From Leucobacter sp. L43 (lineage in GTDB: Bacteria > Actinomycetota > Actinomycetes > Actinomycetales > Microbacteriaceae): a DNA stretch of 64,000 bases. Within the stretch, counting starts at the first letter, position 1. Every line of letters begins with the position of its first letter. The notes under the pieces are model-generated. The model was not told where the DNA came from. It searched no databases and saw only the letters and a program-made list of their open reading frames with translations. Position numbers and translations under genes: made by a program. The stretch covers positions 930,001 to 994,000 of the forward strand of contig NZ_JAENJG010000001.1 in assembly GCF_016597785.1 (NCBI RefSeq). Direction: 5' to 3'. This document shows positions 1 through 64,000 of this stretch, one piece after another.

Positions 1-535
1 GCCCGGCCTGGGCGCGGTCGGCTACGACCTCGCCTTCGGCGGCAACTTCTACGCCATCGTCGAGCTCGAACGGCTCGGCATCGAGTGGCATGAGGATCGC
101 CGCAACCAGAGCGAGCTGCTCGCCGCAGGCCTGTCGATCATGGATGCCATCAACGCGACGGCCGAGCCCGTGCACCCCGAGCGCCCCGACATCCGCGGGG
201 TGCACCACGTCTATCTGCAGGCACCCGGTTCGACGGCGCAGCACTCCCGCCACGCGATGGCGATCCACCCGGGCTGGTTCGACCGCTCCCCCTGCGGCAC
301 GGGAACGAGCGCCCGCATGGCGCAGCTGCACGCCCGCGGCGAGCTGCCGCTCGACACGGAGTTCATCAACGACTCCTACATCGGTTCCCGTTTCCACGGC
401 ACGCTCATCGCCGAGACCGAGGTCGGCGGTCGCCCCGCGGTCATCCCGACGATTCGAGGTCGCGCCTGGGTGACCGGCACCGCCCAGTACTTCCTCGACC
501 CCAGCGACCCGTTCCCGAACGGCTTCCTCCTGTGA
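1..535 (+). CDS. 4-hydroxyproline epimerase (proline racemase family), 3' part
   Basis: The gene runs in from the left edge; about 177 C-terminal residues are present. The reading frame begins at base 2. Proline-racemase-family epimerases use two cysteines to invert C-alpha of trans-4-hydroxy-L-proline, giving the cis-D form. The second catalytic cysteine lies in DRSPCGTGTSARMAQL, the form typical of 4-hydroxyproline epimerases; trans-3-hydroxyproline dehydratases carry Thr there. The DLAFGGNFYAIV strand near the edge is also typical of the family. The stop overlaps the next start by 4 bp (GTGA), so it heads or continues the operon of dehydrogenase subunits downstream. The first catalytic Cys is outside the window. 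Confidence 0.88.
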   Translation, partial: PGLGAVGYDLAFGGNFYAIVELERLGIEWHEDRRNQSELLAAGLSIMDAINATAEPVHPERPDIRGVHHVYLQAPGSTAQHSRHAMAIHPGWFDRSPCGTGTSARMAQLHARGELPLDTEFINDSYIGSRFHGTLIAETEVGGRPAVIPTIRGRAWVTGTAQYFLDPSDPFPNGFLL

Positions 536-1551
536 GCGGCGCATCGGCAGCGCTGCCCTACTTCACGGCTGCGGACATCACGCGGCTCCTGCCGATCCCC
601 GACGCCATCGCGGCACTGCGCGCTGCGCTGCGCGACGACGTCGATCCCGAGCGCGACGCGCCGCGCCTGTTCAGCGACTTTCCCGGAGGCGAATTCTTGC
701 TGATGCCCGCCCAGGGAACCCGATTCAGCGGGTTGAAAGCCCTGACCGTGGCGCCTGAGAACCCCGCTCGCGGTCTCGCGAAGATTCAGGGGGTGTACAT
801 CGTGTACTCGTCAGACACCGCTGAGCCCCTCGCGATCCTCGAGGGAGCCTCCCTCACGGCGATCCGCACCCCCGCGGTCGCGCTGCTCGCGGTGCAGCAT
901 CTCGTGGCGATCGCGCCGCCCGGAGGTGAGCCCGCGCCTCATCCGCGCATCCTCGTGTTCGGCGCCGGGGTGCAGGCGGCAGCGCACATTCGGGCCGCCG
1001 CCACCGCGTTTCCCGACGCGACGTTCGACGTGGTCGGGCGCCGACCGGCGCGAGTGGATGCGATGATCGAAGCACTCTCGGGTGCCGGCGAGACCCGCGG
1101 AGTCTCCATTCGCAATCGCACCGGCAGCGCGGAGGCCGCGGTACCCGAGGCCGACATCATTCTGTGCACCACATCGACGAGCACGCCCCTGTTCGACGGC
1201 GCTCTGGTCGCCGAGCACGCCGTCGTCGCCGCGAACGGGACCCACGGCACGGACAAGCGCGAACTCGATGACGCGCTGATCGAACGCTCCGATCTGGTCG
1301 TCGAAGGCCGCGCGTCCGCGCAGCGGGAGAACGGAAATCTCACCGCCCTCGACGCAGAGGTGTGGGGCAGCGCCAGTGCGCCCGCCAACCTGCGGGATCT
1401 CGTCACCGGCGACATGCGGCGCACCCCCGGCCGCCCCGCGGTGTTCACCGGCGTCGGCATGGCTTGGGAGGACTTGATCTGCGCGTCTGCGGTGCTCGAA
1501 TCCGCCGCCCGGAGGGACGCGGCGCCTCCACGGGCCGAGGGAGCGTCGTGA
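532..1551 (+). CDS. ornithine cyclodeaminase / mu-crystallin family protein
   Basis: A 339-residue protein with the Rossmann nucleotide-binding motif GAGVQAAAHIRAA at about 144-156 and conserved Lys in SGLKALTV near 69 and Arg near 112. Family members are ornithine or lysine cyclodeaminases and NAD(P)H-dependent delta-1-pyrroline-2-carboxylate (or ketimine) reductases. Beside a hydroxyproline epimerase and an imino-acid dehydrogenase, reduction of pyrroline-2-carboxylate-type intermediates is the best guess, as in known hydroxyproline clusters. The GTG start overlaps the upstream stop by 4 bp. The substrate is not settled by sequence; true cyclodeaminase activity remains possible. Confidence 0.8.
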   Translation: MSGASAALPYFTAADITRLLPIPDAIAALRAALRDDVDPERDAPRLFSDFPGGEFLLMPAQGTRFSGLKALTVAPENPARGLAKIQGVYIVYSSDTAEPLAILEGASLTAIRTPAVALLAVQHLVAIAPPGGEPAPHPRILVFGAGVQAAAHIRAAATAFPDATFDVVGRRPARVDAMIEALSGAGETRGVSIRNRTGSAEAAVPEADIILCTTSTSTPLFDGALVAEHAVVAANGTHGTDKRELDDALIERSDLVVEGRASAQRENGNLTALDAEVWGSASAPANLRDLVTGDMRRTPGRPAVFTGVGMAWEDLICASAVLESAARRDAAPPRAEGAS

Positions 1552-2288
1552 TGCCGACGTCCGATCCCGCCGTCGCCGTTCGCTCGACGCCCGCCGTCGA
1601 GCGCGTCGCGCGACCCCGGTACCTCCGCGAGACGGTCCTCGAACGGCTGCGCACGGCGATCATCACCGGAGAGCTCGCCGAAGGCGCGCTCTTCTCAGCG
1701 CCGATGCTCGGGCAGGCACTCGGCGTGTCCGCCACTCCCGTGCGCGAGGCGATGATGGATCTCGCCCGTGAAGGCCTCGTGGAGACCGTGAAGAACAAGG
1801 GCTTTCGCATCACGCGCATGTCGGAAGACGACCTGGACGACCTGGCCCAGGTCAGACTGCTGCTGGAGCCCCCCGCGATGCACCTCATCGCCGGTCGCGT
1901 CACCGACGTGGAGCGCACGGCACTCCGCGAGGTCGCCGAAGCGTGCGCAGCGGCGGCAGAACGCGAAGATCTGCAGCAGTACCTGCAGCTCGATCGCGCA
2001 TTCCATGCCCGACTGCTCTCCCTGACGGGGAATCAGCAGCTCGTCGTTCTCGCGACCGAGCTGCGTCTGCGCACCCGCATGTACGGGCTCATCGCCCTTG
2101 CACGGGACGGACAGCTCGCAGCCTCGGCGCAAGAGCATCACGATCTCGTCGAGCAGCTGCACCGAGGTGATGCGGACGCAGCCGAGCATCTGCTCCGTCA
2201 GCACATCGGTCATGCACGGGCGCTGTGGGCGACGGGGACGGAGAGTGGCCCGAGCGCCGATGAACTGACGCGGAGGCGGGACACGTGA
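1551..2288 (+). CDS. GntR-family transcriptional regulator, FCD domain
   Basis: A 245-residue regulator. A winged helix-turn-helix lies at about 25-90 (RETVLERLRTAIITGEL, then GQALGVSATPVREAM) and an all-helical FCD ligand-binding domain follows to about 230. The Asp/His pattern seen in metal-binding FCD domains is partly visible (DRAFHARLLSLTGN). The ATG at 1551 shares one base with the previous stop; a GTG at 1548 is also possible. FadR-subgroup regulators commonly repress neighbouring amino-acid or sugar-acid catabolism, and HypR of Sinorhizobium hydroxyproline genes is of this type. It probably responds to hydroxyproline or an intermediate. A candidate operator is the inverted repeat at 10300-10316. 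Confidence 0.88.
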   Translation: MPTSDPAVAVRSTPAVERVARPRYLRETVLERLRTAIITGELAEGALFSAPMLGQALGVSATPVREAMMDLAREGLVETVKNKGFRITRMSEDDLDDLAQVRLLLEPPAMHLIAGRVTDVERTALREVAEACAAAAEREDLQQYLQLDRAFHARLLSLTGNQQLVVLATELRLRTRMYGLIALARDGQLAASAQEHHDLVEQLHRGDADAAEHLLRQHIGHARALWATGTESGPSADELTRRRDT

Positions 2289-3442
2289 CGCGGGGCCCAT
2301 CCGACGTGCTCATCATCGGAGCGGGAATCATGGGGTGCGCCACGGCGTATTTCGCAGCCCGAGCCGGCCTCTCGGTGACCGTGCTCGAACGGGAGCTCCC
2401 GGTCAGCGGTTCGACTTCCCGGTGCGAGGGCAACATCCTCGTGAGCGACAAGGAGCTCGGCCCCGAGCTCGAGCTCACCCACTACTCACTCGACATCTGG
2501 CGCGGCGAACTCGCCGAATTCGGGCGCTTCTGGGAGTTCGAGGCGAAAGGCGGCATCATCGTCGCTTCTCGCGAGTCCAGCCTGGCCTCGCTCGAGCGCT
2601 TCTCCGCCAGTCAGCGCGCGTTCGGGATCCGGTCGGAGCGTCTGGATCCCGGAGCACTGCGCGAGTACGAGCCGCTCGTGACCGAGAGTGCGCTCGGAGC
2701 CGCGTACTACCCGGACGACTGTCAAGTGCAGCCGATCCTCGCGGCTTCCACCTTCCTCCGGCTCGCCCGCGGCCTCGGCGCCGAGCTGGTCACCCGCGCG
2801 CCGGTGACCGCGCTGCTGCGCGATGGCGACCGGGTCGTGGGTGCTCGAACCCCCAGGGGGGATTTCAGCGCGGCCCACATCGTGAACACGGCGGGCGCCT
2901 GGGCCGGCAGCATCGGCGACCTCGCAGGAGTGCGGGTGCCCGTGCTGCCACGACGGGGATTCGTTCTGGTCACCGAACCGCTGCCGCCCCGCGTGCACCA
3001 CAAGGTGTACGCCGCCGAATACGTCGACAACGTCGGAAGCGCGGACGCCGGCCTGCAGGCCTCACCCGTCGTCGAGGGCACGCCGGCGGGCACGATTCTG
3101 ATCGGTTCGAGTCGGGAGCGCGTCGGGTTCGACCGAACCGTCAGCGTGCCGGCGCTGCGCTCCATCGCACGGAACGCGATCGAACTGTTCCCCTTCCTCG
3201 CAGGTACGCGCATGCTGCGGCACTATCACGGGTTCCGGCCCTACTGCCCCGATCACCTGCCCGTGATCGGCCCTGATCCTCGCGCGCCCGGCCTCTGGCA
3301 CGCCGCAGGCCATGAGGGCGCCGGCATCGGACTCGCCGCTGGCACCGGAAAGCTCCTCGCCCAGGCGCTCTCCGGCGACGCTCCCGAACTCCCCCTGCAC
3401 CCCTTCCGCCCCGAACGCTTCGATGAGGAGGTATCGGCATGA
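2285..3442 (+). CDS. FAD-dependent D-amino-acid-oxidase-type subunit (D-hydroxyproline dehydrogenase beta-like)
   Basis: A 385-residue protein of the DAO/glycine oxidase family. The N-terminal dinucleotide fold is LIIGAGIMGCATAYFAARAG (about 9-28), and the C-terminal HAAGHEGAGIGLAAGTGK closes the FAD site. Together with the next two genes it matches the alpha/beta/gamma D-hydroxyproline dehydrogenases, and also HcnABC hydrogen-cyanide synthase and opine oxidases, which share this three-part plan. This subunit should oxidise cis-4-hydroxy-D-proline to the pyrroline. The epimerase in the same operon favours hydroxyproline. Starts with GTG overlapping the GntR stop by 4 bp, so translation is probably coupled. 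Confidence 0.85.
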   Translation: MTRGPSDVLIIGAGIMGCATAYFAARAGLSVTVLERELPVSGSTSRCEGNILVSDKELGPELELTHYSLDIWRGELAEFGRFWEFEAKGGIIVASRESSLASLERFSASQRAFGIRSERLDPGALREYEPLVTESALGAAYYPDDCQVQPILAASTFLRLARGLGAELVTRAPVTALLRDGDRVVGARTPRGDFSAAHIVNTAGAWAGSIGDLAGVRVPVLPRRGFVLVTEPLPPRVHHKVYAAEYVDNVGSADAGLQASPVVEGTPAGTILIGSSRERVGFDRTVSVPALRSIARNAIELFPFLAGTRMLRHYHGFRPYCPDHLPVIGPDPRAPGLWHAAGHEGAGIGLAAGTGKLLAQALSGDAPELPLHPFRPERFDEEVSA

Positions 3443-3834
3443 CACGGCGAACCCGTCGCGCCGCAGCCCGCCCCGATCCCGCTCCCGAGGAAGCGGCCGG
3501 CGATGTCGTCGCCGCGTTCGACGGTGCCCCGATCTTCGCGCCCCGCGGCGCGAGTATCGCTGCTGCCCTCATCTCCTCCGGCCGGACGTCGTGGCGCAGC
3601 ACGCGCGATGGCGAGCGCCGGGGCATCTTCTGCGGCATCGGCGTGTGCTTCGATTGCCTGGTCGAGGTCGACGGGGAGTCGGGACAACGCGCCTGCATGA
3701 TCCCCCTGCGCGCTGGCATGGACGTCCGCTCGGCCACCGGAGCATCGACTCCCGAATCGGGCGGAGAGGCACCCGCGGGGCTTGACGCCGCTCCGCCCGC
3801 TGACACGCGCGCTGCCGGCGGAGGACGCGCATGA
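3439..3834 (+). CDS. small [2Fe-2S] subunit (D-hydroxyproline dehydrogenase gamma-like, HcnA family)
   Basis: A 131-residue protein with a plant-ferredoxin-like cluster site: Cys65, Cys70, Cys73 (CGIGVCFDC) and Cys86 (QRACMIP). The size and motif match HcnA and the gamma subunit of heteromeric D-proline/hydroxyproline dehydrogenases, which carries electrons between the two flavin subunits or to the respiratory chain. About 40 low-complexity residues at the C-terminus (Ala/Gly/Pro-rich) look dispensable. ATGA overlap with both neighbours indicates stoichiometric, coupled synthesis. Confidence 0.85.
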   Translation: MTRRTRRAAARPDPAPEEAAGDVVAAFDGAPIFAPRGASIAAALISSGRTSWRSTRDGERRGIFCGIGVCFDCLVEVDGESGQRACMIPLRAGMDVRSATGASTPESGGEAPAGLDAAPPADTRAAGGGRA

Positions 3835-5357
3835 GCGACCAGACCGGACTCTCGGGAAGCGATCCGATCGCGCCACCGCTGCGCCGCACGGCATCGCAGC
3901 CGCACGCCGACGTCATCGTCGTGGGAGCGGGACCCGCCGGGCTCGCTGCGGCTGCCACCGCGTCCGAGTCGGGGGCATCGGTCATCGTGATCGACAGTGC
4001 TGAGCAACCTGGAGGCCAATACTGGCGGCACCGCAGTGAGGCCGCCGGTGACGACGACGGCGCCCTGCATCACGGCTGGCAGGAGTACCTCGCGCTGCGC
4101 GCGCGGTTCGACGCTGGAATGGGTGCCGGGGCGATCCGCTACATTCCCGCGACGAGCGTGTGGATGGTGCAGCGGACGCCCCCGGCTTCGCCCGATGCGG
4201 TGCCCTGCTTCACGCTTCGGCTGGCTCCCTCGTACGGGCCGGGCGCGGGCGCCGCGACCACCGTTCGGGCGCGCACGCTCGTGCTCGCGACCGGAGGGTA
4301 CGATCGGCAGATCCCGCTTCCCGGCTGGCACCTCCCGGGCGTCATGGCAGCCGGGGGCATACAAGCCTTCATCAAGCAGAACGGCGCCTTGCCGGGTTCC
4401 CGTTTCGTCATCGCAGGCACTGGCCCGTTCCTCCTGCCCGTCGCTTCGAACATCGCGCACTCGGGGGGCCGCGTCACGTCCGTCCTCGAATCATCGTCGC
4501 TCGTCGGCTGGCTCCCTCGAGCCCATCGCGCATTCGGTGTCCCCGCAAAGGGCGCCGAAGGGGCGGAGTACATCGCCACCTTCCTGCGTCGACGCATTCC
4601 GTATCGACGTCGCACGGTCATCACCGAGATTCTCGGAGACTCCCATGTGGAGGCCGTGCGCACCGCGCGGATCGGGCGGTCGGGGGAAGTAGAGCCGAAG
4701 AGCTCCCGCATCATCGAGGACGTCGACGCCGTCGGACTGGGATGGGGCTTCACGCCGCAGCTCGAGCTTCCCGTGCAACTGGGGGCCCAGACGAGGCTCG
4801 ACGCGGACGGCTCACTGGTGGCGGTCGTCGACCAGAACCAGCGATCCTCCGTGCCGGGGCTCTTCCTCGCGGGTGAACTGACCGGGGTCGGCGGCGCAGT
4901 GCTCGCGGTACTCGAAGGCACCGTCGCCGGCCGGGCGGCCGCCGCAGACGCAACCGGTGAGATCGGGAGCGCGACGACGGCGGAGCTTCGGGCGATGCGG
5001 CGTCAACGCTCGTTCGCGGAGGCGATGCATCTCGCGCATCCGGTACCCGAGGGCTGGGAGCAGCGCCTCCACACCGACACGATCGTCTGCCGATGCGAGG
5101 AAGTGCGCTACGGCGCCCTCTCCCACGCCCGCGAAGTGCTCTCGGGCGAGGACTCCCGCACGCAGAAGGGTGTGACGCGCGCCGGGATGGGCTGGTGCCA
5201 GGGTCGTGTCTGCGGATACGCAGTCACCTGCATCGCCGGAGCGCCCGCTCCCTCTCGGGCGGGCGCACGGGATTCCGCCGCGTCTCTTGCACAGACGAAT
5301 CACCGGCCGATCGCGCAACCGATCCCGCTCTCCGCACTCCTCGACGTCGAGGAGTGA
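3831..5357 (+). CDS. FAD/NAD(P)-dependent oxidoreductase with BFD-like [2Fe-2S] tail (alpha-like subunit)
   Basis: A 508-residue large subunit. The FAD-binding motif [15 protein letters not shown] lies near 30-45, a second nucleotide fold (VIAGTGPFLLPVA) in the middle, and a C-terminal BFD-like [2Fe-2S] site near 420-467 with CRCEEV and WCQGRVCG. This order is that of HcnB and of alpha subunits of heteromeric D-hydroxyproline dehydrogenase. With the two preceding genes it should form an oxidase complex that feeds electrons onward. It is the last gene of the operon; its final codons form part of a strong hairpin (5319-5367). Confidence 0.87.
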   Translation: MSDQTGLSGSDPIAPPLRRTASQPHADVIVVGAGPAGLAAAATASESGASVIVIDSAEQPGGQYWRHRSEAAGDDDGALHHGWQEYLALRARFDAGMGAGAIRYIPATSVWMVQRTPPASPDAVPCFTLRLAPSYGPGAGAATTVRARTLVLATGGYDRQIPLPGWHLPGVMAAGGIQAFIKQNGALPGSRFVIAGTGPFLLPVASNIAHSGGRVTSVLESSSLVGWLPRAHRAFGVPAKGAEGAEYIATFLRRRIPYRRRTVITEILGDSHVEAVRTARIGRSGEVEPKSSRIIEDVDAVGLGWGFTPQLELPVQLGAQTRLDADGSLVAVVDQNQRSSVPGLFLAGELTGVGGAVLAVLEGTVAGRAAAADATGEIGSATTAELRAMRRQRSFAEAMHLAHPVPEGWEQRLHTDTIVCRCEEVRYGALSHAREVLSGEDSRTQKGVTRAGMGWCQGRVCGYAVTCIAGAPAPSRAGARDSAASLAQTNHRPIAQPIPLSALLDVEE

Positions 5358-5367
5358 GCGGGATCGG
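5319..5367 (+). terminator. large hairpin overlapping the 3' end of the oxidoreductase gene
   Basis: An inverted repeat of two stacked stems: CCGATCCCGCT pairs with AGCGGGATCGG (11 bp) and CACTCCTCGA pairs with TCGAGGAGTG (10 bp), separated by a CG loop and a 5-nt bulge on the left arm. The last 13 codons and the stop are inside the structure. It lies between convergent operons (livF starts its 3' end 16 bp on), so a bidirectional terminator is likely. No clear T tract follows. Confidence 0.6.
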
Positions 5368-5382
5368 CCGCGCCCAGCGCTC

Positions 5383-6093
5383 CTAGGCCCCCAGGTACGC
5401 CTCGATCACTCTCGGGTCCGCGGCGAGTTCCGCCGCCGACCCCTGCATCGTCACGCGCCCTGATTCGAGCACGTAGCCCCGATGCGCGATCTTCAGAGCC
5501 GCCCGCGCGTTCTGCTCGACCAGGAGCACCGTCGTGCCCTGGGCGTTCACGCGCTGCACGATCTCCATGACCTGCTTCGCGATGAGCGGCGCCAATCCCA
5601 TCGAGGGCTCGTCGAGCAGGAGGAGCTTCGGTCCGCCGACGAGTGCCCGCCCGAGCGCGAGCATCTGCTGCTCACCGCCGGAGAGCGTGCCGCCCTGCTG
5701 CCCGCGACGCTCGGCGAGCCTCGGCATGAGCTCGTAGGCCTCCTCCGCTCTCCGCGCGATGACCTTCTGGTCTTTCACGAGGTAGCCTCCGAGCAACAGG
5801 TTCTCGTGCACCGTCATCGTGGAGAAGATGCGCCGCCCCTCGGGAATGTGGAGCAGCCCGGCTCCGACCGCATCCCAAGGCTGCATGCGCAGGAGGTCGT
5901 GATCCCCCCAGCGCGCCCGGCCCGTCTTGGCGCGCACGAGACCGGAGATCATCGACAGGGTCGACGTCTTTCCGGCTCCATTGTTCCCGAGGAGCGACAC
6001 GATCTCTCCCTCGCGCACGGTCAGACTGAGGTCGCGCAGTGCGTGCACGCGGTGGTAGTACAGGTCGATGTTCTCGAGCACCAAGTCGCTCAT
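5383..6093 (-). CDS. livF: branched-chain amino acid-type ABC transporter ATPase LivF
   Basis: A 236-residue ABC ATPase of the LivF class. Walker A is GNNGAGKTS (about 37-45), the signature is LSGGEQQMLALGRAL, and Walker B is LLLLDEPSMGL. Overlaps livG by 4 bp (ATGA) and is the last gene of livKHMGF. LivF pairs with LivG as the nucleotide-binding heterodimer that powers uptake of hydrophobic amino acids or related compounds. Convergence with a hydroxyproline operon suggests hydroxyproline or proline as cargo, which is inference. Confidence 0.93.
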   Translation of the reverse strand: MSDLVLENIDLYYHRVHALRDLSLTVREGEIVSLLGNNGAGKTSTLSMISGLVRAKTGRARWGDHDLLRMQPWDAVGAGLLHIPEGRRIFSTMTVHENLLLGGYLVKDQKVIARRAEEAYELMPRLAERRGQQGGTLSGGEQQMLALGRALVGGPKLLLLDEPSMGLAPLIAKQVMEIVQRVNAQGTTVLLVEQNARAALKIAHRGYVLESGRVTMQGSAAELAADPRVIEAYLGA

Positions 6094-6911
6094 GCGTCCT
6101 CCTCTTCGCCGAGATACGCGGCGATCACCGCGGGGTCTTGCTTGATCTGCTGCGGGGTGCCATCGGCGATCTCGGTGCCGTAGTTCAGCACGACGATCCG
6201 CTCAGAGACCTGCATCACGAGCCCCATGTCGTGCTCGATCAGCACGATGCTCACGCCGAGATCGCGAATCCTGCGGATCAGGTGCATCAGTTCGATCTTC
6301 TCGCTGTGGTTCAGGCCGGCGCCGGGCTCGTCGAGCAGCAGCAGCTTCGGCTGGGTCGCGAGCGCCCGCGCGATCTCGACGCGCCGCTGCTCGCCGTACG
6401 GCAGCTGGGTCACCAGCAACTCGTCGTCCGCACGAAATCCCACGAAGTCGAGCCAGCCGCGCGCATCCTCCGCGCACTGCGCTTCGCTGCGGGTGTAGCG
6501 CGGCGTGTGCAGCATCGCGTCGAAGACGTTCTGACGCAGATGCGCGTGCATCGCGGTCTTCACGTTGTCGAGCACGCTCATCTCCTTGAAGAGCCGCACA
6601 TTCTGGAAGGTACGAGCCATTCCGAGCTGCGTGACCGCCGACGGCTTGCGCCGCGCGATCGACTCTCCGTCGAAGACGACCGTGCCCCGGTCGGGCCGGT
6701 AGAAGCCCGAGATGCAGTTGAACGCGCTCGTCTTCCCCGCTCCGTTCGGCCCGATCACGGAGACGATCTCGCCCTCGTGCACGGAGAACGAGAGACCGTC
6801 CACGGCTTTGATCCCGCCGAACGATACCGCGAGGTCGGCGACTTCGAGCAGCACCCGCGCGGTTCCGCTCGGCCGAGCCCCTGGCTCGGTCAGCTGTGAG
6901 GTGTCGCTCAT
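6090..6911 (-). CDS. livG: branched-chain amino acid-type ABC transporter ATPase LivG
   Basis: A 273-residue ATPase. Walker A GPNGAGKTSAFN lies near 49-60, the signature has the LivG form LPYGEQRRVEIARAL, and Walker B is LLLLDEPGAGL. The end IKQDPAVIAAYLGEEE is the usual LivG C-terminal motif. ATGA overlaps on both sides (livM and livF) show tight coupling in the operon. Confidence 0.93.
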   Translation of the reverse strand: MSDTSQLTEPGARPSGTARVLLEVADLAVSFGGIKAVDGLSFSVHEGEIVSVIGPNGAGKTSAFNCISGFYRPDRGTVVFDGESIARRKPSAVTQLGMARTFQNVRLFKEMSVLDNVKTAMHAHLRQNVFDAMLHTPRYTRSEAQCAEDARGWLDFVGFRADDELLVTQLPYGEQRRVEIARALATQPKLLLLDEPGAGLNHSEKIELMHLIRRIRDLGVSIVLIEHDMGLVMQVSERIVVLNYGTEIADGTPQQIKQDPAVIAAYLGEEEDA

Positions 6912-8092
6912 CGTCGTCCCTCCTCGTCATTCGGTGCTGTTGCAGGGTCGCTGGCGGGGCTGCCGGTCGTGTCACCCGCGTTCTCGACGACGCCCACCAC
7001 GCCGACGCTCTCCGTCGGCGGCACCTCTGAAATCTGCCGCTTCTTCAAGAACGGCAGTATGGCGTTCGCCGGCCAGATGCCCCGCGGGCGGAAGATCATC
7101 GCGACGACGAGCAGCACGCCGAACAGGAGGAAGCGCCACTCGCTGAACTCGCGGAGGAACTCGGGGGCGAGCGAAACGAAGAGCGCCCCGATGATGACGC
7201 CGGGCGTCGAGCCCATCCCGCCCAGCACGACAGCCATCAGCACGAGCGCCGAGTACAGGAATTCGAAGCTGTTCGGGGCGATCGCCGAGAGATGGCCGGC
7301 CATCAGCGTTCCGGCGAACCCGCCCCACACCGCGCCGATGATGTACGCGAGCAGCTTGGTCGCATACCCGTTGATCCCCATCGCCTCGCTCACGTCTTCG
7401 TCGTCTCGCACCGACTTCCATGCGCGGCCGAGCTTCCCTCTGCCGAGGCGCGACACCGCCACAACGGCGACCCCGATGCCGACGAAGAGCACGAAGTAGT
7501 AGAACAGCACCTTGGCATTGAAATGGATCCCGAGGATGTCGAGGCCGTCGGAGAACGACCACCCGAAGAACGACCACGTCGGGATGCCGTGGATGCCGCT
7601 CGGGCCGCCCGTGATCTGCAGATTGTTGGCCGTGATCCGGATGATCTCACCGAACCCGAGCGTCACGATCGCGAGATAGTCGCTCCGCAGGCGCAGGGTC
7701 GGGCCCCCGATGATGACGCCGGCGAGGATGCAGGCGATCACCACGAACGGGATCGTCTCGAGCATCGAGAGCCCGAACTGCGTCGTGAGGATCCCGCTCG
7801 TGTAGGCGCCGACGGCCATGAACGCGATGTACCCGAGATCGAGGAGTCCCGCGTAGCCGACGACGACGTTCAAACCCATCGCGAGGACGATGTAGATGAA
7901 GGCCGAGGTGAGGATCGAGATGATGTACGGCGTCGCGGTGACGAACGGGAGGATCGCCGCCGCGGCGAAGAGCACGATCCCGAGCACCTTCATGAAGCGT
8001 TCGGGAGCGAGAAGCCCGCGGATGGCCGGCGGGCGTTCGAGCGTGGGTTTCGGCGCCTGCAGGCGCGGAGTCTTCGGTCGGGCCATGGTCAT
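6908..8092 (-). CDS. livM: ABC transporter permease LivM
   Basis: A 394-residue membrane protein of the LivM family with about ten hydrophobic segments starting near residue 35 and the conserved loop VTLGFGEIIRITANNLQITGG. The start ATG at 8092 overlaps the livH stop by 4 bp (ATGA); a second ATG two codons in is also possible. The C-terminal 45 residues are acidic, Pro/Thr/Ala-rich and probably disordered, longer than needed for the fold. Forms the heterodimeric channel with LivH. Confidence 0.92.
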   Translation of the reverse strand: MTMARPKTPRLQAPKPTLERPPAIRGLLAPERFMKVLGIVLFAAAAILPFVTATPYIISILTSAFIYIVLAMGLNVVVGYAGLLDLGYIAFMAVGAYTSGILTTQFGLSMLETIPFVVIACILAGVIIGGPTLRLRSDYLAIVTLGFGEIIRITANNLQITGGPSGIHGIPTWSFFGWSFSDGLDILGIHFNAKVLFYYFVLFVGIGVAVVAVSRLGRGKLGRAWKSVRDDEDVSEAMGINGYATKLLAYIIGAVWGGFAGTLMAGHLSAIAPNSFEFLYSALVLMAVVLGGMGSTPGVIIGALFVSLAPEFLREFSEWRFLLFGVLLVVAMIFRPRGIWPANAILPFLKKRQISEVPPTESVGVVGVVENAGDTTGSPASDPATAPNDEEGRR

Positions 8093-8982
8093 ACCCTCTC
8101 CACGACGCGCTCGCCGAGAATGCCGGTCGGTTTGAATACGAGGAACAGGATGAGGAAGCCGAATGCGAAGACATCGCGCCACTGACCTCCGAGAAAATGA
8201 GTGCCGAAGGATTCGAGGAGCCCGAGCACGACGCCGCCGAGCATCGCGCCGTAGAGGTTCCCGATGCCGCCGATCACCGCCGCGGTGAACGCTTTGAGGC
8301 CGATGACGAACCCCATCAGGAAGTCGATGGTGCCGTAGTACGCGGCGGCCATCACCCCCGCGGCTCCCGCGAGCGCCGAACCGATGAAGAATGTGCGGGA
8401 GATGACTCGGTTCACGTTGACGCCCATGAGCAGGGACGCCTTCTGATCGAGGGCGATCGCGCGCATCGCGCGGCCCTCCCGCGAATGCATGACGTAGCGT
8501 TGCAGCAGGAACATGAGGATCGCGGCGACCAGCATCAAGACGAGCTGCGGCATGGTGATCCGCGCGCCGAGGACTTCGACGGGGGCGCCCTGGAGCCGGA
8601 TCGGGAAGACGAGCGGGCTCGCCCCGAAGATCTGACGCACGGCGTACTCGAGGGTGAACGAGACGCCCACCGCCGTGATCAGTGCGGCCAGGCGCGGACT
8701 TGACCGCAGCGGACGGTAGGCGATGCGCTCGATGAGCACGCCGATTCCGCCGGTGAGCAGCATCGTGATGAGCAGCACGAGCAGCAGGATGGGGATCGAG
8801 CCGAGGCCGAACAGCCCCGTGAAGCCGCCGAGCACCACGAACGCGAGGAACGAGCCGAGCATGTAGAGATCGCCGTGCGCGAAGTTCAGGAGTTTGATGA
8901 TGCCGTAGACCATGCTGTAGCCGAGTGCGACGAGCGCGTAGAACGAGCCGACGAAGAGCCCGTTCCAGATGAGTTGGAACAT
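8089..8982 (-). CDS. livH: ABC transporter permease LivH
   Basis: A 297-residue permease starting MFQLIWNGLFVGSFYALVALG, with the LivH landmark NFAHGDLYMLG and a repeated hydrophobic pattern of about eight segments. The start at 8982 is chosen because AGGGAAGG lies just upstream and the family begins here; the frame remains open further upstream. Spaced 72 bp from livK by a stem-loop (9011-9053) that may lower its expression relative to the binding protein. Confidence 0.92.
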   Translation of the reverse strand: MFQLIWNGLFVGSFYALVALGYSMVYGIIKLLNFAHGDLYMLGSFLAFVVLGGFTGLFGLGSIPILLLVLLITMLLTGGIGVLIERIAYRPLRSSPRLAALITAVGVSFTLEYAVRQIFGASPLVFPIRLQGAPVEVLGARITMPQLVLMLVAAILMFLLQRYVMHSREGRAMRAIALDQKASLLMGVNVNRVISRTFFIGSALAGAAGVMAAAYYGTIDFLMGFVIGLKAFTAAVIGGIGNLYGAMLGGVVLGLLESFGTHFLGGQWRDVFAFGFLILFLVFKPTGILGERVVERV

Positions 8983-9010
8983 GAATGCCTTCCCTGGGTT
9001 GCCGATGCGT

Positions 9011-9053
9011 GATGAGCCGGACGAACGGCGCACCGTCCGTCCGGCTGCTCATC
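9011..9053 (-). terminator. intra-operon stem-loop between livK and livH
   Basis: GATGAG and CCGGACG arms pair with CGTCCGG and CTCATC across a short CGCA-containing loop, with a 3-nt bulge and a 2-nt internal mismatch. Such structures after a binding-protein gene commonly act as partial terminators or block 3' decay, giving more binding protein than permease. The function is inferred. Confidence 0.5.
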
Positions 9054-9054
9054 G

Positions 9055-10230
9055 CTAGCCCTGCAGGTCGTCCTTCAGCACGAACGCGCCACCGTCACCG
9101 GTCGGCTCGACGATGACGAAGCCGCCTCCCTCTCGGGAGCCGTCGTCAGCGAACGTCAGGTCGCCGGTGAGCAACGGGAATCCCTCGAGCTCATCGAGCG
9201 CGGTCGTCACGGCTTCGAATTCGGTACCACCGGCCTCGGTGAAGGCCTCGGCCATCGTCTTCACCGCCTCATAGGTTTGAATCGAGTACGGCCCCGGAGC
9301 GGCCCCGCCCGACACCTCCTCGTAGTCGGCGATCCACGCGTCGCCGCCCTCGAGCATGTCGGGGGTCTTCGTGAACGTGCCCACCACGTTCTTGATGCTC
9401 TCGTCGCCGGCGATCGCGGCGAGCTGCGCGTCGACGGAGCCGTCGCCGACGAGGATCGGACCGTCGTAGCCTGCGCCGCGGAGCTGATTCACGAGCAGAC
9501 CGCCGGCCTGGTAGTAACCGCTCCACACGATGAAATCGGGGTCCGCACCCAGCACGCTGTTCACGTTCGCCGAGAAGTCCTTCTCGTCAGGATTGACCGA
9601 CTCCCGCTTCGCGATCTCGAACCCTTCGGCCTGCTCCTCGACGGAGTCGGCGAGGTCGACCGAGTAGTCGGTATTGTCGTCGATCACTGCGACACGGGCG
9701 GCACCGACCGATTGGATGTACTCCACGGCTGCTTCGGCCTGCTGCGCGCCGGTCCCGTTGATCATGAAGGCGCCCTGTCCGACGAGCTGGTTCGAGTTCG
9801 CGGCGGGGATCACCATCGGCACCTGCGCGTCGGTGAAGACCGGGATCGTGGGCAGTGTCGCACCGGAGCAGTATCCGCCGACCGAGCCCTTCACTCCCGC
9901 GGTGACCAGCTTGTTGGCCGCTGCGACAGCCGCTGTCGGATCGCAGCCGTCGTCTTCGGTGACGAGCTCCAGATCACGACCATCGATGCCGCCATCCCCG
10001 TTGACCTCGTCGATCGCGAGCTGAGCCCCGAATCTCATGTAGTCGCCGAATGCGGCCTCCTGACCGGAGAACGGTGCGAGCATACCGATCTTGATCGGAC
10101 CATCCTCGCTCCCGCCGTCGTCGCCGCTGCCGGCGAGACCGCCCGAGCAGCCGGAGAGCGCGAGCCCGAAGGCGAGCGTGAGAGCCCCGGTGGCGGCGAG
10201 CCGTGCTGATGCTGAACGTCGTGAAGACAT
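9055..10230 (-). CDS. livK: amino-acid ABC transporter substrate-binding lipoprotein (LivK-type)
   Basis: A 391-residue periplasmic-binding-type lipoprotein. The signal peptide ends in the lipobox LSGC with Cys28, followed by a Gly/Ser/Asp linker. The mature part begins PIKIGMLAPFSGQEAAFG, typical of the Leu/Ile/Val-binding (Peripla_BP_6) fold. The start at 10230 is set by AAAGGAAG 7 nt upstream and the signal peptide. It leads the livKHMGF operon and would capture the substrate outside the membrane. Ligand is not decided by sequence; the position next to hydroxyproline genes suggests a hydroxyproline or proline ligand. Confidence 0.9.
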   Translation of the reverse strand: MSSRRSASARLAATGALTLAFGLALSGCSGGLAGSGDDGGSEDGPIKIGMLAPFSGQEAAFGDYMRFGAQLAIDEVNGDGGIDGRDLELVTEDDGCDPTAAVAAANKLVTAGVKGSVGGYCSGATLPTIPVFTDAQVPMVIPAANSNQLVGQGAFMINGTGAQQAEAAVEYIQSVGAARVAVIDDNTDYSVDLADSVEEQAEGFEIAKRESVNPDEKDFSANVNSVLGADPDFIVWSGYYQAGGLLVNQLRGAGYDGPILVGDGSVDAQLAAIAGDESIKNVVGTFTKTPDMLEGGDAWIADYEEVSGGAAPGPYSIQTYEAVKTMAEAFTEAGGTEFEAVTTALDELEGFPLLTGDLTFADDGSREGGGFVIVEPTGDGGAFVLKDDLQG

Positions 10231-10299
10231 CAAGACTTCCTTTCGTGGATACGTCATTGAATCGCTGAAAGTGCAGACGACGTCACCTTCGACGTCCTG

Positions 10300-10316
10300 T
10301 ACAATTTTACATTGTA
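10300..10316. promoter_or_regulatory. candidate GntR operator / divergent promoter element
   Basis: TACAAT-TTTAC-ATTGTA is a perfect 6-bp inverted repeat with a 5-bp spacer in an AT-rich island between divergent livK and the first KGSADH. Each arm reads TACAAT on one strand, so it could also serve as a -10 element for both directions. FCD-type GntR regulators bind short AT-rich inverted repeats, and the only such regulator here is encoded at 1551-2288. Assignment to that protein is inference. Confidence 0.45.
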
Positions 10317-10489
10317 TAGTCGGCGCCGATGCGGCACAGATCACGTTTCGAACACGATCGCTGATGCCCCTCCCGCACGGTAGACCGGTCATCGACTGTG
10401 CACGAGAGACGGCACGACTCGACGTCGCGCCTGAAAGAATGGCAGCGGTTCCCGCAAGCACTGATGCCCCGACAACGAAGGATCGATGC

Positions 10490-12010
10490 ATGACTCACGA
10501 AGCGCTTTCTCCTGATCTTGAGGCCGTCATCGCACGCGCCACCACCGCCGCACCCCACCTCGCCACCACCACCGCCACCCAACGAGCACGAGCCCTCGTC
10601 GCCATCGCCGACGCCCTCGAAACCGCAACACCCGACCTCGTACACATCGCACTCCGCGAGACCGGCCTCACCCAAGCCCGACTCACCGGCGAAGTCACCC
10701 GCACCGCCGTCCAACTCCGCCTCTTCGCCGACACCATCGTCGACGGCGGCTACCTCGACGCCCGCATCGACCCCGCAGACCCCGACTTCGCCCTCGGCCA
10801 ACGCCCCGATATCCGCCGCACCCACATCCCCCTCGGCCCAGTCATCAACTTCTCCGCCTCCAACTTCCCCTTCGCGTTCTCCGTCATGGGCGGCGACTCC
10901 GCAGCGATCCTCGCAGCAGGATGCCCACTCATCGTGAAAGCCCACTCCAGCCACCCAGACCTCTCCGACGCCACCGCGGAAGTCGCCACACGCGCACTCA
11001 CCCAAGCAGGCATGCCCGAAGGCACCTTCCAACTCATCCACGGCCGCGAAGCCGGAGTGCAGGTCTTGCAGGACCCCCGCATCAAAGCCGGATCCTTCAC
11101 CGGCTCCATCCGCGTCGGCCGCATCCTCGCCGACATCGCCGCGAACCGGCCAGCACCCATCCCGTTCTTCGGAGAACTCGGCAGCGTCAACCCCGTCTTC
11201 ATCACCGCCGACGCCATCACGGAACGCGCCGACGAGATCGCCACCGGCTACCTCGCCAGCGTCGCAGGCTCCGCCGGCCAGCTCTGCACCAAGCCCGGCT
11301 TCGCATTCATCCCCGCAGGCAGCGCACTCCCCCAGGCCATCACCCACAACACGACCGACGTCCCCGAGCATCGCCTCCTCGACCCCCGCATCGCGAAATC
11401 CTACGACGAACGCCGCACCGCCGTACTGGGCACCGCCGGAGCGAACCCGCTGATCCCCGGCGGCATCCGCTTCGACGACGACGGACAGGGCTGGGCCACC
11501 CCCACCATCATCGCGATCAGCCTCGACGACTTCCGAACCGGACGCGACACCCTCCTCGAAGAATCCTTCGGCCCGCTCTCCATCCTCGTCGAAACCCCCA
11601 CCGGCACCGACCTCGCAGCCCTCATGCCCGAGTTCTACGAAGGCAACCTCTCCGGCACCCTCCACATCAGCGAAGCCGAAGCCACCGGAGAAACCGACAA
11701 CGCCCCCCAACTACGCGCCCTCATCGCCGCCCTCGCGAACCAAGTCGGCCGCGTCCTGTTCAACGGCTGGTCCACCGGCGTCGCCGTCACCCCCGCCCAA
11801 CAGCACGGCGGCCCCTGGCCCGCGACAACGAACGACTCCTCCACCTCCGTCGGCACCGCAGCCATCACCCGCTTCCAACGACCCGTCGCCTACCAGAACG
11901 CACCCCAAGCACTCCTCCCCGAAGCACTCCAAGACACCAACCCGCTAGGCATCCCCCAACACATCAGCCCAGCAGGCCAATCACACCACTGGGGCACACG
12001 CTGGCACTAA
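10490..12010 (+). CDS. alpha-ketoglutarate-semialdehyde dehydrogenase, copy 1 (NADP-type aldehyde dehydrogenase)
   Basis: A 506-residue aldehyde dehydrogenase. The KGSADH-type motifs are PIPFFGELGSVNP (general-base Glu229) and GSAGQLCTKPG (catalytic Cys266). It oxidises 2,5-dioxopentanoate to 2-oxoglutarate, the final step of hydroxyproline and of non-phosphorylative pentose/sugar-acid breakdown. Start ATG at 10490 follows GAAGGA. From 10503 to 12016 the DNA is nearly identical to 29607-31120; the only protein difference after the first residues is Val236 here for Ile in the other copy. Gln codons are mostly CAA and many codons end in A, unlike neighbouring genes, which suggests transfer. Confidence 0.88.
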   Translation: MTHEALSPDLEAVIARATTAAPHLATTTATQRARALVAIADALETATPDLVHIALRETGLTQARLTGEVTRTAVQLRLFADTIVDGGYLDARIDPADPDFALGQRPDIRRTHIPLGPVINFSASNFPFAFSVMGGDSAAILAAGCPLIVKAHSSHPDLSDATAEVATRALTQAGMPEGTFQLIHGREAGVQVLQDPRIKAGSFTGSIRVGRILADIAANRPAPIPFFGELGSVNPVFITADAITERADEIATGYLASVAGSAGQLCTKPGFAFIPAGSALPQAITHNTTDVPEHRLLDPRIAKSYDERRTAVLGTAGANPLIPGGIRFDDDGQGWATPTIIAISLDDFRTGRDTLLEESFGPLSILVETPTGTDLAALMPEFYEGNLSGTLHISEAEATGETDNAPQLRALIAALANQVGRVLFNGWSTGVAVTPAQQHGGPWPATTNDSSTSVGTAAITRFQRPVAYQNAPQALLPEALQDTNPLGIPQHISPAGQSHHWGTRWH

Positions 12011-12016
12011 CCCCCA
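10503..12016 (+). repeat. 1,514-bp direct repeat, copy 1 (KGSADH gene body)
   Basis: Matches 29607-31120 without gaps at a constant offset of 19,104 bp. One mismatch was found, G at 11195 against A at 30299. The match starts inside codon 5 and ends 6 bp after the stop; upstream and immediate downstream DNA differ. No transposase or terminal inverted repeat bounds it. Confidence 0.95.
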
Positions 12017-12070
12017 GCCGGAGACCGCACGGGCGCCGATTCCCTGCGCGAGCGTGAATCCGTGCACGAC

Positions 12071-12107
12071 GAAGACCCCCGAGAGGCTCAGCCTCCCGGG
12101 GGTCTTC
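12071..12107. terminator. bidirectional terminator between KGSADH copy 1 and sodA
   Basis: GAAGACCCCC pairs with GGGGGTCTTC around an inner GAGGC/GCCTC stem with a TCA loop. It lies between convergent genes. A 38-bp stretch (12072-12109) is identical to the terminator after KGSADH copy 2 (31189-31226). Confidence 0.8.
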
Positions 12108-12141
12108 GTCGATCGAGGATCGGTGCTCCGACGCAGCAGGG

Positions 12142-12771
12142 TCAGCTCGCGACGATGAGGCCCTGGGTCGCGGCGCGGGCGGCCTCGAAGCGCCGATGCA
12201 CGTCGGGCCAGTTCACGAGCTCCCAGAAGGCTTTGACGTAGTCGGCGCGCACGTTGAGGTAGTCGAGGTAGTAGGCGTGCTCCCAGACGTCGAGCTGCAG
12301 TAGCGGGGTGACCCCGAGCGGGGCGTTGCCCTGCTGGTCGAACAGCTGGAAGATCACGAGGCGGGCGCCCACGCTGTCCCAGGCGAGCACGGCCCATCCG
12401 GATCCCTGCACGCCGAGCGCCGTCGCAGTGAAGTGCGCACGGAAGGCGTCGATCGACCCGAACGCGTCGACCAGTGCTGCGGCGAACTCGCCCTCGGGCG
12501 TCCCGCCGCCGTCGGGCGAGAGGTTCTGCCAGAACACCGAGTGGTTGATGTGGCCGCCGAGGTTGAACGCGAGGTCTTTCTCGAGCTTGTTCACGTTCGC
12601 GAGGTCGCCCGCGCTGCGCGCTGCGGCGAGCTGCTCGAGCGCGGTGTTCGCGCCCGTCACGTACGCCTGGTGATGCTTGGAATGGTGCAACTCCATGATT
12701 TTGCCGGAGATGTGCGGTTCGAGCGCCGCGTAGTCGTAGGGCAGCTCGGGAAGTGTGTAGTGAGTGGGCAT
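12142..12771 (-). CDS. sodA: superoxide dismutase, Mn/Fe family
   Basis: A 209-residue cytosolic Mn/Fe superoxide dismutase. Metal ligands are visible: His29 ([13 protein letters not shown]), His77 ([10 protein letters not shown]) and the Asp and His of [12 protein letters not shown]. It converts superoxide to peroxide and oxygen. The start follows GAAAGGA. Only 20 bp separate it from the flavin reductase gene, so it is probably the last cistron of the ferredoxin operon and so under the SoxR-type promoter at 15049-15079. Mn versus Fe preference cannot be told with certainty. Confidence 0.93.
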
Positions 12772-12791
12772 GTCGTCTTCCTTTCGATGGG

Positions 12792-13301
12792 TCAGTGGTG
12801 GGGGTCGTGCGGGAGGGCGTGGAAGCGGCGATCGAGATAGACGAGCGGGCGCCCCTGCGGGCCGGCCAGCACCTCGAGCACCTCTGCGATCACGACGGTC
12901 GACGAGCCGACGGCGACCGTTTGCAGGGTTCGGCAGCGCAGTGCGGCCCGCGCCGAGGCGAGGTGCGGCTCCCCGGTTTCCAGCGCCGACCACCCCTGCT
13001 CTGGGGTGAAACGCTCGGAGCCGCTGATCGCGAAGCTCTGCGCGAGGTCGGAGTGCTCGTCGTCGATGAGGTGCACGACGAAGGTGCGTGCGCCGAGGAT
13101 CGCTCCTGCCGACCCGGTGGCCCTCGTGACCGAGAACATGATCGCAGCAGGGTCGACCGCGACCGAGGCCACGCTCGACGCCGTGAGCCCAACGGGGCCG
13201 TCGGGAGAGGAACCCGTGATGATCGCGACACCGGCCGGGTGCGTGCGGAACGCGGCCTTGAGTGCTTCGCCGACCGGTGCGGGCTCGGGTGTCGTGGTCA
13301 T
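12792..13301 (-). CDS. flavin reductase-like, FMN-binding protein
   Basis: A 169-residue protein of the flavin-reductase-like domain family. [13 protein letters not shown] near the N-terminus and [21 protein letters not shown] are typical of NAD(P)H:flavin oxidoreductases that hand reduced FMN to a partner monooxygenase. ATGA overlap with the upstream reductase gene. No monooxygenase is present nearby, so the role may be general supply of reduced flavin, for example for iron release or redox-stress repair. Confidence 0.85.
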
Positions 13302-14656
13302 CGGACGGCCTCCGTCAATGTCTGGTGCTGGGCATGGGAGAGCATCTCCGCGCGATCCGCGATCTTCGTCCGCTCGCGTCCGCGCTCGGCTCCGGCGGCG
13401 CGCTCGGCGGAGTCGATGCGCAACCAGCCGTCGAGGTCCACGGCGCGGCCGAGCCGGGCGATCGGTTCCGCATCGTGCGAGACGGGCTCGGCCGCTGCGA
13501 GATCGGCGACGAGGTGACGAACGGTCTGCGCAGCATCCGACTTGGTCGATCCGATGAGCCCGACCGGCCCGCGCTTGATCCAGCCTGTGGCATACAACCG
13601 CGGGACCGGCTCTCCCGCCGCATCGACGACTCGCCCTTCGGCGTGGGGAACGACTCCGAGATCCGCGTCGAACGGCATCCCGGGGACCGCGGTCGAGCGG
13701 TAGCCCACGGCCCGGTAGACCGCTCCCACGTCGTAGTGCAGCAGCTCGCCGGTTCCGACCATCCGACCCAGCTCGTCCGACGCGGTGCGCTCCATCTCGA
13801 TACCGGTCACGCGGTCCGTGCCCAGGAGACGAACGGGGCGCTGACGCACATGCAGATGGATGCGGCGGGAGGCCGTTCGGCTCGCCGGCTCGAGCGCGGC
13901 CCATTCGGTCATGGTGCGCACGACGATGCGGCGCTGTGAGAACTGCGCCACCATTCGCTCGGCGTGCTCGTCCAGGACGAGCTCCTCCGGGTCGACGATC
14001 ACGTCGACATCGTCCTGCTCGGCGAGTTCGCGCAGTTCCATCGCGGAGAAGCGCACGTCGGCCGGGCCCCGCCGAGCAAACAGGTGCACATCGCGGAGCG
14101 GGTTGGCTGCGAGCTGATCGAGCACGGTATCCGGGGTGTCCGTGTGCATCAGCGCGCGGGAGTGCTTCGCGAGGATCCGGGTGACGTCGAGCGCGACGTT
14201 GCCCGCCCCGAGCACCGCGACAGACTCCGCCTCGAGCGGCCAGGTGCGCGCGGCGTCCGGGTGCCCGTCGTACCAGGAGACGAAGTCGGCGGCGCCGAAA
14301 GATCCCGGGAGGTCGATCCCGGGGATGTCGAGCTGGACGTCGAGGTCGGCGCCGGTCGCCACGATGACCCCGTCGTAGGCCGCCCGCAGTTCCTCGATCT
14401 CGACGTCGACGCCGATCTCGACGTTGCACTGCAGGCGAATGCGCGGGTTCACCAGCACGTCGTGCAGGGCATCGGTGATCTTGCGGATGCGCGGATGATC
14501 CGGGGCGACCCCGTACCGGACCAGCCCGTAGGGGGCCGGAAGCTTCTCGAATAGATCGATCGAGGCGGTCGGCGCGAGGTCGAGGAGGATGTCGGCGGCG
14601 TAGATCCCGGCCGGTCCCGCCCCGACGACGGCGATGCGCGGCTCTGCGACGGTCAT
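13298..14656 (-). CDS. ferredoxin-NADP+ reductase, adrenodoxin-reductase type (FprA-like)
   Basis: A 452-residue flavoprotein. FAD motif [16 protein letters not shown] (about 10-25), the family hallmark [19 protein letters not shown] (about 42-60), NADPH fold [15 protein letters not shown] and the C-terminal [18 protein letters not shown]. It moves electrons between NADPH and ferredoxin. The cognate 7Fe ferredoxin is encoded immediately upstream with a 4-bp ATGA overlap, as in mycobacterial FprA-like systems. Cytosolic. Confidence 0.92.
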
Positions 14657-14979
14657 GCGAACTCCCCCTCAGGTGGGAGTGCGGCGATGATCGGATGGTC
14701 GAAGGCGAGCATCCCCGTCTTGGCTGCGCCGCCCGGCGATCCGATCTCGTCGAAGAACTCGACATTCGCCGTGTAGAAGTCCTGCCATTCGTCGGGCAGA
14801 TCGTCTTCGTAGTAGATGGCCTCGACCGGGCACACCGGTTCGCAAGCGCCGCAGTCAACGCACTCGTCGGGGTGGATGTACAACGATCGTTCGCCCTCGT
14901 AGATGCAGTCGACGGGGCACTCGTCGATACAGGCCCTGTCCTTCACATCGACGCACGGCAGGGCGATCACGTAAGTCAT
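14653..14979 (-). CDS. fdxA: 7Fe ferredoxin (FdxA type)
   Basis: A 108-residue ferredoxin. Cysteines at 9, 17, 21 and 25 ([17 protein letters not shown]) and at 40, 43, 46 and 50 ([11 protein letters not shown]) carry one [3Fe-4S] and one [4Fe-4S] cluster, with the spacing of actinobacterial FdxA. It is the first gene of the redox operon and partner of the following reductase. The start at 14979 is preceded by GAGGA and overlaps the stop of a possible 8-codon leader ORF. Confidence 0.93.
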
Positions 14980-15002
14980 TGCTGGGTCCTCGCTCGGGTC
15001 AC
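14976..15002 (-). other. possible 8-codon leader ORF coupled to fdxA
   Basis: A GTG at 15002 preceded by GAGG at 5-nt spacing opens a frame reading MTRARTQQ and stops at TGA overlapping the fdxA ATG (ATGA). It sits in a 16-bp imperfect direct repeat (14985-15000 and 15005-15020, one mismatch) that duplicates the CGAGGACC ribosome-binding segment. It may just be a by-product of that repeat. Confidence 0.3.
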
Positions 15003-15048
15003 TCGGTCCTCGTTCGGGTCGTTGGGCCCGAAATCGGGCCACGTGACC

Positions 15049-15079
15049 ACCGTAAAACCTGAAGTGCACTTGAGGTCAA
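15049..15079 (-). promoter_or_regulatory. SoxR/MerR-type promoter of the ferredoxin-sodA operon
   Basis: Reading the minus strand: -35 TTGACC (15079-15074), a 19-bp spacer, and -10 TACGGT (15054-15049). The spacer holds an almost perfect dyad (15057-15076; arms ACCTCAAGTG and CACTTCAGGT with one mismatched pair). Long 19-20-bp spacers filled by a palindrome are the hallmark of MerR-family activated promoters, and the CCTCAAG half-site is that of SoxR boxes. The regulator gene is not in the window. Confidence 0.65.
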
Positions 15080-15227
15080 GCCGAGGAGGGGCTTCCGTCT
15101 CGGGATGCACGTGCTTCATGCAGGGAATCCCGCGAGGAGCGGACCACATTGCCAAGACCGACCCGCACGAGCACGGATCCCCTGCGCGCCCGCGCCGGCG
15201 AGCGCTCGAGCCAGCATCGGGCGCGCC

Positions 15228-16286
15228 CTACTGCTGCGCGGTGCTCTCCCCCGCCACCAGGGTATGACCGACATCGACGATCGTGGAGGATGACGGCTTC
15301 TGGCCCGACTCGATGCGTTCGAGGAGCACGCGCCCGGCCTCCTCTCCGATTCGGCGGCTCGGCACGAGCATCGTGGTGAGCGTGGGCACGAGATGCCGCC
15401 CCACGTCGAAGCCGCCGAAGCCCGTGATGCCGATTTCGGTGGGAACCGATGTTCCGGAGCGCAGCGCCTCGAGCAGGGCTCCCGCGGCGAAGACGTCGCT
15501 CGAGAACATGATGACGTCGGCTTGCGGCAACTCAGTGCGCGCCTGGCGGAAGAGGTCGCGGCCGGCATCCATGCTGACGCCGGCCGTCCCAGAGTCGAGA
15601 ATCCGCACCGGCACTTGCGGAAAGAGGCGCCGCATCCCGTCCTCGAAGGCCGCGCGACGTCGCAGTGCGCGAACGTCGCCCCCGCTGAATTGACCTGCGA
15701 GCACGGGGAAGCGGTACCCGAGCGAGTGGACGTGCTCGACGAGCGCACTCATCGCCGCGTAGTTCGAGAAGCCGACGACTGAGTCGACGGGGTGCTGCGT
15801 GAGCTCCCACGACTCGACCACGGGAACGCGGGCCGCGCTCAACAGCGTCTGCGCGCCGGGCGTATGCTCGGTGCCGACGAGCACGATTCCGTCCGGCCTG
15901 CGTCCGAGGAAGGCTCGGAGCATCTCCTCCTCCTGCTGCAGGCTGTACTCCGTCGTGCCGATGAAGAGGTGGTACCCGTGCGGGGCGAGCACGGTCTCGA
16001 GCCCCTGCACGGTCTCCGCGAAGACGGAGGCCGACACTGCGGGGATCAGCACGGCGATCGTTCGGCTGCGATTGGAGGCGAGGTTGCTCGCTGCGAGGTT
16101 CGGCACGTAACCGGTGGATCGGATCGACGCCTGCACGCGTTCGAGCGTGTCTTCGGAGACGACCCCCGGCTGGCGGATCGCGCGCGAGACGGTCTGCGGC
16201 GAGACGCCGGCGTGCTCCGCCACTTCGGCGAGTGTCACGCTCCGGGTGGACCGCCGACTCGACCGCTTTTCGCCATCAGGGTGCAT
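15228..16286 (-). CDS. LacI-family transcriptional regulator
   Basis: A 352-residue repressor. The helix-turn-helix and hinge are VTLAEVAEHAGVSPQTVSRAIRQPGVVSEDT (about 17-47, quoted in two parts by the TLAEVAEHAGVS and TVSRAIRQP motifs), followed by a periplasmic-binding-type sensor domain. It is the last gene of the sugar-acid operon, 3 bp after the FAH gene. It probably binds the palindrome TGGCAGCGCTGCCA at 24712-24725 and controls both divergent units; the effector is likely the imported sugar or an early intermediate. Confidence 0.92.
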   Translation of the reverse strand: MHPDGEKRSSRRSTRSVTLAEVAEHAGVSPQTVSRAIRQPGVVSEDTLERVQASIRSTGYVPNLAASNLASNRSRTIAVLIPAVSASVFAETVQGLETVLAPHGYHLFIGTTEYSLQQEEEMLRAFLGRRPDGIVLVGTEHTPGAQTLLSAARVPVVESWELTQHPVDSVVGFSNYAAMSALVEHVHSLGYRFPVLAGQFSGGDVRALRRRAAFEDGMRRLFPQVPVRILDSGTAGVSMDAGRDLFRQARTELPQADVIMFSSDVFAAGALLEALRSGTSVPTEIGITGFGGFDVGRHLVPTLTTMLVPSRRIGEEAGRVLLERIESGQKPSSSTIVDVGHTLVAGESTAQQ

Positions 16287-16289
16287 CGC

Positions 16290-17489
16290 TTACCTCAGCA
16301 GTTCTCTCCTCGCCAGATTTCGCATGAGTGCCCCCACGCCGAACTCCCACGGAGCGCACGCTTCGCTGTGCGCGACCCGATTGATCAGTGTCCCCAGTGT
16401 AGGCGACGAGATGCGCACCACATCGCCGACATGGTGGGTGAAACCGGCACCGGCTTCACCCCGATCCGCCGTGGGAGCGAAGAGGGTGCCGAGGTACAGC
16501 GCTGCGCCATCGGGGTACTGGTGCTGCGGGCCGAGCAGCTGGCGCACCAGGTCCGCTGGGTCGCGGCTGATCTGCGTCATATCGGAGTGGGCTTCCAACG
16601 CGAATCCATCTGCGCCGTCCACTCTGAGCTGCACCTCGGCGCGGCGCACATCGTCGAGTGAGAATGAGGCGTCGAAGAGCCGGATGAACGGGCCGAGCGA
16701 ACCGGAGGCGGTGTTGTCTTTCGCTTTGGGGAGCAGGAGGGCGCTGCGCCCCTCGACGTCTCTGAGGTTCAGGTCGTTGCCGAGCGTCGCCCCCAGAATG
16801 CGGCCGGCGGGATCGATGATCAGCGCGATCTCGGGCTCGGGGTTGTTCCAGCTCGACGTCGAGAGCACGCCGATCTCGCCGCCGGTGCCGACGGAGGCGA
16901 GCACCGGGCACTTGGTGAAGATCTCGGCGTCAGCGCCGATGCCGACTTCGAGGTACTGGCTCCACAACCCCTGCTCGATGAGGTAGTCCTTCAATTTCAG
17001 GGCTTCGTCGGAGCCCGGCTCGATCGCGCTGAGATCGCCGCCGATGACGTCGAGCACCTGAGCTCGCACGCGTGCCGCCTCGTCTGCGTTTCCCCGTGCA
17101 CGCTCTTCGATGACCCGCTCGATCATCGAGACGGCGAAGGTCACACCGGCCGCTTTGACGCACTGCAGGTCGATCGGCGACAGGAACGTCACCTCGTCGA
17201 TCTCGCTCTGCATCGTCGCCGAGAGAATGCGGTCGGCGGATCCGAGCGACGCTCCCGCCGCGCGCCGCGCCGCCGCAGCTGGATCGGCTTCGAGCATGAG
17301 GTCGCTCACCGTCGCGAACGCATGCGAGAGGTCGTACACGTCGTCGGCGGTCACGAGCACGGGGCTGGGGCCGGAGACCGCGGGATCCCAGACGCGGCCG
17401 ATGAGGGTCGCCGAGGCGTGGTCGCGCGGAAGGGTCTCGGCGAGGCTCGCCGGCCAGGAGCGGGTCAGCGGTGCGGTCGATGCGGTCAT
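16290..17489 (-). CDS. fumarylacetoacetate hydrolase-family protein, probable 2-keto-3-deoxy-pentonate dehydratase
   Basis: A 399-residue FAH-fold protein. The segment FTKCPVLASVGTGGEIGVLS followed by WNNPEPEIALI resembles 2-keto-3-deoxy-arabonate/xylonate dehydratases (XylX/AraD1 group), which dehydrate 2-keto-3-deoxy pentonates to alpha-ketoglutarate semialdehyde. The metal-binding Glu residues are probably in the NPEPE stretch. The matching next enzyme, KGSADH, is present in the divergent unit (29588-31114). ATG at 17489 is chosen for AGGA upstream; a TTG two codons earlier is possible. Hydrolase activity on other acylpyruvates cannot be excluded. Confidence 0.78.
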   Translation of the reverse strand: MTASTAPLTRSWPASLAETLPRDHASATLIGRVWDPAVSGPSPVLVTADDVYDLSHAFATVSDLMLEADPAAAARRAAGASLGSADRILSATMQSEIDEVTFLSPIDLQCVKAAGVTFAVSMIERVIEERARGNADEAARVRAQVLDVIGGDLSAIEPGSDEALKLKDYLIEQGLWSQYLEVGIGADAEIFTKCPVLASVGTGGEIGVLSTSSWNNPEPEIALIIDPAGRILGATLGNDLNLRDVEGRSALLLPKAKDNTASGSLGPFIRLFDASFSLDDVRRAEVQLRVDGADGFALEAHSDMTQISRDPADLVRQLLGPQHQYPDGAALYLGTLFAPTADRGEAGAGFTHHVGDVVRISSPTLGTLINRVAHSEACAPWEFGVGALMRNLARRELLR

Positions 17490-17516
17490 GATCAATCCTG
17501 TTCGTTCGGGTCTTGG

Positions 17517-18317
17517 TCAGCGTCCGCGGAAGACGCCGTCGCGGCGCTCGGCGAAGGCGCGGCGCCCCTCAGCCGCGTCCTCCGTGGCGAACGTGATGGC
17601 CTGGAGGTCGCGCTCGTATGCCATCGCCTGGTCGTGCGGCAGGTTGTAGGCCGCCCTGATGTTCGCCTTCGCGGTCTCGACGGCGATCGGCGGCCGGGAG
17701 GCGATGGTCGATGCGAGTTCGCGAGCTCGCTCCATCAGACGCTCCCCTGGCACGACCTCGCTCACGATGCCCCAGCGCAAGGCGGTCGCGGCATCGATCA
17801 TGTCCCCGGTCATCGTCATGACGGCGGCGTTACTCGGGCCTGCGGCCGCCGAGAGGAATGCGCTCATGCCGCCCCCGCCGATCCAGCCGAGCTTCACCTC
17901 CGGCGCTGCGAACTGCGCCGTCTCGGCCGCGATGCGGATATCGCAGATCAACGACGTCTCGAGCCCGCCCCCCAGGGCGTACCCGTTGATCGCCGCAATG
18001 ATCGGCTTGCGCAGTTCGTGCAGCGCGTCGCAGTAGTCCATGCGATTTCGAAACTGCCACGGGGTCGCGTAGTCGTCGAGCGTGCGAATATCGCTGCCCG
18101 CGCAGAAGGCGCGGTCGCCGGAGCCGGTGAGGATCACGACGCGAACGCTCGGATCGTCGTTCGCCGCGTGCGCGATCTGCTCGAGGGTGCGCGACATGTC
18201 GGGCGTGACGGCGTTGAGCTTCTCGGGGCGCTGCAGGGTGACGGTGAGCACGAAGTCGTCGAGCGCGACCCCGACCTGATCGGTGGCGAAGTCGGTGATG
18301 GCGGTGATGGCGTTCAT
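17517..18317 (-). CDS. enoyl-CoA hydratase/isomerase (crotonase) family protein
   Basis: A 266-residue crotonase-fold protein. Oxyanion-hole segments FCAGSDIRTL and AINGYALGGGLETSL are present. The first catalytic Glu position is kept in APEVKLGW, but the second Glu of classical hydratases appears replaced by Val in the TMTGD region, so it may be an isomerase, decarboxylase, hydrolase or lyase instead of a plain hydratase. It directly follows a solute-binding-fold gene and a CoA-transferase gene in one operon, so its substrate is probably the CoA ester made by the latter. ATGA overlap upstream. Confidence 0.85.
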   Translation of the reverse strand: MNAITAITDFATDQVGVALDDFVLTVTLQRPEKLNAVTPDMSRTLEQIAHAANDDPSVRVVILTGSGDRAFCAGSDIRTLDDYATPWQFRNRMDYCDALHELRKPIIAAINGYALGGGLETSLICDIRIAAETAQFAAPEVKLGWIGGGGMSAFLSAAAGPSNAAVMTMTGDMIDAATALRWGIVSEVVPGERLMERARELASTIASRPPIAVETAKANIRAAYNLPHDQAMAYERDLQAITFATEDAAEGRRAFAERRDGVFRGR

Positions 18318-19453
18318 CGGTTCCCTTTCAGTGCGGCGGCGCGTGAATCACGAGCCAGTCTTCCGAGGCGCGCAAGAGCCTCGCGCGGTGCGAGTTCCCC
18401 CGAGAGGGCGCTGCGCACCAGCTCGGATCCGGCGAGTTGAGCGGCAGGGAAGCCTGCGTAGCGCGGGCGCACGCTCGCGGCCTCGATGGTGTCGCGAGTG
18501 CTCGAATAGAACGCCCCTGCGCGATCGTCCACCTCGCGATCCGCCCATGCCCCGGCGAGCGCCGGCTGACCCTCGAACTCCGGAATCACTCGGCGCTGGG
18601 TGCTCGGAGCGACGAGCCACCTGAGGTACTCGCGCAGGCCATCGGTGACCTCGGCACGTCGGCTGACCGCGACGCCCGTGCCCCCGATCATCGACCCGAT
18701 GGGACCGCCCCGCACCGCGCGAGGAGCGTCCCCGAACGCGACGGGCGCCTCGTTCCCGCGGCGCGAGTAATTGACGTACCCGTAGACGAGGGGCACGAAG
18801 GCGAGGGGATCATCGGAGCCGACGCGCTCGAGCAGACCGATCGGATTGATCCGGTCGTAGCCAGGAGCCGACCGCGCCTGCACCGCGCGGAGCACCTCGA
18901 GCGCATCGAGCGCCTCGCGATCCGGCACCCAGGCCTCGCCCGCCTCATCGACGGGTGCAGCTCCGAGTGCCGCGACCACGGAGAAGAATGTGAGCAGCGC
19001 GTGCGGCCCGGAGAGGCTCAAGGCCACGGGAACGTCGGCTGCGAGGCGCTCCACGTCTTCCCAGGTCTCAGGAGCTGCGGCCACGAGACGGCTGTCGCGT
19101 GCGCTCACCTGTGTCGCAGCATCGATCGGAAGCGCCCAGGTGCCGCCATCGCCCCGATAGGAGCGCAGGGAGGGCCCGACGTAGCGTTCGGAGAACAGCG
19201 GATCGTCATCGCCCAGCACGGACTCGAGCGACTGCAGTGCTCCGTTGCGGAGTGCGTCGCCGATGTGCGGATGGTCGAGCACGATGAGGTCGTACTCCGC
19301 AGCGAGCTCATCGATCGGGTGCGCTTCGAACCCCTCGAGCGGCTGCGCATCCCAGGAGACATCGACACCGCGTTCGCGCCAGAGCACGGACGCCGCTTCG
19401 AGCCAGACCCGGCCCCTGGGGTGATCCCACGTGAGTCCGCGAAAGCCGGTCAC
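18314..19453 (-). CDS. solute-binding-fold protein without signal peptide
   Basis: A 379-residue protein resembling family 1 extracellular sugar-binding proteins (LTWDHPRGRVWLEAASVLW, then YDLIVLDHPHIGDALRNG, and a C-terminal helical part), but it begins directly with the first strand of the fold. There is no signal peptide or lipobox and no hydrophobic stretch, so it should stay in the cytosol. Genes overlap by 4 bp on both sides (GTGA with the CoA-transferase gene, ATGA with the crotonase gene), so it is made with these enzymes. No permease partner of its family is adjacent. A sensor, carrier or recruited enzyme role is possible; function unknown. Confidence 0.7.
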   Translation of the reverse strand: MTGFRGLTWDHPRGRVWLEAASVLWRERGVDVSWDAQPLEGFEAHPIDELAAEYDLIVLDHPHIGDALRNGALQSLESVLGDDDPLFSERYVGPSLRSYRGDGGTWALPIDAATQVSARDSRLVAAAPETWEDVERLAADVPVALSLSGPHALLTFFSVVAALGAAPVDEAGEAWVPDREALDALEVLRAVQARSAPGYDRINPIGLLERVGSDDPLAFVPLVYGYVNYSRRGNEAPVAFGDAPRAVRGGPIGSMIGGTGVAVSRRAEVTDGLREYLRWLVAPSTQRRVIPEFEGQPALAGAWADREVDDRAGAFYSSTRDTIEAASVRPRYAGFPAAQLAGSELVRSALSGELAPREALARLGRLARDSRAAALKGNR

Positions 19454-20670
19454 GGCGTCTCCAGGGCCTCGTCGAGCTGTGCCACGACGCCGGATGAGAC
19501 GAGGCGGTCGACGTCGGCGCTCGATACCCCGATGCCAGCGAGGATCTCGCGGCTGTGCTCACCGGTCTGCGGGGCACCGCGGGTGACCGAGGGAGGGGTG
19601 AGCGAGAACCGGTACGGGAAACCCGGGGTCTTCACGCGCCCTTCCGTGGGGTGCTCGTACTCCACGAAGGTGCCGTTGTGGGCGATCTGCGGATCGTTCA
19701 CCAGGTCTTCGTACGAGTAGACCGGGCCGGCCCACACGCCTCGCTCGGCGAACAGGGTCAACCACTCGGCGCTCGTGCGTCGCTCCAGCGCCTGGGCGGT
19801 ACGGGCGAAGAGTTCGTCGCGCATGCTCCACGCAGCGTGCTCGTCATCGAGGCCGCGCAGCGAGTCGTCGTCGAAGAGATCGGCGAGCACGTCGAGCGAT
19901 GGGAACGCGAGCACGATGTACCCATCCTGCGTGCGGAAGGAGCCGTAGGGTGAGCGAATGTACACGTGCGCGTGCGGCTGCGCGGTGCGCTTCTGCGGCA
20001 CGTTGCCGACGGTGTACACCGAGAGCTCCTGCATCTGCAGCGTCGTGATCGCGTCGAGCATGTTGACCGTGACGAGCTGCCCCTCGCCGGTGCGCTCCCG
20101 ATGCAGCAGTGCCGCGAGCACGCCCTCGAACGCGGTCGAAGCCGTGACGGCGTCCGCGAGGTACTGTCCGGCGGCCTGCGGAGGCTGACCGACGGCCCCC
20201 GTCGAGAGCATGGCCCCCGACATCGCCTGCAGCAGCAGATCCTGACCCGGCCGGTCCCGGTACGGGCCGTCTTCGCCGTACCCCGAGATCGAGACGTAGA
20301 CGATCGACGGGTTGATGGCGCGCAGGGACTCGTAGTCGACTCCGAGTCGCTTCGCGACTCCCGGGCGATAGTTCTGCAGGAAGACGTCGGCCTCTGCGAC
20401 CAGCCGGTACAGCAGCTCGCGCCCTTCCTCGTTCTTCAGATTCAGTGCGAGCGAGCGCTTGTTGCGGTTGAGCGACAGGAACGACACGTTCACCTTGTTG
20501 CCCGTGACGCCGCCGGCCGGGGTGTGGCGCTGCCACTCCCCCGTCGTCGGTTCGACCTTGACGACGTCTGCCCCGAGATCGCCGAGGCGCTGGGCCGCGA
20601 ACGGTCCTGCCATCGCGATCGAGCAGTCGAGCACGCGATAGCCGCTCAGCACACCTGATGGGGTGGTCAT
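19450..20670 (-). CDS. class III (CaiB/BaiF) CoA-transferase
   Basis: A 406-residue family III CoA-transferase. The N-terminal GYRVLDCSIAMAGPFAAQRL and DLGADVVKVEP are typical. The nucleophilic Asp is Asp144 in RPGQDLLLQAMSG. Such enzymes move CoA between carboxylic acids such as formate/oxalate or carnitine derivatives. In this operon it is embedded among sugar-modifying enzymes and precedes the signal-less binding protein and a crotonase, implying that a sugar-derived acid is activated as a CoA thioester. The actual acid is unknown. Confidence 0.9.
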   Translation of the reverse strand: MTTPSGVLSGYRVLDCSIAMAGPFAAQRLGDLGADVVKVEPTTGEWQRHTPAGGVTGNKVNVSFLSLNRNKRSLALNLKNEEGRELLYRLVAEADVFLQNYRPGVAKRLGVDYESLRAINPSIVYVSISGYGEDGPYRDRPGQDLLLQAMSGAMLSTGAVGQPPQAAGQYLADAVTASTAFEGVLAALLHRERTGEGQLVTVNMLDAITTLQMQELSVYTVGNVPQKRTAQPHAHVYIRSPYGSFRTQDGYIVLAFPSLDVLADLFDDDSLRGLDDEHAAWSMRDELFARTAQALERRTSAEWLTLFAERGVWAGPVYSYEDLVNDPQIAHNGTFVEYEHPTEGRVKTPGFPYRFSLTPPSVTRGAPQTGEHSREILAGIGVSSADVDRLVSSGVVAQLDEALETP

Positions 20671-21806
20671 GCGGTTGCCTCTTTTCTGGAGATGGACTGC
20701 ACGCGCGATCGCGCGGCAGCAGTGGCTTCTGGCCCGTCGAGCAGGGTGATCGATGTGCGATACGTCCGGGATTCGCCGTGCTCGAGCCAGATCATCGTTC
20801 CGTCTTCACGTGCGGCCGCCTCTCCGCTGACGTGATGCGTCGACGGTTCGAGGCCGACGCCGTACTGACCCTCGCGCAGGTTCTGCCACTCGAAGAAGTG
20901 CGGCATCGCCGAAGCGTCCCAGTCGATCTCGACGCCGAAATTCCCGTCGCTCCTGAGGAGTGCGACGCGATGCCTGCCGTCCTGGCCGGCCGAGAGCTCA
21001 TGCTCCCAGACCTGCTCGACGAAGTGACGCTCGGGCGCGATGAGCCGATCGTGCGGGGCGCCCTGCTCGTCGACCGAGTCTGATTTCCAGACGTGGCGTT
21101 GGATGGCCCCGTGGAACTCGGAGCCCTCGTCGACCACCGGCCATCCGACGTTGATGTGGTACAGGAACATGTGCGGAGTGCGCTCGAACCCGAGGTTCTC
21201 CACCTCGTCGTCGATGCGGAAGCCGCTGCCGAAGACATCGACCTCGATGGTGCGACGCAGCCGCAGGTGCTCGCCGAACGAGGTGGCCTGGACGACCTCT
21301 CCCCGAACGCGCAGCACTCCGCCGTTCTCCTGCCACTCCTCGTCGACGGAGAGGAGCCGTGCAGGCAGTGAGCTGAGGCGCCCATGCAGGCCGTGTCGCA
21401 CGGTCTGCTTCGGCGGGTAGTGGTAATGCGTCGCGTCGTATTCACCGCCGAACAGGGCGTGGTCGAGCCCGCCGCTGACGAGGAATCCGTCGAGTGTGCG
21501 GAGCCAGGCGAGGCCGTCCTCCGACTCGACCTCGTGCAGCGAGGGGTGACGATACCCGTTGCCCGAGCGCCACGAGACCGGAACGCCCCGGTACCGCACG
21601 TCGCCGATGTCGAAGGCGCGGTCGATGAGCACTTCGATCTCGAGTCCGTCGGCATTGCGGATCTGCAGGGAGCGCACACCGCGCTCCTGCCCGTTCGACC
21701 GCACCACCTCGCGAATCTCGGCGAACGCCGCGAGGTCTCCGGTGCGCCGCCGCAGGTGGCTCGTGGATTGCTGCACGGCGTCGCCGTACCAGTCTCGCGC
21801 GCTCAT
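20667..21806 (-). CDS. DUF4432 aldose-1-epimerase-like protein
   Basis: A 379-residue protein of the DUF4432 group, related to galactose-mutarotase-like beta sandwiches. Motifs include VLIDRAFDIGDVRYRG, a His-rich HYHYPPKQTVRHGLHGRL and the carboxylate-rich end LEPSTHHVSG. It could interconvert anomers of an imported sugar or of a keto-sugar intermediate. The start at 21806 overlaps the SDR stop by 4 bp; an in-frame ATG four codons upstream is weaker. Catalytic role for this subfamily is not established. Confidence 0.78.
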   Translation of the reverse strand: MSARDWYGDAVQQSTSHLRRRTGDLAAFAEIREVVRSNGQERGVRSLQIRNADGLEIEVLIDRAFDIGDVRYRGVPVSWRSGNGYRHPSLHEVESEDGLAWLRTLDGFLVSGGLDHALFGGEYDATHYHYPPKQTVRHGLHGRLSSLPARLLSVDEEWQENGGVLRVRGEVVQATSFGEHLRLRRTIEVDVFGSGFRIDDEVENLGFERTPHMFLYHINVGWPVVDEGSEFHGAIQRHVWKSDSVDEQGAPHDRLIAPERHFVEQVWEHELSAGQDGRHRVALLRSDGNFGVEIDWDASAMPHFFEWQNLREGQYGVGLEPSTHHVSGEAAAREDGTMIWLEHGESRTYRTSITLLDGPEATAAARSRVQSISRKEATA

Positions 21807-22564
21807 TCCATCACCCATCCGCCGTCGACGTTGATCGTCTGACCCGTCACGAACGAGGCGTCGTCGCCGACCAGGAATGAGACGACGGACGCCAGTTCCT
21901 CGTTGCGACCGCGTCGCTTGATCGACTGCTTCTCGATCACCGTGCGGTTGTAGGTCTCCGGGTCGCCGTTGATCTCCTCCGCCTTCGTGGGGAAGGCGCC
22001 CGGCGAGACCGCGTTCACCCGCACGCCGGTCGGCCCGAGCTCGCGCGCGAGGGAACGGGTGAGGCCGACCGCCGCACCCTTCGTCGACACGTAGCTGACG
22101 AGGTGCTCCCAACCGCCGTGGAACGTGATCGAACCGATGCTCACGATCGAGCCCGTGCCGCGCGGCACCATCCGCCGTGCAGCGGCCTGAGACCCTGCGA
22201 AGTAGGCGATCTGGTTGACGCGCAGCACCTCCTCGTACTCGGCGAGCGGAATGTCGAGGAACGGGGTCGCCGGGTAGATCGCGGCGTTGTTGACCATCGC
22301 CTCGAGCGGCCCGAGCTCGCGCTCCACGCGCTCCACGGCTGCGTCGATCGCCGGGGTGTCGCGCAGATCGAGGTCGACGACGAGGTTCCGGATCCCGTGC
22401 TCGTCGAGCAGGGAAGCCGTTTCGCGGAGCGTCTCTCCGTCGCGGCCGACGATGCCGACCGCGAAGCCGTCTTGTCCGAGCCTGAGGGCGATCGCGCGCC
22501 CGAGGGCGCCACCCGCTCCGGTCACCAGAGCGGAGCGGGTGGCGGATGCTGCAGGGGTCGTCAT
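21803..22564 (-). CDS. short-chain dehydrogenase/reductase
   Basis: A 253-residue classical SDR. NAD(P) site TGAGGALGRAIA (about 15-26), NNAA, catalytic Ser in SIGSITFHGG and YVSTK with Tyr and Lys, and the C-terminal TGQTINVDGGWV. It probably oxidises or reduces a hydroxyl group of the sugar or sugar acid handled by this operon. 2-bp gap to the isomerase gene upstream and ATGA overlap downstream. Confidence 0.9.
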   Translation of the reverse strand: MTTPAASATRSALVTGAGGALGRAIALRLGQDGFAVGIVGRDGETLRETASLLDEHGIRNLVVDLDLRDTPAIDAAVERVERELGPLEAMVNNAAIYPATPFLDIPLAEYEEVLRVNQIAYFAGSQAAARRMVPRGTGSIVSIGSITFHGGWEHLVSYVSTKGAAVGLTRSLARELGPTGVRVNAVSPGAFPTKAEEINGDPETYNRTVIEKQSIKRRGRNEELASVVSFLVGDDASFVTGQTINVDGGWVME

Positions 22565-22566
22565 GC

Positions 22567-23481
22567 TCAGACGCCCTGCCGCTTCAGAACCTCGCGCAGG
22601 AACTCCTTCGCGCGGGGCACGTCGGATTCGTCGAGGTGCTCGATGATCAGCGGAATGTTCGGGTTGCGCTCCGACAGTCGGCGCACGTACAGGTCGTAGT
22701 CGAGCGAACCGAGGCCGGCGGCCGGAAGCTCGATCTCCCCGACGCCTCGGAAGGTGTGCGACGCAAGCGCGTCGTCGTCGCCGATGTCCGCGTGCTTCTC
22801 GCTCTTATCGCTGCCCGCGCGCTTCACGTCCTTGGCATGCGCGATGCGCACACGGTCGCCGAGCGTGTCGAAGACCTCGTTGAGCACCCCCGCTTGATCG
22901 TCGATGTTGGTGGCGTCGAAGTAGTTCGTCGGGTCCATCAGCAGCTCGAGCCCCGGATGATTGATGTCGTTGAACACCCGCGACGTTTCGCGCACCGATC
23001 CGACGACGTTGTTCACGTAGGTCTCGAGGAGGAAGGTCGCGCCGTGGTCCCACGCCTCCTGGGCGAGTTCGGTGAGCACGGAGCGCACCTGCTCGTAGGC
23101 ATCCTCACTGCGATTGTGCGGATCATGGTCCCACTCGCTCTCGGCGTTGAACGTGCCGGACTCGCTGATCACGTACGGCGTGCCGAAGTCGCGTGCGCTG
23201 CGGATGATCTCCTTGAGCCGCTCGACGTTCGACCGGCGCTTGTCGAGATCGGGGTGCACGATGTTGGTGTACCCGGAGATCGCGCAGATCGGTGCGTCAT
23301 GGTCGCGGAACGTGTCCTGCACGCGCTTCGCCTTCTCCTTCGTGATCTGGCCGGATGACAGGTCGATGTCTTTGAAGTGGAGGTCGAGCTGCACGGCGTT
23401 CAGTCCCAGGTCCTGGATCTTCTTCGCAGTGGTCTCGAGGTCGTACGGGAAGTAGCCCGAGAAGATGCCGATCTGAATCAT
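22567..23481 (-). CDS. sugar phosphate isomerase/epimerase-like TIM-barrel protein
   Basis: A 304-residue protein of the xylose-isomerase-like TIM-barrel (AP endonuclease 2) superfamily. Metal ligand candidates are Glu in VISESGTFN, Glu in FLLETYVNN, Asp in LLMDPTNYFD, His in AHAKDVK and the terminal Glu in LIIEHLDE. The superfamily includes IolE/IolI, hydroxypyruvate isomerases and enzymes acting on 3-keto-glycosides. The start follows AAGGAG. Adjacent to a Gfo/Idh dehydrogenase, which is the usual arrangement for oxidised-sugar isomerisation or elimination. Confidence 0.86.
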   Translation of the reverse strand: MIQIGIFSGYFPYDLETTAKKIQDLGLNAVQLDLHFKDIDLSSGQITKEKAKRVQDTFRDHDAPICAISGYTNIVHPDLDKRRSNVERLKEIIRSARDFGTPYVISESGTFNAESEWDHDPHNRSEDAYEQVRSVLTELAQEAWDHGATFLLETYVNNVVGSVRETSRVFNDINHPGLELLMDPTNYFDATNIDDQAGVLNEVFDTLGDRVRIAHAKDVKRAGSDKSEKHADIGDDDALASHTFRGVGEIELPAAGLGSLDYDLYVRRLSERNPNIPLIIEHLDESDVPRAKEFLREVLKRQGV

Positions 23482-23525
23482 GGTGGAGGTGCTCCTTTGC
23501 GTTCCTTGGTGGGGTGTGTTGCGTG

Positions 23526-24638
23526 TCAGAGAGTGAATTCGTCGAGCCGCACCGCCCGGCGCTCGTCGAGCGACCGGTAGCCGGCTTCGATCAGCGCCAT
23601 CGTGCGAACATTGTCGGCGACGGTCAGCGCCGGGGCGTCGCCGCTGTCGAGCGCGTGCTGCACCTGCTCCATGACGCCGATGAAGGCGTGCGGGAACCAG
23701 TGCGTCTCCCACTCCGGCGACACCCACTTCCCGTCGGTCTCGTGCGCTGATGCGAAACTGATCGTGGACGGCTCGCCGGTGGGCCAGCCGATCGTGCCGC
23801 GCGCGACTCCGGCGGTGCCTTCGACCCGCCAGGAGATGAAGAAGTCGGAGTCGTAACCCGCTTGACGCGGCCCGCCCCAGACATCCTCGCGGGAGACGGC
23901 GAGCACTCCGTTGTCGAATCGCAGCGTCGAGGCGACGATTCCGTCGGTGTGCGCGAACTCGGTGCGCGGGTCGGGTCGACCGGCCGTGTAGATCTCGGTC
24001 GGCTCGCCGAAGAGGTACCGCAGTGCGTCGAGATGGTGCACGCTCATATTGGCGAGCGTCAGGCGGTCGTACTCGGCGAGGAATGTCTGCCAGTGCGGCA
24101 CGGCGTGCATGTCGATGGCCGCGAAGACCGGTTCGCCGAGCGCACCGCGATCGAGCAGTTGTTTCAGCGATCGGATCGACTGGTCGTAGCGCATGTTCTG
24201 ATTCACGGAGAGGATCTTCCCCGCTGCGGCGGCCTCGTCGCGGAGCGCGATCGCTTCGTCCAGTGAGAGAGCGAGCGGTTTCTGGGCGAGGATGGCGCGC
24301 ACGTGCGGCTGTGCGAGAGCGAGGCGGATGAGCTCGGGTTGCGTGTCCGGCGGAAAGGCGATGTCGACGATTTCGATGCGAGGATCGAGAATCAGGTCGC
24401 TCGGCGAGTCGTGCACCGTTTCGATGCCGTATCGCTCGGCCACGGCCGTGGCGTTCGCGCGGGTGCGGGACGCGATGGCGACGACGGGGAACCCGGCGAT
24501 CCGGTACGCCTCGAGATGCTGATCCGCCATGATCGCCCCTGCTCCGATTGCTCCGATCGCGTGGGATCGCGAGCGGATCCGCGCGTCGGGTTCGAGGCCG
24601 AACGACTCCGCCGTCTGCTCTGTCACCGCTGATGTCAT
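23526..24638 (-). CDS. Gfo/Idh/MocA-family dehydrogenase
   Basis: A 370-residue NAD(P)-dependent dehydrogenase. Rossmann motif IGAGAIMADQHLEA (about 31-44), the family Lys in AQKPLALSLDEA and the catalytic-domain motif MSVHHLDALRYLFG. Relatives oxidise a hydroxyl of free sugars, inositols or glycosides. As first gene of the nine-gene minus operon it probably carries out an early oxidation of the imported sugar. ATG at 24638 is preceded by GAGGAAG; the 16-residue upstream extension lacks a ribosome-binding site. Confidence 0.88.
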   Translation of the reverse strand: MTSAVTEQTAESFGLEPDARIRSRSHAIGAIGAGAIMADQHLEAYRIAGFPVVAIASRTRANATAVAERYGIETVHDSPSDLILDPRIEIVDIAFPPDTQPELIRLALAQPHVRAILAQKPLALSLDEAIALRDEAAAAGKILSVNQNMRYDQSIRSLKQLLDRGALGEPVFAAIDMHAVPHWQTFLAEYDRLTLANMSVHHLDALRYLFGEPTEIYTAGRPDPRTEFAHTDGIVASTLRFDNGVLAVSREDVWGGPRQAGYDSDFFISWRVEGTAGVARGTIGWPTGEPSTISFASAHETDGKWVSPEWETHWFPHAFIGVMEQVQHALDSGDAPALTVADNVRTMALIEAGYRSLDERRAVRLDEFTL

Positions 24639-24711
24639 CTGCACTTCCTCCTTGAAGTTCGCGCCGTTGGGCGCCGCGGCCATCATGTCACATTTGTTAT
24701 GTTAGCGCTCT

Positions 24712-24725
24712 TGGCAGCGCTGCCA
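24712..24725. promoter_or_regulatory. LacI-type operator between divergent sugar operons
   Basis: TGGCAGCGCTGCCA is a perfect 14-bp palindrome with the central CG and AGCGCT core seen in LacI-family operators (CebR-type sites are TGGGAGCGCTCCCA). A second AGCGCT core lies 12 bp away at 24704-24709. The site overlaps a possible -35 (TTGGCA at 24711) for the plus-strand transporter genes, with TAGTGT 18 bp on. The LacI protein at 15228-16286 is the obvious ligand. Confidence 0.75.
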
Positions 24726-24847
24726 TTTTGATGTTAGTGTCACCACGCAGCGCTCGTCAACACGTTCTCGAAACCACGCGGAAACGTCCCCGGCATCGAA
24801 GCCCCAGGCGGCGCAGCACCTCGCAGTTTGATTTCAAAGGAGAAAGC

Positions 24848-25921
24848 ATGCAGCACTCACGCACCATCGCACGCGGCATCGGCATCGCGGCGATTGCGGC
24901 ACTCTCGGTCAGCCTCGCGGCCTGCAGCTCGGCACCCGCCGAGGGCGGCGGCAGCGCCGCCGAGGACGGGTCCGACGACGGAACGTTCGTCATCGGGTTC
25001 CAGCAACCACTCGGCGGCCAGGCCTGGCGCGAAACCGGGCTCGCAGCGATGCAAGCGCTCGCCGCTCGGGACTACGGCGACAAGGTCGAACTCAAGATCG
25101 TGCGCACGAACGACAACGACGCCGCGCAGCAGAACGCGGCGATCCAGAACCTGATCGCCGAGGGCGTCGACGCGATCCTCTTCGATCCGGCCTCGGCCAC
25201 CGGTGCCGACGCAGCGATCTCCCAGGCGAAAGCCGCGGGCATTCCGGTCTTCGCCAACGGCGGCCCCTACGACAACGAGTACGTCTACACGGTATCCACC
25301 GACTGGGCGAGTGCCGGTAAGACCGGTGCGGAATGGCTGGTCTCGCAGCTCGGAGACAACAAGGAGGTCGTCGTGCTCGAGGGCGTCGCCGGCGTGCCGC
25401 TCAACGACACATCGATGCCCACCGTCACGGAGGTGCTCGAGGAGGGCGGCGCCACCATCGTCGCCGAGGGCGCGAACGGCTGGAATGAGGCGGACGCGCA
25501 GCAGACGATGGCGCAGATCCTCCAGTCCCACCCGGACGTCGGGGGCGTGTACTCGTTCCTGACCGGCGGTCAGGGCGTACCCGCTGCCTTCGCCGACGCC
25601 AATATCGATTTCGTGCCCGTCGTGGGCGGCTCGGGCTACAACGGAGAGGCCTGCACCCTCGTCGACAACGCCGAAGCCGGGCTCAGCGGAAACATGGTGT
25701 TCGGGCACCCCGCGATCTACGCGAAGGGACTCGAACAGGCCGTGCTGCTGCTGGAAGGCGAGGAGATCGAGCAGGAGCAGTACTTCCCGCCGGCCGAGAT
25801 CACCACCGAGAACGCGGAGGAGTTCTGCCAGCCGGATATGCCGGACAACTTCCAACTCGGGTACGACTTCCCCGGTCTCGATATCACGCTCGAAGAGTAC
25901 CTCGAGTTCGCGAAGCAGTAA
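24848..25921 (+). CDS. sugar ABC transporter substrate-binding lipoprotein (RbsB-type)
   Basis: A 357-residue lipoprotein. The signal peptide ends in the lipobox LAAC with Cys26, followed by an Ala/Gly/Glu/Asp linker. The mature part is a type I periplasmic sugar-binding fold (Peripla_BP_4): VIGFQQPLGGQAWRETGLAA, then AIQNLIAEGVDAILFDPASA and GIPVFANGG. AAAGGAGA precedes the ATG. First gene of the plus-strand transporter operon; the ligand is likely a sugar, sugar acid or glycoside rather than ribose in particular. Confidence 0.9.
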   Translation: MQHSRTIARGIGIAAIAALSVSLAACSSAPAEGGGSAAEDGSDDGTFVIGFQQPLGGQAWRETGLAAMQALAARDYGDKVELKIVRTNDNDAAQQNAAIQNLIAEGVDAILFDPASATGADAAISQAKAAGIPVFANGGPYDNEYVYTVSTDWASAGKTGAEWLVSQLGDNKEVVVLEGVAGVPLNDTSMPTVTEVLEEGGATIVAEGANGWNEADAQQTMAQILQSHPDVGGVYSFLTGGQGVPAAFADANIDFVPVVGGSGYNGEACTLVDNAEAGLSGNMVFGHPAIYAKGLEQAVLLLEGEEIEQEQYFPPAEITTENAEEFCQPDMPDNFQLGYDFPGLDITLEEYLEFAKQ

Positions 25922-25947
25922 TCGGTCGAAAGGGCGGGAGCATCAGC

Positions 25948-27498
25948 ATGTCCCAGCACACGGGTACGGTCGGCGCCGCAGACGCGGCGCCGACCGACCG
26001 TTCTGCGCCACTCGTCGTGGCGCAGAACCTCAATAAGAACTACGGCCCCGTACAGGCGGTGGTGGGCGTCGACTTCACCTGCCACGCCGGAGAGGTGCAC
26101 GCACTCGTCGGGGAGAACGGAGCAGGGAAGAGCACGGTCTCGAAGATGCTCTCCGGCGCGGTCGTCCCGTCGAGTGGTTCCATCACCATCGACGGACGCC
26201 CCCTGCAGGGCGGCAGCATCGCCCGCGCCCGGAGCCTGGGCATCGCGTGCGCGTACCAGGAGATCGCGCTCGTACCGGAGTGGACCGTGGCCGAGAACCT
26301 CGCCCTCCCCGAAGTGGGCACGGCGCGCGTCTACTCCCCCGCGAAGGCTCTGCGTCGGGCGAAAGAGATCCTGGAGCAGCTGCATCTCCCCCACATCGAC
26401 CCGCACGCCCGGCTCGGCACCCTGCTCCTCGCCGATCGCCAACTCGTCGAGATCGCCCGGGCGATCGCGGCGCAACCCAAGCTGCTGATCCTCGACGAGG
26501 CGTCGAGCGCCCTGACGCCCCCCGGCGTCGAGTGGCTATTCGACCGCATCCGCGAGGTCACAGCCGGCGGCAGCGCGGTCATCTACGTGACCCATCGCCT
26601 GCAGGAGCTCCAGGTGATCGCGGACCGCGGCACGGTGCTGCGCGACGGCGCCCCGGTCGGGACGTTCACCCGCGGCGAGTGGGACGAGGATCAGCTCATC
26701 TCGATGATGGCCGGGCGCGCTACTCAGAAGCAGTTCCCTCCCGCACCCGTCGTCGCCGCAGACGCCCCCGTAGCCCTCGAAGTGCGCAACCTGCAGTCCC
26801 CGCGCCTCACCGACGTCTCCCTCCGCGTCCGTGCCGGTGAGATCCTCGGCATCGGCGGCTTGCAGGGCCAGGGCCAGACCGAACTCCTGCGGGCCCTGTT
26901 CGGCGCCGTGCCCGCCACGGCCGATACCTGGGAGATCGGGGGATCGCCGGTCGGCGCCCTCAACCCGCGACGCGCGGTCAAAGCGGGCATCGGCTACGTT
27001 CCCGAGGACCGCAAAACGGAGGGCCTCGCACTCGAACTCGGTGTCGGCGAGAACCTCTTCGCTCCGTGGCTCAGGCTCTTCGGCGCTGGCGGCGCACCGC
27101 AGCTGCGCAAGGAGCGCGGCTGGATCGACGGCGTGCTCTCAGCGCTCAGCGTGCGCACCCGCGGACCGCAGGAGTCGGCCGGCGCGCTCTCGGGCGGCAA
27201 CCAGCAGAAACTCGTCTTCGGCAGATGGATGGATCGCGGACGCCGCGTGCTCATTCTGCACGATCCCACGCGCGGCATCGACGTGCGGGCGAAACAGGAG
27301 CTCTACCGCGCCATGGTCGCGCTCGCCGAGCAGGGCGTCGGCATCGTCTGGTTCTCCAGCGAGGTCGAGGAGCTCGTGCACATGTGCAACCGCGTCGCCG
27401 TGCTCTACCGCGGCGGCGTGGTGCAGGAACTCGTAGGAACGGACATCACCGCTGACGCTGTCGTCGGCGCCGCGGTGGGAATGGCGGCACACTCATGA
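25948..27498 (+). CDS. sugar ABC transporter, double ATPase (RbsA/MglA-type)
   Basis: A 516-residue protein of two fused ABC domains. Domain 1 has Walker A GENGAGKST near 56-64, and a non-standard signature TLLLADRQLVEIARAI before ILDEASSAL. Domain 2 has the degenerate Walker A GLQGQGQTELL usual in this family and signature LSGGNQQKLVFGRW; its Walker B is ILHDPTRGID with His-Asp where Asp-Glu is common, so domain 2 is probably the inactive or weak site. Overlaps the permease gene by 4 bp. Confidence 0.92.
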   Translation: MSQHTGTVGAADAAPTDRSAPLVVAQNLNKNYGPVQAVVGVDFTCHAGEVHALVGENGAGKSTVSKMLSGAVVPSSGSITIDGRPLQGGSIARARSLGIACAYQEIALVPEWTVAENLALPEVGTARVYSPAKALRRAKEILEQLHLPHIDPHARLGTLLLADRQLVEIARAIAAQPKLLILDEASSALTPPGVEWLFDRIREVTAGGSAVIYVTHRLQELQVIADRGTVLRDGAPVGTFTRGEWDEDQLISMMAGRATQKQFPPAPVVAADAPVALEVRNLQSPRLTDVSLRVRAGEILGIGGLQGQGQTELLRALFGAVPATADTWEIGGSPVGALNPRRAVKAGIGYVPEDRKTEGLALELGVGENLFAPWLRLFGAGGAPQLRKERGWIDGVLSALSVRTRGPQESAGALSGGNQQKLVFGRWMDRGRRVLILHDPTRGIDVRAKQELYRAMVALAEQGVGIVWFSSEVEELVHMCNRVAVLYRGGVVQELVGTDITADAVVGAAVGMAAHS

Positions 27499-28517
27499 CC
27501 ACCGGCACCATCTTCGCTCCGGTCGCACGGCGCACCGCGCTCCCGATCTGGATCCAGCGATCGATCCACGAGGGCGCGGCCCCGCCCGTCGTCGCCTTCG
27601 TCCTCTTCATCGCCGTCTACCTCGCCGTGAACCCGAGCCTGCTCACGCGATTCCAGCTGCAGTCAGCGGCCAACCTCGTCGTTCCGCTCGCGATCGCAGC
27701 GCTCGCGCAGCTCATGATCGTACTCATCGGCGGCATCGACATCTCCATCGGAGCGGTCATCAGCCTGTGCAACGTGGTCTTCGCGACGAGTCTCGCCGGG
27801 CTCCCCGGCCCCGTGGCACTGATCGTCGCCGTCCTCGTCGGAGCCGCGTGCGGCGTCTTCAACGGCCTCCTCGTCGCGTTCGGCGGACTTCCGGCGATCG
27901 CGGTGACGCTCGCGAGCACCTTCATCATCGGCGCGATCGCGCGCACCATCCTCGATCGCCCGGGAGGGGCGCTCAGCGAGACGATCTTCAACGTGACGAG
28001 CGGAGAGGCGCTGCCATTCCTGCCGATGGCGATCGTCTGGCTGGTCATCGCCGGAGTCGCCGTCTGGTTCGTGCTGCAGCGGACCGCCTTCGGCCGCCAG
28101 ATCTACGGCGTCGGATCGAACCGCGACGCCGTGCAGGCCGCCGGCATCAACTCGCGGCTCGCGATCCTCGGCGCATTCGTCCTGTCGGGGGTGCTCGCCT
28201 CGATCGCTGCAGTGCTGCTCGCCGGGTCGACGGTGACCGGTGACCCGCGCAGCGGCGATCCGTACCTCCTCACGTCGATTGCAGCCGTAGCGCTGTCGGG
28301 TGCCAGCTTCGCAGGCGGACGGGGCTCCGTGCTCGGCACCATCGCCGCCGCGATCATCCTCGGCCTCGTCGGAAACCTGCTCTTCTTCGCCGGCATCAAC
28401 TCGTACTGGCAGTACATCATCAACGCGCTCATCATCTTCGCGGTCGTGGCGATCCCCGTACTCGTCCGCATCATCAGCACGCGAAAGTCGCTCGCGCAGG
28501 GAGGCCACCATGACTGA
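27495..28517 (+). CDS. sugar ABC transporter permease 1 (RbsC-type)
   Basis: A 340-residue membrane protein with about nine or ten hydrophobic segments, the GGIDISIGAVISL motif typical of RbsC/BPD_transp_2 permeases, and ALSGASFAGGRGSVLGTI near the end. It starts with ATG overlapping the ATPase stop and ends 8 bp inside the next permease gene. Two different permeases imply a heterodimeric channel. Confidence 0.92.
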   Translation: MTTGTIFAPVARRTALPIWIQRSIHEGAAPPVVAFVLFIAVYLAVNPSLLTRFQLQSAANLVVPLAIAALAQLMIVLIGGIDISIGAVISLCNVVFATSLAGLPGPVALIVAVLVGAACGVFNGLLVAFGGLPAIAVTLASTFIIGAIARTILDRPGGALSETIFNVTSGEALPFLPMAIVWLVIAGVAVWFVLQRTAFGRQIYGVGSNRDAVQAAGINSRLAILGAFVLSGVLASIAAVLLAGSTVTGDPRSGDPYLLTSIAAVALSGASFAGGRGSVLGTIAAAIILGLVGNLLFFAGINSYWQYIINALIIFAVVAIPVLVRIISTRKSLAQGGHHD

Positions 28518-29502
28518 GACGCTCACCGACGCATCCTCCACGGCTGCCAGAGGGCAGGCGACCAGTGCGCTGAAGCGGGTCCCGACGAGCGCATGGGTCT
28601 TCGCGGCGTTCATCGCCCTGTTCCTGCTCAGCGGTCTGATCCGCCCGAGCCTGCTGACGCTCGACGGGCTGATCACGACGGTCACCTTCGCATCCATCCT
28701 CGCGATCGCCTCATTCGGGCAGACGATCGCGGTGATCCAGGGCGGCATCGACCTCTCAGTGCCCAACACGATCGCGTTCGCCGCGCTCTCGTTCCTCACC
28801 TGGAATGCGAGCCTCGGCCCGGTTCTCGCGCTCATCGCGTCGCTCGCGGCGTCCGCAGTGATCGGATTCATCAACGGCTTCGTGATCGCACGGATCGGCC
28901 TCACGCCGATCGTGACCACGATCGCGATGAACGGTCTGCTCTTCGGCGTGCTGCTGTTGAACTTCAGCCTCTCGGAGCTCACGAACGTTCCCGAATTCCT
29001 GAAGTCGATCACTGCCGAGAAGATCCCGTTCCTCGGCTCCTCCATCGCGGCGGTGGTGCCGCTCGCGCTCGTGCTCATGCTCGTGCTGCACGCGCTGCTG
29101 CGCTGGACCGGATGGGGGCGCGCGCTCTTCCTCGTCGGCTCGTCCGAGGCCACCGCGAACCTCGCCGGGCAACCCGTCGCCCGCATCCGCATCACCGGGT
29201 ACATGCTGAGCAGCGTGCTCGCCGGATTCGCCGGCATCGCGATCGTCGGCTTCTACAACCAGGCCGAAACGATGATGGGTGCGCCCTATCTCCTGAGCTC
29301 GGTCGCGGCGGTCGTCGTCGGCGGCGCCTCGATCTTCGGCGGCCGCGGTTCCGTGCTCGGCACGCTGGCAGGCGCCCTCGTCCTCGGCCAGGTCTCGACG
29401 CTCGTGGTCGTCTTCAACCTCGGCGTCGCCGTGCAAGACATGGTCTACGGGGCGATCATCCTGCTCGTCGTCGCCCTGTACGGCCGATCGCATTCCCGCT
29501 GA
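28510..29502 (+). CDS. sugar ABC transporter permease 2 (RbsC-type)
   Basis: A 330-residue paralogue of the preceding permease, with GGIDLSVPNTIAF in place of the first permease's motif and GGASIFGGRGSVLGTL near the C-terminus. The ATG at 28510 overlaps the previous gene by 8 bp. A hairpin 5 bp after the stop separates it from KGSADH copy 2, which probably belongs to the same transcript. Confidence 0.92.
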   Translation: MTETLTDASSTAARGQATSALKRVPTSAWVFAAFIALFLLSGLIRPSLLTLDGLITTVTFASILAIASFGQTIAVIQGGIDLSVPNTIAFAALSFLTWNASLGPVLALIASLAASAVIGFINGFVIARIGLTPIVTTIAMNGLLFGVLLLNFSLSELTNVPEFLKSITAEKIPFLGSSIAAVVPLALVLMLVLHALLRWTGWGRALFLVGSSEATANLAGQPVARIRITGYMLSSVLAGFAGIAIVGFYNQAETMMGAPYLLSSVAAVVVGGASIFGGRGSVLGTLAGALVLGQVSTLVVVFNLGVAVQDMVYGAIILLVVALYGRSHSR

Positions 29503-29506
29503 GCGC

Positions 29507-29547
29507 CGGCCGGGGCAGCGCGGCAATCCAGCCGACGCCCCCGGCCG
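29507..29547 (+). terminator. stem-loop between permease 2 and KGSADH copy 2
   Basis: CGGCCGGGG (29507-29515) pairs with CCCCGGCCG (29539-29547) around a 23-nt loop. No T tract follows, so a partial terminator or mRNA-stabilising hairpin that sets the KGSADH level is more likely than a full stop. Confidence 0.45.
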
Positions 29548-29587
29548 ACACCTCTCCCACCCACCCCGATTCCCGGAGGAACCCTCG

Positions 29588-31114
29588 ATGACCCCCGCAC
29601 CCCCCACGCTTTCTCCTGATCTTGAGGCCGTCATCGCACGCGCCACCACCGCCGCACCCCACCTCGCCACCACCACCGCCACCCAACGAGCACGAGCCCT
29701 CGTCGCCATCGCCGACGCCCTCGAAACCGCAACACCCGACCTCGTACACATCGCACTCCGCGAGACCGGCCTCACCCAAGCCCGACTCACCGGCGAAGTC
29801 ACCCGCACCGCCGTCCAACTCCGCCTCTTCGCCGACACCATCGTCGACGGCGGCTACCTCGACGCCCGCATCGACCCCGCAGACCCCGACTTCGCCCTCG
29901 GCCAACGCCCCGATATCCGCCGCACCCACATCCCCCTCGGCCCAGTCATCAACTTCTCCGCCTCCAACTTCCCCTTCGCGTTCTCCGTCATGGGCGGCGA
30001 CTCCGCAGCGATCCTCGCAGCAGGATGCCCACTCATCGTGAAAGCCCACTCCAGCCACCCAGACCTCTCCGACGCCACCGCGGAAGTCGCCACACGCGCA
30101 CTCACCCAAGCAGGCATGCCCGAAGGCACCTTCCAACTCATCCACGGCCGCGAAGCCGGAGTGCAGGTCTTGCAGGACCCCCGCATCAAAGCCGGATCCT
30201 TCACCGGCTCCATCCGCGTCGGCCGCATCCTCGCCGACATCGCCGCGAACCGGCCAGCACCCATCCCGTTCTTCGGAGAACTCGGCAGCGTCAACCCCAT
30301 CTTCATCACCGCCGACGCCATCACGGAACGCGCCGACGAGATCGCCACCGGCTACCTCGCCAGCGTCGCAGGCTCCGCCGGCCAGCTCTGCACCAAGCCC
30401 GGCTTCGCATTCATCCCCGCAGGCAGCGCACTCCCCCAGGCCATCACCCACAACACGACCGACGTCCCCGAGCATCGCCTCCTCGACCCCCGCATCGCGA
30501 AATCCTACGACGAACGCCGCACCGCCGTACTGGGCACCGCCGGAGCGAACCCGCTGATCCCCGGCGGCATCCGCTTCGACGACGACGGACAGGGCTGGGC
30601 CACCCCCACCATCATCGCGATCAGCCTCGACGACTTCCGAACCGGACGCGACACCCTCCTCGAAGAATCCTTCGGCCCGCTCTCCATCCTCGTCGAAACC
30701 CCCACCGGCACCGACCTCGCAGCCCTCATGCCCGAGTTCTACGAAGGCAACCTCTCCGGCACCCTCCACATCAGCGAAGCCGAAGCCACCGGAGAAACCG
30801 ACAACGCCCCCCAACTACGCGCCCTCATCGCCGCCCTCGCGAACCAAGTCGGCCGCGTCCTGTTCAACGGCTGGTCCACCGGCGTCGCCGTCACCCCCGC
30901 CCAACAGCACGGCGGCCCCTGGCCCGCGACAACGAACGACTCCTCCACCTCCGTCGGCACCGCAGCCATCACCCGCTTCCAACGACCCGTCGCCTACCAG
31001 AACGCACCCCAAGCACTCCTCCCCGAAGCACTCCAAGACACCAACCCGCTAGGCATCCCCCAACACATCAGCCCAGCAGGCCAATCACACCACTGGGGCA
31101 CACGCTGGCACTAA
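29588..31114 (+). CDS. alpha-ketoglutarate-semialdehyde dehydrogenase, copy 2
   Basis: A 508-residue aldehyde dehydrogenase, identical to the product of 10490-12010 except for its first few residues (MTPAPPT against MTHEA) and Ile238 for Val236. Glu231 and Cys268 are the expected catalytic residues. GGAGGA precedes the ATG. It follows the sugar transporter and would take the semialdehyde made by the FAH-family dehydratase to 2-oxoglutarate. Each copy has kept its own 5' end and promoter context, so the copies are probably regulated separately by substrate. Confidence 0.88.
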   Translation: MTPAPPTLSPDLEAVIARATTAAPHLATTTATQRARALVAIADALETATPDLVHIALRETGLTQARLTGEVTRTAVQLRLFADTIVDGGYLDARIDPADPDFALGQRPDIRRTHIPLGPVINFSASNFPFAFSVMGGDSAAILAAGCPLIVKAHSSHPDLSDATAEVATRALTQAGMPEGTFQLIHGREAGVQVLQDPRIKAGSFTGSIRVGRILADIAANRPAPIPFFGELGSVNPIFITADAITERADEIATGYLASVAGSAGQLCTKPGFAFIPAGSALPQAITHNTTDVPEHRLLDPRIAKSYDERRTAVLGTAGANPLIPGGIRFDDDGQGWATPTIIAISLDDFRTGRDTLLEESFGPLSILVETPTGTDLAALMPEFYEGNLSGTLHISEAEATGETDNAPQLRALIAALANQVGRVLFNGWSTGVAVTPAQQHGGPWPATTNDSSTSVGTAAITRFQRPVAYQNAPQALLPEALQDTNPLGIPQHISPAGQSHHWGTRWH

Positions 31115-31120
31115 CCCCCA
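29607..31120 (+). repeat. 1,514-bp direct repeat, copy 2 (KGSADH gene body)
   Basis: Same orientation as 10503-12016 with one mismatch (A at 30299). The 17,590 bp between the copies carry the redox operon, the whole sugar-acid operon and its transporter. Homologous recombination between the repeats would delete or amplify that block. Confidence 0.95.
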
Positions 31121-31188
31121 CCGCAACCGACCCGCACGAACCCGAATCCACTGCGCGACGGGCGCAAACGGACCCGCCGGCACACAGC

Positions 31189-31223
31189 AAGACCCCCGAG
31201 AGGCTCAGCCTCCCGGGGGTCTT
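31189..31223. terminator. bidirectional terminator after KGSADH copy 2
   Basis: AAGACCCCC pairs with GGGGGTCTT with an inner GAGGC/GCCTC stem, the same structure and sequence as at 12072-12106. The linker between stop codon and hairpin differs in sequence and length from that after copy 1. Confidence 0.8.
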
Positions 31224-31236
31224 CGTTCATCGACGA

Positions 31237-31590
31237 TCAGTGCCAGAGCACGGCGAGCACCACGTTCACCACCGACAATCCGGCGATGGCGCCCAGGAAT
31301 CCACCCGGAACGGGCTGCTTCTTCCGGCCGATGAGCACGACTGCGATCAGTACGAGCAGCACGACGAGCTTCACGCCGATCTTCGCGTTGTTCGGCTGGC
31401 CTCCGGTCGCGTAGACCATGCCGACGAGCAGCAGGCCGGTCGCCAGCAGCAACCACGCGCCGTGCAAGATGCCAGGAGTGATACGAGCGCGTGCTTCCTT
31501 CACCGCCGACAACTGTGCGAGCGTGCTGCCGAACACCGCGCCGAATCCGACGATGTGCAAGACGATGAGTATTCCCTTGACGATTTCCAC
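31237..31590 (-). CDS. small integral membrane protein
   Basis: A 117-residue hydrophobic protein with four likely membrane segments (GILIVLHIVGFGAVFGSTLA; GAWLLLATGLLLVGMVYA; KLVVLLVLIAVVLIG; GFLGAIAGLSVVNVVLAVLW). The GTG at 31590 is taken as start because GGGGAG lies upstream and it leaves a short cytosolic end. The family is not recognised with certainty. It is followed on the same strand by no close gene and lies upstream of a terminator shared with KGSADH copy 2. Confidence 0.65.
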   Translation of the reverse strand: MEIVKGILIVLHIVGFGAVFGSTLAQLSAVKEARARITPGILHGAWLLLATGLLLVGMVYATGGQPNNAKIGVKLVVLLVLIAVVLIGRKKQPVPGGFLGAIAGLSVVNVVLAVLWH

Positions 31591-31683
31591 GTCTCGATTC
31601 TCCCCGGGGCGAGCACCCTGCCGCAACGAAGGCGAGGCTTGCTCACACCAGATGAATGAAGGAAAAAACCGCAGATCAGAGGA

Positions 31684-33342
31684 TCAGTGGAAGAAGTGCC
31701 GCTCGCCCGTGAAGTACATGGTCACGCCTGCTGCCTGGGCCGCATCGACGACCTCGGGGTCTCGGACCGACCCGCCCGGCTGCACGACCGCGCGCACGCC
31801 GGCGTCGAGCAGTACCTGCAGGCCGTCGGCGAACGGGAAGAACGCGTCGGAGGCGGCGACCGATCCTCGCGCGCGGTCTCCCGCGCGCTCCACCGCGAGG
31901 CGGCAGGAATCGACGCGGTTGACCTGGCCCATGCCGACACCGACCGAAGCACCCCCCTGCGCGAGCAGGATGGCGTTCGACTTCACGGCGCGGCTCGCAC
32001 GCCACGCGAACTCGAGATCGGCGAGCGTCGCGGCATCAGCGGGCTCGCCCGTAGCGAGCGTCCACTCGGATGCCGGTGCGAAGGAGCGATCGGAATCCTG
32101 CAGCAGGAACCCACCTGAGACCTGACGCAGCTCCACGGGGTTCGGCTGGTAGTCGGCCGGCAGCACCAGCAGTCGCACGTTCTTCTTCTGCGTGAGCACG
32201 GCGAGGGCGTCGGGCTCGAAGCCGGGAGCGACGATGACTTCGGTGAAGATCCCGGCGACGGTCTCCGCCATCGCCTTCGTGACGATGCGGTTCGCCGCGA
32301 TCACGCCGCCGAACGCAGAGACGGGGTCGCACGCGTGCGCGAGTTCGTGAGCGGCGGCGATCGGGTCGGCCGCACCTTCTGGCGCGACGGCGATGCCGCA
32401 GGGGTTCGCGTGCTTGATGATGGCGACGGCGGGGCGCTCATGATCGAACGCGGCGCGGAGCGCGGCGTCGGCATCGACGTAGTTGTTGTACGACATCTCC
32501 TTGCCGTGGAGCTGCGCGGCCTGTGCGATGCCCGATCCTTCGTTCTCCGTGAAGAGTGCGGCCCGCTGATGGCTGTTCTCGCCGTACCGCAGCACCGATT
32601 CGCGGAGCCCGAAGACCTCGTAGCCGACGTACCCCTCGGTGGTTTCGAAGATGCTGTCGATCGACGCCTCGCTCGAATCGGCTTCGGCGGCAGGCGCCTC
32701 TCCCCACTCGGCGTCCTCCTGCTCGAGGAACCAGTTCGCCACGGCGGCATCGTACTGGGCCGTGTGCACGAACGCCTCAGTGGCGAGCGAGCGGCGCTGG
32801 GCGAGCGTCGTTCCGCCGGCCCGCACGGCGGCGATGATCTCGTCGTAGCGTCCGGGCGAAACGACGATCGCCGCGTTCGCGTGGTTCTTCGCGCTCGCCC
32901 GCACCATCGCGGGGCCGCCGATGTCGACGTTCTCGATGACGTCGGCTGCCGGCTTGCCCGATGCGACCGTCTCTTCGAAGGGGTACAGGTTGACGACCAC
33001 GAGCTCGAACGCCGCGTAGCCGAGCGCGTCGAGCTGCGCGCGATGGTCGGCGAGGCGCAGGTCGGCGAGCAGGCCGGAGTGCACGGCGGGGTGCAGTGTC
33101 TTCACGCGGCCGTCGAGGGCCTCCGCGAATCCGGTGACCTCGGAGACGTCGGTGACGGCGTGGCCCGCCTCGCGGATCGTCGCAGCGGTCGAACCCGTCG
33201 AGACGATCTCGACCCCGTTCTCGGCGAGCGCGCCGGCAAGGTCGAGCAAGCGCGTCTTGTCGCTGACCGAGATCAGCGCGCGCCGTACGGGCACGACGTC
33301 GCGGTGCTCGTAGAGGCTGGGGTCGTGGCTCTGAACTGCCAT
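31684..33342 (-). CDS. purH: bifunctional AICAR transformylase / IMP cyclohydrolase
   Basis: A 552-residue PurH. The N-terminal cyclohydrolase half starts [39 protein letters not shown] is its phosphate-binding stretch. The transformylase half has the [10 protein letters not shown] motif with the catalytic Lys-His and the end [14 protein letters not shown]. It performs the last two steps of IMP synthesis. ATG at 33342 follows AAGGAG. 74 bp downstream of purN on the same strand, so probably co-transcribed. Confidence 0.96.
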
Positions 33343-33416
33343 GCGGCGGGACTCCTTAGGTCGGTGTTCGCAGTCTGGATACGATTCGGGTGCTGAGGCG
33401 CTGATCGAGCGCAGGA

Positions 33417-34022
33417 TCACCGCGCGCCGGGCAGCGCGAGCTCTCCGAGTGCGATCTCTCGCACGGTCTGCACGAGCAGGGGGCGTTCGAGCTGCTTGAT
33501 CCGCTCGTGGAGCTCGGCTTCGGTCTCGCCGGGGCGGACGTCGACGGCGGCTTGTCGCAGCACCGGGCCGGTGTCGACGCCCTCATCGATGACGTGCACG
33601 GTGACCCCGGTGCGCTCGGCGCCGGCGGCGAGCGCGTCGCGCACCGCGTGGGCCCCGGGGAATGCGGGAAGCAGTGCCGGGTGCGTGTTGATGAGGCGGG
33701 GACTGAAAGCGCGCACGAAGCCCGGGGGAAGAATACGCATGAGTCCGGCACTCACCACGAGACCGGGGTGCGGGCCGGTGCCGACGTGGTGCTCTTGGAT
33801 CGCCGCGGCGAGCACCTCGCCCCACGCCTCCCGAGAGTCCGAGTCGCGGGGTCGCACGACGAATGCGGGGATCCCTGCGGCGCGCGCGTGCTCCAGGCCG
33901 GGCGCGTCGGTGTCCGATCCGACGCAGGCGATCTCTGCCGGGAAATCGGGGTCGGCGGTCGCGTCGATCAGCGCCTTGAGGTTGCTGCCGCCACCGGAGA
34001 TGAGAACCGCGATTTTCAGCAC
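33417..34022 (-). CDS. purN: phosphoribosylglycinamide formyltransferase
   Basis: A 201-residue Pur[17 protein letters not shown] at the N-terminus binds phosphoribosylglycinamide; the catalytic Asn-His-Asp set is seen as [13 protein letters not shown] and [13 protein letters not shown]. It transfers formyl from 10-formyl-THF in purine synthesis and precedes purH, as is usual in Actinobacteria. Confidence 0.95.
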
Positions 34023-34031
34023 CGCATCAGT

Positions 34032-34463
34032 TTACGCGACGGCCGTCACCCGTACCGCCGAGCGACCGCTGAGCATGCGGGACACCGGGCAGCGCTCGTG
34101 CGCGGCTGCGGCGAGCGCGTGCGCCTCGTCGAGCGGTACGCCGTCGAAGCGCAGTTCGGCGGCTCCGGAGAATTCGAACCCCTGGTCGGCCAGCGGGTGC
34201 AGCGAGATCTCCACGGTTGCTTCGACGTCGGTGCCCGGCCCCGCGACGACGCGAGCTGCCGCGTTCAGGCATGTCGCCCACGACAGGGCGAGCAGTTCCT
34301 CCGGGTTCGTGGCTCCCGCCCGGTTCTCCGCGGTCGCCGACGCGACGCGCACGCGCAGGCCGCCGTCGACGAAGCTCTCCCCGCTGATGCCGTCGGAGTT
34401 GCGGGCCACTGCGGTGTAGATCGGTGGCTCGGGTGTTCGGTGCGTCGTTTCGCTGCTCGGCAT
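34032..34463 (-). CDS. OsmC/Ohr-family peroxiredoxin
   Basis: A 143-residue OsmC-like protein. Two reactive cysteines are visible: Cys65 in NPEELLALSWATCLNAA and Cys125 in HERCPVSRML. Such proteins reduce organic hydroperoxides in the cytosol. It is divergent from metN, with a promoter and dyad in the 96-bp gap. Confidence 0.88.
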   Translation of the reverse strand: MPSSETTHRTPEPPIYTAVARNSDGISGESFVDGGLRVRVASATAENRAGATNPEELLALSWATCLNAAARVVAGPGTDVEATVEISLHPLADQGFEFSGAAELRFDGVPLDEAHALAAAAHERCPVSRMLSGRSAVRVTAVA

Positions 34464-34480
34464 GGTGCTCCTGACGTGAC

Positions 34481-34522
34481 TTGCGATTGCGGGCTGCGCA
34501 CTCTATGTTAGACCCAGTCTAA
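34481..34522 (+). promoter_or_regulatory. metNIQ promoter with candidate McbR-like operator
   Basis: -35 TTGCGA (34481-34486), 17-bp spacer, -10 TATGTT (34504-34509). Over the -10 and start region lies the perfect dyad TTAGAC-CCA-GTCTAA (34508-34522). Its half-sites TAGAC/GTCTA are those of the McbR operators of Corynebacterium methionine/cysteine genes, although those have a 6-bp spacer and this has 3. Repression of methionine uptake genes is therefore plausible; the regulator is not in the window. Confidence 0.5.
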
Positions 34523-34559
34523 TTAATACGATTCGTGAAAGCACCGTGGTGAAGAGCTG

Positions 34560-35318
34560 ATGAGCGACGCAACGACCACTTCGACGGCGGTCGTCTTCGA
34601 CCGCGTGAGTCGTCGCTTCGTTCACGGTGAGGCGGAGGTCGACGCGCTCTCCGATGTCAGCCTCGACATTCCTCGCGGTTCGATCTTCGGAGTGCTCGGC
34701 GAGAGCGGCGCGGGGAAATCCACGCTGCTGAGACTCATGAACGGTCTCGATCTGCCGACCAGCGGACGCGTGATCGTCAGCGGTACGGATCTCGCCGCGC
34801 TCGGCTCTCGAGAGTTGCGCGCCATGCGGCACCGGATCGGCGTCGTCTTCCAGCACTTCAACCTGCTCGGCAATCTCACGGTGCGCGCGAACATCGCCCT
34901 CCCGCTGCGCCTGCAGCATCGCCGCGACCCCGCGCGCGTGACCGCAATGATGGAGTTCGTCGGGCTCGCAGGGCTCTCCGACCGCTATCCGGCTCAGCTC
35001 TCCGGGGGGCAGCAGCAGCGAGTGGCGATCGCCCGCGCACTCGTCACCGACCCTGAACTGCTGCTGTGCGATGAACCCACGTCCGCGCTCGACACGCACA
35101 CGACGGCGGAGATTCTCGAACTGCTGCAGGCGACCCGGGCGGAGTTCGGAACGACGATCGCACTGGTCACCCACGAACTCGACGCGGTGAAGGCCGTGTG
35201 CGACGCCGCAGCGGTCTTCGAGCGAGGACGCCTGCTCGACATCGTCGAGGTTCCCCGAGTCGCACAGCACCGGGAGCCCCGATACCTCGATCACGTGAAA
35301 TCGAGGCTCGCATCTTGA
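34560..35318 (+). CDS. metN: methionine ABC transporter ATPase (MetN-type, short)
   Basis: A 252-residue ATPase. Walker [10 protein letters not shown] (about 45-53), Q-loop FQHFNLL, signature [15 protein letters not shown] and Walker [13 protein letters not shown]. It lacks the roughly 90-residue C-terminal NIL/ACT-like domain of E. coli MetN (343 residues) that binds intracellular methionine and inhibits transport. Followed by metI (TTGA overlap) and metQ, so the set is a D/L-methionine importer by context; other MetNIQ-family cargo is possible. Confidence 0.88.
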
Positions 35319-35995
35319 ACTTCTGGAACGAGCTCGACCGTGTCTTCGGGGAGCACGGCGGAGAGATCGCCCGAGCACTGGGCGAGACGGGCTACATGGT
35401 GCTCGCGTCGATCATCGTCGCGGTCGTCCTCGGCACTCCGCTCGGCATCGTGATCACCCTCACACGACCGGGCGGCGTCATGCCGAGACGTGCGATCTGG
35501 AGCGCGGCCAACGCGTACGTCACCATCGTGCGCTCCTTCCCGTTCCTGCTCTTCGTCGTCTTCATGATTCCCCTCACGCGCCTCGTCTTCGACACGAGTT
35601 TCGGCACCGTGGCCGCGACCTTCCCGCTCGGCTTCGTCGCGGTCGCCATCTACGCCCGCCTCACCGAGCAGATTCTGCTCGAACTGCCGAGCGGATTGCT
35701 GCTCGCGGCGGAGTCGATGGGCGCGAGCATTCCGCAGACCGTGTTCCGCTTCCTCCTCGTCGAGGGGCGATCCGGTCTGGTCTACGCACTCACATCGGCG
35801 ACCATCAGCTTCGTCTCCTACTCGACCGTGCTCGGCGTCGTCGGCGGAGGCGGCATCGGCGACTTCGCGATGCGGTACGGCTACCACCAGTACGACTTCA
35901 CTCTCATGTACGTCACGATCGCGCTCATCGTCGCCTGCGTCATGCTGCTGCAGAGCCTCGGCACACGCGTCTCCCGCGCGATCGATCACCGCTGA
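35315..35995 (+). CDS. metI: methionine ABC transporter permease
   Basis: A 226-residue MetI permease with five or six membrane segments, TIVRSFPFLLFVVFMIPLTR and the EAA-loop region LAAESMGASIPQTVFRFLLVE. The start is assigned to TTG at 35315, overlapping the metN stop (TTGA); no in-frame ATG or GTG lies near and the first residues [18 protein letters not shown] resemble the family start. Confidence 0.9.
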   Translation: MNFWNELDRVFGEHGGEIARALGETGYMVLASIIVAVVLGTPLGIVITLTRPGGVMPRRAIWSAANAYVTIVRSFPFLLFVVFMIPLTRLVFDTSFGTVAATFPLGFVAVAIYARLTEQILLELPSGLLLAAESMGASIPQTVFRFLLVEGRSGLVYALTSATISFVSYSTVLGVVGGGGIGDFAMRYGYHQYDFTLMYVTIALIVACVMLLQSLGTRVSRAIDHR

Positions 35996-36048
35996 GCGGT
36001 GCGGACGCCCCTCCCCCTCGATCCCCCATCCTTGACAGAAAGCACCCC

Positions 36049-36873
36049 ATGCGCCATCGCCTGATCATCACCGCCACTGCCGCCACCGCCGCTCTCCTGA
36101 CCCTCGCCGGCTGCGCCACTGGCCCAGACGCTGCCGATGGCTCGGGCGCGGGAGGAGGCCAGGAGACGCGGACGCTGAAGGTCGCGGCGACCACCACTCC
36201 GATGACTGACGTCGTGGAGGCCGCAGCCGAGGCGATTGCGGCACCGTACGAGATCGAACTCGTCGAGGTCGCCGATTACGTGCAGCCCAATTCGATGCTG
36301 CAGCACGGGGAGCTCGACGCCAACTTCGTGCAGCATCCGCCGTTCATGGAAGAGTTCAACGCGGGCAACGACGCGTCGCTCGTGGTCATCGAGCCCGTGT
36401 ATCTGACCGTGGTCGGGATGTACTCGAGCACGCACGCGAGCATGGACGAAGTGCCGGAAGGAGGCCGCATCGTCATTCCGCAGGACACCTCGAACGCCGC
36501 CCGGGCGCTGCAGATGGTCGCGAAGGCCGGACTGATCGAGCTCGACGCAGACGCCGACACCTGGTCGGTGACGGTCGACGACATCACGAAGAACCCCAAG
36601 AACCTCGATTTCGTGGAGGTCGACATCATGCAGCTCTCGGCGGCGTACCCTGAGGCCGACGCCGTCTTCCTGCACGGCACGTTCGCCCGCCAGCTGGGCC
36701 TCACACCGGATGAGGATGCGATCGCCGTGGAGCAGGACCCTCAGTTCGCCGTTTCGCTCGTATCCCGCGAGGACAACGCCGATTCGCCGGAGGTCGCCGC
36801 ACTCGCAGAGGCGTTCCACAGCGACGAGGTGCGTCAGGCGCTCGAGGACGCAGAGGTACCGGTGGCCTTCTAG
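36049..36873 (+). CDS. metQ: methionine-binding lipoprotein MetQ (NlpA family)
   Basis: A 274-residue lipoprotein. Signal peptide with lipobox LAGC (Cys22), then a short Gly/Ser linker. The mature part TLKVAATTTPMTDVVEAAAE and LDANFVQHPPFMEEFN match NlpA/MetQ proteins. It captures methionine for MetNI. Last gene of the operon, converging on the MFS gene 6 bp away. Confidence 0.92.
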   Translation: MRHRLIITATAATAALLTLAGCATGPDAADGSGAGGGQETRTLKVAATTTPMTDVVEAAAEAIAAPYEIELVEVADYVQPNSMLQHGELDANFVQHPPFMEEFNAGNDASLVVIEPVYLTVVGMYSSTHASMDEVPEGGRIVIPQDTSNAARALQMVAKAGLIELDADADTWSVTVDDITKNPKNLDFVEVDIMQLSAAYPEADAVFLHGTFARQLGLTPDEDAIAVEQDPQFAVSLVSREDNADSPEVAALAEAFHSDEVRQALEDAEVPVAF

Positions 36874-36879
36874 CCTCCC

Positions 36880-38100
36880 TCAGCCCGCCTGCGGCGTCGC
36901 GCCTGCGCGACCTGATCCGCGAGTCGCAGTGTCGTGCAGCGTTCTCGCCACCGCGCGCCGACCGATCGCCCAGGTGAGCAGTCCGCAGAGGGCGAAGCTC
37001 GCTCCGAGAACAGCACATCCTGTCCACCCCGCAGCGGAGTAGATCGTGGTGGTGGCGGTGGCGCCGAGGGCGGAGCCGAGCGAGTAGAAGATCATGTAGC
37101 CGCCGATGGTGCTGCTGGTCTGCTCCGAGTGGGCGGCGGCGAGCAGGGACTGGTTGCTGACGTGCACGGCCTGGACAGCGAAGTCCAGGACGATGACACC
37201 GACGATGACGAGCCAGAGCGACCATGTGGCCTGCCCGGATGCGATCCACGACAGCGCCAGCAACGCGAGGGCGGTACCGGTCACGAGGTCTGCTCGGCCG
37301 GTGTCGGCCCAACGACCGGCCCGTGCAGCTCCCAGCGCACCAGCGAGCCCGGCTATTCCGAACAGGCCGATCTGGGCCGTGCTGAGTTGCCACGGCGCGG
37401 CGGCCAGTGGGAGCGCGAGTGCGCTCCAGAGCGTGCCGAAGGAAGCGAACAGGAAGAACGCGATCAACCCGTGCGAGATGAACAGCGGCTCGCGAAAGAG
37501 GTGCCCGAGTGAGGCCAGCACGTCTCCGTAGGTCCTGCGATTCGAGCGGTGGTCTGCCGGAAGCCGCTTCACTACCGCGATCGAGAGCACGACGAGAAGC
37601 AGCATGAGCGTGATGTACACGCTTCGCCACCCCCACAGATCGGCGAGAAACCCGGCCGAGACTCGGGCCCCGAGGATTCCGATGATGACCCCGGAGGTGA
37701 CGATTCCGAGCGTGCGACCACGCTCGGCCGGCGTCGACAGATCAGCGGCGAATGCGACGGCGGTCTGCACGATGACGGCGAACAGCCCCGTCACGGCGAG
37801 GCCGATGAGCAACATCCACGGGGTCGCTGAGATCGCGACCATCAGCATGCCGGTCGCGGCGAGGATGAGTTGGCCTCCGATGAGCTTGCGTCGGTCGAGC
37901 ATGTCCCCCATGGGAACGAGGACAACCAGGCCTGCGAGGTAGCCGATCTGGCCGGTCGCGACGATCCATCCCAGCTCGGACTCGGGCACACGGAAGTCTT
38001 GCCCGATCTGCGCGAGCATTGGCTGGGCAACGTAGATCGTCGACACAGCGACCGAGCACACCATCGAGAGCAGCAGCCTTCGGCCATGCGCACGTTTCAC
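36880..38100 (-). CDS. MFS transporter, drug/sugar efflux type
   Basis: A 406-residue major-facilitator protein with twelve likely membrane segments. The loop 2-3 motif is GYLAGLVVLVPMGDMLDRRKLI and a Gly-rich stretch lies in segment 5 (GIVTSGVIIGILGARVSAGF). The GTG at 38100 is taken as start because GGAG lies 5 nt upstream; a TTG seven codons earlier is less likely. It is divergent from an HxlR regulator with two related operator-like repeats between them, the standard arrangement of an inducible efflux pump. Confidence 0.87.
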   Translation of the reverse strand: MKRAHGRRLLLSMVCSVAVSTIYVAQPMLAQIGQDFRVPESELGWIVATGQIGYLAGLVVLVPMGDMLDRRKLIGGQLILAATGMLMVAISATPWMLLIGLAVTGLFAVIVQTAVAFAADLSTPAERGRTLGIVTSGVIIGILGARVSAGFLADLWGWRSVYITLMLLLVVLSIAVVKRLPADHRSNRRTYGDVLASLGHLFREPLFISHGLIAFFLFASFGTLWSALALPLAAAPWQLSTAQIGLFGIAGLAGALGAARAGRWADTGRADLVTGTALALLALSWIASGQATWSLWLVIVGVIVLDFAVQAVHVSNQSLLAAAHSEQTSSTIGGYMIFYSLGSALGATATTTIYSAAGWTGCAVLGASFALCGLLTWAIGRRAVARTLHDTATRGSGRAGATPQAG

Positions 38101-38114
38101 ATCGTCTCCAATCA

Positions 38115-38129
38115 GTTTCAATTTGCAAC
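38115..38129. promoter_or_regulatory. candidate HxlR operator 1
   Basis: GTTTCAATTTGCAAC forms a dyad with one mismatched pair around a central T. It is embedded in a larger inverted repeat ATCAGTT-N9-AACTGAT (38111-38133). It lies 15 bp upstream of the MFS start. A related copy is at 38151-38165. Confidence 0.5.
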
Positions 38130-38150
38130 TGATTGGAGTATGTCAGAATG

Positions 38151-38165
38151 GTTTCGATCTGCAAC
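38151..38165. promoter_or_regulatory. candidate HxlR operator 2
   Basis: GTTTCGATCTGCAAC differs from operator 1 at two positions and lies 36 bp from it, in the same orientation, 15 bp upstream of the HxlR start codon. Binding here would allow autoregulation. Confidence 0.45.
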
Positions 38166-38180
38166 CTTTCGGGAGGCATC

Positions 38181-38639
38181 ATGAACCCAGCACGGCACGT
38201 CGGCAATATGACGTGGACCGATTCCACGTGCCCGGTCGCGCGGACCCTCGACCTCGTCGGCGACCGGTGGAGCCTGCTGATCGTTCGCGACGCCATGGAC
38301 CATGCGCGATCATTCACCGATTTCCAGCAGCGCACCGGGGTCGCGCGCAACATCCTCACCGACCGGCTTCGCCGCCTCGTCGAACACGGCATCCTGGAGC
38401 GAGAGACGGCAATCTCCGGACGCCGGCAGGTCTACGTCCTCACTGAGGCAGGTCGCGACCTCTTCACGATCATCGTGGCGATGCGTCAGTGGGGCGAGCG
38501 ACACGCGTTCGCCGACGACGAAGCGCATTCGACTCTCGTGGATGAGAGTGGCAGCCCGTTGGGCCGACTGCGCCCGACCAATGCCAATGGGCGCCGCGTC
38601 GACGTCGATTCAACCGAAGTCATACGTGACGGCGAGTAG
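38181..38639 (+). CDS. HxlR-family transcriptional regulator
   Basis: A 152-residue winged-helix protein. The HxlR signature is STCPVARTLDLVGDRWSLLIVRDAM (positions about 15-39; key residues Cys17, Trp30), followed by FQQRTGVARNILTDRLRRLV and the wing ETAISGRRQVYVLTEAGR. The single N-terminal Cys resembles redox- or electrophile-sensing members. ATG at 38181 is preceded by GGGAGG. It probably represses the divergent MFS gene. Confidence 0.9.
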   Translation: MNPARHVGNMTWTDSTCPVARTLDLVGDRWSLLIVRDAMDHARSFTDFQQRTGVARNILTDRLRRLVEHGILERETAISGRRQVYVLTEAGRDLFTIIVAMRQWGERHAFADDEAHSTLVDESGSPLGRLRPTNANGRRVDVDSTEVIRDGE

Positions 38640-38642
38640 AGT

Positions 38643-39209
38643 TCACCCGATCGGGTCGTCGCAGGCGGAGATGGTGATCGTACGATCGGCGAGCTCCCAC
38701 GGACGGTGCCAGGCGTACAGCTCCTCCTCCTGGGCGGCCCAGCGGTCCCAGTGCGGGGCGTAGACCTCACCATCGCGTGCGAGCGCGCGGCGCTTTCGCG
38801 TCACCGCCTCGACCTCGAGCCAGACGCTGCGCACCCGAGGCAGTGCCGCTCCTGCGGCGGCGGCCCAGTTCTCGGCCGCTGCGAGGTTCTCAGCGGTAAT
38901 CGCACCGCATCCCTCGATCACGAGTGGAACCCGCGGTTCGATGCGCTCGCGGGGACCGAATGCAGCCGCGATCCAGTCGTACGCACGGTAGCTGCTCGTT
39001 CGCAGCGCGGCCGCGAGCGCGAGCGACCCGGCGGCGAGCCCATCCCACCCCGGGTACAGCGCCTCCACGTGCAGCACCTGCGCAGGCCGGCGCAGGGCCG
39101 CGAACGTCTGCACCATATGCTCCGCGAGATGCGTCTTCCCCGAGCCGGAGCGGCCGTCGATGAGCAGCACGTCGCAGTCGGCGAGCTCCTCGAGATCCAG
39201 ATCCACCAT
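38643..39209 (-). CDS. P-loop NTPase, kinase-like, in the thiamine transport operon
   Basis: A 188-residue protein with Walker A DGRSGSGKT (about 18-26) and the general plan of uridine-kinase/adenylate-kinase-like NTPases (ALYPGWDGL, VIEGCGAIT, then VWLEVEAVTRKRRALARDG as an arginine-rich lid). There is no ABC signature (LSGGQ) or D-loop, so it is not ThiQ. It starts within thiP (ATGA overlap) in the position where thiQ is expected. Its substrate is not known; phosphorylation of an imported thiamine-related compound is a possibility. Confidence 0.7.
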   Translation of the reverse strand: MVDLDLEELADCDVLLIDGRSGSGKTHLAEHMVQTFAALRRPAQVLHVEALYPGWDGLAAGSLALAAALRTSSYRAYDWIAAAFGPRERIEPRVPLVIEGCGAITAENLAAAENWAAAAGAALPRVRSVWLEVEAVTRKRRALARDGEVYAPHWDRWAAQEEELYAWHRPWELADRTITISACDDPIG

Positions 39210-40945
39210 CAGAACTCCCGGTTCCCGTCCGTGCGCCAGCGTTCGGCCGCCAGCATGATGCCGGCCGTCAGCACGCCGAGCACGACCGCCCCCGCGAGCC
39301 CGGCCCCGTAGCTCTCGGGTGCCTGATGGCCGATCAGCGCGGCGACCACGACCGGGAGCGTCTGCTCCCCGGGTCGCACGAGGAAGGACGTGGCTCCGAA
39401 TTCCCCCAGCGAGGTCGCACAGGCGAAGCCGAGCGCGAGCCCCGCCGAACGTCCGAGCAGGGGCAGATCGATGGTGCGCAGCATCGCGAGCGGGCCGGCG
39501 CCGAGCGACGACGCCGCGTCGCGCAGCTCGGTCGGGATTCCCCGGAGCACGGGCAGCAGCGTGCGCACGACGAGCGGCAGCGCGACGAGGGCCTGAGCGA
39601 TCGGGATCAAGACGGTCGAAGTTCGCAGATCGAACCCGATGCCGAGCGGCCGATTCATGGTCAGGAGCAGACCGAAGCCCAGTGTCACTGCTGATACGCC
39701 GAGCGGCAACATCACGAGCGCGTCGAAGGCCTCGATGCCCCGTCGGAGCGATCGGGTGCGAGGGCGACGGGAGAGGACGAGGGCCAGCAGCATGCCGAGC
39801 ACGATAGCGATGAGGGCAGCCACCGCGGCGATGCGGAGCGAGGCTCCGATGGCCTCGAGCACCGTGCCATCGATCGGCAGCGCTTCCGGCGGATCTGCGA
39901 GCGCGGCGTAATTCGCCAGCGTCCACCTCCCTTCCCGGTCCCTCAGCGAGCGCGTCACCAGAGCGGTGAGCGGGAGCACGTGCAGCAGCAGCAGCGTCGC
40001 CCCCACCAGCGTCAGCACCGGAGCATCGACTCGCCGTGGAGGCGTTCCGCGCCCCCGCTCCTCGCGCAGCACGACCGCGCGCTCTCCGGCGCGGCGCAAC
40101 TGCGCCGACACGGCGAGCGCGGCGGCCACGATCGCGAACTGGGCGATCGACAGCACCGCCGCGCCGCGGAGGTCCAGGAACTGAACGGTGAGCCGGTAGA
40201 TCTCCGTCTCCACGTTCGCGAAGGCGGTGCCGCCGAGAATGAGCACGATGCCGAACGAGGTGGAGCAGAAGAGGAACACGAGCGCCGCGGCGGACGCGAT
40301 GGCGGGGCCGAGCGCGGGGAGTGTCACGATGCACCAGGCGCGCACCCGTGATGCGCCGAGCACTCGCGCGGCCTGCTCGGAGGTGTCGTCGAGGCGGGCC
40401 CAGAACCCGCCGACCATGCGCGCGACGACGCCGACGTTCGGAAATGCGAGTGCGAGTACGACCGCGGCGAAGCTCTGGTCCAGCCCCCACGATCCCAGCG
40501 GCCCTCCCGGTCCGAGCAACGCCGAGAATGCGACGCCGACGACCACCGAGGGCAGCACGAACGGCACCGTGAGCACCCCTTGCAGCACCCGCTTGCCGCG
40601 AAAATCGAGACGGTAGAGCGCGTAGGCGGCTGGTACCCCGAGCGCGAGGGAGAGCGCAGTCGCGAGCCCCGCTTGGGCGAACGTCTGGCCGATGACCCGC
40701 CAGGTGCGTACGGCGCCGAACACCTCTGGCAGACCGCTCAGATCGAGTCGTCCCCCGTCGACGAACCCTGTCGCGACGAGCGAGAACACCGGCCAAACGA
40801 AGAACAGGGCGAGGAACGCGAGCGGCAGGGCCGCCGCCAGCGTCCACGCTGCAACGCCCCACGGGCCGAGAGCGGCACGTGGGGCGCCTCGGCCAGTCGG
40901 GCGGATGATCAGAGGCCGATCTGCTCGCTCAGGGCTTTGAGCCAC
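39209..40945 (-). CDS. thiP: thiamine ABC transporter permease (ThiP-type, two fused domains)
   Basis: A roughly 578-residue permease with two tandem binding-protein-dependent permease domains and about twelve membrane segments; EAA-type loops are EQAARVLGASRVRAW and RDAASSLGAGPLAM. E. coli ThiP is 536 residues and has the same plan. The start is uncertain: GTG at 40945 is the nearest usual start codon and gives a 36-bp overlap with thiB. The upstream partner is the binding protein under a TPP riboswitch. Confidence 0.85.
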   Translation of the reverse strand: MAQSPERADRPLIIRPTGRGAPRAALGPWGVAAWTLAAALPLAFLALFFVWPVFSLVATGFVDGGRLDLSGLPEVFGAVRTWRVIGQTFAQAGLATALSLALGVPAAYALYRLDFRGKRVLQGVLTVPFVLPSVVVGVAFSALLGPGGPLGSWGLDQSFAAVVLALAFPNVGVVARMVGGFWARLDDTSEQAARVLGASRVRAWCIVTLPALGPAIASAAALVFLFCSTSFGIVLILGGTAFANVETEIYRLTVQFLDLRGAAVLSIAQFAIVAAALAVSAQLRRAGERAVVLREERGRGTPPRRVDAPVLTLVGATLLLLHVLPLTALVTRSLRDREGRWTLANYAALADPPEALPIDGTVLEAIGASLRIAAVAALIAIVLGMLLALVLSRRPRTRSLRRGIEAFDALVMLPLGVSAVTLGFGLLLTMNRPLGIGFDLRTSTVLIPIAQALVALPLVVRTLLPVLRGIPTELRDAASSLGAGPLAMLRTIDLPLLGRSAGLALGFACATSLGEFGATSFLVRPGEQTLPVVVAALIGHQAPESYGAGLAGAVVLGVLTAGIMLAAERWRTDGNREF

Positions 40946-41994
40946 TCCTCGCGACCCGACTCGATCTCGCGGGAGCTGAGGTCGTGCGTCCGCCCCGGCG
41001 CGGGCGACGGCGCGAATTCCCTCCATGCCGAGGGCAGTTCCACAGCCGCATCGACGGGGTTCATGTACATCGCGTCCGGAATGGTCTGCTGGAACTCCTG
41101 CGACACGAGATAGTCGACCACGGCCTCGGCGCCGGCCTCGTTCTGAGCACCCCTCAGCACCCCTGCGTACTCGACCTGCCGCGTGCACGTGTCGAGCAGC
41201 GCGGCAGTGCTCGACGCCGTGCCAGTCTCGTCGACCGTGAAGGCCGGAGACGAAGCGTAGGAGACCACGATCGGCCGCGTACCCGCTTCGCCGCCCTGGG
41301 TGAACTGACCGTAATACGCGTCGCTCCACCCCTGCTCGATGCGCGCTCCATTGTCGACGAGCCGCTGCCAGTAGCCCGCGAAACCGTCCTCCCCGAATTC
41401 GGCGACGGTGCCGACGAGGAACGAGGCCCCCGTCGACGAAGCGGTCGGGTCGAGCAACACGGTGAGATCGCGATACTCCGGCTTCGCCAGGTCGTCGTAG
41501 GTTCGCGGCTCCGAGATCCCCTGATCCGCGAACCAGGCGGTGTCGATATTGATGCAGGTCGCGCCATGGTCCACTGCGACGAGGCCGGAAGCCGGATCGC
41601 CGTCGACGGCGAACTGCTCAGCGCCCTCGGGCAGCTGCGCTGGAGCGTAGTCGGCGACCACGTCGTTGTCGATGAGACGCGAGGCGAAGATGTTGTCGAC
41701 GCCGAAGAACGCATCGGCGATGGGCGCACCCTGGGTGAGTACGAGCTTGTTCGTGAGCTCTCCCCCGTCGCCGGCCGAGACGACCTGTACGTCGTACCCG
41801 GTCGCTGCGCTGGCGGCCGCAGCGAAATCATCGTTCGGGAACGAGTCGTGGACGGCGAGCGTCACCGTCTTCGTATCCGGCGCTTGCTCCGCACCGCTCG
41901 CGCATCCGCTCGCTCCGAGGCAGAGCAGTGCCCCGAGCGCGAGCGCGGGCAGTGCGCGGTGCCGCACACGATGAGAATTGGGCGTAGGCGTCAT
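40909..41994 (-). CDS. thiB: thiamine-binding lipoprotein (ThiB/TbpA-type)
   Basis: A 361-residue binding protein. The signal peptide ends at Cys31 (GASGC). The mature part VTLAVHDSFPNDDFAAA, GADAFFG-like loop (APIADAFFGVDNIFASRL), IVVSYASSPAFTV and MYMNPVDAAVELP match thiamine-binding proteins. It binds thiamine or TPP outside the cell for ThiP. The TPP riboswitch immediately upstream (42002-42087) confirms the assignment; its ribosome-binding site AGGAAGGA borders that element. Confidence 0.9.
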   Translation of the reverse strand: MTPTPNSHRVRHRALPALALGALLCLGASGCASGAEQAPDTKTVTLAVHDSFPNDDFAAAASAATGYDVQVVSAGDGGELTNKLVLTQGAPIADAFFGVDNIFASRLIDNDVVADYAPAQLPEGAEQFAVDGDPASGLVAVDHGATCINIDTAWFADQGISEPRTYDDLAKPEYRDLTVLLDPTASSTGASFLVGTVAEFGEDGFAGYWQRLVDNGARIEQGWSDAYYGQFTQGGEAGTRPIVVSYASSPAFTVDETGTASSTAALLDTCTRQVEYAGVLRGAQNEAGAEAVVDYLVSQEFQQTIPDAMYMNPVDAAVELPSAWREFAPSPAPGRTHDLSSREIESGREEWLKALSEQIGL

Positions 41995-42001
41995 TGAGGC
42001 G

Positions 42002-42087
42002 TCCTTCCTCCGCTGGCATGAACCAGATCAGGTGAACGGTCGGAGCTCGCGTGCTCCCTCTCAGCCCCGCGCGCCGGGACTCCCGTG
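42002..42087 (-). promoter_or_regulatory. TPP riboswitch upstream of thiB
   Basis: On the minus strand the element reads, in order, ACGGGAGTCCCGG, GGGCTGAGAGGGAG (CTGAGA core at 42064-42059), CTCCGACCGTTCACCTGATC and TGGTTCATGCCAGCGGAGG. These are the conserved THI-box segments with the pyrimidine- and pyrophosphate-binding halves. The 3' end GGAGGAAGGA (42011-42002) is the ribosome-binding region of thiB, 7 nt from the start, which suggests translational control by sequestration when TPP is plentiful. Confidence 0.93.
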
Positions 42088-42102
42088 GATTGCCCTCTTA
42101 CC

Positions 42103-44010
42103 CTAGTGCCCTCGCCCCGGCCACCGCCAACCCGATCGACGTTCGGGCTTCGGCTCCTCCGCCGCGTCGTCGCTGGGCGTCGCCTCCGCGTCCCACGAAT
42201 AGGCCCGCACGAGTGTCGCCTCGTCGATCAGCTCGTCGGAATCGCGACGGGCGTCGGGTCGTGACTCCGCCTCGCCCTCGTCCGAGGCATCATCGACTGT
42301 CGGCTCGTCGGAGCCGGAACGCAGCGGTTCGGCCGGCACGAAGGCCTCGGTATCGAACGCCTCGGTATCGAACGCCTCCGTGTCGAACGTCTCGGTGTCG
42401 AACGTCTCGGTGCCGAACTCTTGACCGTCGCTCGCCTCGGCACGGGTCGGCTCAGTGCCGAATGCTTCGGCGTCGAAGGCCGCAGTGTCGAACGCGTCGG
42501 TTTCGTCACCTGCGGTACGCATCGCGTCGATCTCGTGCATGTCGGCGGTCGCGTCTTCGACAGCGCGCCGTCCTCTGGCGGCATTTCGATCCGCGGCCAG
42601 GACGAGTGCCTCGTCGACCGCCGTCTCGAAGTCGACGTCGTCGCTGTCGCCACCGGCGTCGGCACCGGCACCGACGCCGGCACCGACGCCGGCACCGGGA
42701 GCAGGGTCTGCGGCTGCTGCTCGGCCAGGCAGCAGACCGCCCGACGCAACCGCTGCGGGAACGACGGATGGCAGCGCGGCGCGGAACTTCGCCGCGTCGA
42801 AGCGTCCCGCGATGACGCCGATGAGCAGGCCCCCGCCCACCTCGAGCGCGATGAGCCCCCCTGTGAGCCAGGGGTCGGGGCCGTTCGACGCGAGGCGATC
42901 CGGCCCCATCGACCCGCGCGCAAGGGCGCTCAGGCCGGCGACGGAGAGTCCTGACAGCACCGCGGCGAGCACCGTGATCGACACGGCGGCCGGCCACGAG
43001 GCCCGGCGCATCCCGGGTCGGCGCGCGAAGAGCACGCCGAGAGCGAGCGCGGCGATGACCAGTACTCCCGGGGCCAGCGCCCCGCGCTCACCCCAACCGT
43101 CGGGAAGCACGCCGAGCATGGGCAAGGCTGGGAGCGGGCCGAGCAGCGTTTCGAATGGGGTGACCGAGCTTCCGGCGCCGATCTCGAAGCCGGCTCCCGA
43201 CATCCACGCGAGGCTCCACACGATCGCCAGCGGCACGAGCGCCAGTTGCGCGAGGAACAATGTGAGCGACCCGATGGGATCGAGCTGCAGACTCTGCGCC
43301 AGCGCCGTGACATCGGCATAGCCGACCGCCACAGCGACGGCGAAGCCCAGCGCGGCGATACCGAGCATCAGCGCGAACGCTGCCGCCGCGAGACGAAACA
43401 TCTCGGCCGCACGGCTCGGCAATGCTGCTCCGAACCGGACCCCCATGTATTCGAGCCCGCGCAACGCGATCCTCACGCCCGACTCCCACCACGGGTGCCC
43501 GTCGCGCCCGGCACGCACCAGGAACGCCGCGCACGACGCGGCACCGTACACGGCGGCGGCGCTGAGCGCTGCCTGGACCGCTGAGCCTTCGATCAGGGGC
43601 GCGGCGAGTGCCGCTGCGGCGAGGGCGACGGCCCCGAATCCGACGGCGCCGCCGAGCACGCCCATGGCGCCGACCCCGCCACGGCCGGCGAACCGCCATC
43701 CCGCGCGCAGTGCGAGCAGCACCGAGATGAGCGTGATGCCGAGAGGAACGAGCGACAGGGTGAAGCTGAACGCTTCCGGCGCGAGCCCCAGGCCGAGCGC
43801 CGTCTCCGCTGACAGCGAGAAGTGCAGCGGCACGAAGTGCGCCAGCAGCCAGATGCCCGTCACGTCGGCCGCGACCGACGCCGGTTCGGCCGCGAGGCCG
43901 AAGGTGATGACCCAGACCAGCACTGCGGGAACCGCGACGACGGCGATTCCGGCGAGCGCCACGGCGACCGCCTCGATTGCGGCGATCACCGCGGTCACCA
44001 AAGATCTCAT
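42103..44010 (-). CDS. DUF6350 multi-pass membrane protein
   Basis: A 635-residue protein. Residues 1-430 contain about ten hydrophobic segments; the remaining 200 residues are acidic and disordered. The disordered part has a GAGVGAGVGAGADAG run and pentapeptide repeats of the form F-D-T-E-A/T (about residues 530-560). This family is usually found between purN/purH and sucCD in Actinobacteria; its function is not known, though a cell-envelope role is often suggested by its topology. Here it is separated from purN by about 8 kb of transport genes. Confidence 0.8.
   Translation of the reverse strand: MRSLVTAVIAAIEAVAVALAGIAVVAVPAVLVWVITFGLAAEPASVAADVTGIWLLAHFVPLHFSLSAETALGLGLAPEAFSFTLSLVPLGITLISVLLALRAGWRFAGRGGVGAMGVLGGAVGFGAVALAAAALAAPLIEGSAVQAALSAAAVYGAASCAAFLVRAGRDGHPWWESGVRIALRGLEYMGVRFGAALPSRAAEMFRLAAAAFALMLGIAALGFAVAVAVGYADVTALAQSLQLDPIGSLTLFLAQLALVPLAIVWSLAWMSGAGFEIGAGSSVTPFETLLGPLPALPMLGVLPDGWGERGALAPGVLVIAALALGVLFARRPGMRRASWPAAVSITVLAAVLSGLSVAGLSALARGSMGPDRLASNGPDPWLTGGLIALEVGGGLLIGVIAGRFDAAKFRAALPSVVPAAVASGGLLPGRAAAADPAPGAGVGAGVGAGADAGGDSDDVDFETAVDEALVLAADRNAARGRRAVEDATADMHEIDAMRTAGDETDAFDTAAFDAEAFGTEPTRAEASDGQEFGTETFDTETFDTEAFDTEAFDTEAFVPAEPLRSGSDEPTVDDASDEGEAESRPDARRDSDELIDEATLVRAYSWDAEATPSDDAAEEPKPERRSGWRWPGRGH
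42339..42420 (-). repeat. 15-bp in-frame tandem repeat in DUF6350 gene
   Basis: About five and a half copies of a 15-bp unit of the form GAACGCCTCGGTATC, each encoding F-D/G-T-E-A/T on the minus strand. Decayed copies continue to about 42500. The unit length keeps the frame, so copy number can change without a frameshift. Confidence 0.85.
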
Positions 44011-44110
44011 TGCCAGAATCTTACTCCGAGCGGTGCCCCGGATTCCCTGGTCCCACTGCCGTAGGGTGAGGGGTCAGCTCTCGAATCGCGCACGGGAAGG
44101 CCGGGCACTC

Positions 44111-45100
44111 ATGCCGCACGCTCCGCTCCAACGCTCCGCCGACGCACCGCAGGGGCGGGTCGTGATCACCGGAGCGGGCGGCTTCATGGGCCGATATCTC
44201 GCGGACCGGTACCGAGATGCCGGGCGCGACGTCATCACGGTGGGTCGGTCCGGATTGAACGTCAGCTGGAACGACGCCGCTGCACTCCGCGACGCAGTGG
44301 ACGGCGCGTCGCTCGTCGTCGGCCTGGCGGGCAAGAGCGTGAACTGCCGCTACACGGCTGCGAACCGCGCCGAGATCATGCGATCCCGCGTCGTCACCAC
44401 GCAACGGCTCTCGCGGGCCATCGCTTCGGCCGCCGACCCTCCGCCGGTCTGGTTGAACGCCTCCACGGCGACCATCTACCGGCACGCCGATGACCGCCCC
44501 ATGACCGAGGCCGGCGGCGAGATCGGTTCGGGCTTCTCGGTCGGCGTCGCGCAGGCGTGGGAAGCGGCGCTGATGCGCGATGCACTGCCCCGCACGCGTC
44601 GCGTCGCACTGCGCACCGCGATCGTACTCGGCTCCGGTGGGGTGCTTCCGACGATTCGCGCTTTGGCTCGCCTCGGTATGGGCGGATCGCAACTCGACGG
44701 CCGCTGGCCGGTGACCCGGGCTCGTCGGCTCGCGGGCACTGCGCACCGGTTCGCTGCGCGCGGCGGTTCGCAGATGTTCAGCTGGATCCACATCGAAGAC
44801 GCCGCGCGGGCCCTCGATTTCCTGGAGCAGCATCCAGAGCTCGACGGCGCCGTGAACCTGAGCGCACCGAACCCGGTCGACAACCGCACCTTCATGCGCA
44901 CGGCGCGCAGCGTACTCGGGCTCGCGATCGGCCCGCCGCTGCCCCGCTGGGCGCAGGAGGTCGGTGCGATCGCGATCCGCACCGAGACGGAACTCGTACT
45001 CAAGAGCCGGTGGGTGCTGCCCGAACGATTGGACCGGTCGGGGTTCGCGTTCCAGTACCCCGAGCTCGAGCCCGCGCTGCGTGCGGCGTATCGCAGGTGA
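44111..45100 (+). CDS. TIGR01777-family NAD-dependent epimerase/dehydratase
   Basis: A 329-residue extended SDR. The cofactor motif is VVITGAGGFMGRYLADRY (about 17-34); the YfcH-type landmarks VVGLAGKSVNCRYTAANRAEI and FSWIHIEDAARAL are present, and the C-terminal DUF1731-like part is RWVLPERLDRSGFAFQYPEL. Relatives include cell-division inhibitor SulA homologues of unknown reaction. The ATG follows GGGCACTC with a weak ribosome-binding site. It converges on the Ssu-like operon. Confidence 0.85.
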   Translation: MPHAPLQRSADAPQGRVVITGAGGFMGRYLADRYRDAGRDVITVGRSGLNVSWNDAAALRDAVDGASLVVGLAGKSVNCRYTAANRAEIMRSRVVTTQRLSRAIASAADPPPVWLNASTATIYRHADDRPMTEAGGEIGSGFSVGVAQAWEAALMRDALPRTRRVALRTAIVLGSGGVLPTIRALARLGMGGSQLDGRWPVTRARRLAGTAHRFAARGGSQMFSWIHIEDAARALDFLEQHPELDGAVNLSAPNPVDNRTFMRTARSVLGLAIGPPLPRWAQEVGAIAIRTETELVLKSRWVLPERLDRSGFAFQYPELEPALRAAYRR

Positions 45101-45106
45101 CCGCTG

Positions 45107-45877
45107 CTATTCGGCGCCGTGGATCAGCCCGAGGATGCGGTCTTGCAGTTCCTGGAACTCGACGGTGCGCTCGGACGCCAGGGTGCGCGGCCGCGCGATC
45201 GGCACGTCGACGATCTGCTGCACACGGCCCGGACGCGGACTCATCACGATGACGCGATCGCTCGTCACTACGGCTTCACCGATGTCGTGGGTCACGAGGA
45301 GCACGGTGATGCGGTGCCGTTCCCACACCTCGAGCAGCAGTTCTTGCATGGTGCGGCGCGTGAGAGCGTCGAGCGCCCCGAACGGCTCGTCCATGAGCAG
45401 GATCTCCGGTCCGTAGCTCAGCGAGCGCGCAAGTGCGACGCGCTGCTGCATGCCGCCCGAGAGCTCGACCGGCCGTGCGCGTTCGAAGCCGTCGAGGCCG
45501 ACGAGGCCCAGGAAGTCCCGAGCCCGATCCGCCCGATCCGCCCGGGAGAGGCCCCGCTCGCCGCGCAACGCGAATTCGACGTTCTGCTGCACCGTCAGCC
45601 ACGGCATGAGCGTCGCGTGCTGGAAGACCACACCGCGGTCTCTGCCCGGCCCCGTGATCGGAGCACCGTCCACCTCGAGTGTGCCGGACGTCGGTTCCTC
45701 CAGACCGGCGATGAGCGACAGCAGCGTCGACTTGCCGCAGCCGGAAGCGCCGACGATCGAGACGAATTCGTTCGTTCCGACTTCGAGGTCAACGCCCTCC
45801 AGAGCCGTGACGCTCCCGAATCGCTTCACGATGCCGGCCGCCCGCAGTTTCGGCGACGCGGGGTGCTGAGCGCTCAT
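45107..45877 (-). CDS. nitrate/sulfonate/taurine-type ABC transporter ATPase
   Basis: A 256-residue SsuB/TauB-like ATPase. Walker A GASGCGKST (about 44-52), the family-typical VFQHATLMPWLTVQQNV, signature LSGGMQQRVALARSL and Walker B ILLMDEPFGALD. ATGA overlap with the permease gene. Cargo in this family ranges over sulfonates, taurine, nitrate, cyanate, riboflavin and thiamine precursors, so the substrate is open. Confidence 0.9.
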   Translation of the reverse strand: MSAQHPASPKLRAAGIVKRFGSVTALEGVDLEVGTNEFVSIVGASGCGKSTLLSLIAGLEEPTSGTLEVDGAPITGPGRDRGVVFQHATLMPWLTVQQNVEFALRGERGLSRADRADRARDFLGLVGLDGFERARPVELSGGMQQRVALARSLSYGPEILLMDEPFGALDALTRRTMQELLLEVWERHRITVLLVTHDIGEAVVTSDRVIVMSPRPGRVQQIVDVPIARPRTLASERTVEFQELQDRILGLIHGAE

Positions 45878-46698
45878 GGGCGACCCTCCTGATACGCGAA
45901 CATGCGCCGACCGGCCGCGCGCATGGCCTGATCGAGAATCAGCCCGAGCACACCGAGCACGAACACGTACCCGATGATCAGGTCGGTCTCGAAGAATCGC
46001 TGCGCCACCGTGATGCGGTAGCCCATGCCACTTGAAGCGGCGACGAGCTCTGCGACGACGAGCCAGGTCCAGGCCCACCCGAGCGTGATTCTCAGCGCGT
46101 CCCAGATGCGCGGCATCGCCGACGGCACGACGATCCGCACCAGCAGTTGCCCCCAGCTCAGCCCGAGGGTCTCCCCCAGACTCACCAGCGTCCGCGGGGT
46201 GCGCCGCACCGCGTCGGCCACCATGAGCACCTGCTGGAAGAAGGTGCCCATCCAGATGATCAAGAACTTCTGATTCTCGTCGATGCCGACCCAGACGATC
46301 GTGAGTGGAACGAATGCGACGACCGGCATGTACCGGATGAAATCCATGAGCGGCTCGAGCGCGGCTTCCACCCGGGCGTTCACACCCATGAGCGTGCCGA
46401 CCGGGATCGCCATGACGGTCGCGATCACGAAGCCCATGAGAATGCGGAAGGAGCTGACCCCGACGTCGCTCCACAGCTCGCCGTTCGCAACCTGCCGGCC
46501 GAGAGCCTCGAGCACCGCGCCGGGGCCAGGAAGGAACATCGGGTCCGCGAGACCCGTCGCGCCGGCCGCCCACCACACGGCGATGAGCAGCACGAACGTC
46601 GTGCTCGCGATCGCGAGGTACGCCGGGCGCCCGATCGGTCGTCCGATACGCGCACGCCGACGCCGCAGCGCCGGAACGGTGTTCACGGGTCCCGCCAT
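45874..46698 (-). CDS. nitrate/sulfonate/taurine-type ABC transporter permease
   Basis: A 274-residue SsuC/TauC-like permease with six likely membrane segments and the EAA loop LVSLGETLGLSWGQLLVRIVVPSAMPRIWDAL (key residues Glu, Gly, Pro). The ending GLILDQAMRAAGRRMFAYQEG is typical. 9 bp after the binding-protein gene. Confidence 0.9.
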   Translation of the reverse strand: MAGPVNTVPALRRRRARIGRPIGRPAYLAIASTTFVLLIAVWWAAGATGLADPMFLPGPGAVLEALGRQVANGELWSDVGVSSFRILMGFVIATVMAIPVGTLMGVNARVEAALEPLMDFIRYMPVVAFVPLTIVWVGIDENQKFLIIWMGTFFQQVLMVADAVRRTPRTLVSLGETLGLSWGQLLVRIVVPSAMPRIWDALRITLGWAWTWLVVAELVAASSGMGYRITVAQRFFETDLIIGYVFVLGVLGLILDQAMRAAGRRMFAYQEGRP

Positions 46699-46707
46699 GA
46701 TTGCCGG

Positions 46708-47706
46708 TTACTCCCCGAGGAACTCGGCGCGGATCGCGCTCGTCGCGTCGACATCGCCCGAGATCAACCCGATGCGCTGCGCCACCTCGGCGAGAGCCGG
46801 CAGCGTCTCGTCGGCGTAGTCGCCCGAGAGCTGATCGCGGTTCTCGGCGAGCGAGTAGTAGTGCACGCCGGCGAAGGCGGTTTCAAGATCGGCAGGGTCG
46901 GAGCCCACCCCTGCGGCGATGATGCCCTGCGCGGCCTCGGTGTCGCTCTCGTAGTACGCGACGGAATCGTCCCACGCGGCGAGCACGTCGCGCACCTCGT
47001 CCGGACGCTCGTCGAGCACGTCGTTGCGCACGACCAGCACGTCCGTGATGAGCCCGGGGAACTCTCCGGCGGTCACCACGGCTTCGGCTCCGGCCTCCGA
47101 GCCGAGCGCCTCGCTGATGTAAGGCTCGTACGTCACCCCGGCGTCCACGCGGCCGGCGAGCAGCATGGGCGTCACCTTGTCAGCAGACGACTCGACGACC
47201 TCGATGTCGTCGAAGTCGAGGCCGGCCTCCTCGAGCGCTTCGGCGATCAGGATCTCGCTCGTGGCGCCCTTCTCGAACGCCACCGTCTTGCCCTTGAGCC
47301 CCGCCACATCATCGATGCCCGAAGTGCTCAAGATCGCGTCGGCTTCAGTGGCCGAGTCGAGCATGAGCACGATCGAGACGTCCACGCCCTCCTCGATGAA
47401 CTGCAGTGCGGCCTGAGCGCCCACGTTCGCCATGTCGAGGCGATCGGCGGCGAGCGCGGCGTTCACGTCGGAGTCGGCGTTGAAGCTCGACAGCTGCACG
47501 TCGACTCCGCGGTCCTCGAAGAAGCCCTGGTCCTCGGCGACGTACCACTGCCCGTATCCGAGCCAGGGCTGCGTGCCCATGCGCAGCGCCTCGCCGGACG
47601 CTTCGTCGGTCGAGCCGCCCGACTGCGTCGAGCAGCCCGTGAGTGCGAGGGCGATCGCTGCCGTTGCGGCGGCGGTGAGGGAGAGCGTGCGGATGAGGCG
47701 GGTCAC
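46708..47706 (-). CDS. nitrate/sulfonate/taurine-type substrate-binding lipoprotein
   Basis: A 332-residue lipoprotein; lipobox LTGC with Cys25, then a Ser/Gly linker. The mature part QPWLGYGQWYVAEDQGFF and the AALAADRLDMANVGAQAAL segment fit the NMT1/THI5-like/SsuA fold. GTG at 47706 is chosen as start because GAAAGGA lies upstream and the signal peptide begins there. No sulfonate monooxygenase or other enzyme gene accompanies the transporter. Confidence 0.88.
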   Translation of the reverse strand: MTRLIRTLSLTAAATAAIALALTGCSTQSGGSTDEASGEALRMGTQPWLGYGQWYVAEDQGFFEDRGVDVQLSSFNADSDVNAALAADRLDMANVGAQAALQFIEEGVDVSIVLMLDSATEADAILSTSGIDDVAGLKGKTVAFEKGATSEILIAEALEEAGLDFDDIEVVESSADKVTPMLLAGRVDAGVTYEPYISEALGSEAGAEAVVTAGEFPGLITDVLVVRNDVLDERPDEVRDVLAAWDDSVAYYESDTEAAQGIIAAGVGSDPADLETAFAGVHYYSLAENRDQLSGDYADETLPALAEVAQRIGLISGDVDATSAIRAEFLGE

Positions 47707-47820
47707 GGCGGTCCTTTCGAAGTGGCGCGGCCGGGGGGCGCGCGGAGGCGCGACTTCGCGCACAACCTCTCCAGTTTACGGGAGACTGCGCGGATTCGTC
47801 CCGTGCTCCTTCCGAACGCG

Positions 47821-47854
47821 AGCGGGGCGGCCTCCCGAAGGAGACCGCCCCGCT
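47821..47854 (-). terminator. terminator-like hairpin after sucD
   Basis: AGCGGGGCGGCCTCC pairs with GGAGACCGCCCCGCT (one mismatch) around a CGAA loop. It lies 22 bp past the sucD stop on the minus strand and upstream of the Ssu-like genes. No clear T tract is seen. Confidence 0.7.
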
Positions 47855-47875
47855 CTGGCAGAGATGCGCCGGTGC

Positions 47876-48778
47876 TTACAGTGCGTTGAACGCCTCGCGC
47901 AGCAGGTTCGCCGTTTCAGTCGGCGTCTTGCCCACCTTCACGCCTGCAGCCTCGAGGGCCTCCTTCTTCGCCTGCGCCGTTCCGGCCGAACCGGAGACGA
48001 TCGCACCTGCGTGGCCCATCGTCTTCCCCTCGGGAGCCGTGAACCCGGCGACATAGCCGACGACGGGCTTCGTCACGTTCGCCTTGATGTAGTCGGCGGC
48101 GCGCTCCTCGGCGTCGCCGCCGATCTCGCCGATCATCACGATGGCGCGGGTTTCGGGGTCGGCCTCGAACGCGGCGAGCGCGTCGATGTGCGTCGTACCG
48201 ATCACCGGGTCCCCGCCGATACCGATAGCCGTCGAGAAGCCCAGGTCGCGCAGCTCGTACATCATCTGGTACGTCAGTGTTCCCGACTTCGAGACGAGGC
48301 CGATCGGGCCCTTGCCGGTGATCGTGGCCGGCGTGATGCCTGCGAGCGCCTCGCCCGGGGTGATGATGCCGGGGCAGTTCGGGCCGATGATGCGCGTCTC
48401 GTTGCCGGTCGCCTGGGCGTGCGCCCACAGCTCGGCCGAGTCCTTCACCGGCACGCCCTCAGTAATGATGACGAGCAGGCCGATTCGGGCGTCGATGGCC
48501 TCGATGGCGGCGTCCTTGGTGAAGGCCGGCGGCACGAACGCCACCGATACGTTCGCCCCGGTGGCCTCCATCGCCTCGGCGACCGAGGCGAAGACGGGAA
48601 GCTCGACGGTTGCCCCGTCGGCGTCGACGTGCGAGACGGTGGTGCCGGCCTTGCGGGCATTCACTCCCCCGACGACGTTCGTCCCGGCGGCGAGCATGCG
48701 CGCGGTGTGCTTGGTGCCCTCGCCGCCGGTGATGCCCTGGACGATGACCTTGGAATCCTTGTTCAGGAAGATCGACAT
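47876..48778 (-). CDS. sucD: succinyl-CoA synthetase alpha subunit
   Basis: A 300-residue SucD. CoA-binding [15 protein letters not shown] (about 15-29), [14 protein letters not shown], and the phospho-His site in [18 protein letters not shown]. The usual GRRMGHAGA of other SucD is KTMGHAGA here. It makes ATP or GTP and succinate from succinyl-CoA in the TCA cycle. 30 bp after sucC; AGGAGAACCACC precedes the start. It links with the KGSADH routes, which deliver 2-oxoglutarate to the same cycle. Confidence 0.96.
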
Positions 48779-48808
48779 GGTGGTTCTCCTACAGTCTTTC
48801 GTCTCGGC

Positions 48809-49975
48809 TCAGCGGGCGTTCGCGAGTTCGGCGGCCTTGTCGGCGCCCTCGTCCATCGTGGCGGCCTGCGTCACGAGCGGGTGGGCAGCCTCGTTGAGAA
48901 TCGCGCGGCCCTCTTCGACGTTGTTGCCGTCGAGACGCACGACGAGCGGCTTGTTGGCGGCGTCGCCGAGCTTCTTCAGCGCGCCGACGATGCCGTTGGC
49001 GACCGCATCGCAGGCGGTGATTCCGCCGAATACGTTGACGAACACCGACTTCACCTGCGGATCGCCGAGGATCACGTCGAGTCCCGCCGCCATGACCTCT
49101 GCAGACGCGCCGCCGCCGATGTCGAGGAAGTTGGCGGGCTTCACGCCGCCGTGGTTCTCGCCCGCGTAGGCGACGACGTCGAGCGTCGACATGACGAGCC
49201 CGGCGCCGTTGCCGATGACCCCGACCTCGCCGTCGAGCTTCACATAGTTCAGGTCCTGCGCCTTGGCCTTCGCCTCGAGCGGATCCTCGGTCGACTTGTC
49301 GGCGAGCTCAGCGTGCTGCGGCTGACGGAAGTCGGCGTTCTCGTCGAGGGATACCTTGCCGTCGAGGGCGATGACGTCGCCGGCGCCGGTGAGCACGAGC
49401 GGGTTCACCTCGACGAGCGTGGCGTCTTCGCCGACGTACACCTCGTAGAGCTTCTGGAAGACGGGAACCACCTTCGGGATGAGCTCCTCGGGGAACTTCG
49501 CGGCCCGGGCGATCTCCTCCGCCTTCGCAGCGTCGATGCCCACGATCGGGTCGACGGCGATGCGCGCGAGCGCTTCGGGCTTCTCCACCGCGAGCAGTTC
49601 GATCTCGACGCCGCCCTCGACCGAGGCGAGCGACAGGTACGAGCGGTTGGCACGATCGAGCAGCACGGAGAAGTAGAACTCCTGCGCGATGTCAGCGCCC
49701 GCGGCGACCATGACGCGCTCGACGACGTGTCCCTTGATGTCGAGTCCGAGAATCGACTGCGCCGCCTCGAACGCCTCATCGGGGGTCTTCGCGACCTTCA
49801 CGCCGCCGGCCTTGCCGCGGCCTCCGGTCTTCACCTGCGCCTTCACGACGACGACGCCGCCGAGCTTCTCGGCAGCCGCGCGCACCTCTTCCGGGGTGTC
49901 GGCGACGATGCCGGCCAGTACCGGCACCTCGTATCGTTCGAATAGATCTCGTGCCTGGTACTCGTACAGATCCAC
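48809..49975 (-). CDS. sucC: succinyl-CoA synthetase beta subunit
   Basis: A 388-residue SucC. N-terminal [22 protein letters not shown]-grasp segment [21 protein letters not shown] and the C-terminal [18 protein letters not shown]. First gene of sucCD; with SucD forms the TCA-cycle enzyme in the cytosol. Confidence 0.96.
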
Positions 49976-50059
49976 GTACTGTCCTTTGCTTGGGAGTCGG
50001 GGTGATCCGAGGCAGAAAAATGTCTCGATGTCGAGGTAACTCGACCGGTGCTCAGCCTA

Positions 50060-51094
50060 TCATCGCGTGATGGGCGTCCCTCGACCGCCTCCCGGCTTCG
50101 CGCGATACAGCTCGGCGTCCGCCCGCGCGAGCACCGCGTCGAGCGGTTCGCCCGCGCGGGCCGTCGCGATCCCCCACGACCATGAGAAATCGGAGTCCGT
50201 CCGGAGCCTCCCGAGCTGCTCCTCCACTGCGGCTGCGTCGCCGCGGAAGACCAGCGCGAACTCGTCCCCGCCCAGCCGCGCGACGAGCCCGCCTCGACGC
50301 GCGGTGGTGCCGCGGCGGCCCACCAGCTCGTTCCACGCATCCACGCTCGCCGAGAGCGCGGTATCGCCGGCCAGATGCCCACCGGCATCGTTCACACCCT
50401 TGAAATCGTCGAAGTCGAGCATGGCGACGGTGACGGGTTCGCCGCTGCGGGCCGCTCGGCGCCGCACGACCCCGGCGAGTTGCTGCAGCCCGCGACGATT
50501 CAGCGCCCCGGTCAGGGAATCGAGTCGCGCCTCCTTGCGCAATTGACGCTGCACGGTTCTCGCCCCTTCGAAGCAGAACAGCGCGACGAGGATCGCGTAG
50601 CCGACCATCATCCTGGGGTCGGATACGCCGTTTCCGAGGTCGGGGTTGAGGTGCAGGATGAACAGGAGGCGCACGACACCGAGCCCGATGAGGGCGCGAC
50701 CGAGCAGCGCAGGGTAGAACCACCCGATGTACAGCGCGATGAGCGGAAGCTCGAGGAGAGCGTTGATCTCGGCGTGCACATGGATCGAGGCGAGGAGGAA
50801 GTAGGTCGACAACGACTCGATGCCGGCGAACATGACGAGCCCGGCCCAGAGCGGGTACCGGCGCCCGAGCACCAGCGGCAGCACGGTGGCCACGATGTAG
50901 AAGGTGAGCCACAGCGAGACTGCAGATCGGTTGAGGTGCGGGTGGGGCAGGAGGAGATCGAAGACGAAGACGGTTGCGAGCAGCAGCGGGACGGCTGCGC
51001 TCATGTACGAGAACGGCGTCTGCCTGCGGTCGAAGCGCTCCCACGCGTCGCGCACGACAGCTCTCGCGCTCACGCGGGGCCGGCGGCTATCCAT
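50060..51094 (-). CDS. membrane GGDEF protein, probable diguanylate cyclase
   Basis: A 344-residue protein. Six or so hydrophobic segments (about 30-175) precede a GGDEF domain: MLDFDDFKGVNDAGGHLAGD and RLGGDEFALVF, ending RADAELYRAKPGGG. All active-site residues are present, so c-di-GMP synthesis is expected. The inhibitory I-site (RxxD five residues before GGDEF) is absent (RRGG there). It is the downstream member of an overlapping pair with 51087-52046, and a paralogue of it. Confidence 0.88.
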   Translation of the reverse strand: MDSRRPRVSARAVVRDAWERFDRRQTPFSYMSAAVPLLLATVFVFDLLLPHPHLNRSAVSLWLTFYIVATVLPLVLGRRYPLWAGLVMFAGIESLSTYFLLASIHVHAEINALLELPLIALYIGWFYPALLGRALIGLGVVRLLFILHLNPDLGNGVSDPRMMVGYAILVALFCFEGARTVQRQLRKEARLDSLTGALNRRGLQQLAGVVRRRAARSGEPVTVAMLDFDDFKGVNDAGGHLAGDTALSASVDAWNELVGRRGTTARRGGLVARLGGDEFALVFRGDAAAVEEQLGRLRTDSDFSWSWGIATARAGEPLDAVLARADAELYRAKPGGGRGTPITR

Positions 51095-52046
51095 GCGGCA
51101 CCTGCCGCTTCAGCCGCTTCTGCGCGTACAGCGCCGCGTCGGCGCGCTGCAGGAGTGCGGCGAGGTCGTCGCCGGCGGCGTACTCGCTCGCACCCCACGA
51201 CCACGGGTGCGTGGACGCGGCCTGCAAACGCTCGACGATGGCACTCGTTTCCGCGCGATCCGTATCGGGGAGGAGGATCGCGAACTCGTCGCCGCCGAGC
51301 CGACCGATGACGTCGCTGCTGCGCAGTTCGCTTCTCCATGCGCTCACGGTCGTTTCGAGGGCCCGGTCGCCGGCGGCGTGACCGTGCGCGTCGTTGACCT
51401 GCTTGAAGCCGTCGAAGTCGATGGCCAGCAGCGACATCGGAGTGGTGCGGCGTCGCAGCCTGACCGCTGCCCGCTCGAAGAACGGGGCCCGGTGGAGAGC
51501 TCCGGTGAGCGCATCGGTGGCGTCGACGCGTTTCGCTCGACGCCAGAGATAGTTGCCTGCGATGTAGCAGAAGAGCAGACTCAGCAGGCCGTGCACCGCC
51601 ACGGGGGCGCCGATGCGTCCCTCGGGGTTGAAGAGCGGGTTGGAGACCATGACGATCCCGAACACCGCCATGCACAGCGCGATCAGCGGCAGGGCGAGAC
51701 GCGGCCGCACGAACCAGCCGAGGTAGAAGGCGACGATGGGCAGCTGCTGCAGCGCGGAGATCACCGATTGCGGGTCGTCGGCGAGGCTCAGGAAGTAGGC
51801 CTGGGCCACCAGGAAGATGAAGACGGCGACGATGCCCACCCACCGCGGGAGGCGCCGTCCCAGGAAGAGCGCCGTCACGGCACTGGTCAGGGTGATGACG
51901 AGCAGCGCCCAGTTCAGCGCGCGATGCTCGATGTAGTCGGGGAAGAGCAGGTCGACCGCGAGCGTGAGCGACATGAGCACGGCGGCGAAGGTGATGTACC
52001 ACGAATGCGCGTCGTGTCTGCGGAGGAATGCCGTCGCCGAGGGCAT
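51087..52046 (-). CDS. membrane GGDEF protein, probable diguanylate cyclase with I-site
   Basis: A 319-residue protein. Six hydrophobic segments (about 15-165), then AIDFDGFKQVNDAHGHAAGD and RLGGDEFAILL. An I-site is present: RSSD, five residues, GGDEF, so product inhibition is likely. It shares 8 bp with the following paralogue. The start at 52046 follows GGAGGGCGG; upstream ATG codons lack such a site. Similar order of segments and length suggest tandem duplication of the pair. Confidence 0.88.
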   Translation of the reverse strand: MPSATAFLRRHDAHSWYITFAAVLMSLTLAVDLLFPDYIEHRALNWALLVITLTSAVTALFLGRRLPRWVGIVAVFIFLVAQAYFLSLADDPQSVISALQQLPIVAFYLGWFVRPRLALPLIALCMAVFGIVMVSNPLFNPEGRIGAPVAVHGLLSLLFCYIAGNYLWRRAKRVDATDALTGALHRAPFFERAAVRLRRRTTPMSLLAIDFDGFKQVNDAHGHAAGDRALETTVSAWRSELRSSDVIGRLGGDEFAILLPDTDRAETSAIVERLQAASTHPWSWGASEYAAGDDLAALLQRADAALYAQKRLKRQVPHG

Positions 52047-52276
52047 ACTCCGCCCTCCCTTCGATGCCGTGCGCATCCCCCGTCTTCCCCAGCCGTCCGG
52101 GTATAGGGTACACACTTCCGCGATCGGGGCATATGGCGAGATTCTCGGTTCGATGCAACATTCGCCGTACATCTTCCGTTCTCTCAGCGATGAAGAATAC
52201 ACTCGATCGCGCTGCGGCCGCCGGCCTCCCCGCTCCGGGGCGGGTATTCGAGTCGGCGCGGCAGGAGAGAAGTCAC

Positions 52277-52918
52277 GTGAGCACTACGGAGGAGGCCCGC
52301 CCCGAGGGCCTGCGAGCACGCAAGCGCCGGCGCACCGAGAACGCCATCGAGTCATCGGCGGTGCAGCTCGCCCTAGAGCTCGGCGTCGAGCACGTCACGG
52401 TCGATGCCATTTGCGAACGCGCCGATATCTCTCGGAGCACCTTCTTCAACTACTTCCCGTCCCGAGACGATGCGATCGTCGGGCGAGCGATCGACATCCC
52501 GGACGGCGAAGCCGCGTTCGCCGTGCTCGACAGCACGCCAGACGATCTTCCGCTGGGTCTCTTCCGTCTGCTCTTCGCGGCCATCGGCCACCGCAGCGTC
52601 AATGCCGACATTGCGCGGGATCGAGGCCGTCTCGTCGCCGAGCAGTACGAGGCCGGGCGTTTGATGATGATCTCGATTCTGGAATCGGGCTACCAGCTCG
52701 ACGCGGTCGCGGTGGCGTGGCTTCGGGCGCACCCGGAGCACGCGAAGCTGGACTCGCCGCAGCGGGAGTCGGCGCTGGCCCTCGCGCTCGTGCATGGCGC
52801 GATGACGGCGCAGATGGCCGAGTGGACGGCGGGGAGCGGCGACGTGAGCGCCGACGAGTCGGACTTCTTGCGCATCGCGGCCGACTTCCGCCGACTGCTC
52901 GGCGCGAACGCGGCGTAG
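52277..52918 (+). CDS. TetR-family transcriptional regulator
   Basis: A 213-residue TetR-type protein. The helix-turn-helix is VDAICERADISRSTFFNYFPSRDD (about 38-60; key RSTFFNYF). GTG at 52277 is taken as start because GGAGAG precedes it and the HTH is then at the usual distance; an ATG at 52190 would add 29 residues. It is divergent from the GGDEF pair (230-bp gap), so it may control those genes, but no clear dyad was identified in the gap. Confidence 0.85.
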   Translation: MSTTEEARPEGLRARKRRRTENAIESSAVQLALELGVEHVTVDAICERADISRSTFFNYFPSRDDAIVGRAIDIPDGEAAFAVLDSTPDDLPLGLFRLLFAAIGHRSVNADIARDRGRLVAEQYEAGRLMMISILESGYQLDAVAVAWLRAHPEHAKLDSPQRESALALALVHGAMTAQMAEWTAGSGDVSADESDFLRIAADFRRLLGANAA

Positions 52919-52920
52919 GC

Positions 52921-52992
52921 GTAGGCGCCGCGTTCCCTCGCGCCGCAGCGTTCTAACCTGCGTCGCCCAGGTATTCAACGAGCGGCGCCTAC
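52921..52992. terminator. long-loop inverted repeat between TetR gene and pcrA
   Basis: GTAGGCGCCGC (52921-52931) pairs perfectly with GCGGCGCCTAC (52982-52992) across 50 nt. It fills the gap between the convergent genes, ending at the pcrA stop codon. A bidirectional terminator is likely. Confidence 0.5.
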
Positions 52993-55563
52993 TTATTCGA
53001 CGACCTTCTCGATCGGTGCGAGCTTCACGAGCAGCTTGCGCTCTCCGACGGTGTCGAATACCACGTGGGCGATGCGCTTCGTTCCGGAGCCCGAGATTCC
53101 CGTGACCCTGCCGTCGCCGTACTCGTCGTGCCGAATGCGGTCTCCTGTTGCGAGCTCGAGGTCGCCGTTGTCTCTCACCGAACCGTCGACGAGGTTCGGG
53201 AAGCCACCCCCGCTCGCTTGAGCCTCCTTCGCAAGTCGCTTCCGTTCGCGCCACTTGTCGAGCGCGGATTGCATGTTCCCGCTCGCGGGCTCGCTGACTG
53301 CGGCCGATCCAGACCCTCCTCCGCCTCCGGAGAACGACACTGCGGAGTCCGTACGGGTGCGCGACCAGGATCCGTTCGATCCCGGTGAGCGGGGTGCGTT
53401 CAGCGCGCGCGAAGCGGTCCCGCCCCGTCCGGTCACCTCGCCCGGCGACTGCCGCCAGTCGATGAGCCCTTCGGGGATCTCCTGCAGGAACCGCGACGGC
53501 ATTGCGACGGAGACGTCGCCGAACGTCGCACGGGTCGAGGCGAGTGTGAGGTACAGACGCTCGCGCGCTCGCGTGATGCCGACGTACATCAACCGGCGTT
53601 CCTCGTTGATGCCGCCGATCTCATCGACAGACATCTGGTGCGGGAGGAGTCCTTCTTCGACTCCCGTGATGAAGACGGCTGCGAACTCGAGGCCCTTTGC
53701 CGTGTGCATCGTCATCAGCGACACGGTGCCGCTCGAGTCGTCGAGGTCGTCGGCGGCGGCGACGAGACTCACCTCGGTCAGGAATGCGAGCAGACCCGCG
53801 CCGGGCTGCTTCACGTCGAACTCGCGCGCCACGGCGAGGAGTTCCTCGAGGTTCTCAGCGCGGGCATCGTCTTGCGGGTCGCGCTTCGCCCGCAGCTTCT
53901 CGATCATGTCGGTCTCGTCGAGCACCAGCTTCATCACGTCGCCGACGGGGGCTGGGACGGCGTCTTCACCCGCGACGTCGGTCGCACCGCCACCGGCGGC
54001 CATCCGTGATGCCCGCACGAGCATCTCGCCCAATCCGCGGACGGTCGCGCGGATCTTCGGGCCGATCGCCGTGACCTCCTCCGCGCGCAGCATTGCTTCG
54101 TGGAACGACAGGCCGTTGGCTTCCTGGAAGTTCGCGAGATGGGCCTCCGCCATCGCGCCGACCCCGCGCTTCGGAGCGCCGAGGAGGCGCGACCACGCGA
54201 TGGGGTCGTACGGGTTCGCAATGCTCGTGAGGTACGCCATCGCGTCTTTCACCTCGGCGCGCTCGTAGAACTTCGTGCCGCCGAGCACGCGGTAGGGAAT
54301 GGCGGACCGGATCAGCAGCTCTTCGAGGGCGCGCGTCTGGGAGTTCGTGCGGTAGAAGACGGCGATGTCGCTGTAGGCGACGCCCGCGCGGTGCAGGTCC
54401 TCGATCTCCTCCGCGACGAAGCGTGCTTCATCGTGCTGCGAGTACCCGGTGAAGCCGACGATGCGCTCGCCGTCGCCCTCCGACGTCCACAACCGCTTCT
54501 CCTGGCGGTCGAAGTTGTTGCCGATCACGGCATTCGCCGCTGACAGGATGTTCTGCGTCGAGCGGTAGTTCTGCTCGAGTTTCACGACCTCGGCGCCGGA
54601 GAAATCGCGCTCGAACTCGACGATGTTGCGAATGTCGGCGCCGCGGAACGCGTAGATCGACTGATCGGAGTCGCCGACGACCGTCAGGCTCGCGGCGGGG
54701 ATGCGGCCGGAGGCGTCGAGCTCGCGCTCGCGCGCCGGCGGCACGAGGCGCTCGACCTCTTCCGGTTCGATGGGCCGTGTGAGCTCGCGGATCAGCGAAT
54801 ACTGCGCGTGATTCGTGTCCTGATACTCGTCGACGAGAATGTGACGGAAGCGGCGCTGATAGATCGCCGCGACATCGGGGTGCGAACGGAACAGGTGCAC
54901 GGTCTGCCCGATGAGGTCGTCGAAGTCGAACGCGTTCGCACGCTTCAGCTCCTGCTCGTACATTCTGAAGATCTCGACGAACAGCCGCTCACGAGGGTCG
55001 TTCTCGTTCATCGTCGCCGCGTGCGTCGCGGCGTCGACCAGCTCATTCTTGAGTTTCGAGATCTTCGAACCCGAGTTCGCCGGAGTGAAGCCGTACGTGT
55101 CGGCGTCGAGCTCCTTGATGATGCGCTTCAGCAGCGCACGGGAATCGGCGGAATCGTAGATCGTGAAGCCGGACACATAGCCGAAGCGCTCAGCCTCGCG
55201 ACGCAGGATGCGCACGCACGCCGAGTGGAAGGTCGAGACCCACATGCCCTGCGATGCGTCTCCGAGCAGCCCCTCGATGCGCTCCCGCATCTCGGCCGCG
55301 GCCTTGTTCGTGAACGTGATGGCGAGGATCTGGCTCGGCCATGCCTCGCGCTCGCGAATGAGATGCGCGATGCGATGCGTCAGCACCCGGGTCTTGCCCG
55401 AGCCTGCTCCCGCGACGATCAGCAACGCGGGTCCACGAGTCGTCACCGCTCGCGCCTGCGCGGGGTTGAGACCGTCGACCAGGGGGTCGTCGGCCGTGCC
55501 GTTCGCGCCGGTTCCGCCGCCGACCGGGAGACCTGAAGGGTCGAGAAGTTCGAAGTCGCTCAT
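52993..55563 (-). CDS. pcrA: ATP-dependent DNA helicase PcrA/UvrD
   Basis: An 856-residue superfamily 1A helicase. Motif I GAGSGKTRVLTHR (about 52-64), motif II VDEYQDTNHAQY, motif III GDSDQSIYAFRGAD, motif IV QNYRSTQNIL, motif V TMHTAKGLEF and motif VI YVGITRARERLYL. The C-terminal region has a Gly/Ser-rich linker followed by a Tudor-like domain (GDRIRHDEYGDGRVTGISG), the RNA-polymerase-binding end of PcrA. Acts in nucleotide excision repair, rolling-circle replication and removal of RecA. N-terminal 25 residues are an extra acidic tail. Confidence 0.96.
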   Translation of the reverse strand: MSDFELLDPSGLPVGGGTGANGTADDPLVDGLNPAQARAVTTRGPALLIVAGAGSGKTRVLTHRIAHLIREREAWPSQILAITFTNKAAAEMRERIEGLLGDASQGMWVSTFHSACVRILRREAERFGYVSGFTIYDSADSRALLKRIIKELDADTYGFTPANSGSKISKLKNELVDAATHAATMNENDPRERLFVEIFRMYEQELKRANAFDFDDLIGQTVHLFRSHPDVAAIYQRRFRHILVDEYQDTNHAQYSLIRELTRPIEPEEVERLVPPARERELDASGRIPAASLTVVGDSDQSIYAFRGADIRNIVEFERDFSGAEVVKLEQNYRSTQNILSAANAVIGNNFDRQEKRLWTSEGDGERIVGFTGYSQHDEARFVAEEIEDLHRAGVAYSDIAVFYRTNSQTRALEELLIRSAIPYRVLGGTKFYERAEVKDAMAYLTSIANPYDPIAWSRLLGAPKRGVGAMAEAHLANFQEANGLSFHEAMLRAEEVTAIGPKIRATVRGLGEMLVRASRMAAGGGATDVAGEDAVPAPVGDVMKLVLDETDMIEKLRAKRDPQDDARAENLEELLAVAREFDVKQPGAGLLAFLTEVSLVAAADDLDDSSGTVSLMTMHTAKGLEFAAVFITGVEEGLLPHQMSVDEIGGINEERRLMYVGITRARERLYLTLASTRATFGDVSVAMPSRFLQEIPEGLIDWRQSPGEVTGRGGTASRALNAPRSPGSNGSWSRTRTDSAVSFSGGGGGSGSAAVSEPASGNMQSALDKWRERKRLAKEAQASGGGFPNLVDGSVRDNGDLELATGDRIRHDEYGDGRVTGISGSGTKRIAHVVFDTVGERKLLVKLAPIEKVVE

Positions 55564-55652
55564 CGTGCCCCCAGTCTACGAGGCGCCTCCGACATTCGGC
55601 CTCGCTGGCCCGGCGCACGGCCAACGCCCTCCGATCCCGCAGAATAGGAGTT

Positions 55653-56672
55653 ATGTCATCCTCCGCCACTCGGCGCCCGTCCGTGCTCGTCTTCGCCACC
55701 GGTGGAACGATCGGCATGCGTCGCACCGACAGCGGCCTCGCGCCCGATCCCGAGTTCCCCGAGATCCTCGAAGACCTCGTCGCGCGCATCTGCCTCCCGC
55801 TCGGCGTCGAAGCCCGCGTCAACCATCTCTCACCCGCGATCGACAGCGCGAACGCCGACGCCGATACCGCTCCGAAGATTGCACGCGCGGTGCGCGCCCG
55901 CGTACGCACTCAGCGCCCCCGCGGCGTGGTCATCACCCACGGCACCGACACCCTCGCGTACACAGCGGCCCGGCTCGCGTTCGAGCTCGGCGATCTCGGC
56001 GTGCCGGTGGTCGTCACCGGCAGCCAGCTGGCCCACGGCGAGGAGGGCAGCGATGCGATCGGCAATCTCACGCTCGCCATCCGCGCTGCGGTGAAGGCCG
56101 CGCCCGGTTCACCGGCCGCGATTGCGTTCGGCGGCGACCTGCTCCCGGCTGTGCGGGCCACCAAGCACGACAGCGTCGCGCTCGCAGCGTTCCGCGCAGA
56201 GCTTCCCCTCGCCGCGGGCGCCGCCGGCGTGCCAGCGCCACCGCCCGTCGACGCCGGATCCGCAGTGCCGAGCGCGCCATCGCGCGTACTCGCGTTTCGA
56301 TTCGTTCCCGCCGTGACCTCCGATGATCTGCGCGCTTCGGTGGGCGGACGCCCGCAGGGCCTCGTGCTGGAGTGCTACGGCAGCGGCAACGGCCCGATGG
56401 CTCGCCCCGGCATGCTCGGCACCCTCCGAGAGCTCTGCGCCGCAATGCCCATCGTCGCGGTGACGCAGTGCACGACGGGCGGCGTCGACCTCAACCGCTA
56501 CGCCGTCGGCCGTGAACTCGCCGCGGCCGGCGTCATCGACGGCGGCGATATGACGCTCGAAGCGGCTGCGGGAAAGCTCGGCTTCCTCCTCGACCGCCGC
56601 CACAGCGATGCCGAGCTGCGCGCCCTCATGCTGCAGAATCTCGTGGGCGAGCGGACGAGCACGCCCGCCTGA
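55653..56672 (+). CDS. asparaginase family protein
   Basis: A 339-residue asparaginase. The two catalytic threonines are in ATGGTIGM (near 17-24) and ITHGTDTLAYTA (near 95-106). No signal peptide is present, so it resembles the cytoplasmic type I enzymes. It hydrolyses L-asparagine to aspartate and ammonia. Residues about 185-205 are an Ala/Pro-rich insertion. ATG follows TAGGAG; divergent from pcrA. Confidence 0.88.
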   Translation: MSSSATRRPSVLVFATGGTIGMRRTDSGLAPDPEFPEILEDLVARICLPLGVEARVNHLSPAIDSANADADTAPKIARAVRARVRTQRPRGVVITHGTDTLAYTAARLAFELGDLGVPVVVTGSQLAHGEEGSDAIGNLTLAIRAAVKAAPGSPAAIAFGGDLLPAVRATKHDSVALAAFRAELPLAAGAAGVPAPPPVDAGSAVPSAPSRVLAFRFVPAVTSDDLRASVGGRPQGLVLECYGSGNGPMARPGMLGTLRELCAAMPIVAVTQCTTGGVDLNRYAVGRELAAAGVIDGGDMTLEAAAGKLGFLLDRRHSDAELRALMLQNLVGERTSTPA

Positions 56673-56711
56673 ACCGCCACGCGCGGCTCAGGCCAGCACG
56701 CAGCGCACGTC

Positions 56712-57758
56712 TCAGGCCACCGCGCCGTCGCGCATGGCGACGCCCAGATCGGGGTGGTCGACGAACACGCCGTCGACGCCCGAGCTCGCAATCATCGAGA
56801 ACTCGGCGAGCCAGTCGCCCCACTGCGCCGTGGCCTCCGGTTCCTCCCCCGTGCGCTGAGCATGACTGCGGAAGGCCGGGTTCAAGAAGCGGTTCTCCGG
56901 ACGCAGCGTCCAGGTGAACACCCGGAGCCCCCTCGCGTGCGCTCGCTCGACCAGATTGGTCGGCCCGAGAGCCTGGCCGAGCACGCCGACGCGCAGCAGA
57001 TTCGCCTTCGCGACGCTGATGCCGTCGACCCGCCCCGCGAGGAGGTCGAGCCCCGCGTCGCTCCGATACCACGCATAACTGCGCGGCGGCGCCTCTCCGA
57101 CCGGTTCGTCGGCCGGAGACCCGAAACGCTCCGCGAGGAACACGAAGGCGGCCTGCACCTCCGCAGCGCGCAAACGGTCGAGCACGCCCAGTTCGAACGA
57201 CTCGATCACCAGCAAGTCTGCGCGATCCGCCCAGCCGCACGCAGCGAGCTCCGCGCACAGCATCTCTGCGAGATCGATCCCGCGATCCTCATAGAAGCGC
57301 GCGTGCTTCACCTCGACCACCACGCCGATGTCACGGCCGGACTCAGCACTGTGCGCATCGACGATCGCGAGCACGTCGCGCAGGCGCAGGATCCCCTCGG
57401 CGCCGTCGAACACCGTGTTGTCCGGGCGCACCTGCGGAAGGCGTTCGCGACTTCCGAGCACGGCGAGCTCGTCCCAGGTGAAGTCCTCGGTGAACCACCC
57501 GGTCAGCCGTTCACCGTCGACCGTCTTGGTCGTGCGGCGGTCGGCGAACTCGAGGCGATCAGCGACATCGGTGGTGCCAGAGATCTCGTTCTCGTGCCGC
57601 ACGACGAGCACGCCATCACGCGTCGCGACGATGTCGGGCTCCACGAGATCCGCACCCATCTCGCACGCGAGACGATAGGCCGACGCCGTGTGCTCGGGGC
57701 GGTACCCCGACGCTCCGCGATGGCCGATGATGAGCGGGCGGCGTTCCAGGCTGACCAT
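56712..57758 (-). CDS. glycerophosphodiester phosphodiesterase
   Basis: A 348-residue GDPD-family protein. Active-site motifs are IGHRGASGYRPEHTASAY (metal/acid-base His), GADLVEPDIVATRDGVLVVRHE and VVVEVKHARFYED. The C-terminal FTWTLRPENRFLN and GVDGVFVDHPDLG are typical of UgpQ/GlpQ types. No signal peptide, so it is probably cytosolic, releasing glycerol-3-phosphate from deacylated phospholipids. Converges on the asparaginase gene. Confidence 0.9.
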   Translation of the reverse strand: MVSLERRPLIIGHRGASGYRPEHTASAYRLACEMGADLVEPDIVATRDGVLVVRHENEISGTTDVADRLEFADRRTTKTVDGERLTGWFTEDFTWDELAVLGSRERLPQVRPDNTVFDGAEGILRLRDVLAIVDAHSAESGRDIGVVVEVKHARFYEDRGIDLAEMLCAELAACGWADRADLLVIESFELGVLDRLRAAEVQAAFVFLAERFGSPADEPVGEAPPRSYAWYRSDAGLDLLAGRVDGISVAKANLLRVGVLGQALGPTNLVERAHARGLRVFTWTLRPENRFLNPAFRSHAQRTGEEPEATAQWGDWLAEFSMIASSGVDGVFVDHPDLGVAMRDGAVA

Positions 57759-57882
57759 GGCTTCAGCCTAGGGCAGGCGACCGTTGCGCTCTCGGTGAAC
57801 GGCGTCCAAGAGTCACAGCCGATCCGAAGCGCCGACTCGATACACTGAAGCAGACCCATACGCCTGGAAAGGATCCTGACGC

Positions 57883-58707
57883 ATGAGCAACCCGGCTCTC
57901 AGCAACAACCCGGCACTCAACGGTAAGACACTTACCGCCGATGAGTTGCGCCGTATCTACGAACAGCCCGCTGCGCAGACCCAGCGTCCGGGTGTCGACA
58001 CTCCCGCGGCGGAGGCGTCGTACGGGGGCATCCAGCATCCCCCGGTCGCACCATCCGACAAGCCGATGACGTACGAGAACACGATCTCGAAGACCGTCAT
58101 GCTCTTCGTCATCGTGCTCGCCTTCGGTGCCGTCGGATGGTTCATGCCGGCTCTCGCACTCCCGGCCGCGATCATCGGCCTCGTTCTCGGTCTGGTGAAC
58201 TCGTTCAAGAAGCAGCCGAGCGTGCCGCTCATCGTCTTGTACGCGGTCTTCCAGGGCGTCTTCCTCGGGGGCATCTCGGGCATCTTCGAATCGCAGTGGT
58301 CGGGTATCGTCTCGCAGGCGATCATCGGCACTCTGGCCGTCTTCGCGACGGTCCTGATCCTGTTCCGCAACGGCAAGGTGCGCACCAGCCCGAAGATGAA
58401 CAAGATCTTCATGGTCGCGATCTTCGGGTACCTCGCGTTCTCCCTCGTCAACGTCGTGCTCATGCTCACCGGCGTGAATCAGGACCCCTGGGGCATGCGC
58501 AGCGGCCCGCTGGGCGTCGCGATCGGCGCGCTCGCCGTGCTGCTCGCCTCCTACTCGCTGGTCATGGACTTCGAGCTCATTCAGAACGGCGTCAAGAATC
58601 GCGTCCCCGAGAAGTGGGCATGGTCGGCCGCATTCGGTCTGATGGTCACGCTGATCTGGCTCTACGTGGAGATCCTGCGCATCCTCGCGATCCTGCGCGG
58701 CGACTGA
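57883..58707 (+). CDS. Bax inhibitor-1/YccA family membrane protein
   Basis: A 274-residue protein with a 65-residue Ala/Pro/Gln-rich cytosolic N-terminus and seven likely membrane segments. Motifs such as AVFQGVFLGGISGIFES and SLVMDFELIQNGVKNRVPEKWAW match the actinobacterial Bax1-I/YccA group. The two Asp residues of the pore-like sensor of BsYetJ type are not clearly placed. Role is likely in calcium or proton leak or membrane proteostasis; not established. Ends before a strong terminator. Confidence 0.88.
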   Translation: MSNPALSNNPALNGKTLTADELRRIYEQPAAQTQRPGVDTPAAEASYGGIQHPPVAPSDKPMTYENTISKTVMLFVIVLAFGAVGWFMPALALPAAIIGLVLGLVNSFKKQPSVPLIVLYAVFQGVFLGGISGIFESQWSGIVSQAIIGTLAVFATVLILFRNGKVRTSPKMNKIFMVAIFGYLAFSLVNVVLMLTGVNQDPWGMRSGPLGVAIGALAVLLASYSLVMDFELIQNGVKNRVPEKWAWSAAFGLMVTLIWLYVEILRILAILRGD

Positions 58708-58732
58708 CCAGGTTCTTCGATACGCACGTCAC

Positions 58733-58770
58733 ACGAACGGGCTCGGCGCTTCGGCGCCGGGCCCGTTCGT
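58733..58770 (+). terminator. terminator after the Bax1-I/YccA gene
   Basis: ACGAACGGGC and CGGCGC arms pair with GCGCCG and GCCCGTTCGT around a TTCG loop. A short CGTCGTTCTT follows. It is 25 bp past the stop codon. Confidence 0.75.
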
Positions 58771-59020
58771 CGTTCTTGGCCTTGGGGGCGCCGCAGCCGG
58801 GAGGGGCTGCGCTCGGCCTTTCGGGCCTCCGGCTTTCCCATCTTCGCGCCTCTCCGGCATTCGACCTTCAGCGCATGGGCCCTTCCGGCATTCCGGCCGT
58901 ACTCACTCGAGCGAGAGCGCAGTTCGTGCGCACGCCGGACAGAGCGCGGTGCCGAACTGCGCTTTCGCGACCCTGTCGCACCCCTGCTCACCCCACGCAG
59001 CCCCCGAGCATCGGTCGCCG
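58771..59020. other. intergenic region with inverted repeat, no gene seen
   Basis: The 495-bp gap between 58708 and 59202 has no credible coding frame. This part contains CCGGCATTC repeats near 58850 and 58890 and a perfect 11-bp inverted repeat AGCGCAGTTCG (58916-58926) / CGAACTGCGCT (58953-58963) with a 26-nt loop. It could fold as an RNA hairpin or be remnant DNA. No promoter was identified with confidence. Confidence 0.4.
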
Positions 59021-59082
59021 CCACTCGATCGCCGGCGATCGAGTGCAACCCTGCGCACTTCCACTCCCGCGAGCAACAGAAA

Positions 59083-59102
59083 AGCCCGGCCGAAGCCGGG
59101 CT
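59083..59102 (-). terminator. guaA terminator, distal copy
   Basis: On the minus strand AGCCCGGC-TTCG-GCCGGGCT followed by TTTTCTG, a textbook intrinsic terminator. It is the duplicate of the one at 59177-59196. Confidence 0.85.
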
Positions 59103-59176
59103 GTTCTGCTACTCCCACTCGATCGCCGGCGATCGAGTGCCACCCTGCGCACTTCCACTCGCGCGAGCAACAGAAA

Positions 59177-59196
59177 AGCCCGGCCGAAGCCGGGCT
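59177..59196 (-). terminator. guaA terminator, proximal copy
   Basis: The same 8-bp stem, TTCG loop and TTTT tract as at 59083-59102, 6 bp past the guaA stop on the minus strand. Confidence 0.88.
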
Positions 59197-59202
59197 GTTC
59201 TG

Positions 59203-60795
59203 TTACTCCCACTCGATGGTTCCCGGCGGCTTCGACGTGACGTCGAGCACCACCCGGTTGACCTCTGGGACCTGATTGGTGATGCGGTTCGAGATGCGCG
59301 CCAGCACGTCGTACGGCACGCGCGTCCAGTCCGCGGTCATTGCGTCCTCTGACGAGACCGGGCGCAGCACGATGGGATGCCCGTAGGTGCGGCCGTCCCC
59401 CTGCACCCCCACGGAGCGCACGTCGGCGAGCAGTACCACGGGGCACTGCCAGATCGTGTTGTCGAGGCCGGCGATCGTGAGCTCTTCTCGCGCGATCGCG
59501 TCAGCCTCGCGAAGCACCTCGAGGCGCTCCCGCGTCACCTCGCCGACGATCCGGATGCCGAGGCCGGGCCCCGGGAACGGCTGGCGCCCGACGATGGCTT
59601 CGGGGATGCCGAGTTCGCGGCCGATCGCGCGCACCTCGTCCTTGAACAGCGCACGGAGGGGTTCGATCAGCTCGAAGTCCAGGTCCTCGGGCAGGCCGCC
59701 GACGTTGTGGTGCGACTTGATGTTCGCGGTGCCCGATCCTCCGCCCGACTCGACCACGTCGGGGTAGAGCGTTCCCTGCACGAGGAACTTGATGGGCTCG
59801 CCCTCCGCTTTGGCCTCAGCGACGAGGTCGAGCTGCACCTGCTCGAACGCGCGAATGAACTCGCGGCCGATGATCTTTCGCTTCTGCTCCGGATCCGTCA
59901 CGCCCGCGAGGTGGCCGAGGAAGGTGTCAGCGGCTTCGACGGTGACGAGACGCACGCCCGTGGATTCGACGTAGTCCTTCTCGACCTGCTCGCGCTCACC
60001 CTTGCGGAGCAGCCCGTGATCGACGAACACGGCCGTGAGCTGGTCGCCGATCGCCTCGTGGACCAACGCCGTCGACACAGCCGAGTCGACGCCGCCCGAC
60101 AGCGCGGAGATCACGCGGGCGCTGCCGACCTGTTCGCGGATGCGCGCGACCTGCTCGGCGATCACATTGCCGGCGTTCCAGTCCGGCGCGATCCCGGCGA
60201 CGTGGTGCAGGAAGTTCTCGAGGATCTGCTGCCCGTGGTCCGAGTGCTTCACCTCGGGGTGCCACTGCACGCCGTACAGCTTGCGCTCGGCGGAACCGAA
60301 CGCGGCGACGGGCGTCACCGCGGTCTTCGCGAGCACCTCGAATCCTTCGGGCGCCGCCTGAACCGCGTCTCCGTGACTCATCCAGACGTTCTGAGCATTC
60401 GGCTGCCCGCCGAGAAGCGCCCCGCCGTCACCGACGACGTGCGCATCAGTCGCGCCGTACTCGCGGTCGCCGGTGTTGCCGACGGTGCCGCCGAGAGCGC
60501 GGGCCATCACCTGGAAGCCGTAGCAGATCCCGAGCACCGGAATGCCGAGATCGAAGACGCTCGCGTCGAATGCGGGGGCGCCTTCCTCGTACACCGACGA
60601 AGGACCGCCCGAGAGCACGATGCCGAGCGGGTTGCGCGCCTGCACGTCCGCAGCAGTGATGGTGTGGGGCACGAGCTCGGAGTAGACGCCGGCTTCGCGC
60701 ACGCGTCGCGCGATGAGCTGCGCGTACTGCGCGCCGAAATCGACTACGAGAACCGGACGGTGATCCGTCTCCGGCTGTTCTGACAGTGTCGCCAT
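59203..60795 (-). CDS. guaA: GMP synthase (glutamine-hydrolysing)
   Basis: A 530-residue GuaA. The class I amidotransferase domain has [10 protein letters not shown] with the catalytic Cys and WHPEVKHSD with His-Glu; the ATP-pyrophosphatase domain has [12 protein letters not shown], and the dimerisation domain ends [18 protein letters not shown]. It aminates XMP to GMP. The start shares one base with the stop of the DUF3817 gene (TAATG). In the same strand run as guaB3 and guaB. Confidence 0.97.
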
Positions 60796-61313
60796 TATCG
60801 CTCCAGTGAGCCTTTCGAGGTGGTGGCGGACGATGCCGCAGCGGTCGGGTGTGAAGTGTCGGGCGCGAGCGCGCTCTCGCGAGAATCGAGGAAGCCGTCG
60901 ACCTCGCGAACGATGCGGGCTTCGAGGAAGAACGACATGAACGGGATGACTCCGCCGAGCGCGATGAGGAGGAACCGCATGAAGCCCCAGCGCATCGGGC
61001 TCCACAGCAGGAAGTCGGAGATGAGGTAGACCACGTAGAACCAGCCGTGCGCGATGAGGATCGCCTTGAACAGGTCGAATCCGCTCGCCTGGAAGTCGGA
61101 TTCGAGGCCTTCGGGCGCGAGCTCGTAGAAGTGCGCGAAGCCGTCTTCGGTGAAGAGGTACAGCTGCACGTTGAACGCGTACTTCATCACCATGACGGCG
61201 CAGAGCATCAGCAGCATGACGCCCGTGACCACCGAGGTCACCTTGTAGAAACTCAGGGCTTTGCGAATACGGGGGTAGTCGGCGGGCTTGGGCTGCAGCT
61301 GCATGGCTTCCAT
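60795..61313 (-). CDS. DUF3817 integral membrane protein
   Basis: A 172-residue protein with three or four membrane segments: [42 protein letters not shown] and [20 protein letters not shown], with the conserved HGW and the R near LEARIVREV. This family is commonly encoded beside guaA in Actinobacteria; its function is not known. Start is uncertain between ATG 61313 and 61304. Confidence 0.85.
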
Positions 61314-61359
61314 TCTACGGCGGGCGAACGACACCGATGACCGAGGTGCCGTGGGAGGA

Positions 61360-62208
61360 TCAGGGGGTGGTTTCCGCTTCGAGAAGGAGCATCTCGTGCT
61401 CCTTCTCCCACGCGTCTCTCGCGAGGCGATACCAGAAGAAGACGGCGAAGCCGCCGAACACGAGCCATTCGATCGCGTAGAACACGTTCAGCCAGTTCAC
61501 GGCGTCGGCCGGCAGCGGAGCGACGGAATCGATCGCCTCGATCGCCGCGTCGTCGAGGACGGCGGCTGATCCTGCATCGTCGTGCAGCACCAGGTAGCCA
61601 GAGTAGACAGGCCCGTCCACGGAGCCCCAGAGGTTCGCGAGCGCGGCGGGCACCATGGCGTGCATCGTCATCGGGTCTTCGTTCGCGTCGGGCACTCGGG
61701 GCGCTTCGGGTGGCATGTACCTGCCCGTGAGTTCGAGGGTCTCTGCCGTCTGGTCGCCGTCGGCGAGCGCATCGGCGGCCCGCTCGGCCTCTGCAATGGA
61801 AGGAGCCCACCCCACGGCGACGGCGAGGTGCGCGCCCGGCTCCGCGTCGGGCCCGTCCGTCACCAGGTTGCCGACGACCCACGCCCCGCTCGCACCGCCG
61901 TTCTCGCGCGGTGACACGACGGAGAAGTCGTCAGCGACGAACGTCCCGTCGAGATGCACGACGACGCCTGCTGCGGCGTCGGTGACCCCCTGCTCGAAGG
62001 AGGTCACGCTCACGAGCGGCCGCTCCGACTCGGTGTCCACCTGGTCCTGCTGCTGCGACTGGACGGCGATGCCCGCCTGCCACTGCGCGAGCGCTGCGAA
62101 CGCGACGGCGACGCCGAGCGCCAGCAGGAGGGCGAGGATCCAGCTCGGCCGACGCATCACCTGGGCGAGCGTCGGCTCACCCAGGTATTCCAGCTTGCGC
62201 GAAGACAC
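61360..62208 (-). CDS. SURF1-family cytochrome oxidase biogenesis protein
   Basis: A 282-residue protein with an N-terminal membrane segment (about 22-42, SWILALLLALGVAVAFAALA, then QWQ) and a C-terminal one (about 245-262), flanking a large external domain. The W-x-Y/Q motif after the first segment and the VGWAPS and NWLNVFYAIEWLVFGGFAVF motifs are typical of SURF1, which helps heme a insertion into cytochrome c oxidase. Confidence 0.86.
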   Translation of the reverse strand: MSSRKLEYLGEPTLAQVMRRPSWILALLLALGVAVAFAALAQWQAGIAVQSQQQDQVDTESERPLVSVTSFEQGVTDAAAGVVVHLDGTFVADDFSVVSPRENGGASGAWVVGNLVTDGPDAEPGAHLAVAVGWAPSIAEAERAADALADGDQTAETLELTGRYMPPEAPRVPDANEDPMTMHAMVPAALANLWGSVDGPVYSGYLVLHDDAGSAAVLDDAAIEAIDSVAPLPADAVNWLNVFYAIEWLVFGGFAVFFWYRLARDAWEKEHEMLLLEAETTP

Positions 62209-62218
62209 GGTGCGGGGC

Positions 62219-63340
62219 TTAGCGCTCGGCGTAGACGACGCCGACGCGCTGGAACTCCTTGAGCTCCGAATACCCGGTCGTCGCCATCGCGCGGCGCAGT
62301 GCGCCGATCAGGTTCGCACTGCCGTCGGCCACGTTCGCCGGGCCGTTCACGATCTGGGCGAGCGGCGCGACCGAACCGACCTGCACCCGCTTGCCGCGCG
62401 GGAGGTCCTCGTGGTGCGCCTCCTGACCCCAGTGCCATCCGCGACCGGGTGCGTCAGACGCCTTCGCGAGCGTGCTCCCCAGCATCACCGCATCGGCGCC
62501 GCAGGCGATCGCCTTGATCAGGTCTCCGGAGGTGCCGAGGCCGCCGTCGGCGATGACGTGCACGTAGCGGCCGCCCGACTCGTCGAGGTAGTCGGAGCGC
62601 GCACCGGCGACATCGGCGATCGCGCTCGCCATCGGTGCGCGAATGCCCAGTGTGGCGCGCGTCGTCGACGACGCTCCCCCGCCGAAGCCGACGAGCACGC
62701 CGGCCGCACCCGTGCGCATGAGGTGCAGCGCCGACTGGTACGTCGCGGCCCCTCCCACGATGACGGGAACGTCGAGCTCGTAGATGAACTGCTTCAGGTT
62801 GAGGGGTTCGCGGCCCTCCTGCGAGACGTGCTCCGCCGAGACGGTGTTCCCGCGGATCACGAAGAGGTCGACGCCAGCGTTCACGACGGTCTCCGTGAAC
62901 TGAGCCGTGCGGTGCGGTGACAGCGCACCGGCGACCGTGACCCCGGCGTCGCGGATCTCGCCGAGCCGCGCGGTGATGAGCTCTGCTTGGATCGGAGCCG
63001 CGTACAGCTCGCGCATCCGCGCCACCGCCGCGAGTTCGTCGTCGATGGTCGCGAGTTCCGCGAGGAGCGGCTCGGGATCCTCGTGACGCGTCCACAGACC
63101 CTCGAGGTTGAGGACGCCGAGACCGCCGAGCTCGCCGAGCGCGATGGCCGCGGCGGGAGACATGACGGAGTCCATCGGAGCGCCGAGCACCGGGATGTCG
63201 AATTGGAAGGCGTCGATCGACCACGCGGTCGAGACGAGCTCCGGGTCGCGGGTGCGCCGCGTCGGCACGATGCCGATCTCGTCGAAGGTGTACACGCGCC
63301 GTGCACGCTTACCGCGGCCGATCTCGATCTCGTTACTCAC
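62219..63340 (-). CDS. guaB3: GuaB3 family IMP-dehydrogenase-related protein
   Basis: A 373-residue protein of the GuaB3 group. The TIM-barrel segment VLGAPMDSVMSPAAAIALGEL and VIADGGLGTSGDLIKAIACGADAVMLGS are typical of IMPDH-like enzymes, but the CBS pair is missing and the GSGSICTTR catalytic loop of IMPDH is absent. GuaB3 proteins of actinobacteria and cyanobacteria include GMP-reductase-like members. It lies between guaB and guaA on the same strand. Confidence 0.92.
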   Translation of the reverse strand: MSNEIEIGRGKRARRVYTFDEIGIVPTRRTRDPELVSTAWSIDAFQFDIPVLGAPMDSVMSPAAAIALGELGGLGVLNLEGLWTRHEDPEPLLAELATIDDELAAVARMRELYAAPIQAELITARLGEIRDAGVTVAGALSPHRTAQFTETVVNAGVDLFVIRGNTVSAEHVSQEGREPLNLKQFIYELDVPVIVGGAATYQSALHLMRTGAAGVLVGFGGGASSTTRATLGIRAPMASAIADVAGARSDYLDESGGRYVHVIADGGLGTSGDLIKAIACGADAVMLGSTLAKASDAPGRGWHWGQEAHHEDLPRGKRVQVGSVAPLAQIVNGPANVADGSANLIGALRRAMATTGYSELKEFQRVGVVYAER

Positions 63341-63453
63341 CCGCCCAGTCTATCTGGCGGCGGCTGAGCATGCCGAGCGCGCGGGCCGCGTCTGCCTGCT
63401 GCCGGAGCCGGGCGAGGTGCATTCTGCGGCCGGGACGTGCCCTGCACACGCAG

Positions 63454-63487
63454 AAGGGCCCGGATCGAAACCGACCCGGGCCCTTCG
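63454..63487 (-). terminator. guaB terminator
   Basis: GAAGGGCCCGG (63454-63464) pairs with CCGGGCCCTTC (63477-63487) around a 12-nt loop, 11 bp past the guaB stop on the minus strand. Confidence 0.8.
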
Positions 63488-63498
63488 CCGTGCACGTC

Positions 63499-64000
<502 letters not shown>

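Follow-up and report, generated by a model that had tools for sequence, protein, structure and literature searches.

How might Leucobacter sp. L43 dehydrate a sugar-derived acid when searches for four sugar-acid-dehydratase families in its genome found none of that function? This question is raised by a gene cluster at positions 15228-31114 of a 64,000-nucleotide stretch of the genome (hereafter, the window; positions 930,001 to 994,000 of contig NZ_JAENJG010000001.1, assembly GCF_016597785.1). The first-pass annotation proposed that a ribose-type importer, several sugar-modifying enzymes, a FAH protein and a KGSADH belong to one system, in which the FAH protein and KGSADH would form the end of a non-phosphorylative route to 2-oxoglutarate and a class III CoA-transferase and a crotonase could replace the missing dehydratase through a CoA ester. 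We confirmed that the cluster exists as described, with one gene missed. The proposed interpretation was partly supported: its central idea survived our tests, but the reactions themselves remain inferred from sequence.

To define the unit, we re-examined its open reading frames, choosing the start positions, and searched their translations against Pfam and NCBIfam. On the minus strand lie a LacI-family repressor (15228-16286; LacI and Peripla_BP_3 domains, with GntR/IdnR as best NCBIfam relatives, under cut-off), which is the last gene of the operon, a FAH-superfamily protein (16290-17489), a crotonase-fold protein (17517-18317; ECH_1), a class III CoA-transferase (19450-20670; CoA_transf_3), a DUF4432 protein (20667-21806, with 21818 also possible as the start; PF14486), an SDR oxidoreductase that is likely a sugar dehydrogenase (21803-22564; adh_short_C2), an AP_endonuc_2 TIM-barrel protein resembling isomerases and epimerases (22567-23481; PF01261) and a Gfo/Idh/MocA dehydrogenase (23526-24638, with 24686 also possible as the start; GFO_IDH_MocA). 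On the plus strand lie a ribose-type (CUT2) lipoprotein solute-binding protein (24848-25921; Peripla_BP_4), a CUT2 ATPase (25948-27498; two ABC_tran stretches), two CUT2 permeases (27495-28517, BPD_transp_2; and 28510-29502, identified from its translation and from homologues in relatives) and an aldehyde dehydrogenase (29588-31114; Aldedh). The ORF at 28593 is a shadow frame without a Pfam hit, and the second permease is the gene at 28510-29502. In addition, a gene between the CoA-transferase and the crotonase had been overlooked (18314-19453, minus strand); it encodes a predicted sugar-binding-protein fold without a signal peptide, which we call cSBP.

Several features indicate that this arrangement is more than chance. 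With the chosen starts, the gene pairs SDR/DUF4432, DUF4432/CoA-transferase, CoA-transferase/cSBP and cSBP/crotonase each overlap by 4 bases. A single perfect 14-base palindrome of LacI-operator type (TGGCAGCGCTGCCA, 24712-24725) sits between the divergent units and is likely their shared LacI operator. It was the only match with up to 1 mismatch in the 3.15 Mb genome, whereas a reversed-pattern control gave 9 hits per strand, and TGGYAGCGCTRCCA occurs in 11 other loci of the 150 fetched. The gene order also recurs in distant genera.

We next asked what kind of protein cSBP is. Its structural model (pLDDT 94.3) matched ABC sugar solute-binding proteins of the SmoF/MalE type in a Foldseek search (probability 1.00, TM about 0.8 to 7yzs, 6dtq and 1eu8; SmoF, MalE3 and trehalose/maltose-binding protein), at about 15% identity, consistent with a two-lobe binding-protein fold. 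By contrast, no export signal or lipoprotein anchor was found: a hydrophobic N-terminus was present in 0 of 109 rows, although homologue rows start at the tblastn match. In five relative loci from our set (L145, L146, L147, L148 and L149), the annotated cSBP coding sequence overlaps the end of the CoA-transferase by 4 bases, and in L144 it starts 2 bases behind it. cSBP is thus probably cytosolic. The family, which is undescribed, has GLTWDHPRG and DHPH motifs, and R13, D55, D60, H61, D111 and R329 are the same in 109 of 109 rows. Binding-protein folds that became enzymes, such as cyclohexadienyl dehydratase or MqnA, provide a precedent, even for a dehydratase, but neither was among the 26 hits of a sequence search or the 50 Foldseek hits examined.

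To determine whether the CoA-transferase and the crotonase truly belong with the sugar genes, we analyzed 108 loci picked by cSBP, from Actinomycetota, Alphaproteobacteria and a few Acidobacteria and Verrucomicrobiota. A class III CoA-transferase lies within 6 kb in 106 of them, and a crotonase or a protein of the unrelated MaoC fold in 106. The pair was therefore not found in an unrelated unit, an outcome named beforehand as one that would refute the proposal; these counts leave out loci that have a CoA-transferase and a crotonase but no cSBP, include near-copies (8 pairs at 90% or more identity) and were made without a random-locus control. Initial scoring gave crotonase only in 82 loci, MaoC only in 25 and both in 1. 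On checking, one of each was doubtful (L137 has no CoA-transferase, and its crotonase is 8.8 kb away; the MaoC hit in L139 is in a shadow frame), leaving 81, 24 and 1, with 2 unclear. On the cSBP tree there were 5 changes between the two folds, 5 or 4 of them forced by starred branches. As the two unrelated folds share CoA-ester hydratase chemistry, the shared need appears to be hydration or dehydration of a CoA ester. In the 80 named-record loci, an SDR is nearby in 63, DUF4432 in 61, the FAH protein in 54 and the KGSADH-like gene in only 24, and the upstream enzymes vary.

We then examined the individual enzymes. The CoA-transferase is nearest to succinyl-CoA-using enzymes (phmmer, 2.2e-67 to succinate-hydroxymethylglutarate CoA-transferase), and its catalytic Asp173 is present in 81 of 81 rows at 40% identity and 90% coverage or more. 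The crotonase aligned with enoyl-CoA hydratases and 3-hydroxypropionyl-CoA dehydratase, and under the same limits both catalytic residues, Glu120 and Glu140, are present in 78 of 78 rows, window included. The same two enzyme families act on a 3-hydroxy acid as a CoA ester in the carnitine system (CaiB/CaiD), whose substrate is of a different class and whose operon is not known to contain a cSBP. However, the carnitine-specific models fell below cut-off (PRK03525, 156.1 of 413 bits; PRK03580, 168.5 of 500 bits), the CoA-transferase scored higher with succinate/glutarate models than with CaiB (230.5 against 156.1 bits), and in relatives MaoC can replace the crotonase.

Because these family names alone (succinate/glutarate CoA-transferase, enoyl-CoA hydratase) do not point to sugars, the CoA genes might instead activate and degrade an acyl side group or a short acid released from the imported compound, with the FAH protein and the aldehyde dehydrogenase handling the sugar part separately. 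An AMP-binding ligase lies near the unit in L046 and, by sequence cluster, in L071 and L094. By contrast, no thiolase or acyl-CoA dehydrogenase is annotated in L144, L145, L147, L148 or L149, whose gene tables are incomplete, and the sugar-binding-protein fold of cSBP and the frequent sugar-type dehydrogenases and importers point to a sugar. We consider this alternative unlikely.

The FAH protein is of the 2-keto-3-deoxypentonate dehydratase type, as judged by homology and by invariant residues only (E220, E222, D246 and K259 in 57 of 57 rows, window included); all D-KdpDs of one study are FAH-family (PMC7374468). The aldehyde dehydrogenase is of the NADP type (phmmer, 3.4e-98 to 3v4c and 2.2e-96 to 1eyy) and has the catalytic Cys, found in 22 of 22 rows. 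No NCBIfam model was over cut-off, and its assignment as a 2-oxoglutarate semialdehyde dehydrogenase is presumed from family resemblance only. DUF4432 is aldose-1-epimerase-like (relatives are annotated "aldose 1-epimerase family") and may be a mutarotase or a lactonase. The first-pass statement that the usual lactonase is absent holds for this locus but was overstated, as 13 of 80 relatives carry a lactonase-type gene (PF10282, metallo-beta-lactamase fold or fuconolactonase-like) and no DUF4432, 58 carry DUF4432 without one, 3 carry both and 6 neither.

The predicted TIM-barrel structure (pLDDT 89.2) is like ketose 3-epimerases, YcjR and 2-hydroxy-3-keto-glucal hydratase, and the Gfo/Idh protein matched many Gfo/Idh structures, including those of 3-keto-glycoside, levoglucosan or inositol type pathways. 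The two proteins could thus form such a pathway, with the FAH protein acting as a carbon–carbon hydrolase rather than a dehydratase. However, models for levoglucosan dehydrogenase or disaccharide 3-dehydrogenase (NF052479, 47.7 of 650 bits; NF058563, 19.9 of 650 bits) and for inositol dehydrogenase scored far under cut-off, and Gfo/Idh and the TIM barrel are near only 37 and 38 of 80 loci, so they look like an optional entry step. This reading is the least likely of those considered.

To examine whether a conventional dehydratase is available, we searched the window's genome (99.86% complete) for four sugar-acid-dehydratase families and found none of that function. Its one IlvD is the branched-chain enzyme (TIGR00110 over cut-off), its three MR_MLE_C hits are two o-succinylbenzoate synthases and enolase, and neither UxuA nor an altronate/galactarate type was detected. 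The locus shares with the Weimberg pathway a sugar importer, a dehydrogenase and a FAH-type 2-keto-3-deoxy-D-pentonate dehydratase (by homology), and it has an aldehyde dehydrogenase presumed to give 2-oxoglutarate from the semialdehyde, but a CoA-transferase, a leaderless binding-protein fold and a CoA-ester hydratase stand in the place of the IlvD- or enolase-type sugar-acid dehydratase, none of which was found in the locus or genome. Among the cSBP loci, 20 of the 82 scored as crotonase carry FAH and aldehyde dehydrogenase and no enolase-type homologue, and 7 carry them with one. L057 and L125 have FAH, aldehyde dehydrogenase, CoA-transferase and cSBP with MaoC and no crotonase. L034 has Gfo/Idh2, a metallo-beta-lactamase-fold protein, the trio of CoA-transferase, cSBP and hydratase, FAH and aldehyde dehydrogenase, and no enolase-type dehydratase; the IlvD in that stretch is 84% like the housekeeping one.

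Not every locus fits this pattern. MR_MLE (enolase-type) homologues lie near the trio in 22 of 82 crotonase loci and 17 of 25 MaoC loci, so that a conventional dehydratase is at hand there; that it has a separate role is our reading and is not proven. FAH is missing near 26 of 80 loci, and of 22 genomes searched for it (23 of those 26 loci submitted), 9 have none at E up to 1e-40. The trio may be a CoA-ester hydratase module that does not replace the plain dehydratase but clears a chemically blocked acid that ordinary dehydratases cannot handle, for example a 2-O-methylated or branched sugar acid, by dehydration and re-hydration with loss of the blocking group, working beside an enolase-type dehydratase for the unmodified sugar. 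In some sphingomonad, Streptomyces and Kribbella loci, neighbours include beta-helix or GH28-like proteins, L-rhamnose mutarotase or a small FAH like 2,4-didehydro-3-deoxy-L-rhamnonate hydrolase, as expected of complex plant glycans with mixed sugars. On the other hand, 60 of 82 crotonase loci have no enolase-type homologue nearby, the window's genome has no MR_MLE hit of this function, and no demethylation or methanol/formaldehyde genes stood out, without a dedicated search, in the annotated relatives. This alternative is possible but doubtful.

Taken together, the explanation we favor, which we regard as about as likely as not, is a carnitine-like, CoA-dependent dehydration of a sugar acid in a Weimberg-type route. 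In this model, the unit imports a monosaccharide and the TIM barrel, Gfo/Idh, DUF4432 and SDR proteins, in an order we cannot assign, adjust and oxidize it to a pentonic-type sugar acid. The class III CoA-transferase would move CoA, probably from succinyl-CoA or from the product as CaiB does, onto the acid; the thioester would acidify C2-H; the crotonase, or the MaoC protein in relatives, would remove the C3 hydroxyl; and the 2-hydroxy-enoyl-CoA would ketonize to a 2-keto-3-deoxyacyl-CoA, which gives back CoA. The FAH protein would then make 2-oxoglutarate semialdehyde and the aldehyde dehydrogenase 2-oxoglutarate, which the TCA cycle turns into succinyl-CoA. cSBP would be a former sugar-binding protein that now works inside the cell on the acid or its CoA ester, as enzyme or as substrate carrier. 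What our analysis establishes is the gene content, its conservation, the catalytic residues, the exchange of crotonase and MaoC, a conserved operator-like palindrome and the absence of another dehydratase of the four families from the genome. Every reaction, including attachment of CoA to a polyhydroxy acid, as well as the nature of the substrate as a sugar acid, the sugar, the CoA donor and the role of cSBP, is inferred, and 2-keto-acyl-CoA intermediates would be unusually reactive.

A broader and more tentative reading is that the trio is a general three-part machine for CoA-dependent dehydration of sugar acids, in which a sugar-binding protein of ABC transporters has become a cytosolic catalytic or substrate-presenting subunit and the hydratase slot is filled by either crotonase or MaoC. 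If both hydratases keep their usual syn stereochemistry, crotonase types would take (2S,3S) acids such as D-lyxonate, and MaoC types (2R,3R) acids such as L-rhamnonate or D-ribonate, as worked out by hand. Our literature searches found no description of such a system. Sugar-acid dehydration is thought to need metal-dependent enzymes, either iron–sulfur IlvD/Edd or Mg-dependent enolase types. A widespread CoA-ester route would be a further chemical solution, would explain many gene clusters annotated only as "CoA transferase / ABC substrate-binding protein / enoyl-CoA hydratase", and would add a binding protein recruited into metabolism. It would also warn that leaderless "ABC substrate-binding proteins" are not always transport proteins.

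To examine the organization of the cluster, we analyzed the genome that holds the window (positions 930001-994000 of contig C1 of genome G000), which is 3.15 Mb long and 99.86% complete. Its nearest named relatives by cSBP, the predicted binding-protein-like gene described below, are Leucobacter, although this search may leave out records very near the genome itself. The cluster recognized in the first-pass annotation is present, but one of its genes had been missed. Two divergent units share one promoter region: the minus-strand unit runs Gfo/Idh, TIM barrel, SDR, DUF4432, CoA-transferase, cSBP, crotonase, FAH and LacI, and the plus-strand unit runs a ribose-type ABC importer and an aldehyde dehydrogenase. 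An ORF at 28593-29591 was rejected as a protein because it is a shadow frame. With the start codons we chose, the four junctions from SDR to crotonase overlap by 4 bases each. A perfect palindrome of LacI-operator type lies between the units (24712-24725). With up to one mismatch it occurs nowhere else in the genome, whereas the reversed pattern used as a control occurs 9 times on each strand; within the window alone, with 2 mismatches allowed, one other weaker match was found. TGGYAGCGCTRCCA was found in 11 other loci of 150, besides the re-fetched own copy (L150). A looser scan between the starts of the binding-protein and Gfo/Idh genes yielded a palindrome in 8 of 13 divergent relatives, that of one of them (L036) being unlike the others.

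We then focused on the missed gene, 18314-19453 on the minus strand, which gave only weak solute-binding hits in Pfam, below the gathering cut-off, and none in NCBIfam. Its AlphaFold model is confident (pLDDT 94.3) and matches sugar-binding proteins such as SmoF, MalE3 and the trehalose/maltose-binding protein at about 15% identity, in agreement with a profile search. On a 15-residue hydropathy scan it has no hydrophobic N-terminus, in contrast to the importer's own binding protein (0.32 against 2.27), and 0 of 109 rows scored above 1.8, although homologue rows begin where the tblastn match begins. W9, R13, W34, D55, D60, H61, Y99, D111, Q286, Q296, W303, R329 and Q339 are the same in 109 of 109 rows. 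The DHPRG and DHPH motifs follow the first and third strands of the model, where binding proteins usually contact ligand. We call the protein cSBP.

To determine how widely cSBP is distributed, we searched 299 genomes of the family, of which 48, own genome included, have a cSBP at E up to 1e-20. Among 591 pattern-matching stretches of genome contigs, at least 439 encode a relative, and the best 80 were kept; these come from Actinomycetota and Alphaproteobacteria, with three Acidobacteria and one Verrucomicrobiota record. A search of plasmids gave 145 records matching at E up to 1e-30 and added a betaproteobacterium: a Variovorax paradoxus replicon carries Gfo/Idh, TIM, aldose-epimerase-like, LacI, SDR, importer, CoA-transferase, cSBP, crotonase and FAH genes in one stretch.

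Within about 10 kb of cSBP (less where contigs end), and at set identity thresholds, the 80 loci contain a CoA-transferase in 78, crotonase in 76, SDR in 63, DUF4432 in 61, FAH in 54, TIM in 38, Gfo/Idh in 37 and aldehyde dehydrogenase in 24. With 28 more loci from genomes of the family, a CoA-transferase lies within 6 kb in 106 of 108, and a crotonase or MaoC within 6 kb in 106; directly adjacent on the same strand (under 300 bases) are a CoA-transferase in 97 (76 + 21) and a hydratase in 99 (76 + 23). These loci were picked by cSBP without a random-locus control, and 8 pairs of cSBPs are 90% or more identical. On these counts we rejected the reading that the CoA genes are bystanders, and also the reading that Gfo/Idh and TIM define the pathway, as they are near only 37 and 38 of 80 loci.

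Some loci depart from the trio of CoA-transferase, cSBP and hydratase. In L137 (9264-11935), cSBP is followed by an aldehyde dehydrogenase; no CoA-transferase was found in the stretch, and the crotonase is 8.8 kb away on the other strand. In L134 (8478-10795), two class III CoA-transferases lie in tandem behind cSBP, perhaps as a heteromer. In the Sinorhizobium meliloti 1021 pSymB copy (L143), whose record has no annotation, the CoA-transferase match next to cSBP falls in two pieces, no hydratase was matched beside it, and a fuconolactonase-like match lies about 10 kb away; this copy did not reveal the sugar. A related strain (L146) is annotated with a single CoA-transferase gene there. An AMP-binding (acyl-CoA ligase type) gene near the module in L046 (14599-16170), and clustered genes in L071 and L094, represent a possible other way to charge CoA.

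More distant cSBPs sit beside a CoA-transferase of 35-40% identity and a protein of about 150 residues; three of the latter were scanned and are MaoC dehydratases. HMM searches scored 82 loci with crotonase only, 25 with MaoC only, 1 with both (L093) and none with neither. One call in each group proved doubtful on checking, namely L137 and L139, the latter because its MaoC hit lies in a shadow frame and was not recovered by the adjacency analysis or the MaoC residue analysis, leaving 81, 24, 1 and 2 unclear. On the cSBP tree the label changes 5 times; 5 changes are forced by starred branches with LG+G4 (with a warning on long branches), where L137 had no label, and 4 with the mixture model, from which six problem rows (L137, L134, L133, L138, L103 and L067) were left out. 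L139 was labelled MaoC in both trees. L057, in a 100-starred set with two crotonase relatives, and L090 are the firmest isolated switches, whereas L125 and L098 are long branches. In 25 loci (the 24 firm MaoC loci and L093), one MaoC copy has the D-x4-H pair, and five second copies, in L120, L122, L131, L132 and L136, have V for H. In L131 and L132, which come from 1.3 Mb genomes, the MaoC-type modules are compact; the pairing of two MaoC proteins, the second lacking the catalytic His, suggests a two-subunit hydratase, and recurs in L120, L122 and L136. Crotonase and MaoC do not share a fold but both hydrate enoyl-CoA esters, so we take that as the activity that matters.

We next examined the rest of the inferred route. 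In the FAH protein, E220, E222 and K259 align by our count with residues 143, 145 and 182 of the reference chain and are the same in 57 of 57 rows, as is D246. In a separate count of conserved catalytic residues of the cluster's enzymes, rows under 40% identity (30% for the aldehyde dehydrogenase) or 90% coverage were left out. In one study, all D-KdpDs are annotated as FAH-family and all L-KdpDs as DHDPS-family (PMC7374468), which suggests a D-configured C4 here. FAH is missing near the trio in 26 of 80 loci; 23 of these were searched by genome, and 13 of 22 genomes have one elsewhere at E up to 1e-40, whereas 9 do not. The aldehyde dehydrogenase resembles the NADP enzymes 3v4c and 1eyy, but no NCBIfam KGSADH model is over cut-off. 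A second aldehyde dehydrogenase occurs in a neighboring cluster (532-12010), together with an ornithine cyclodeaminase-family protein, FAD and pyridine-nucleotide oxidoreductases and a branched-chain-type ABC importer; this looks like hydroxyproline breakdown, which also ends in 2-oxoglutarate semialdehyde. Neither the closest structures of the importer, all of them weak matches, nor the TIM-barrel fold search, which names no single activity, pointed to the substrate.

To determine whether an ordinary sugar-acid dehydratase is present, we searched the window's genome for four families. It has one ILVD_EDD protein, which is branched-chain IlvD (733.8 bits, cut-off 618.15; 432 of 882 with the L-arabinonate dehydratase model), and three MR_MLE_C hits, two of which are o-succinylbenzoate synthases over cut-off and the third enolase; no UxuA and no altronate/galactarate type was found. 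Near the 96 loci L031-L126 (L131-L142 were outside this search), IlvD appears only in L034, where it is 84% like the housekeeping one, and as a fragment in L105. MR_MLE homologues occur in 22 of 82 crotonase loci and 17 of 25 MaoC loci. The MaoC loci also hold a fuconolactonase-like amidohydrolase in 21 of 25, an aldo-keto reductase in 16 and a small FAH in 5; one such amidohydrolase scores 155.2 of 400 bits with the L-fuconolactonase model, and one small FAH 258.9 of 500 with the 2,4-didehydro-3-deoxy-L-rhamnonate hydrolase model. We read these as a neighboring fucose/rhamnose-type route, but in the 1.3 Mb genomes of L131 and L132 all are packed in one stretch, so a joint pathway is possible. 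This is the main fact against the simple replacement model. The first-pass annotation had proposed that the CoA-transferase and crotonase could replace the usual dehydratase through a CoA ester, and this interpretation was partly supported. In sphingomonads, Asticcacaulis and Streptomyces (L059, L065, L097, L107, L110 and L149), beta-helix, GH28-like, GH2 or L-rhamnose mutarotase genes lie beside the module, hinting at a plant-glycan sugar. L097 also encodes a protein of about 268 residues (8615-9418, sequence cluster c63) with no Pfam hit at 1e-5, which lies in the same stretch as a D-2-hydroxyacid dehydrogenase in 8 of the 8 alphaproteobacterial loci that hold it.

DUF4432 and lactonase-type genes rarely coincide: of 80 loci, in which related loci are not independent, DUF4432 alone is found in 58, a lactonase-type gene alone in 13, both in 3 and neither in 6. 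DUF4432 may therefore serve at the lactone stage or make a lactonase unnecessary.

Among the open-access papers searched, none of the titles and openings of abstracts examined described this module. Searches returned a bacterial genome paper, a dental paper for the PDB codes 9kkt/9kkv, papers on other subjects, judged by title, for DUF4432, and Weimberg papers including PMC7374468; PMC12568896, on sugar and valerate pathways of Paraburkholderia, contains the terms Weimberg and enoyl-CoA hydratase, but is not on this topic by title. The parts belong to known families, whereas the combination and the third member are, as far as we could see, undescribed.

Taken together, gene content, residue conservation and the exchange of hydratases are observed, whereas each reaction of the route that we consider most likely is inferred. 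In this view, a sugar is imported, converted and oxidized to a sugar acid; CoA is transferred to the acid (the nearest relatives of the CoA-transferase use succinyl-CoA); water is removed from the CoA ester by crotonase or MaoC; and CoA is released, followed by FAH dehydration and oxidation to 2-oxoglutarate, which would yield succinyl-CoA, the likely CoA donor. For cSBP, we favor an active role on the acid or its CoA ester, given the invariant charged residues and the missing leader, with a passive carrier as the alternative. If the hydratases act syn as usual, (2S,3S) acids such as D-lyxonate would suit crotonase and (2R,3R) acids such as L-rhamnonate or D-ribonate would suit MaoC, a derivation worked by hand that can serve only as a guide. 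Confidence is limited by the lack of any substrate evidence; a CoA-dependent dehydration of sugar acids would surprise specialists.
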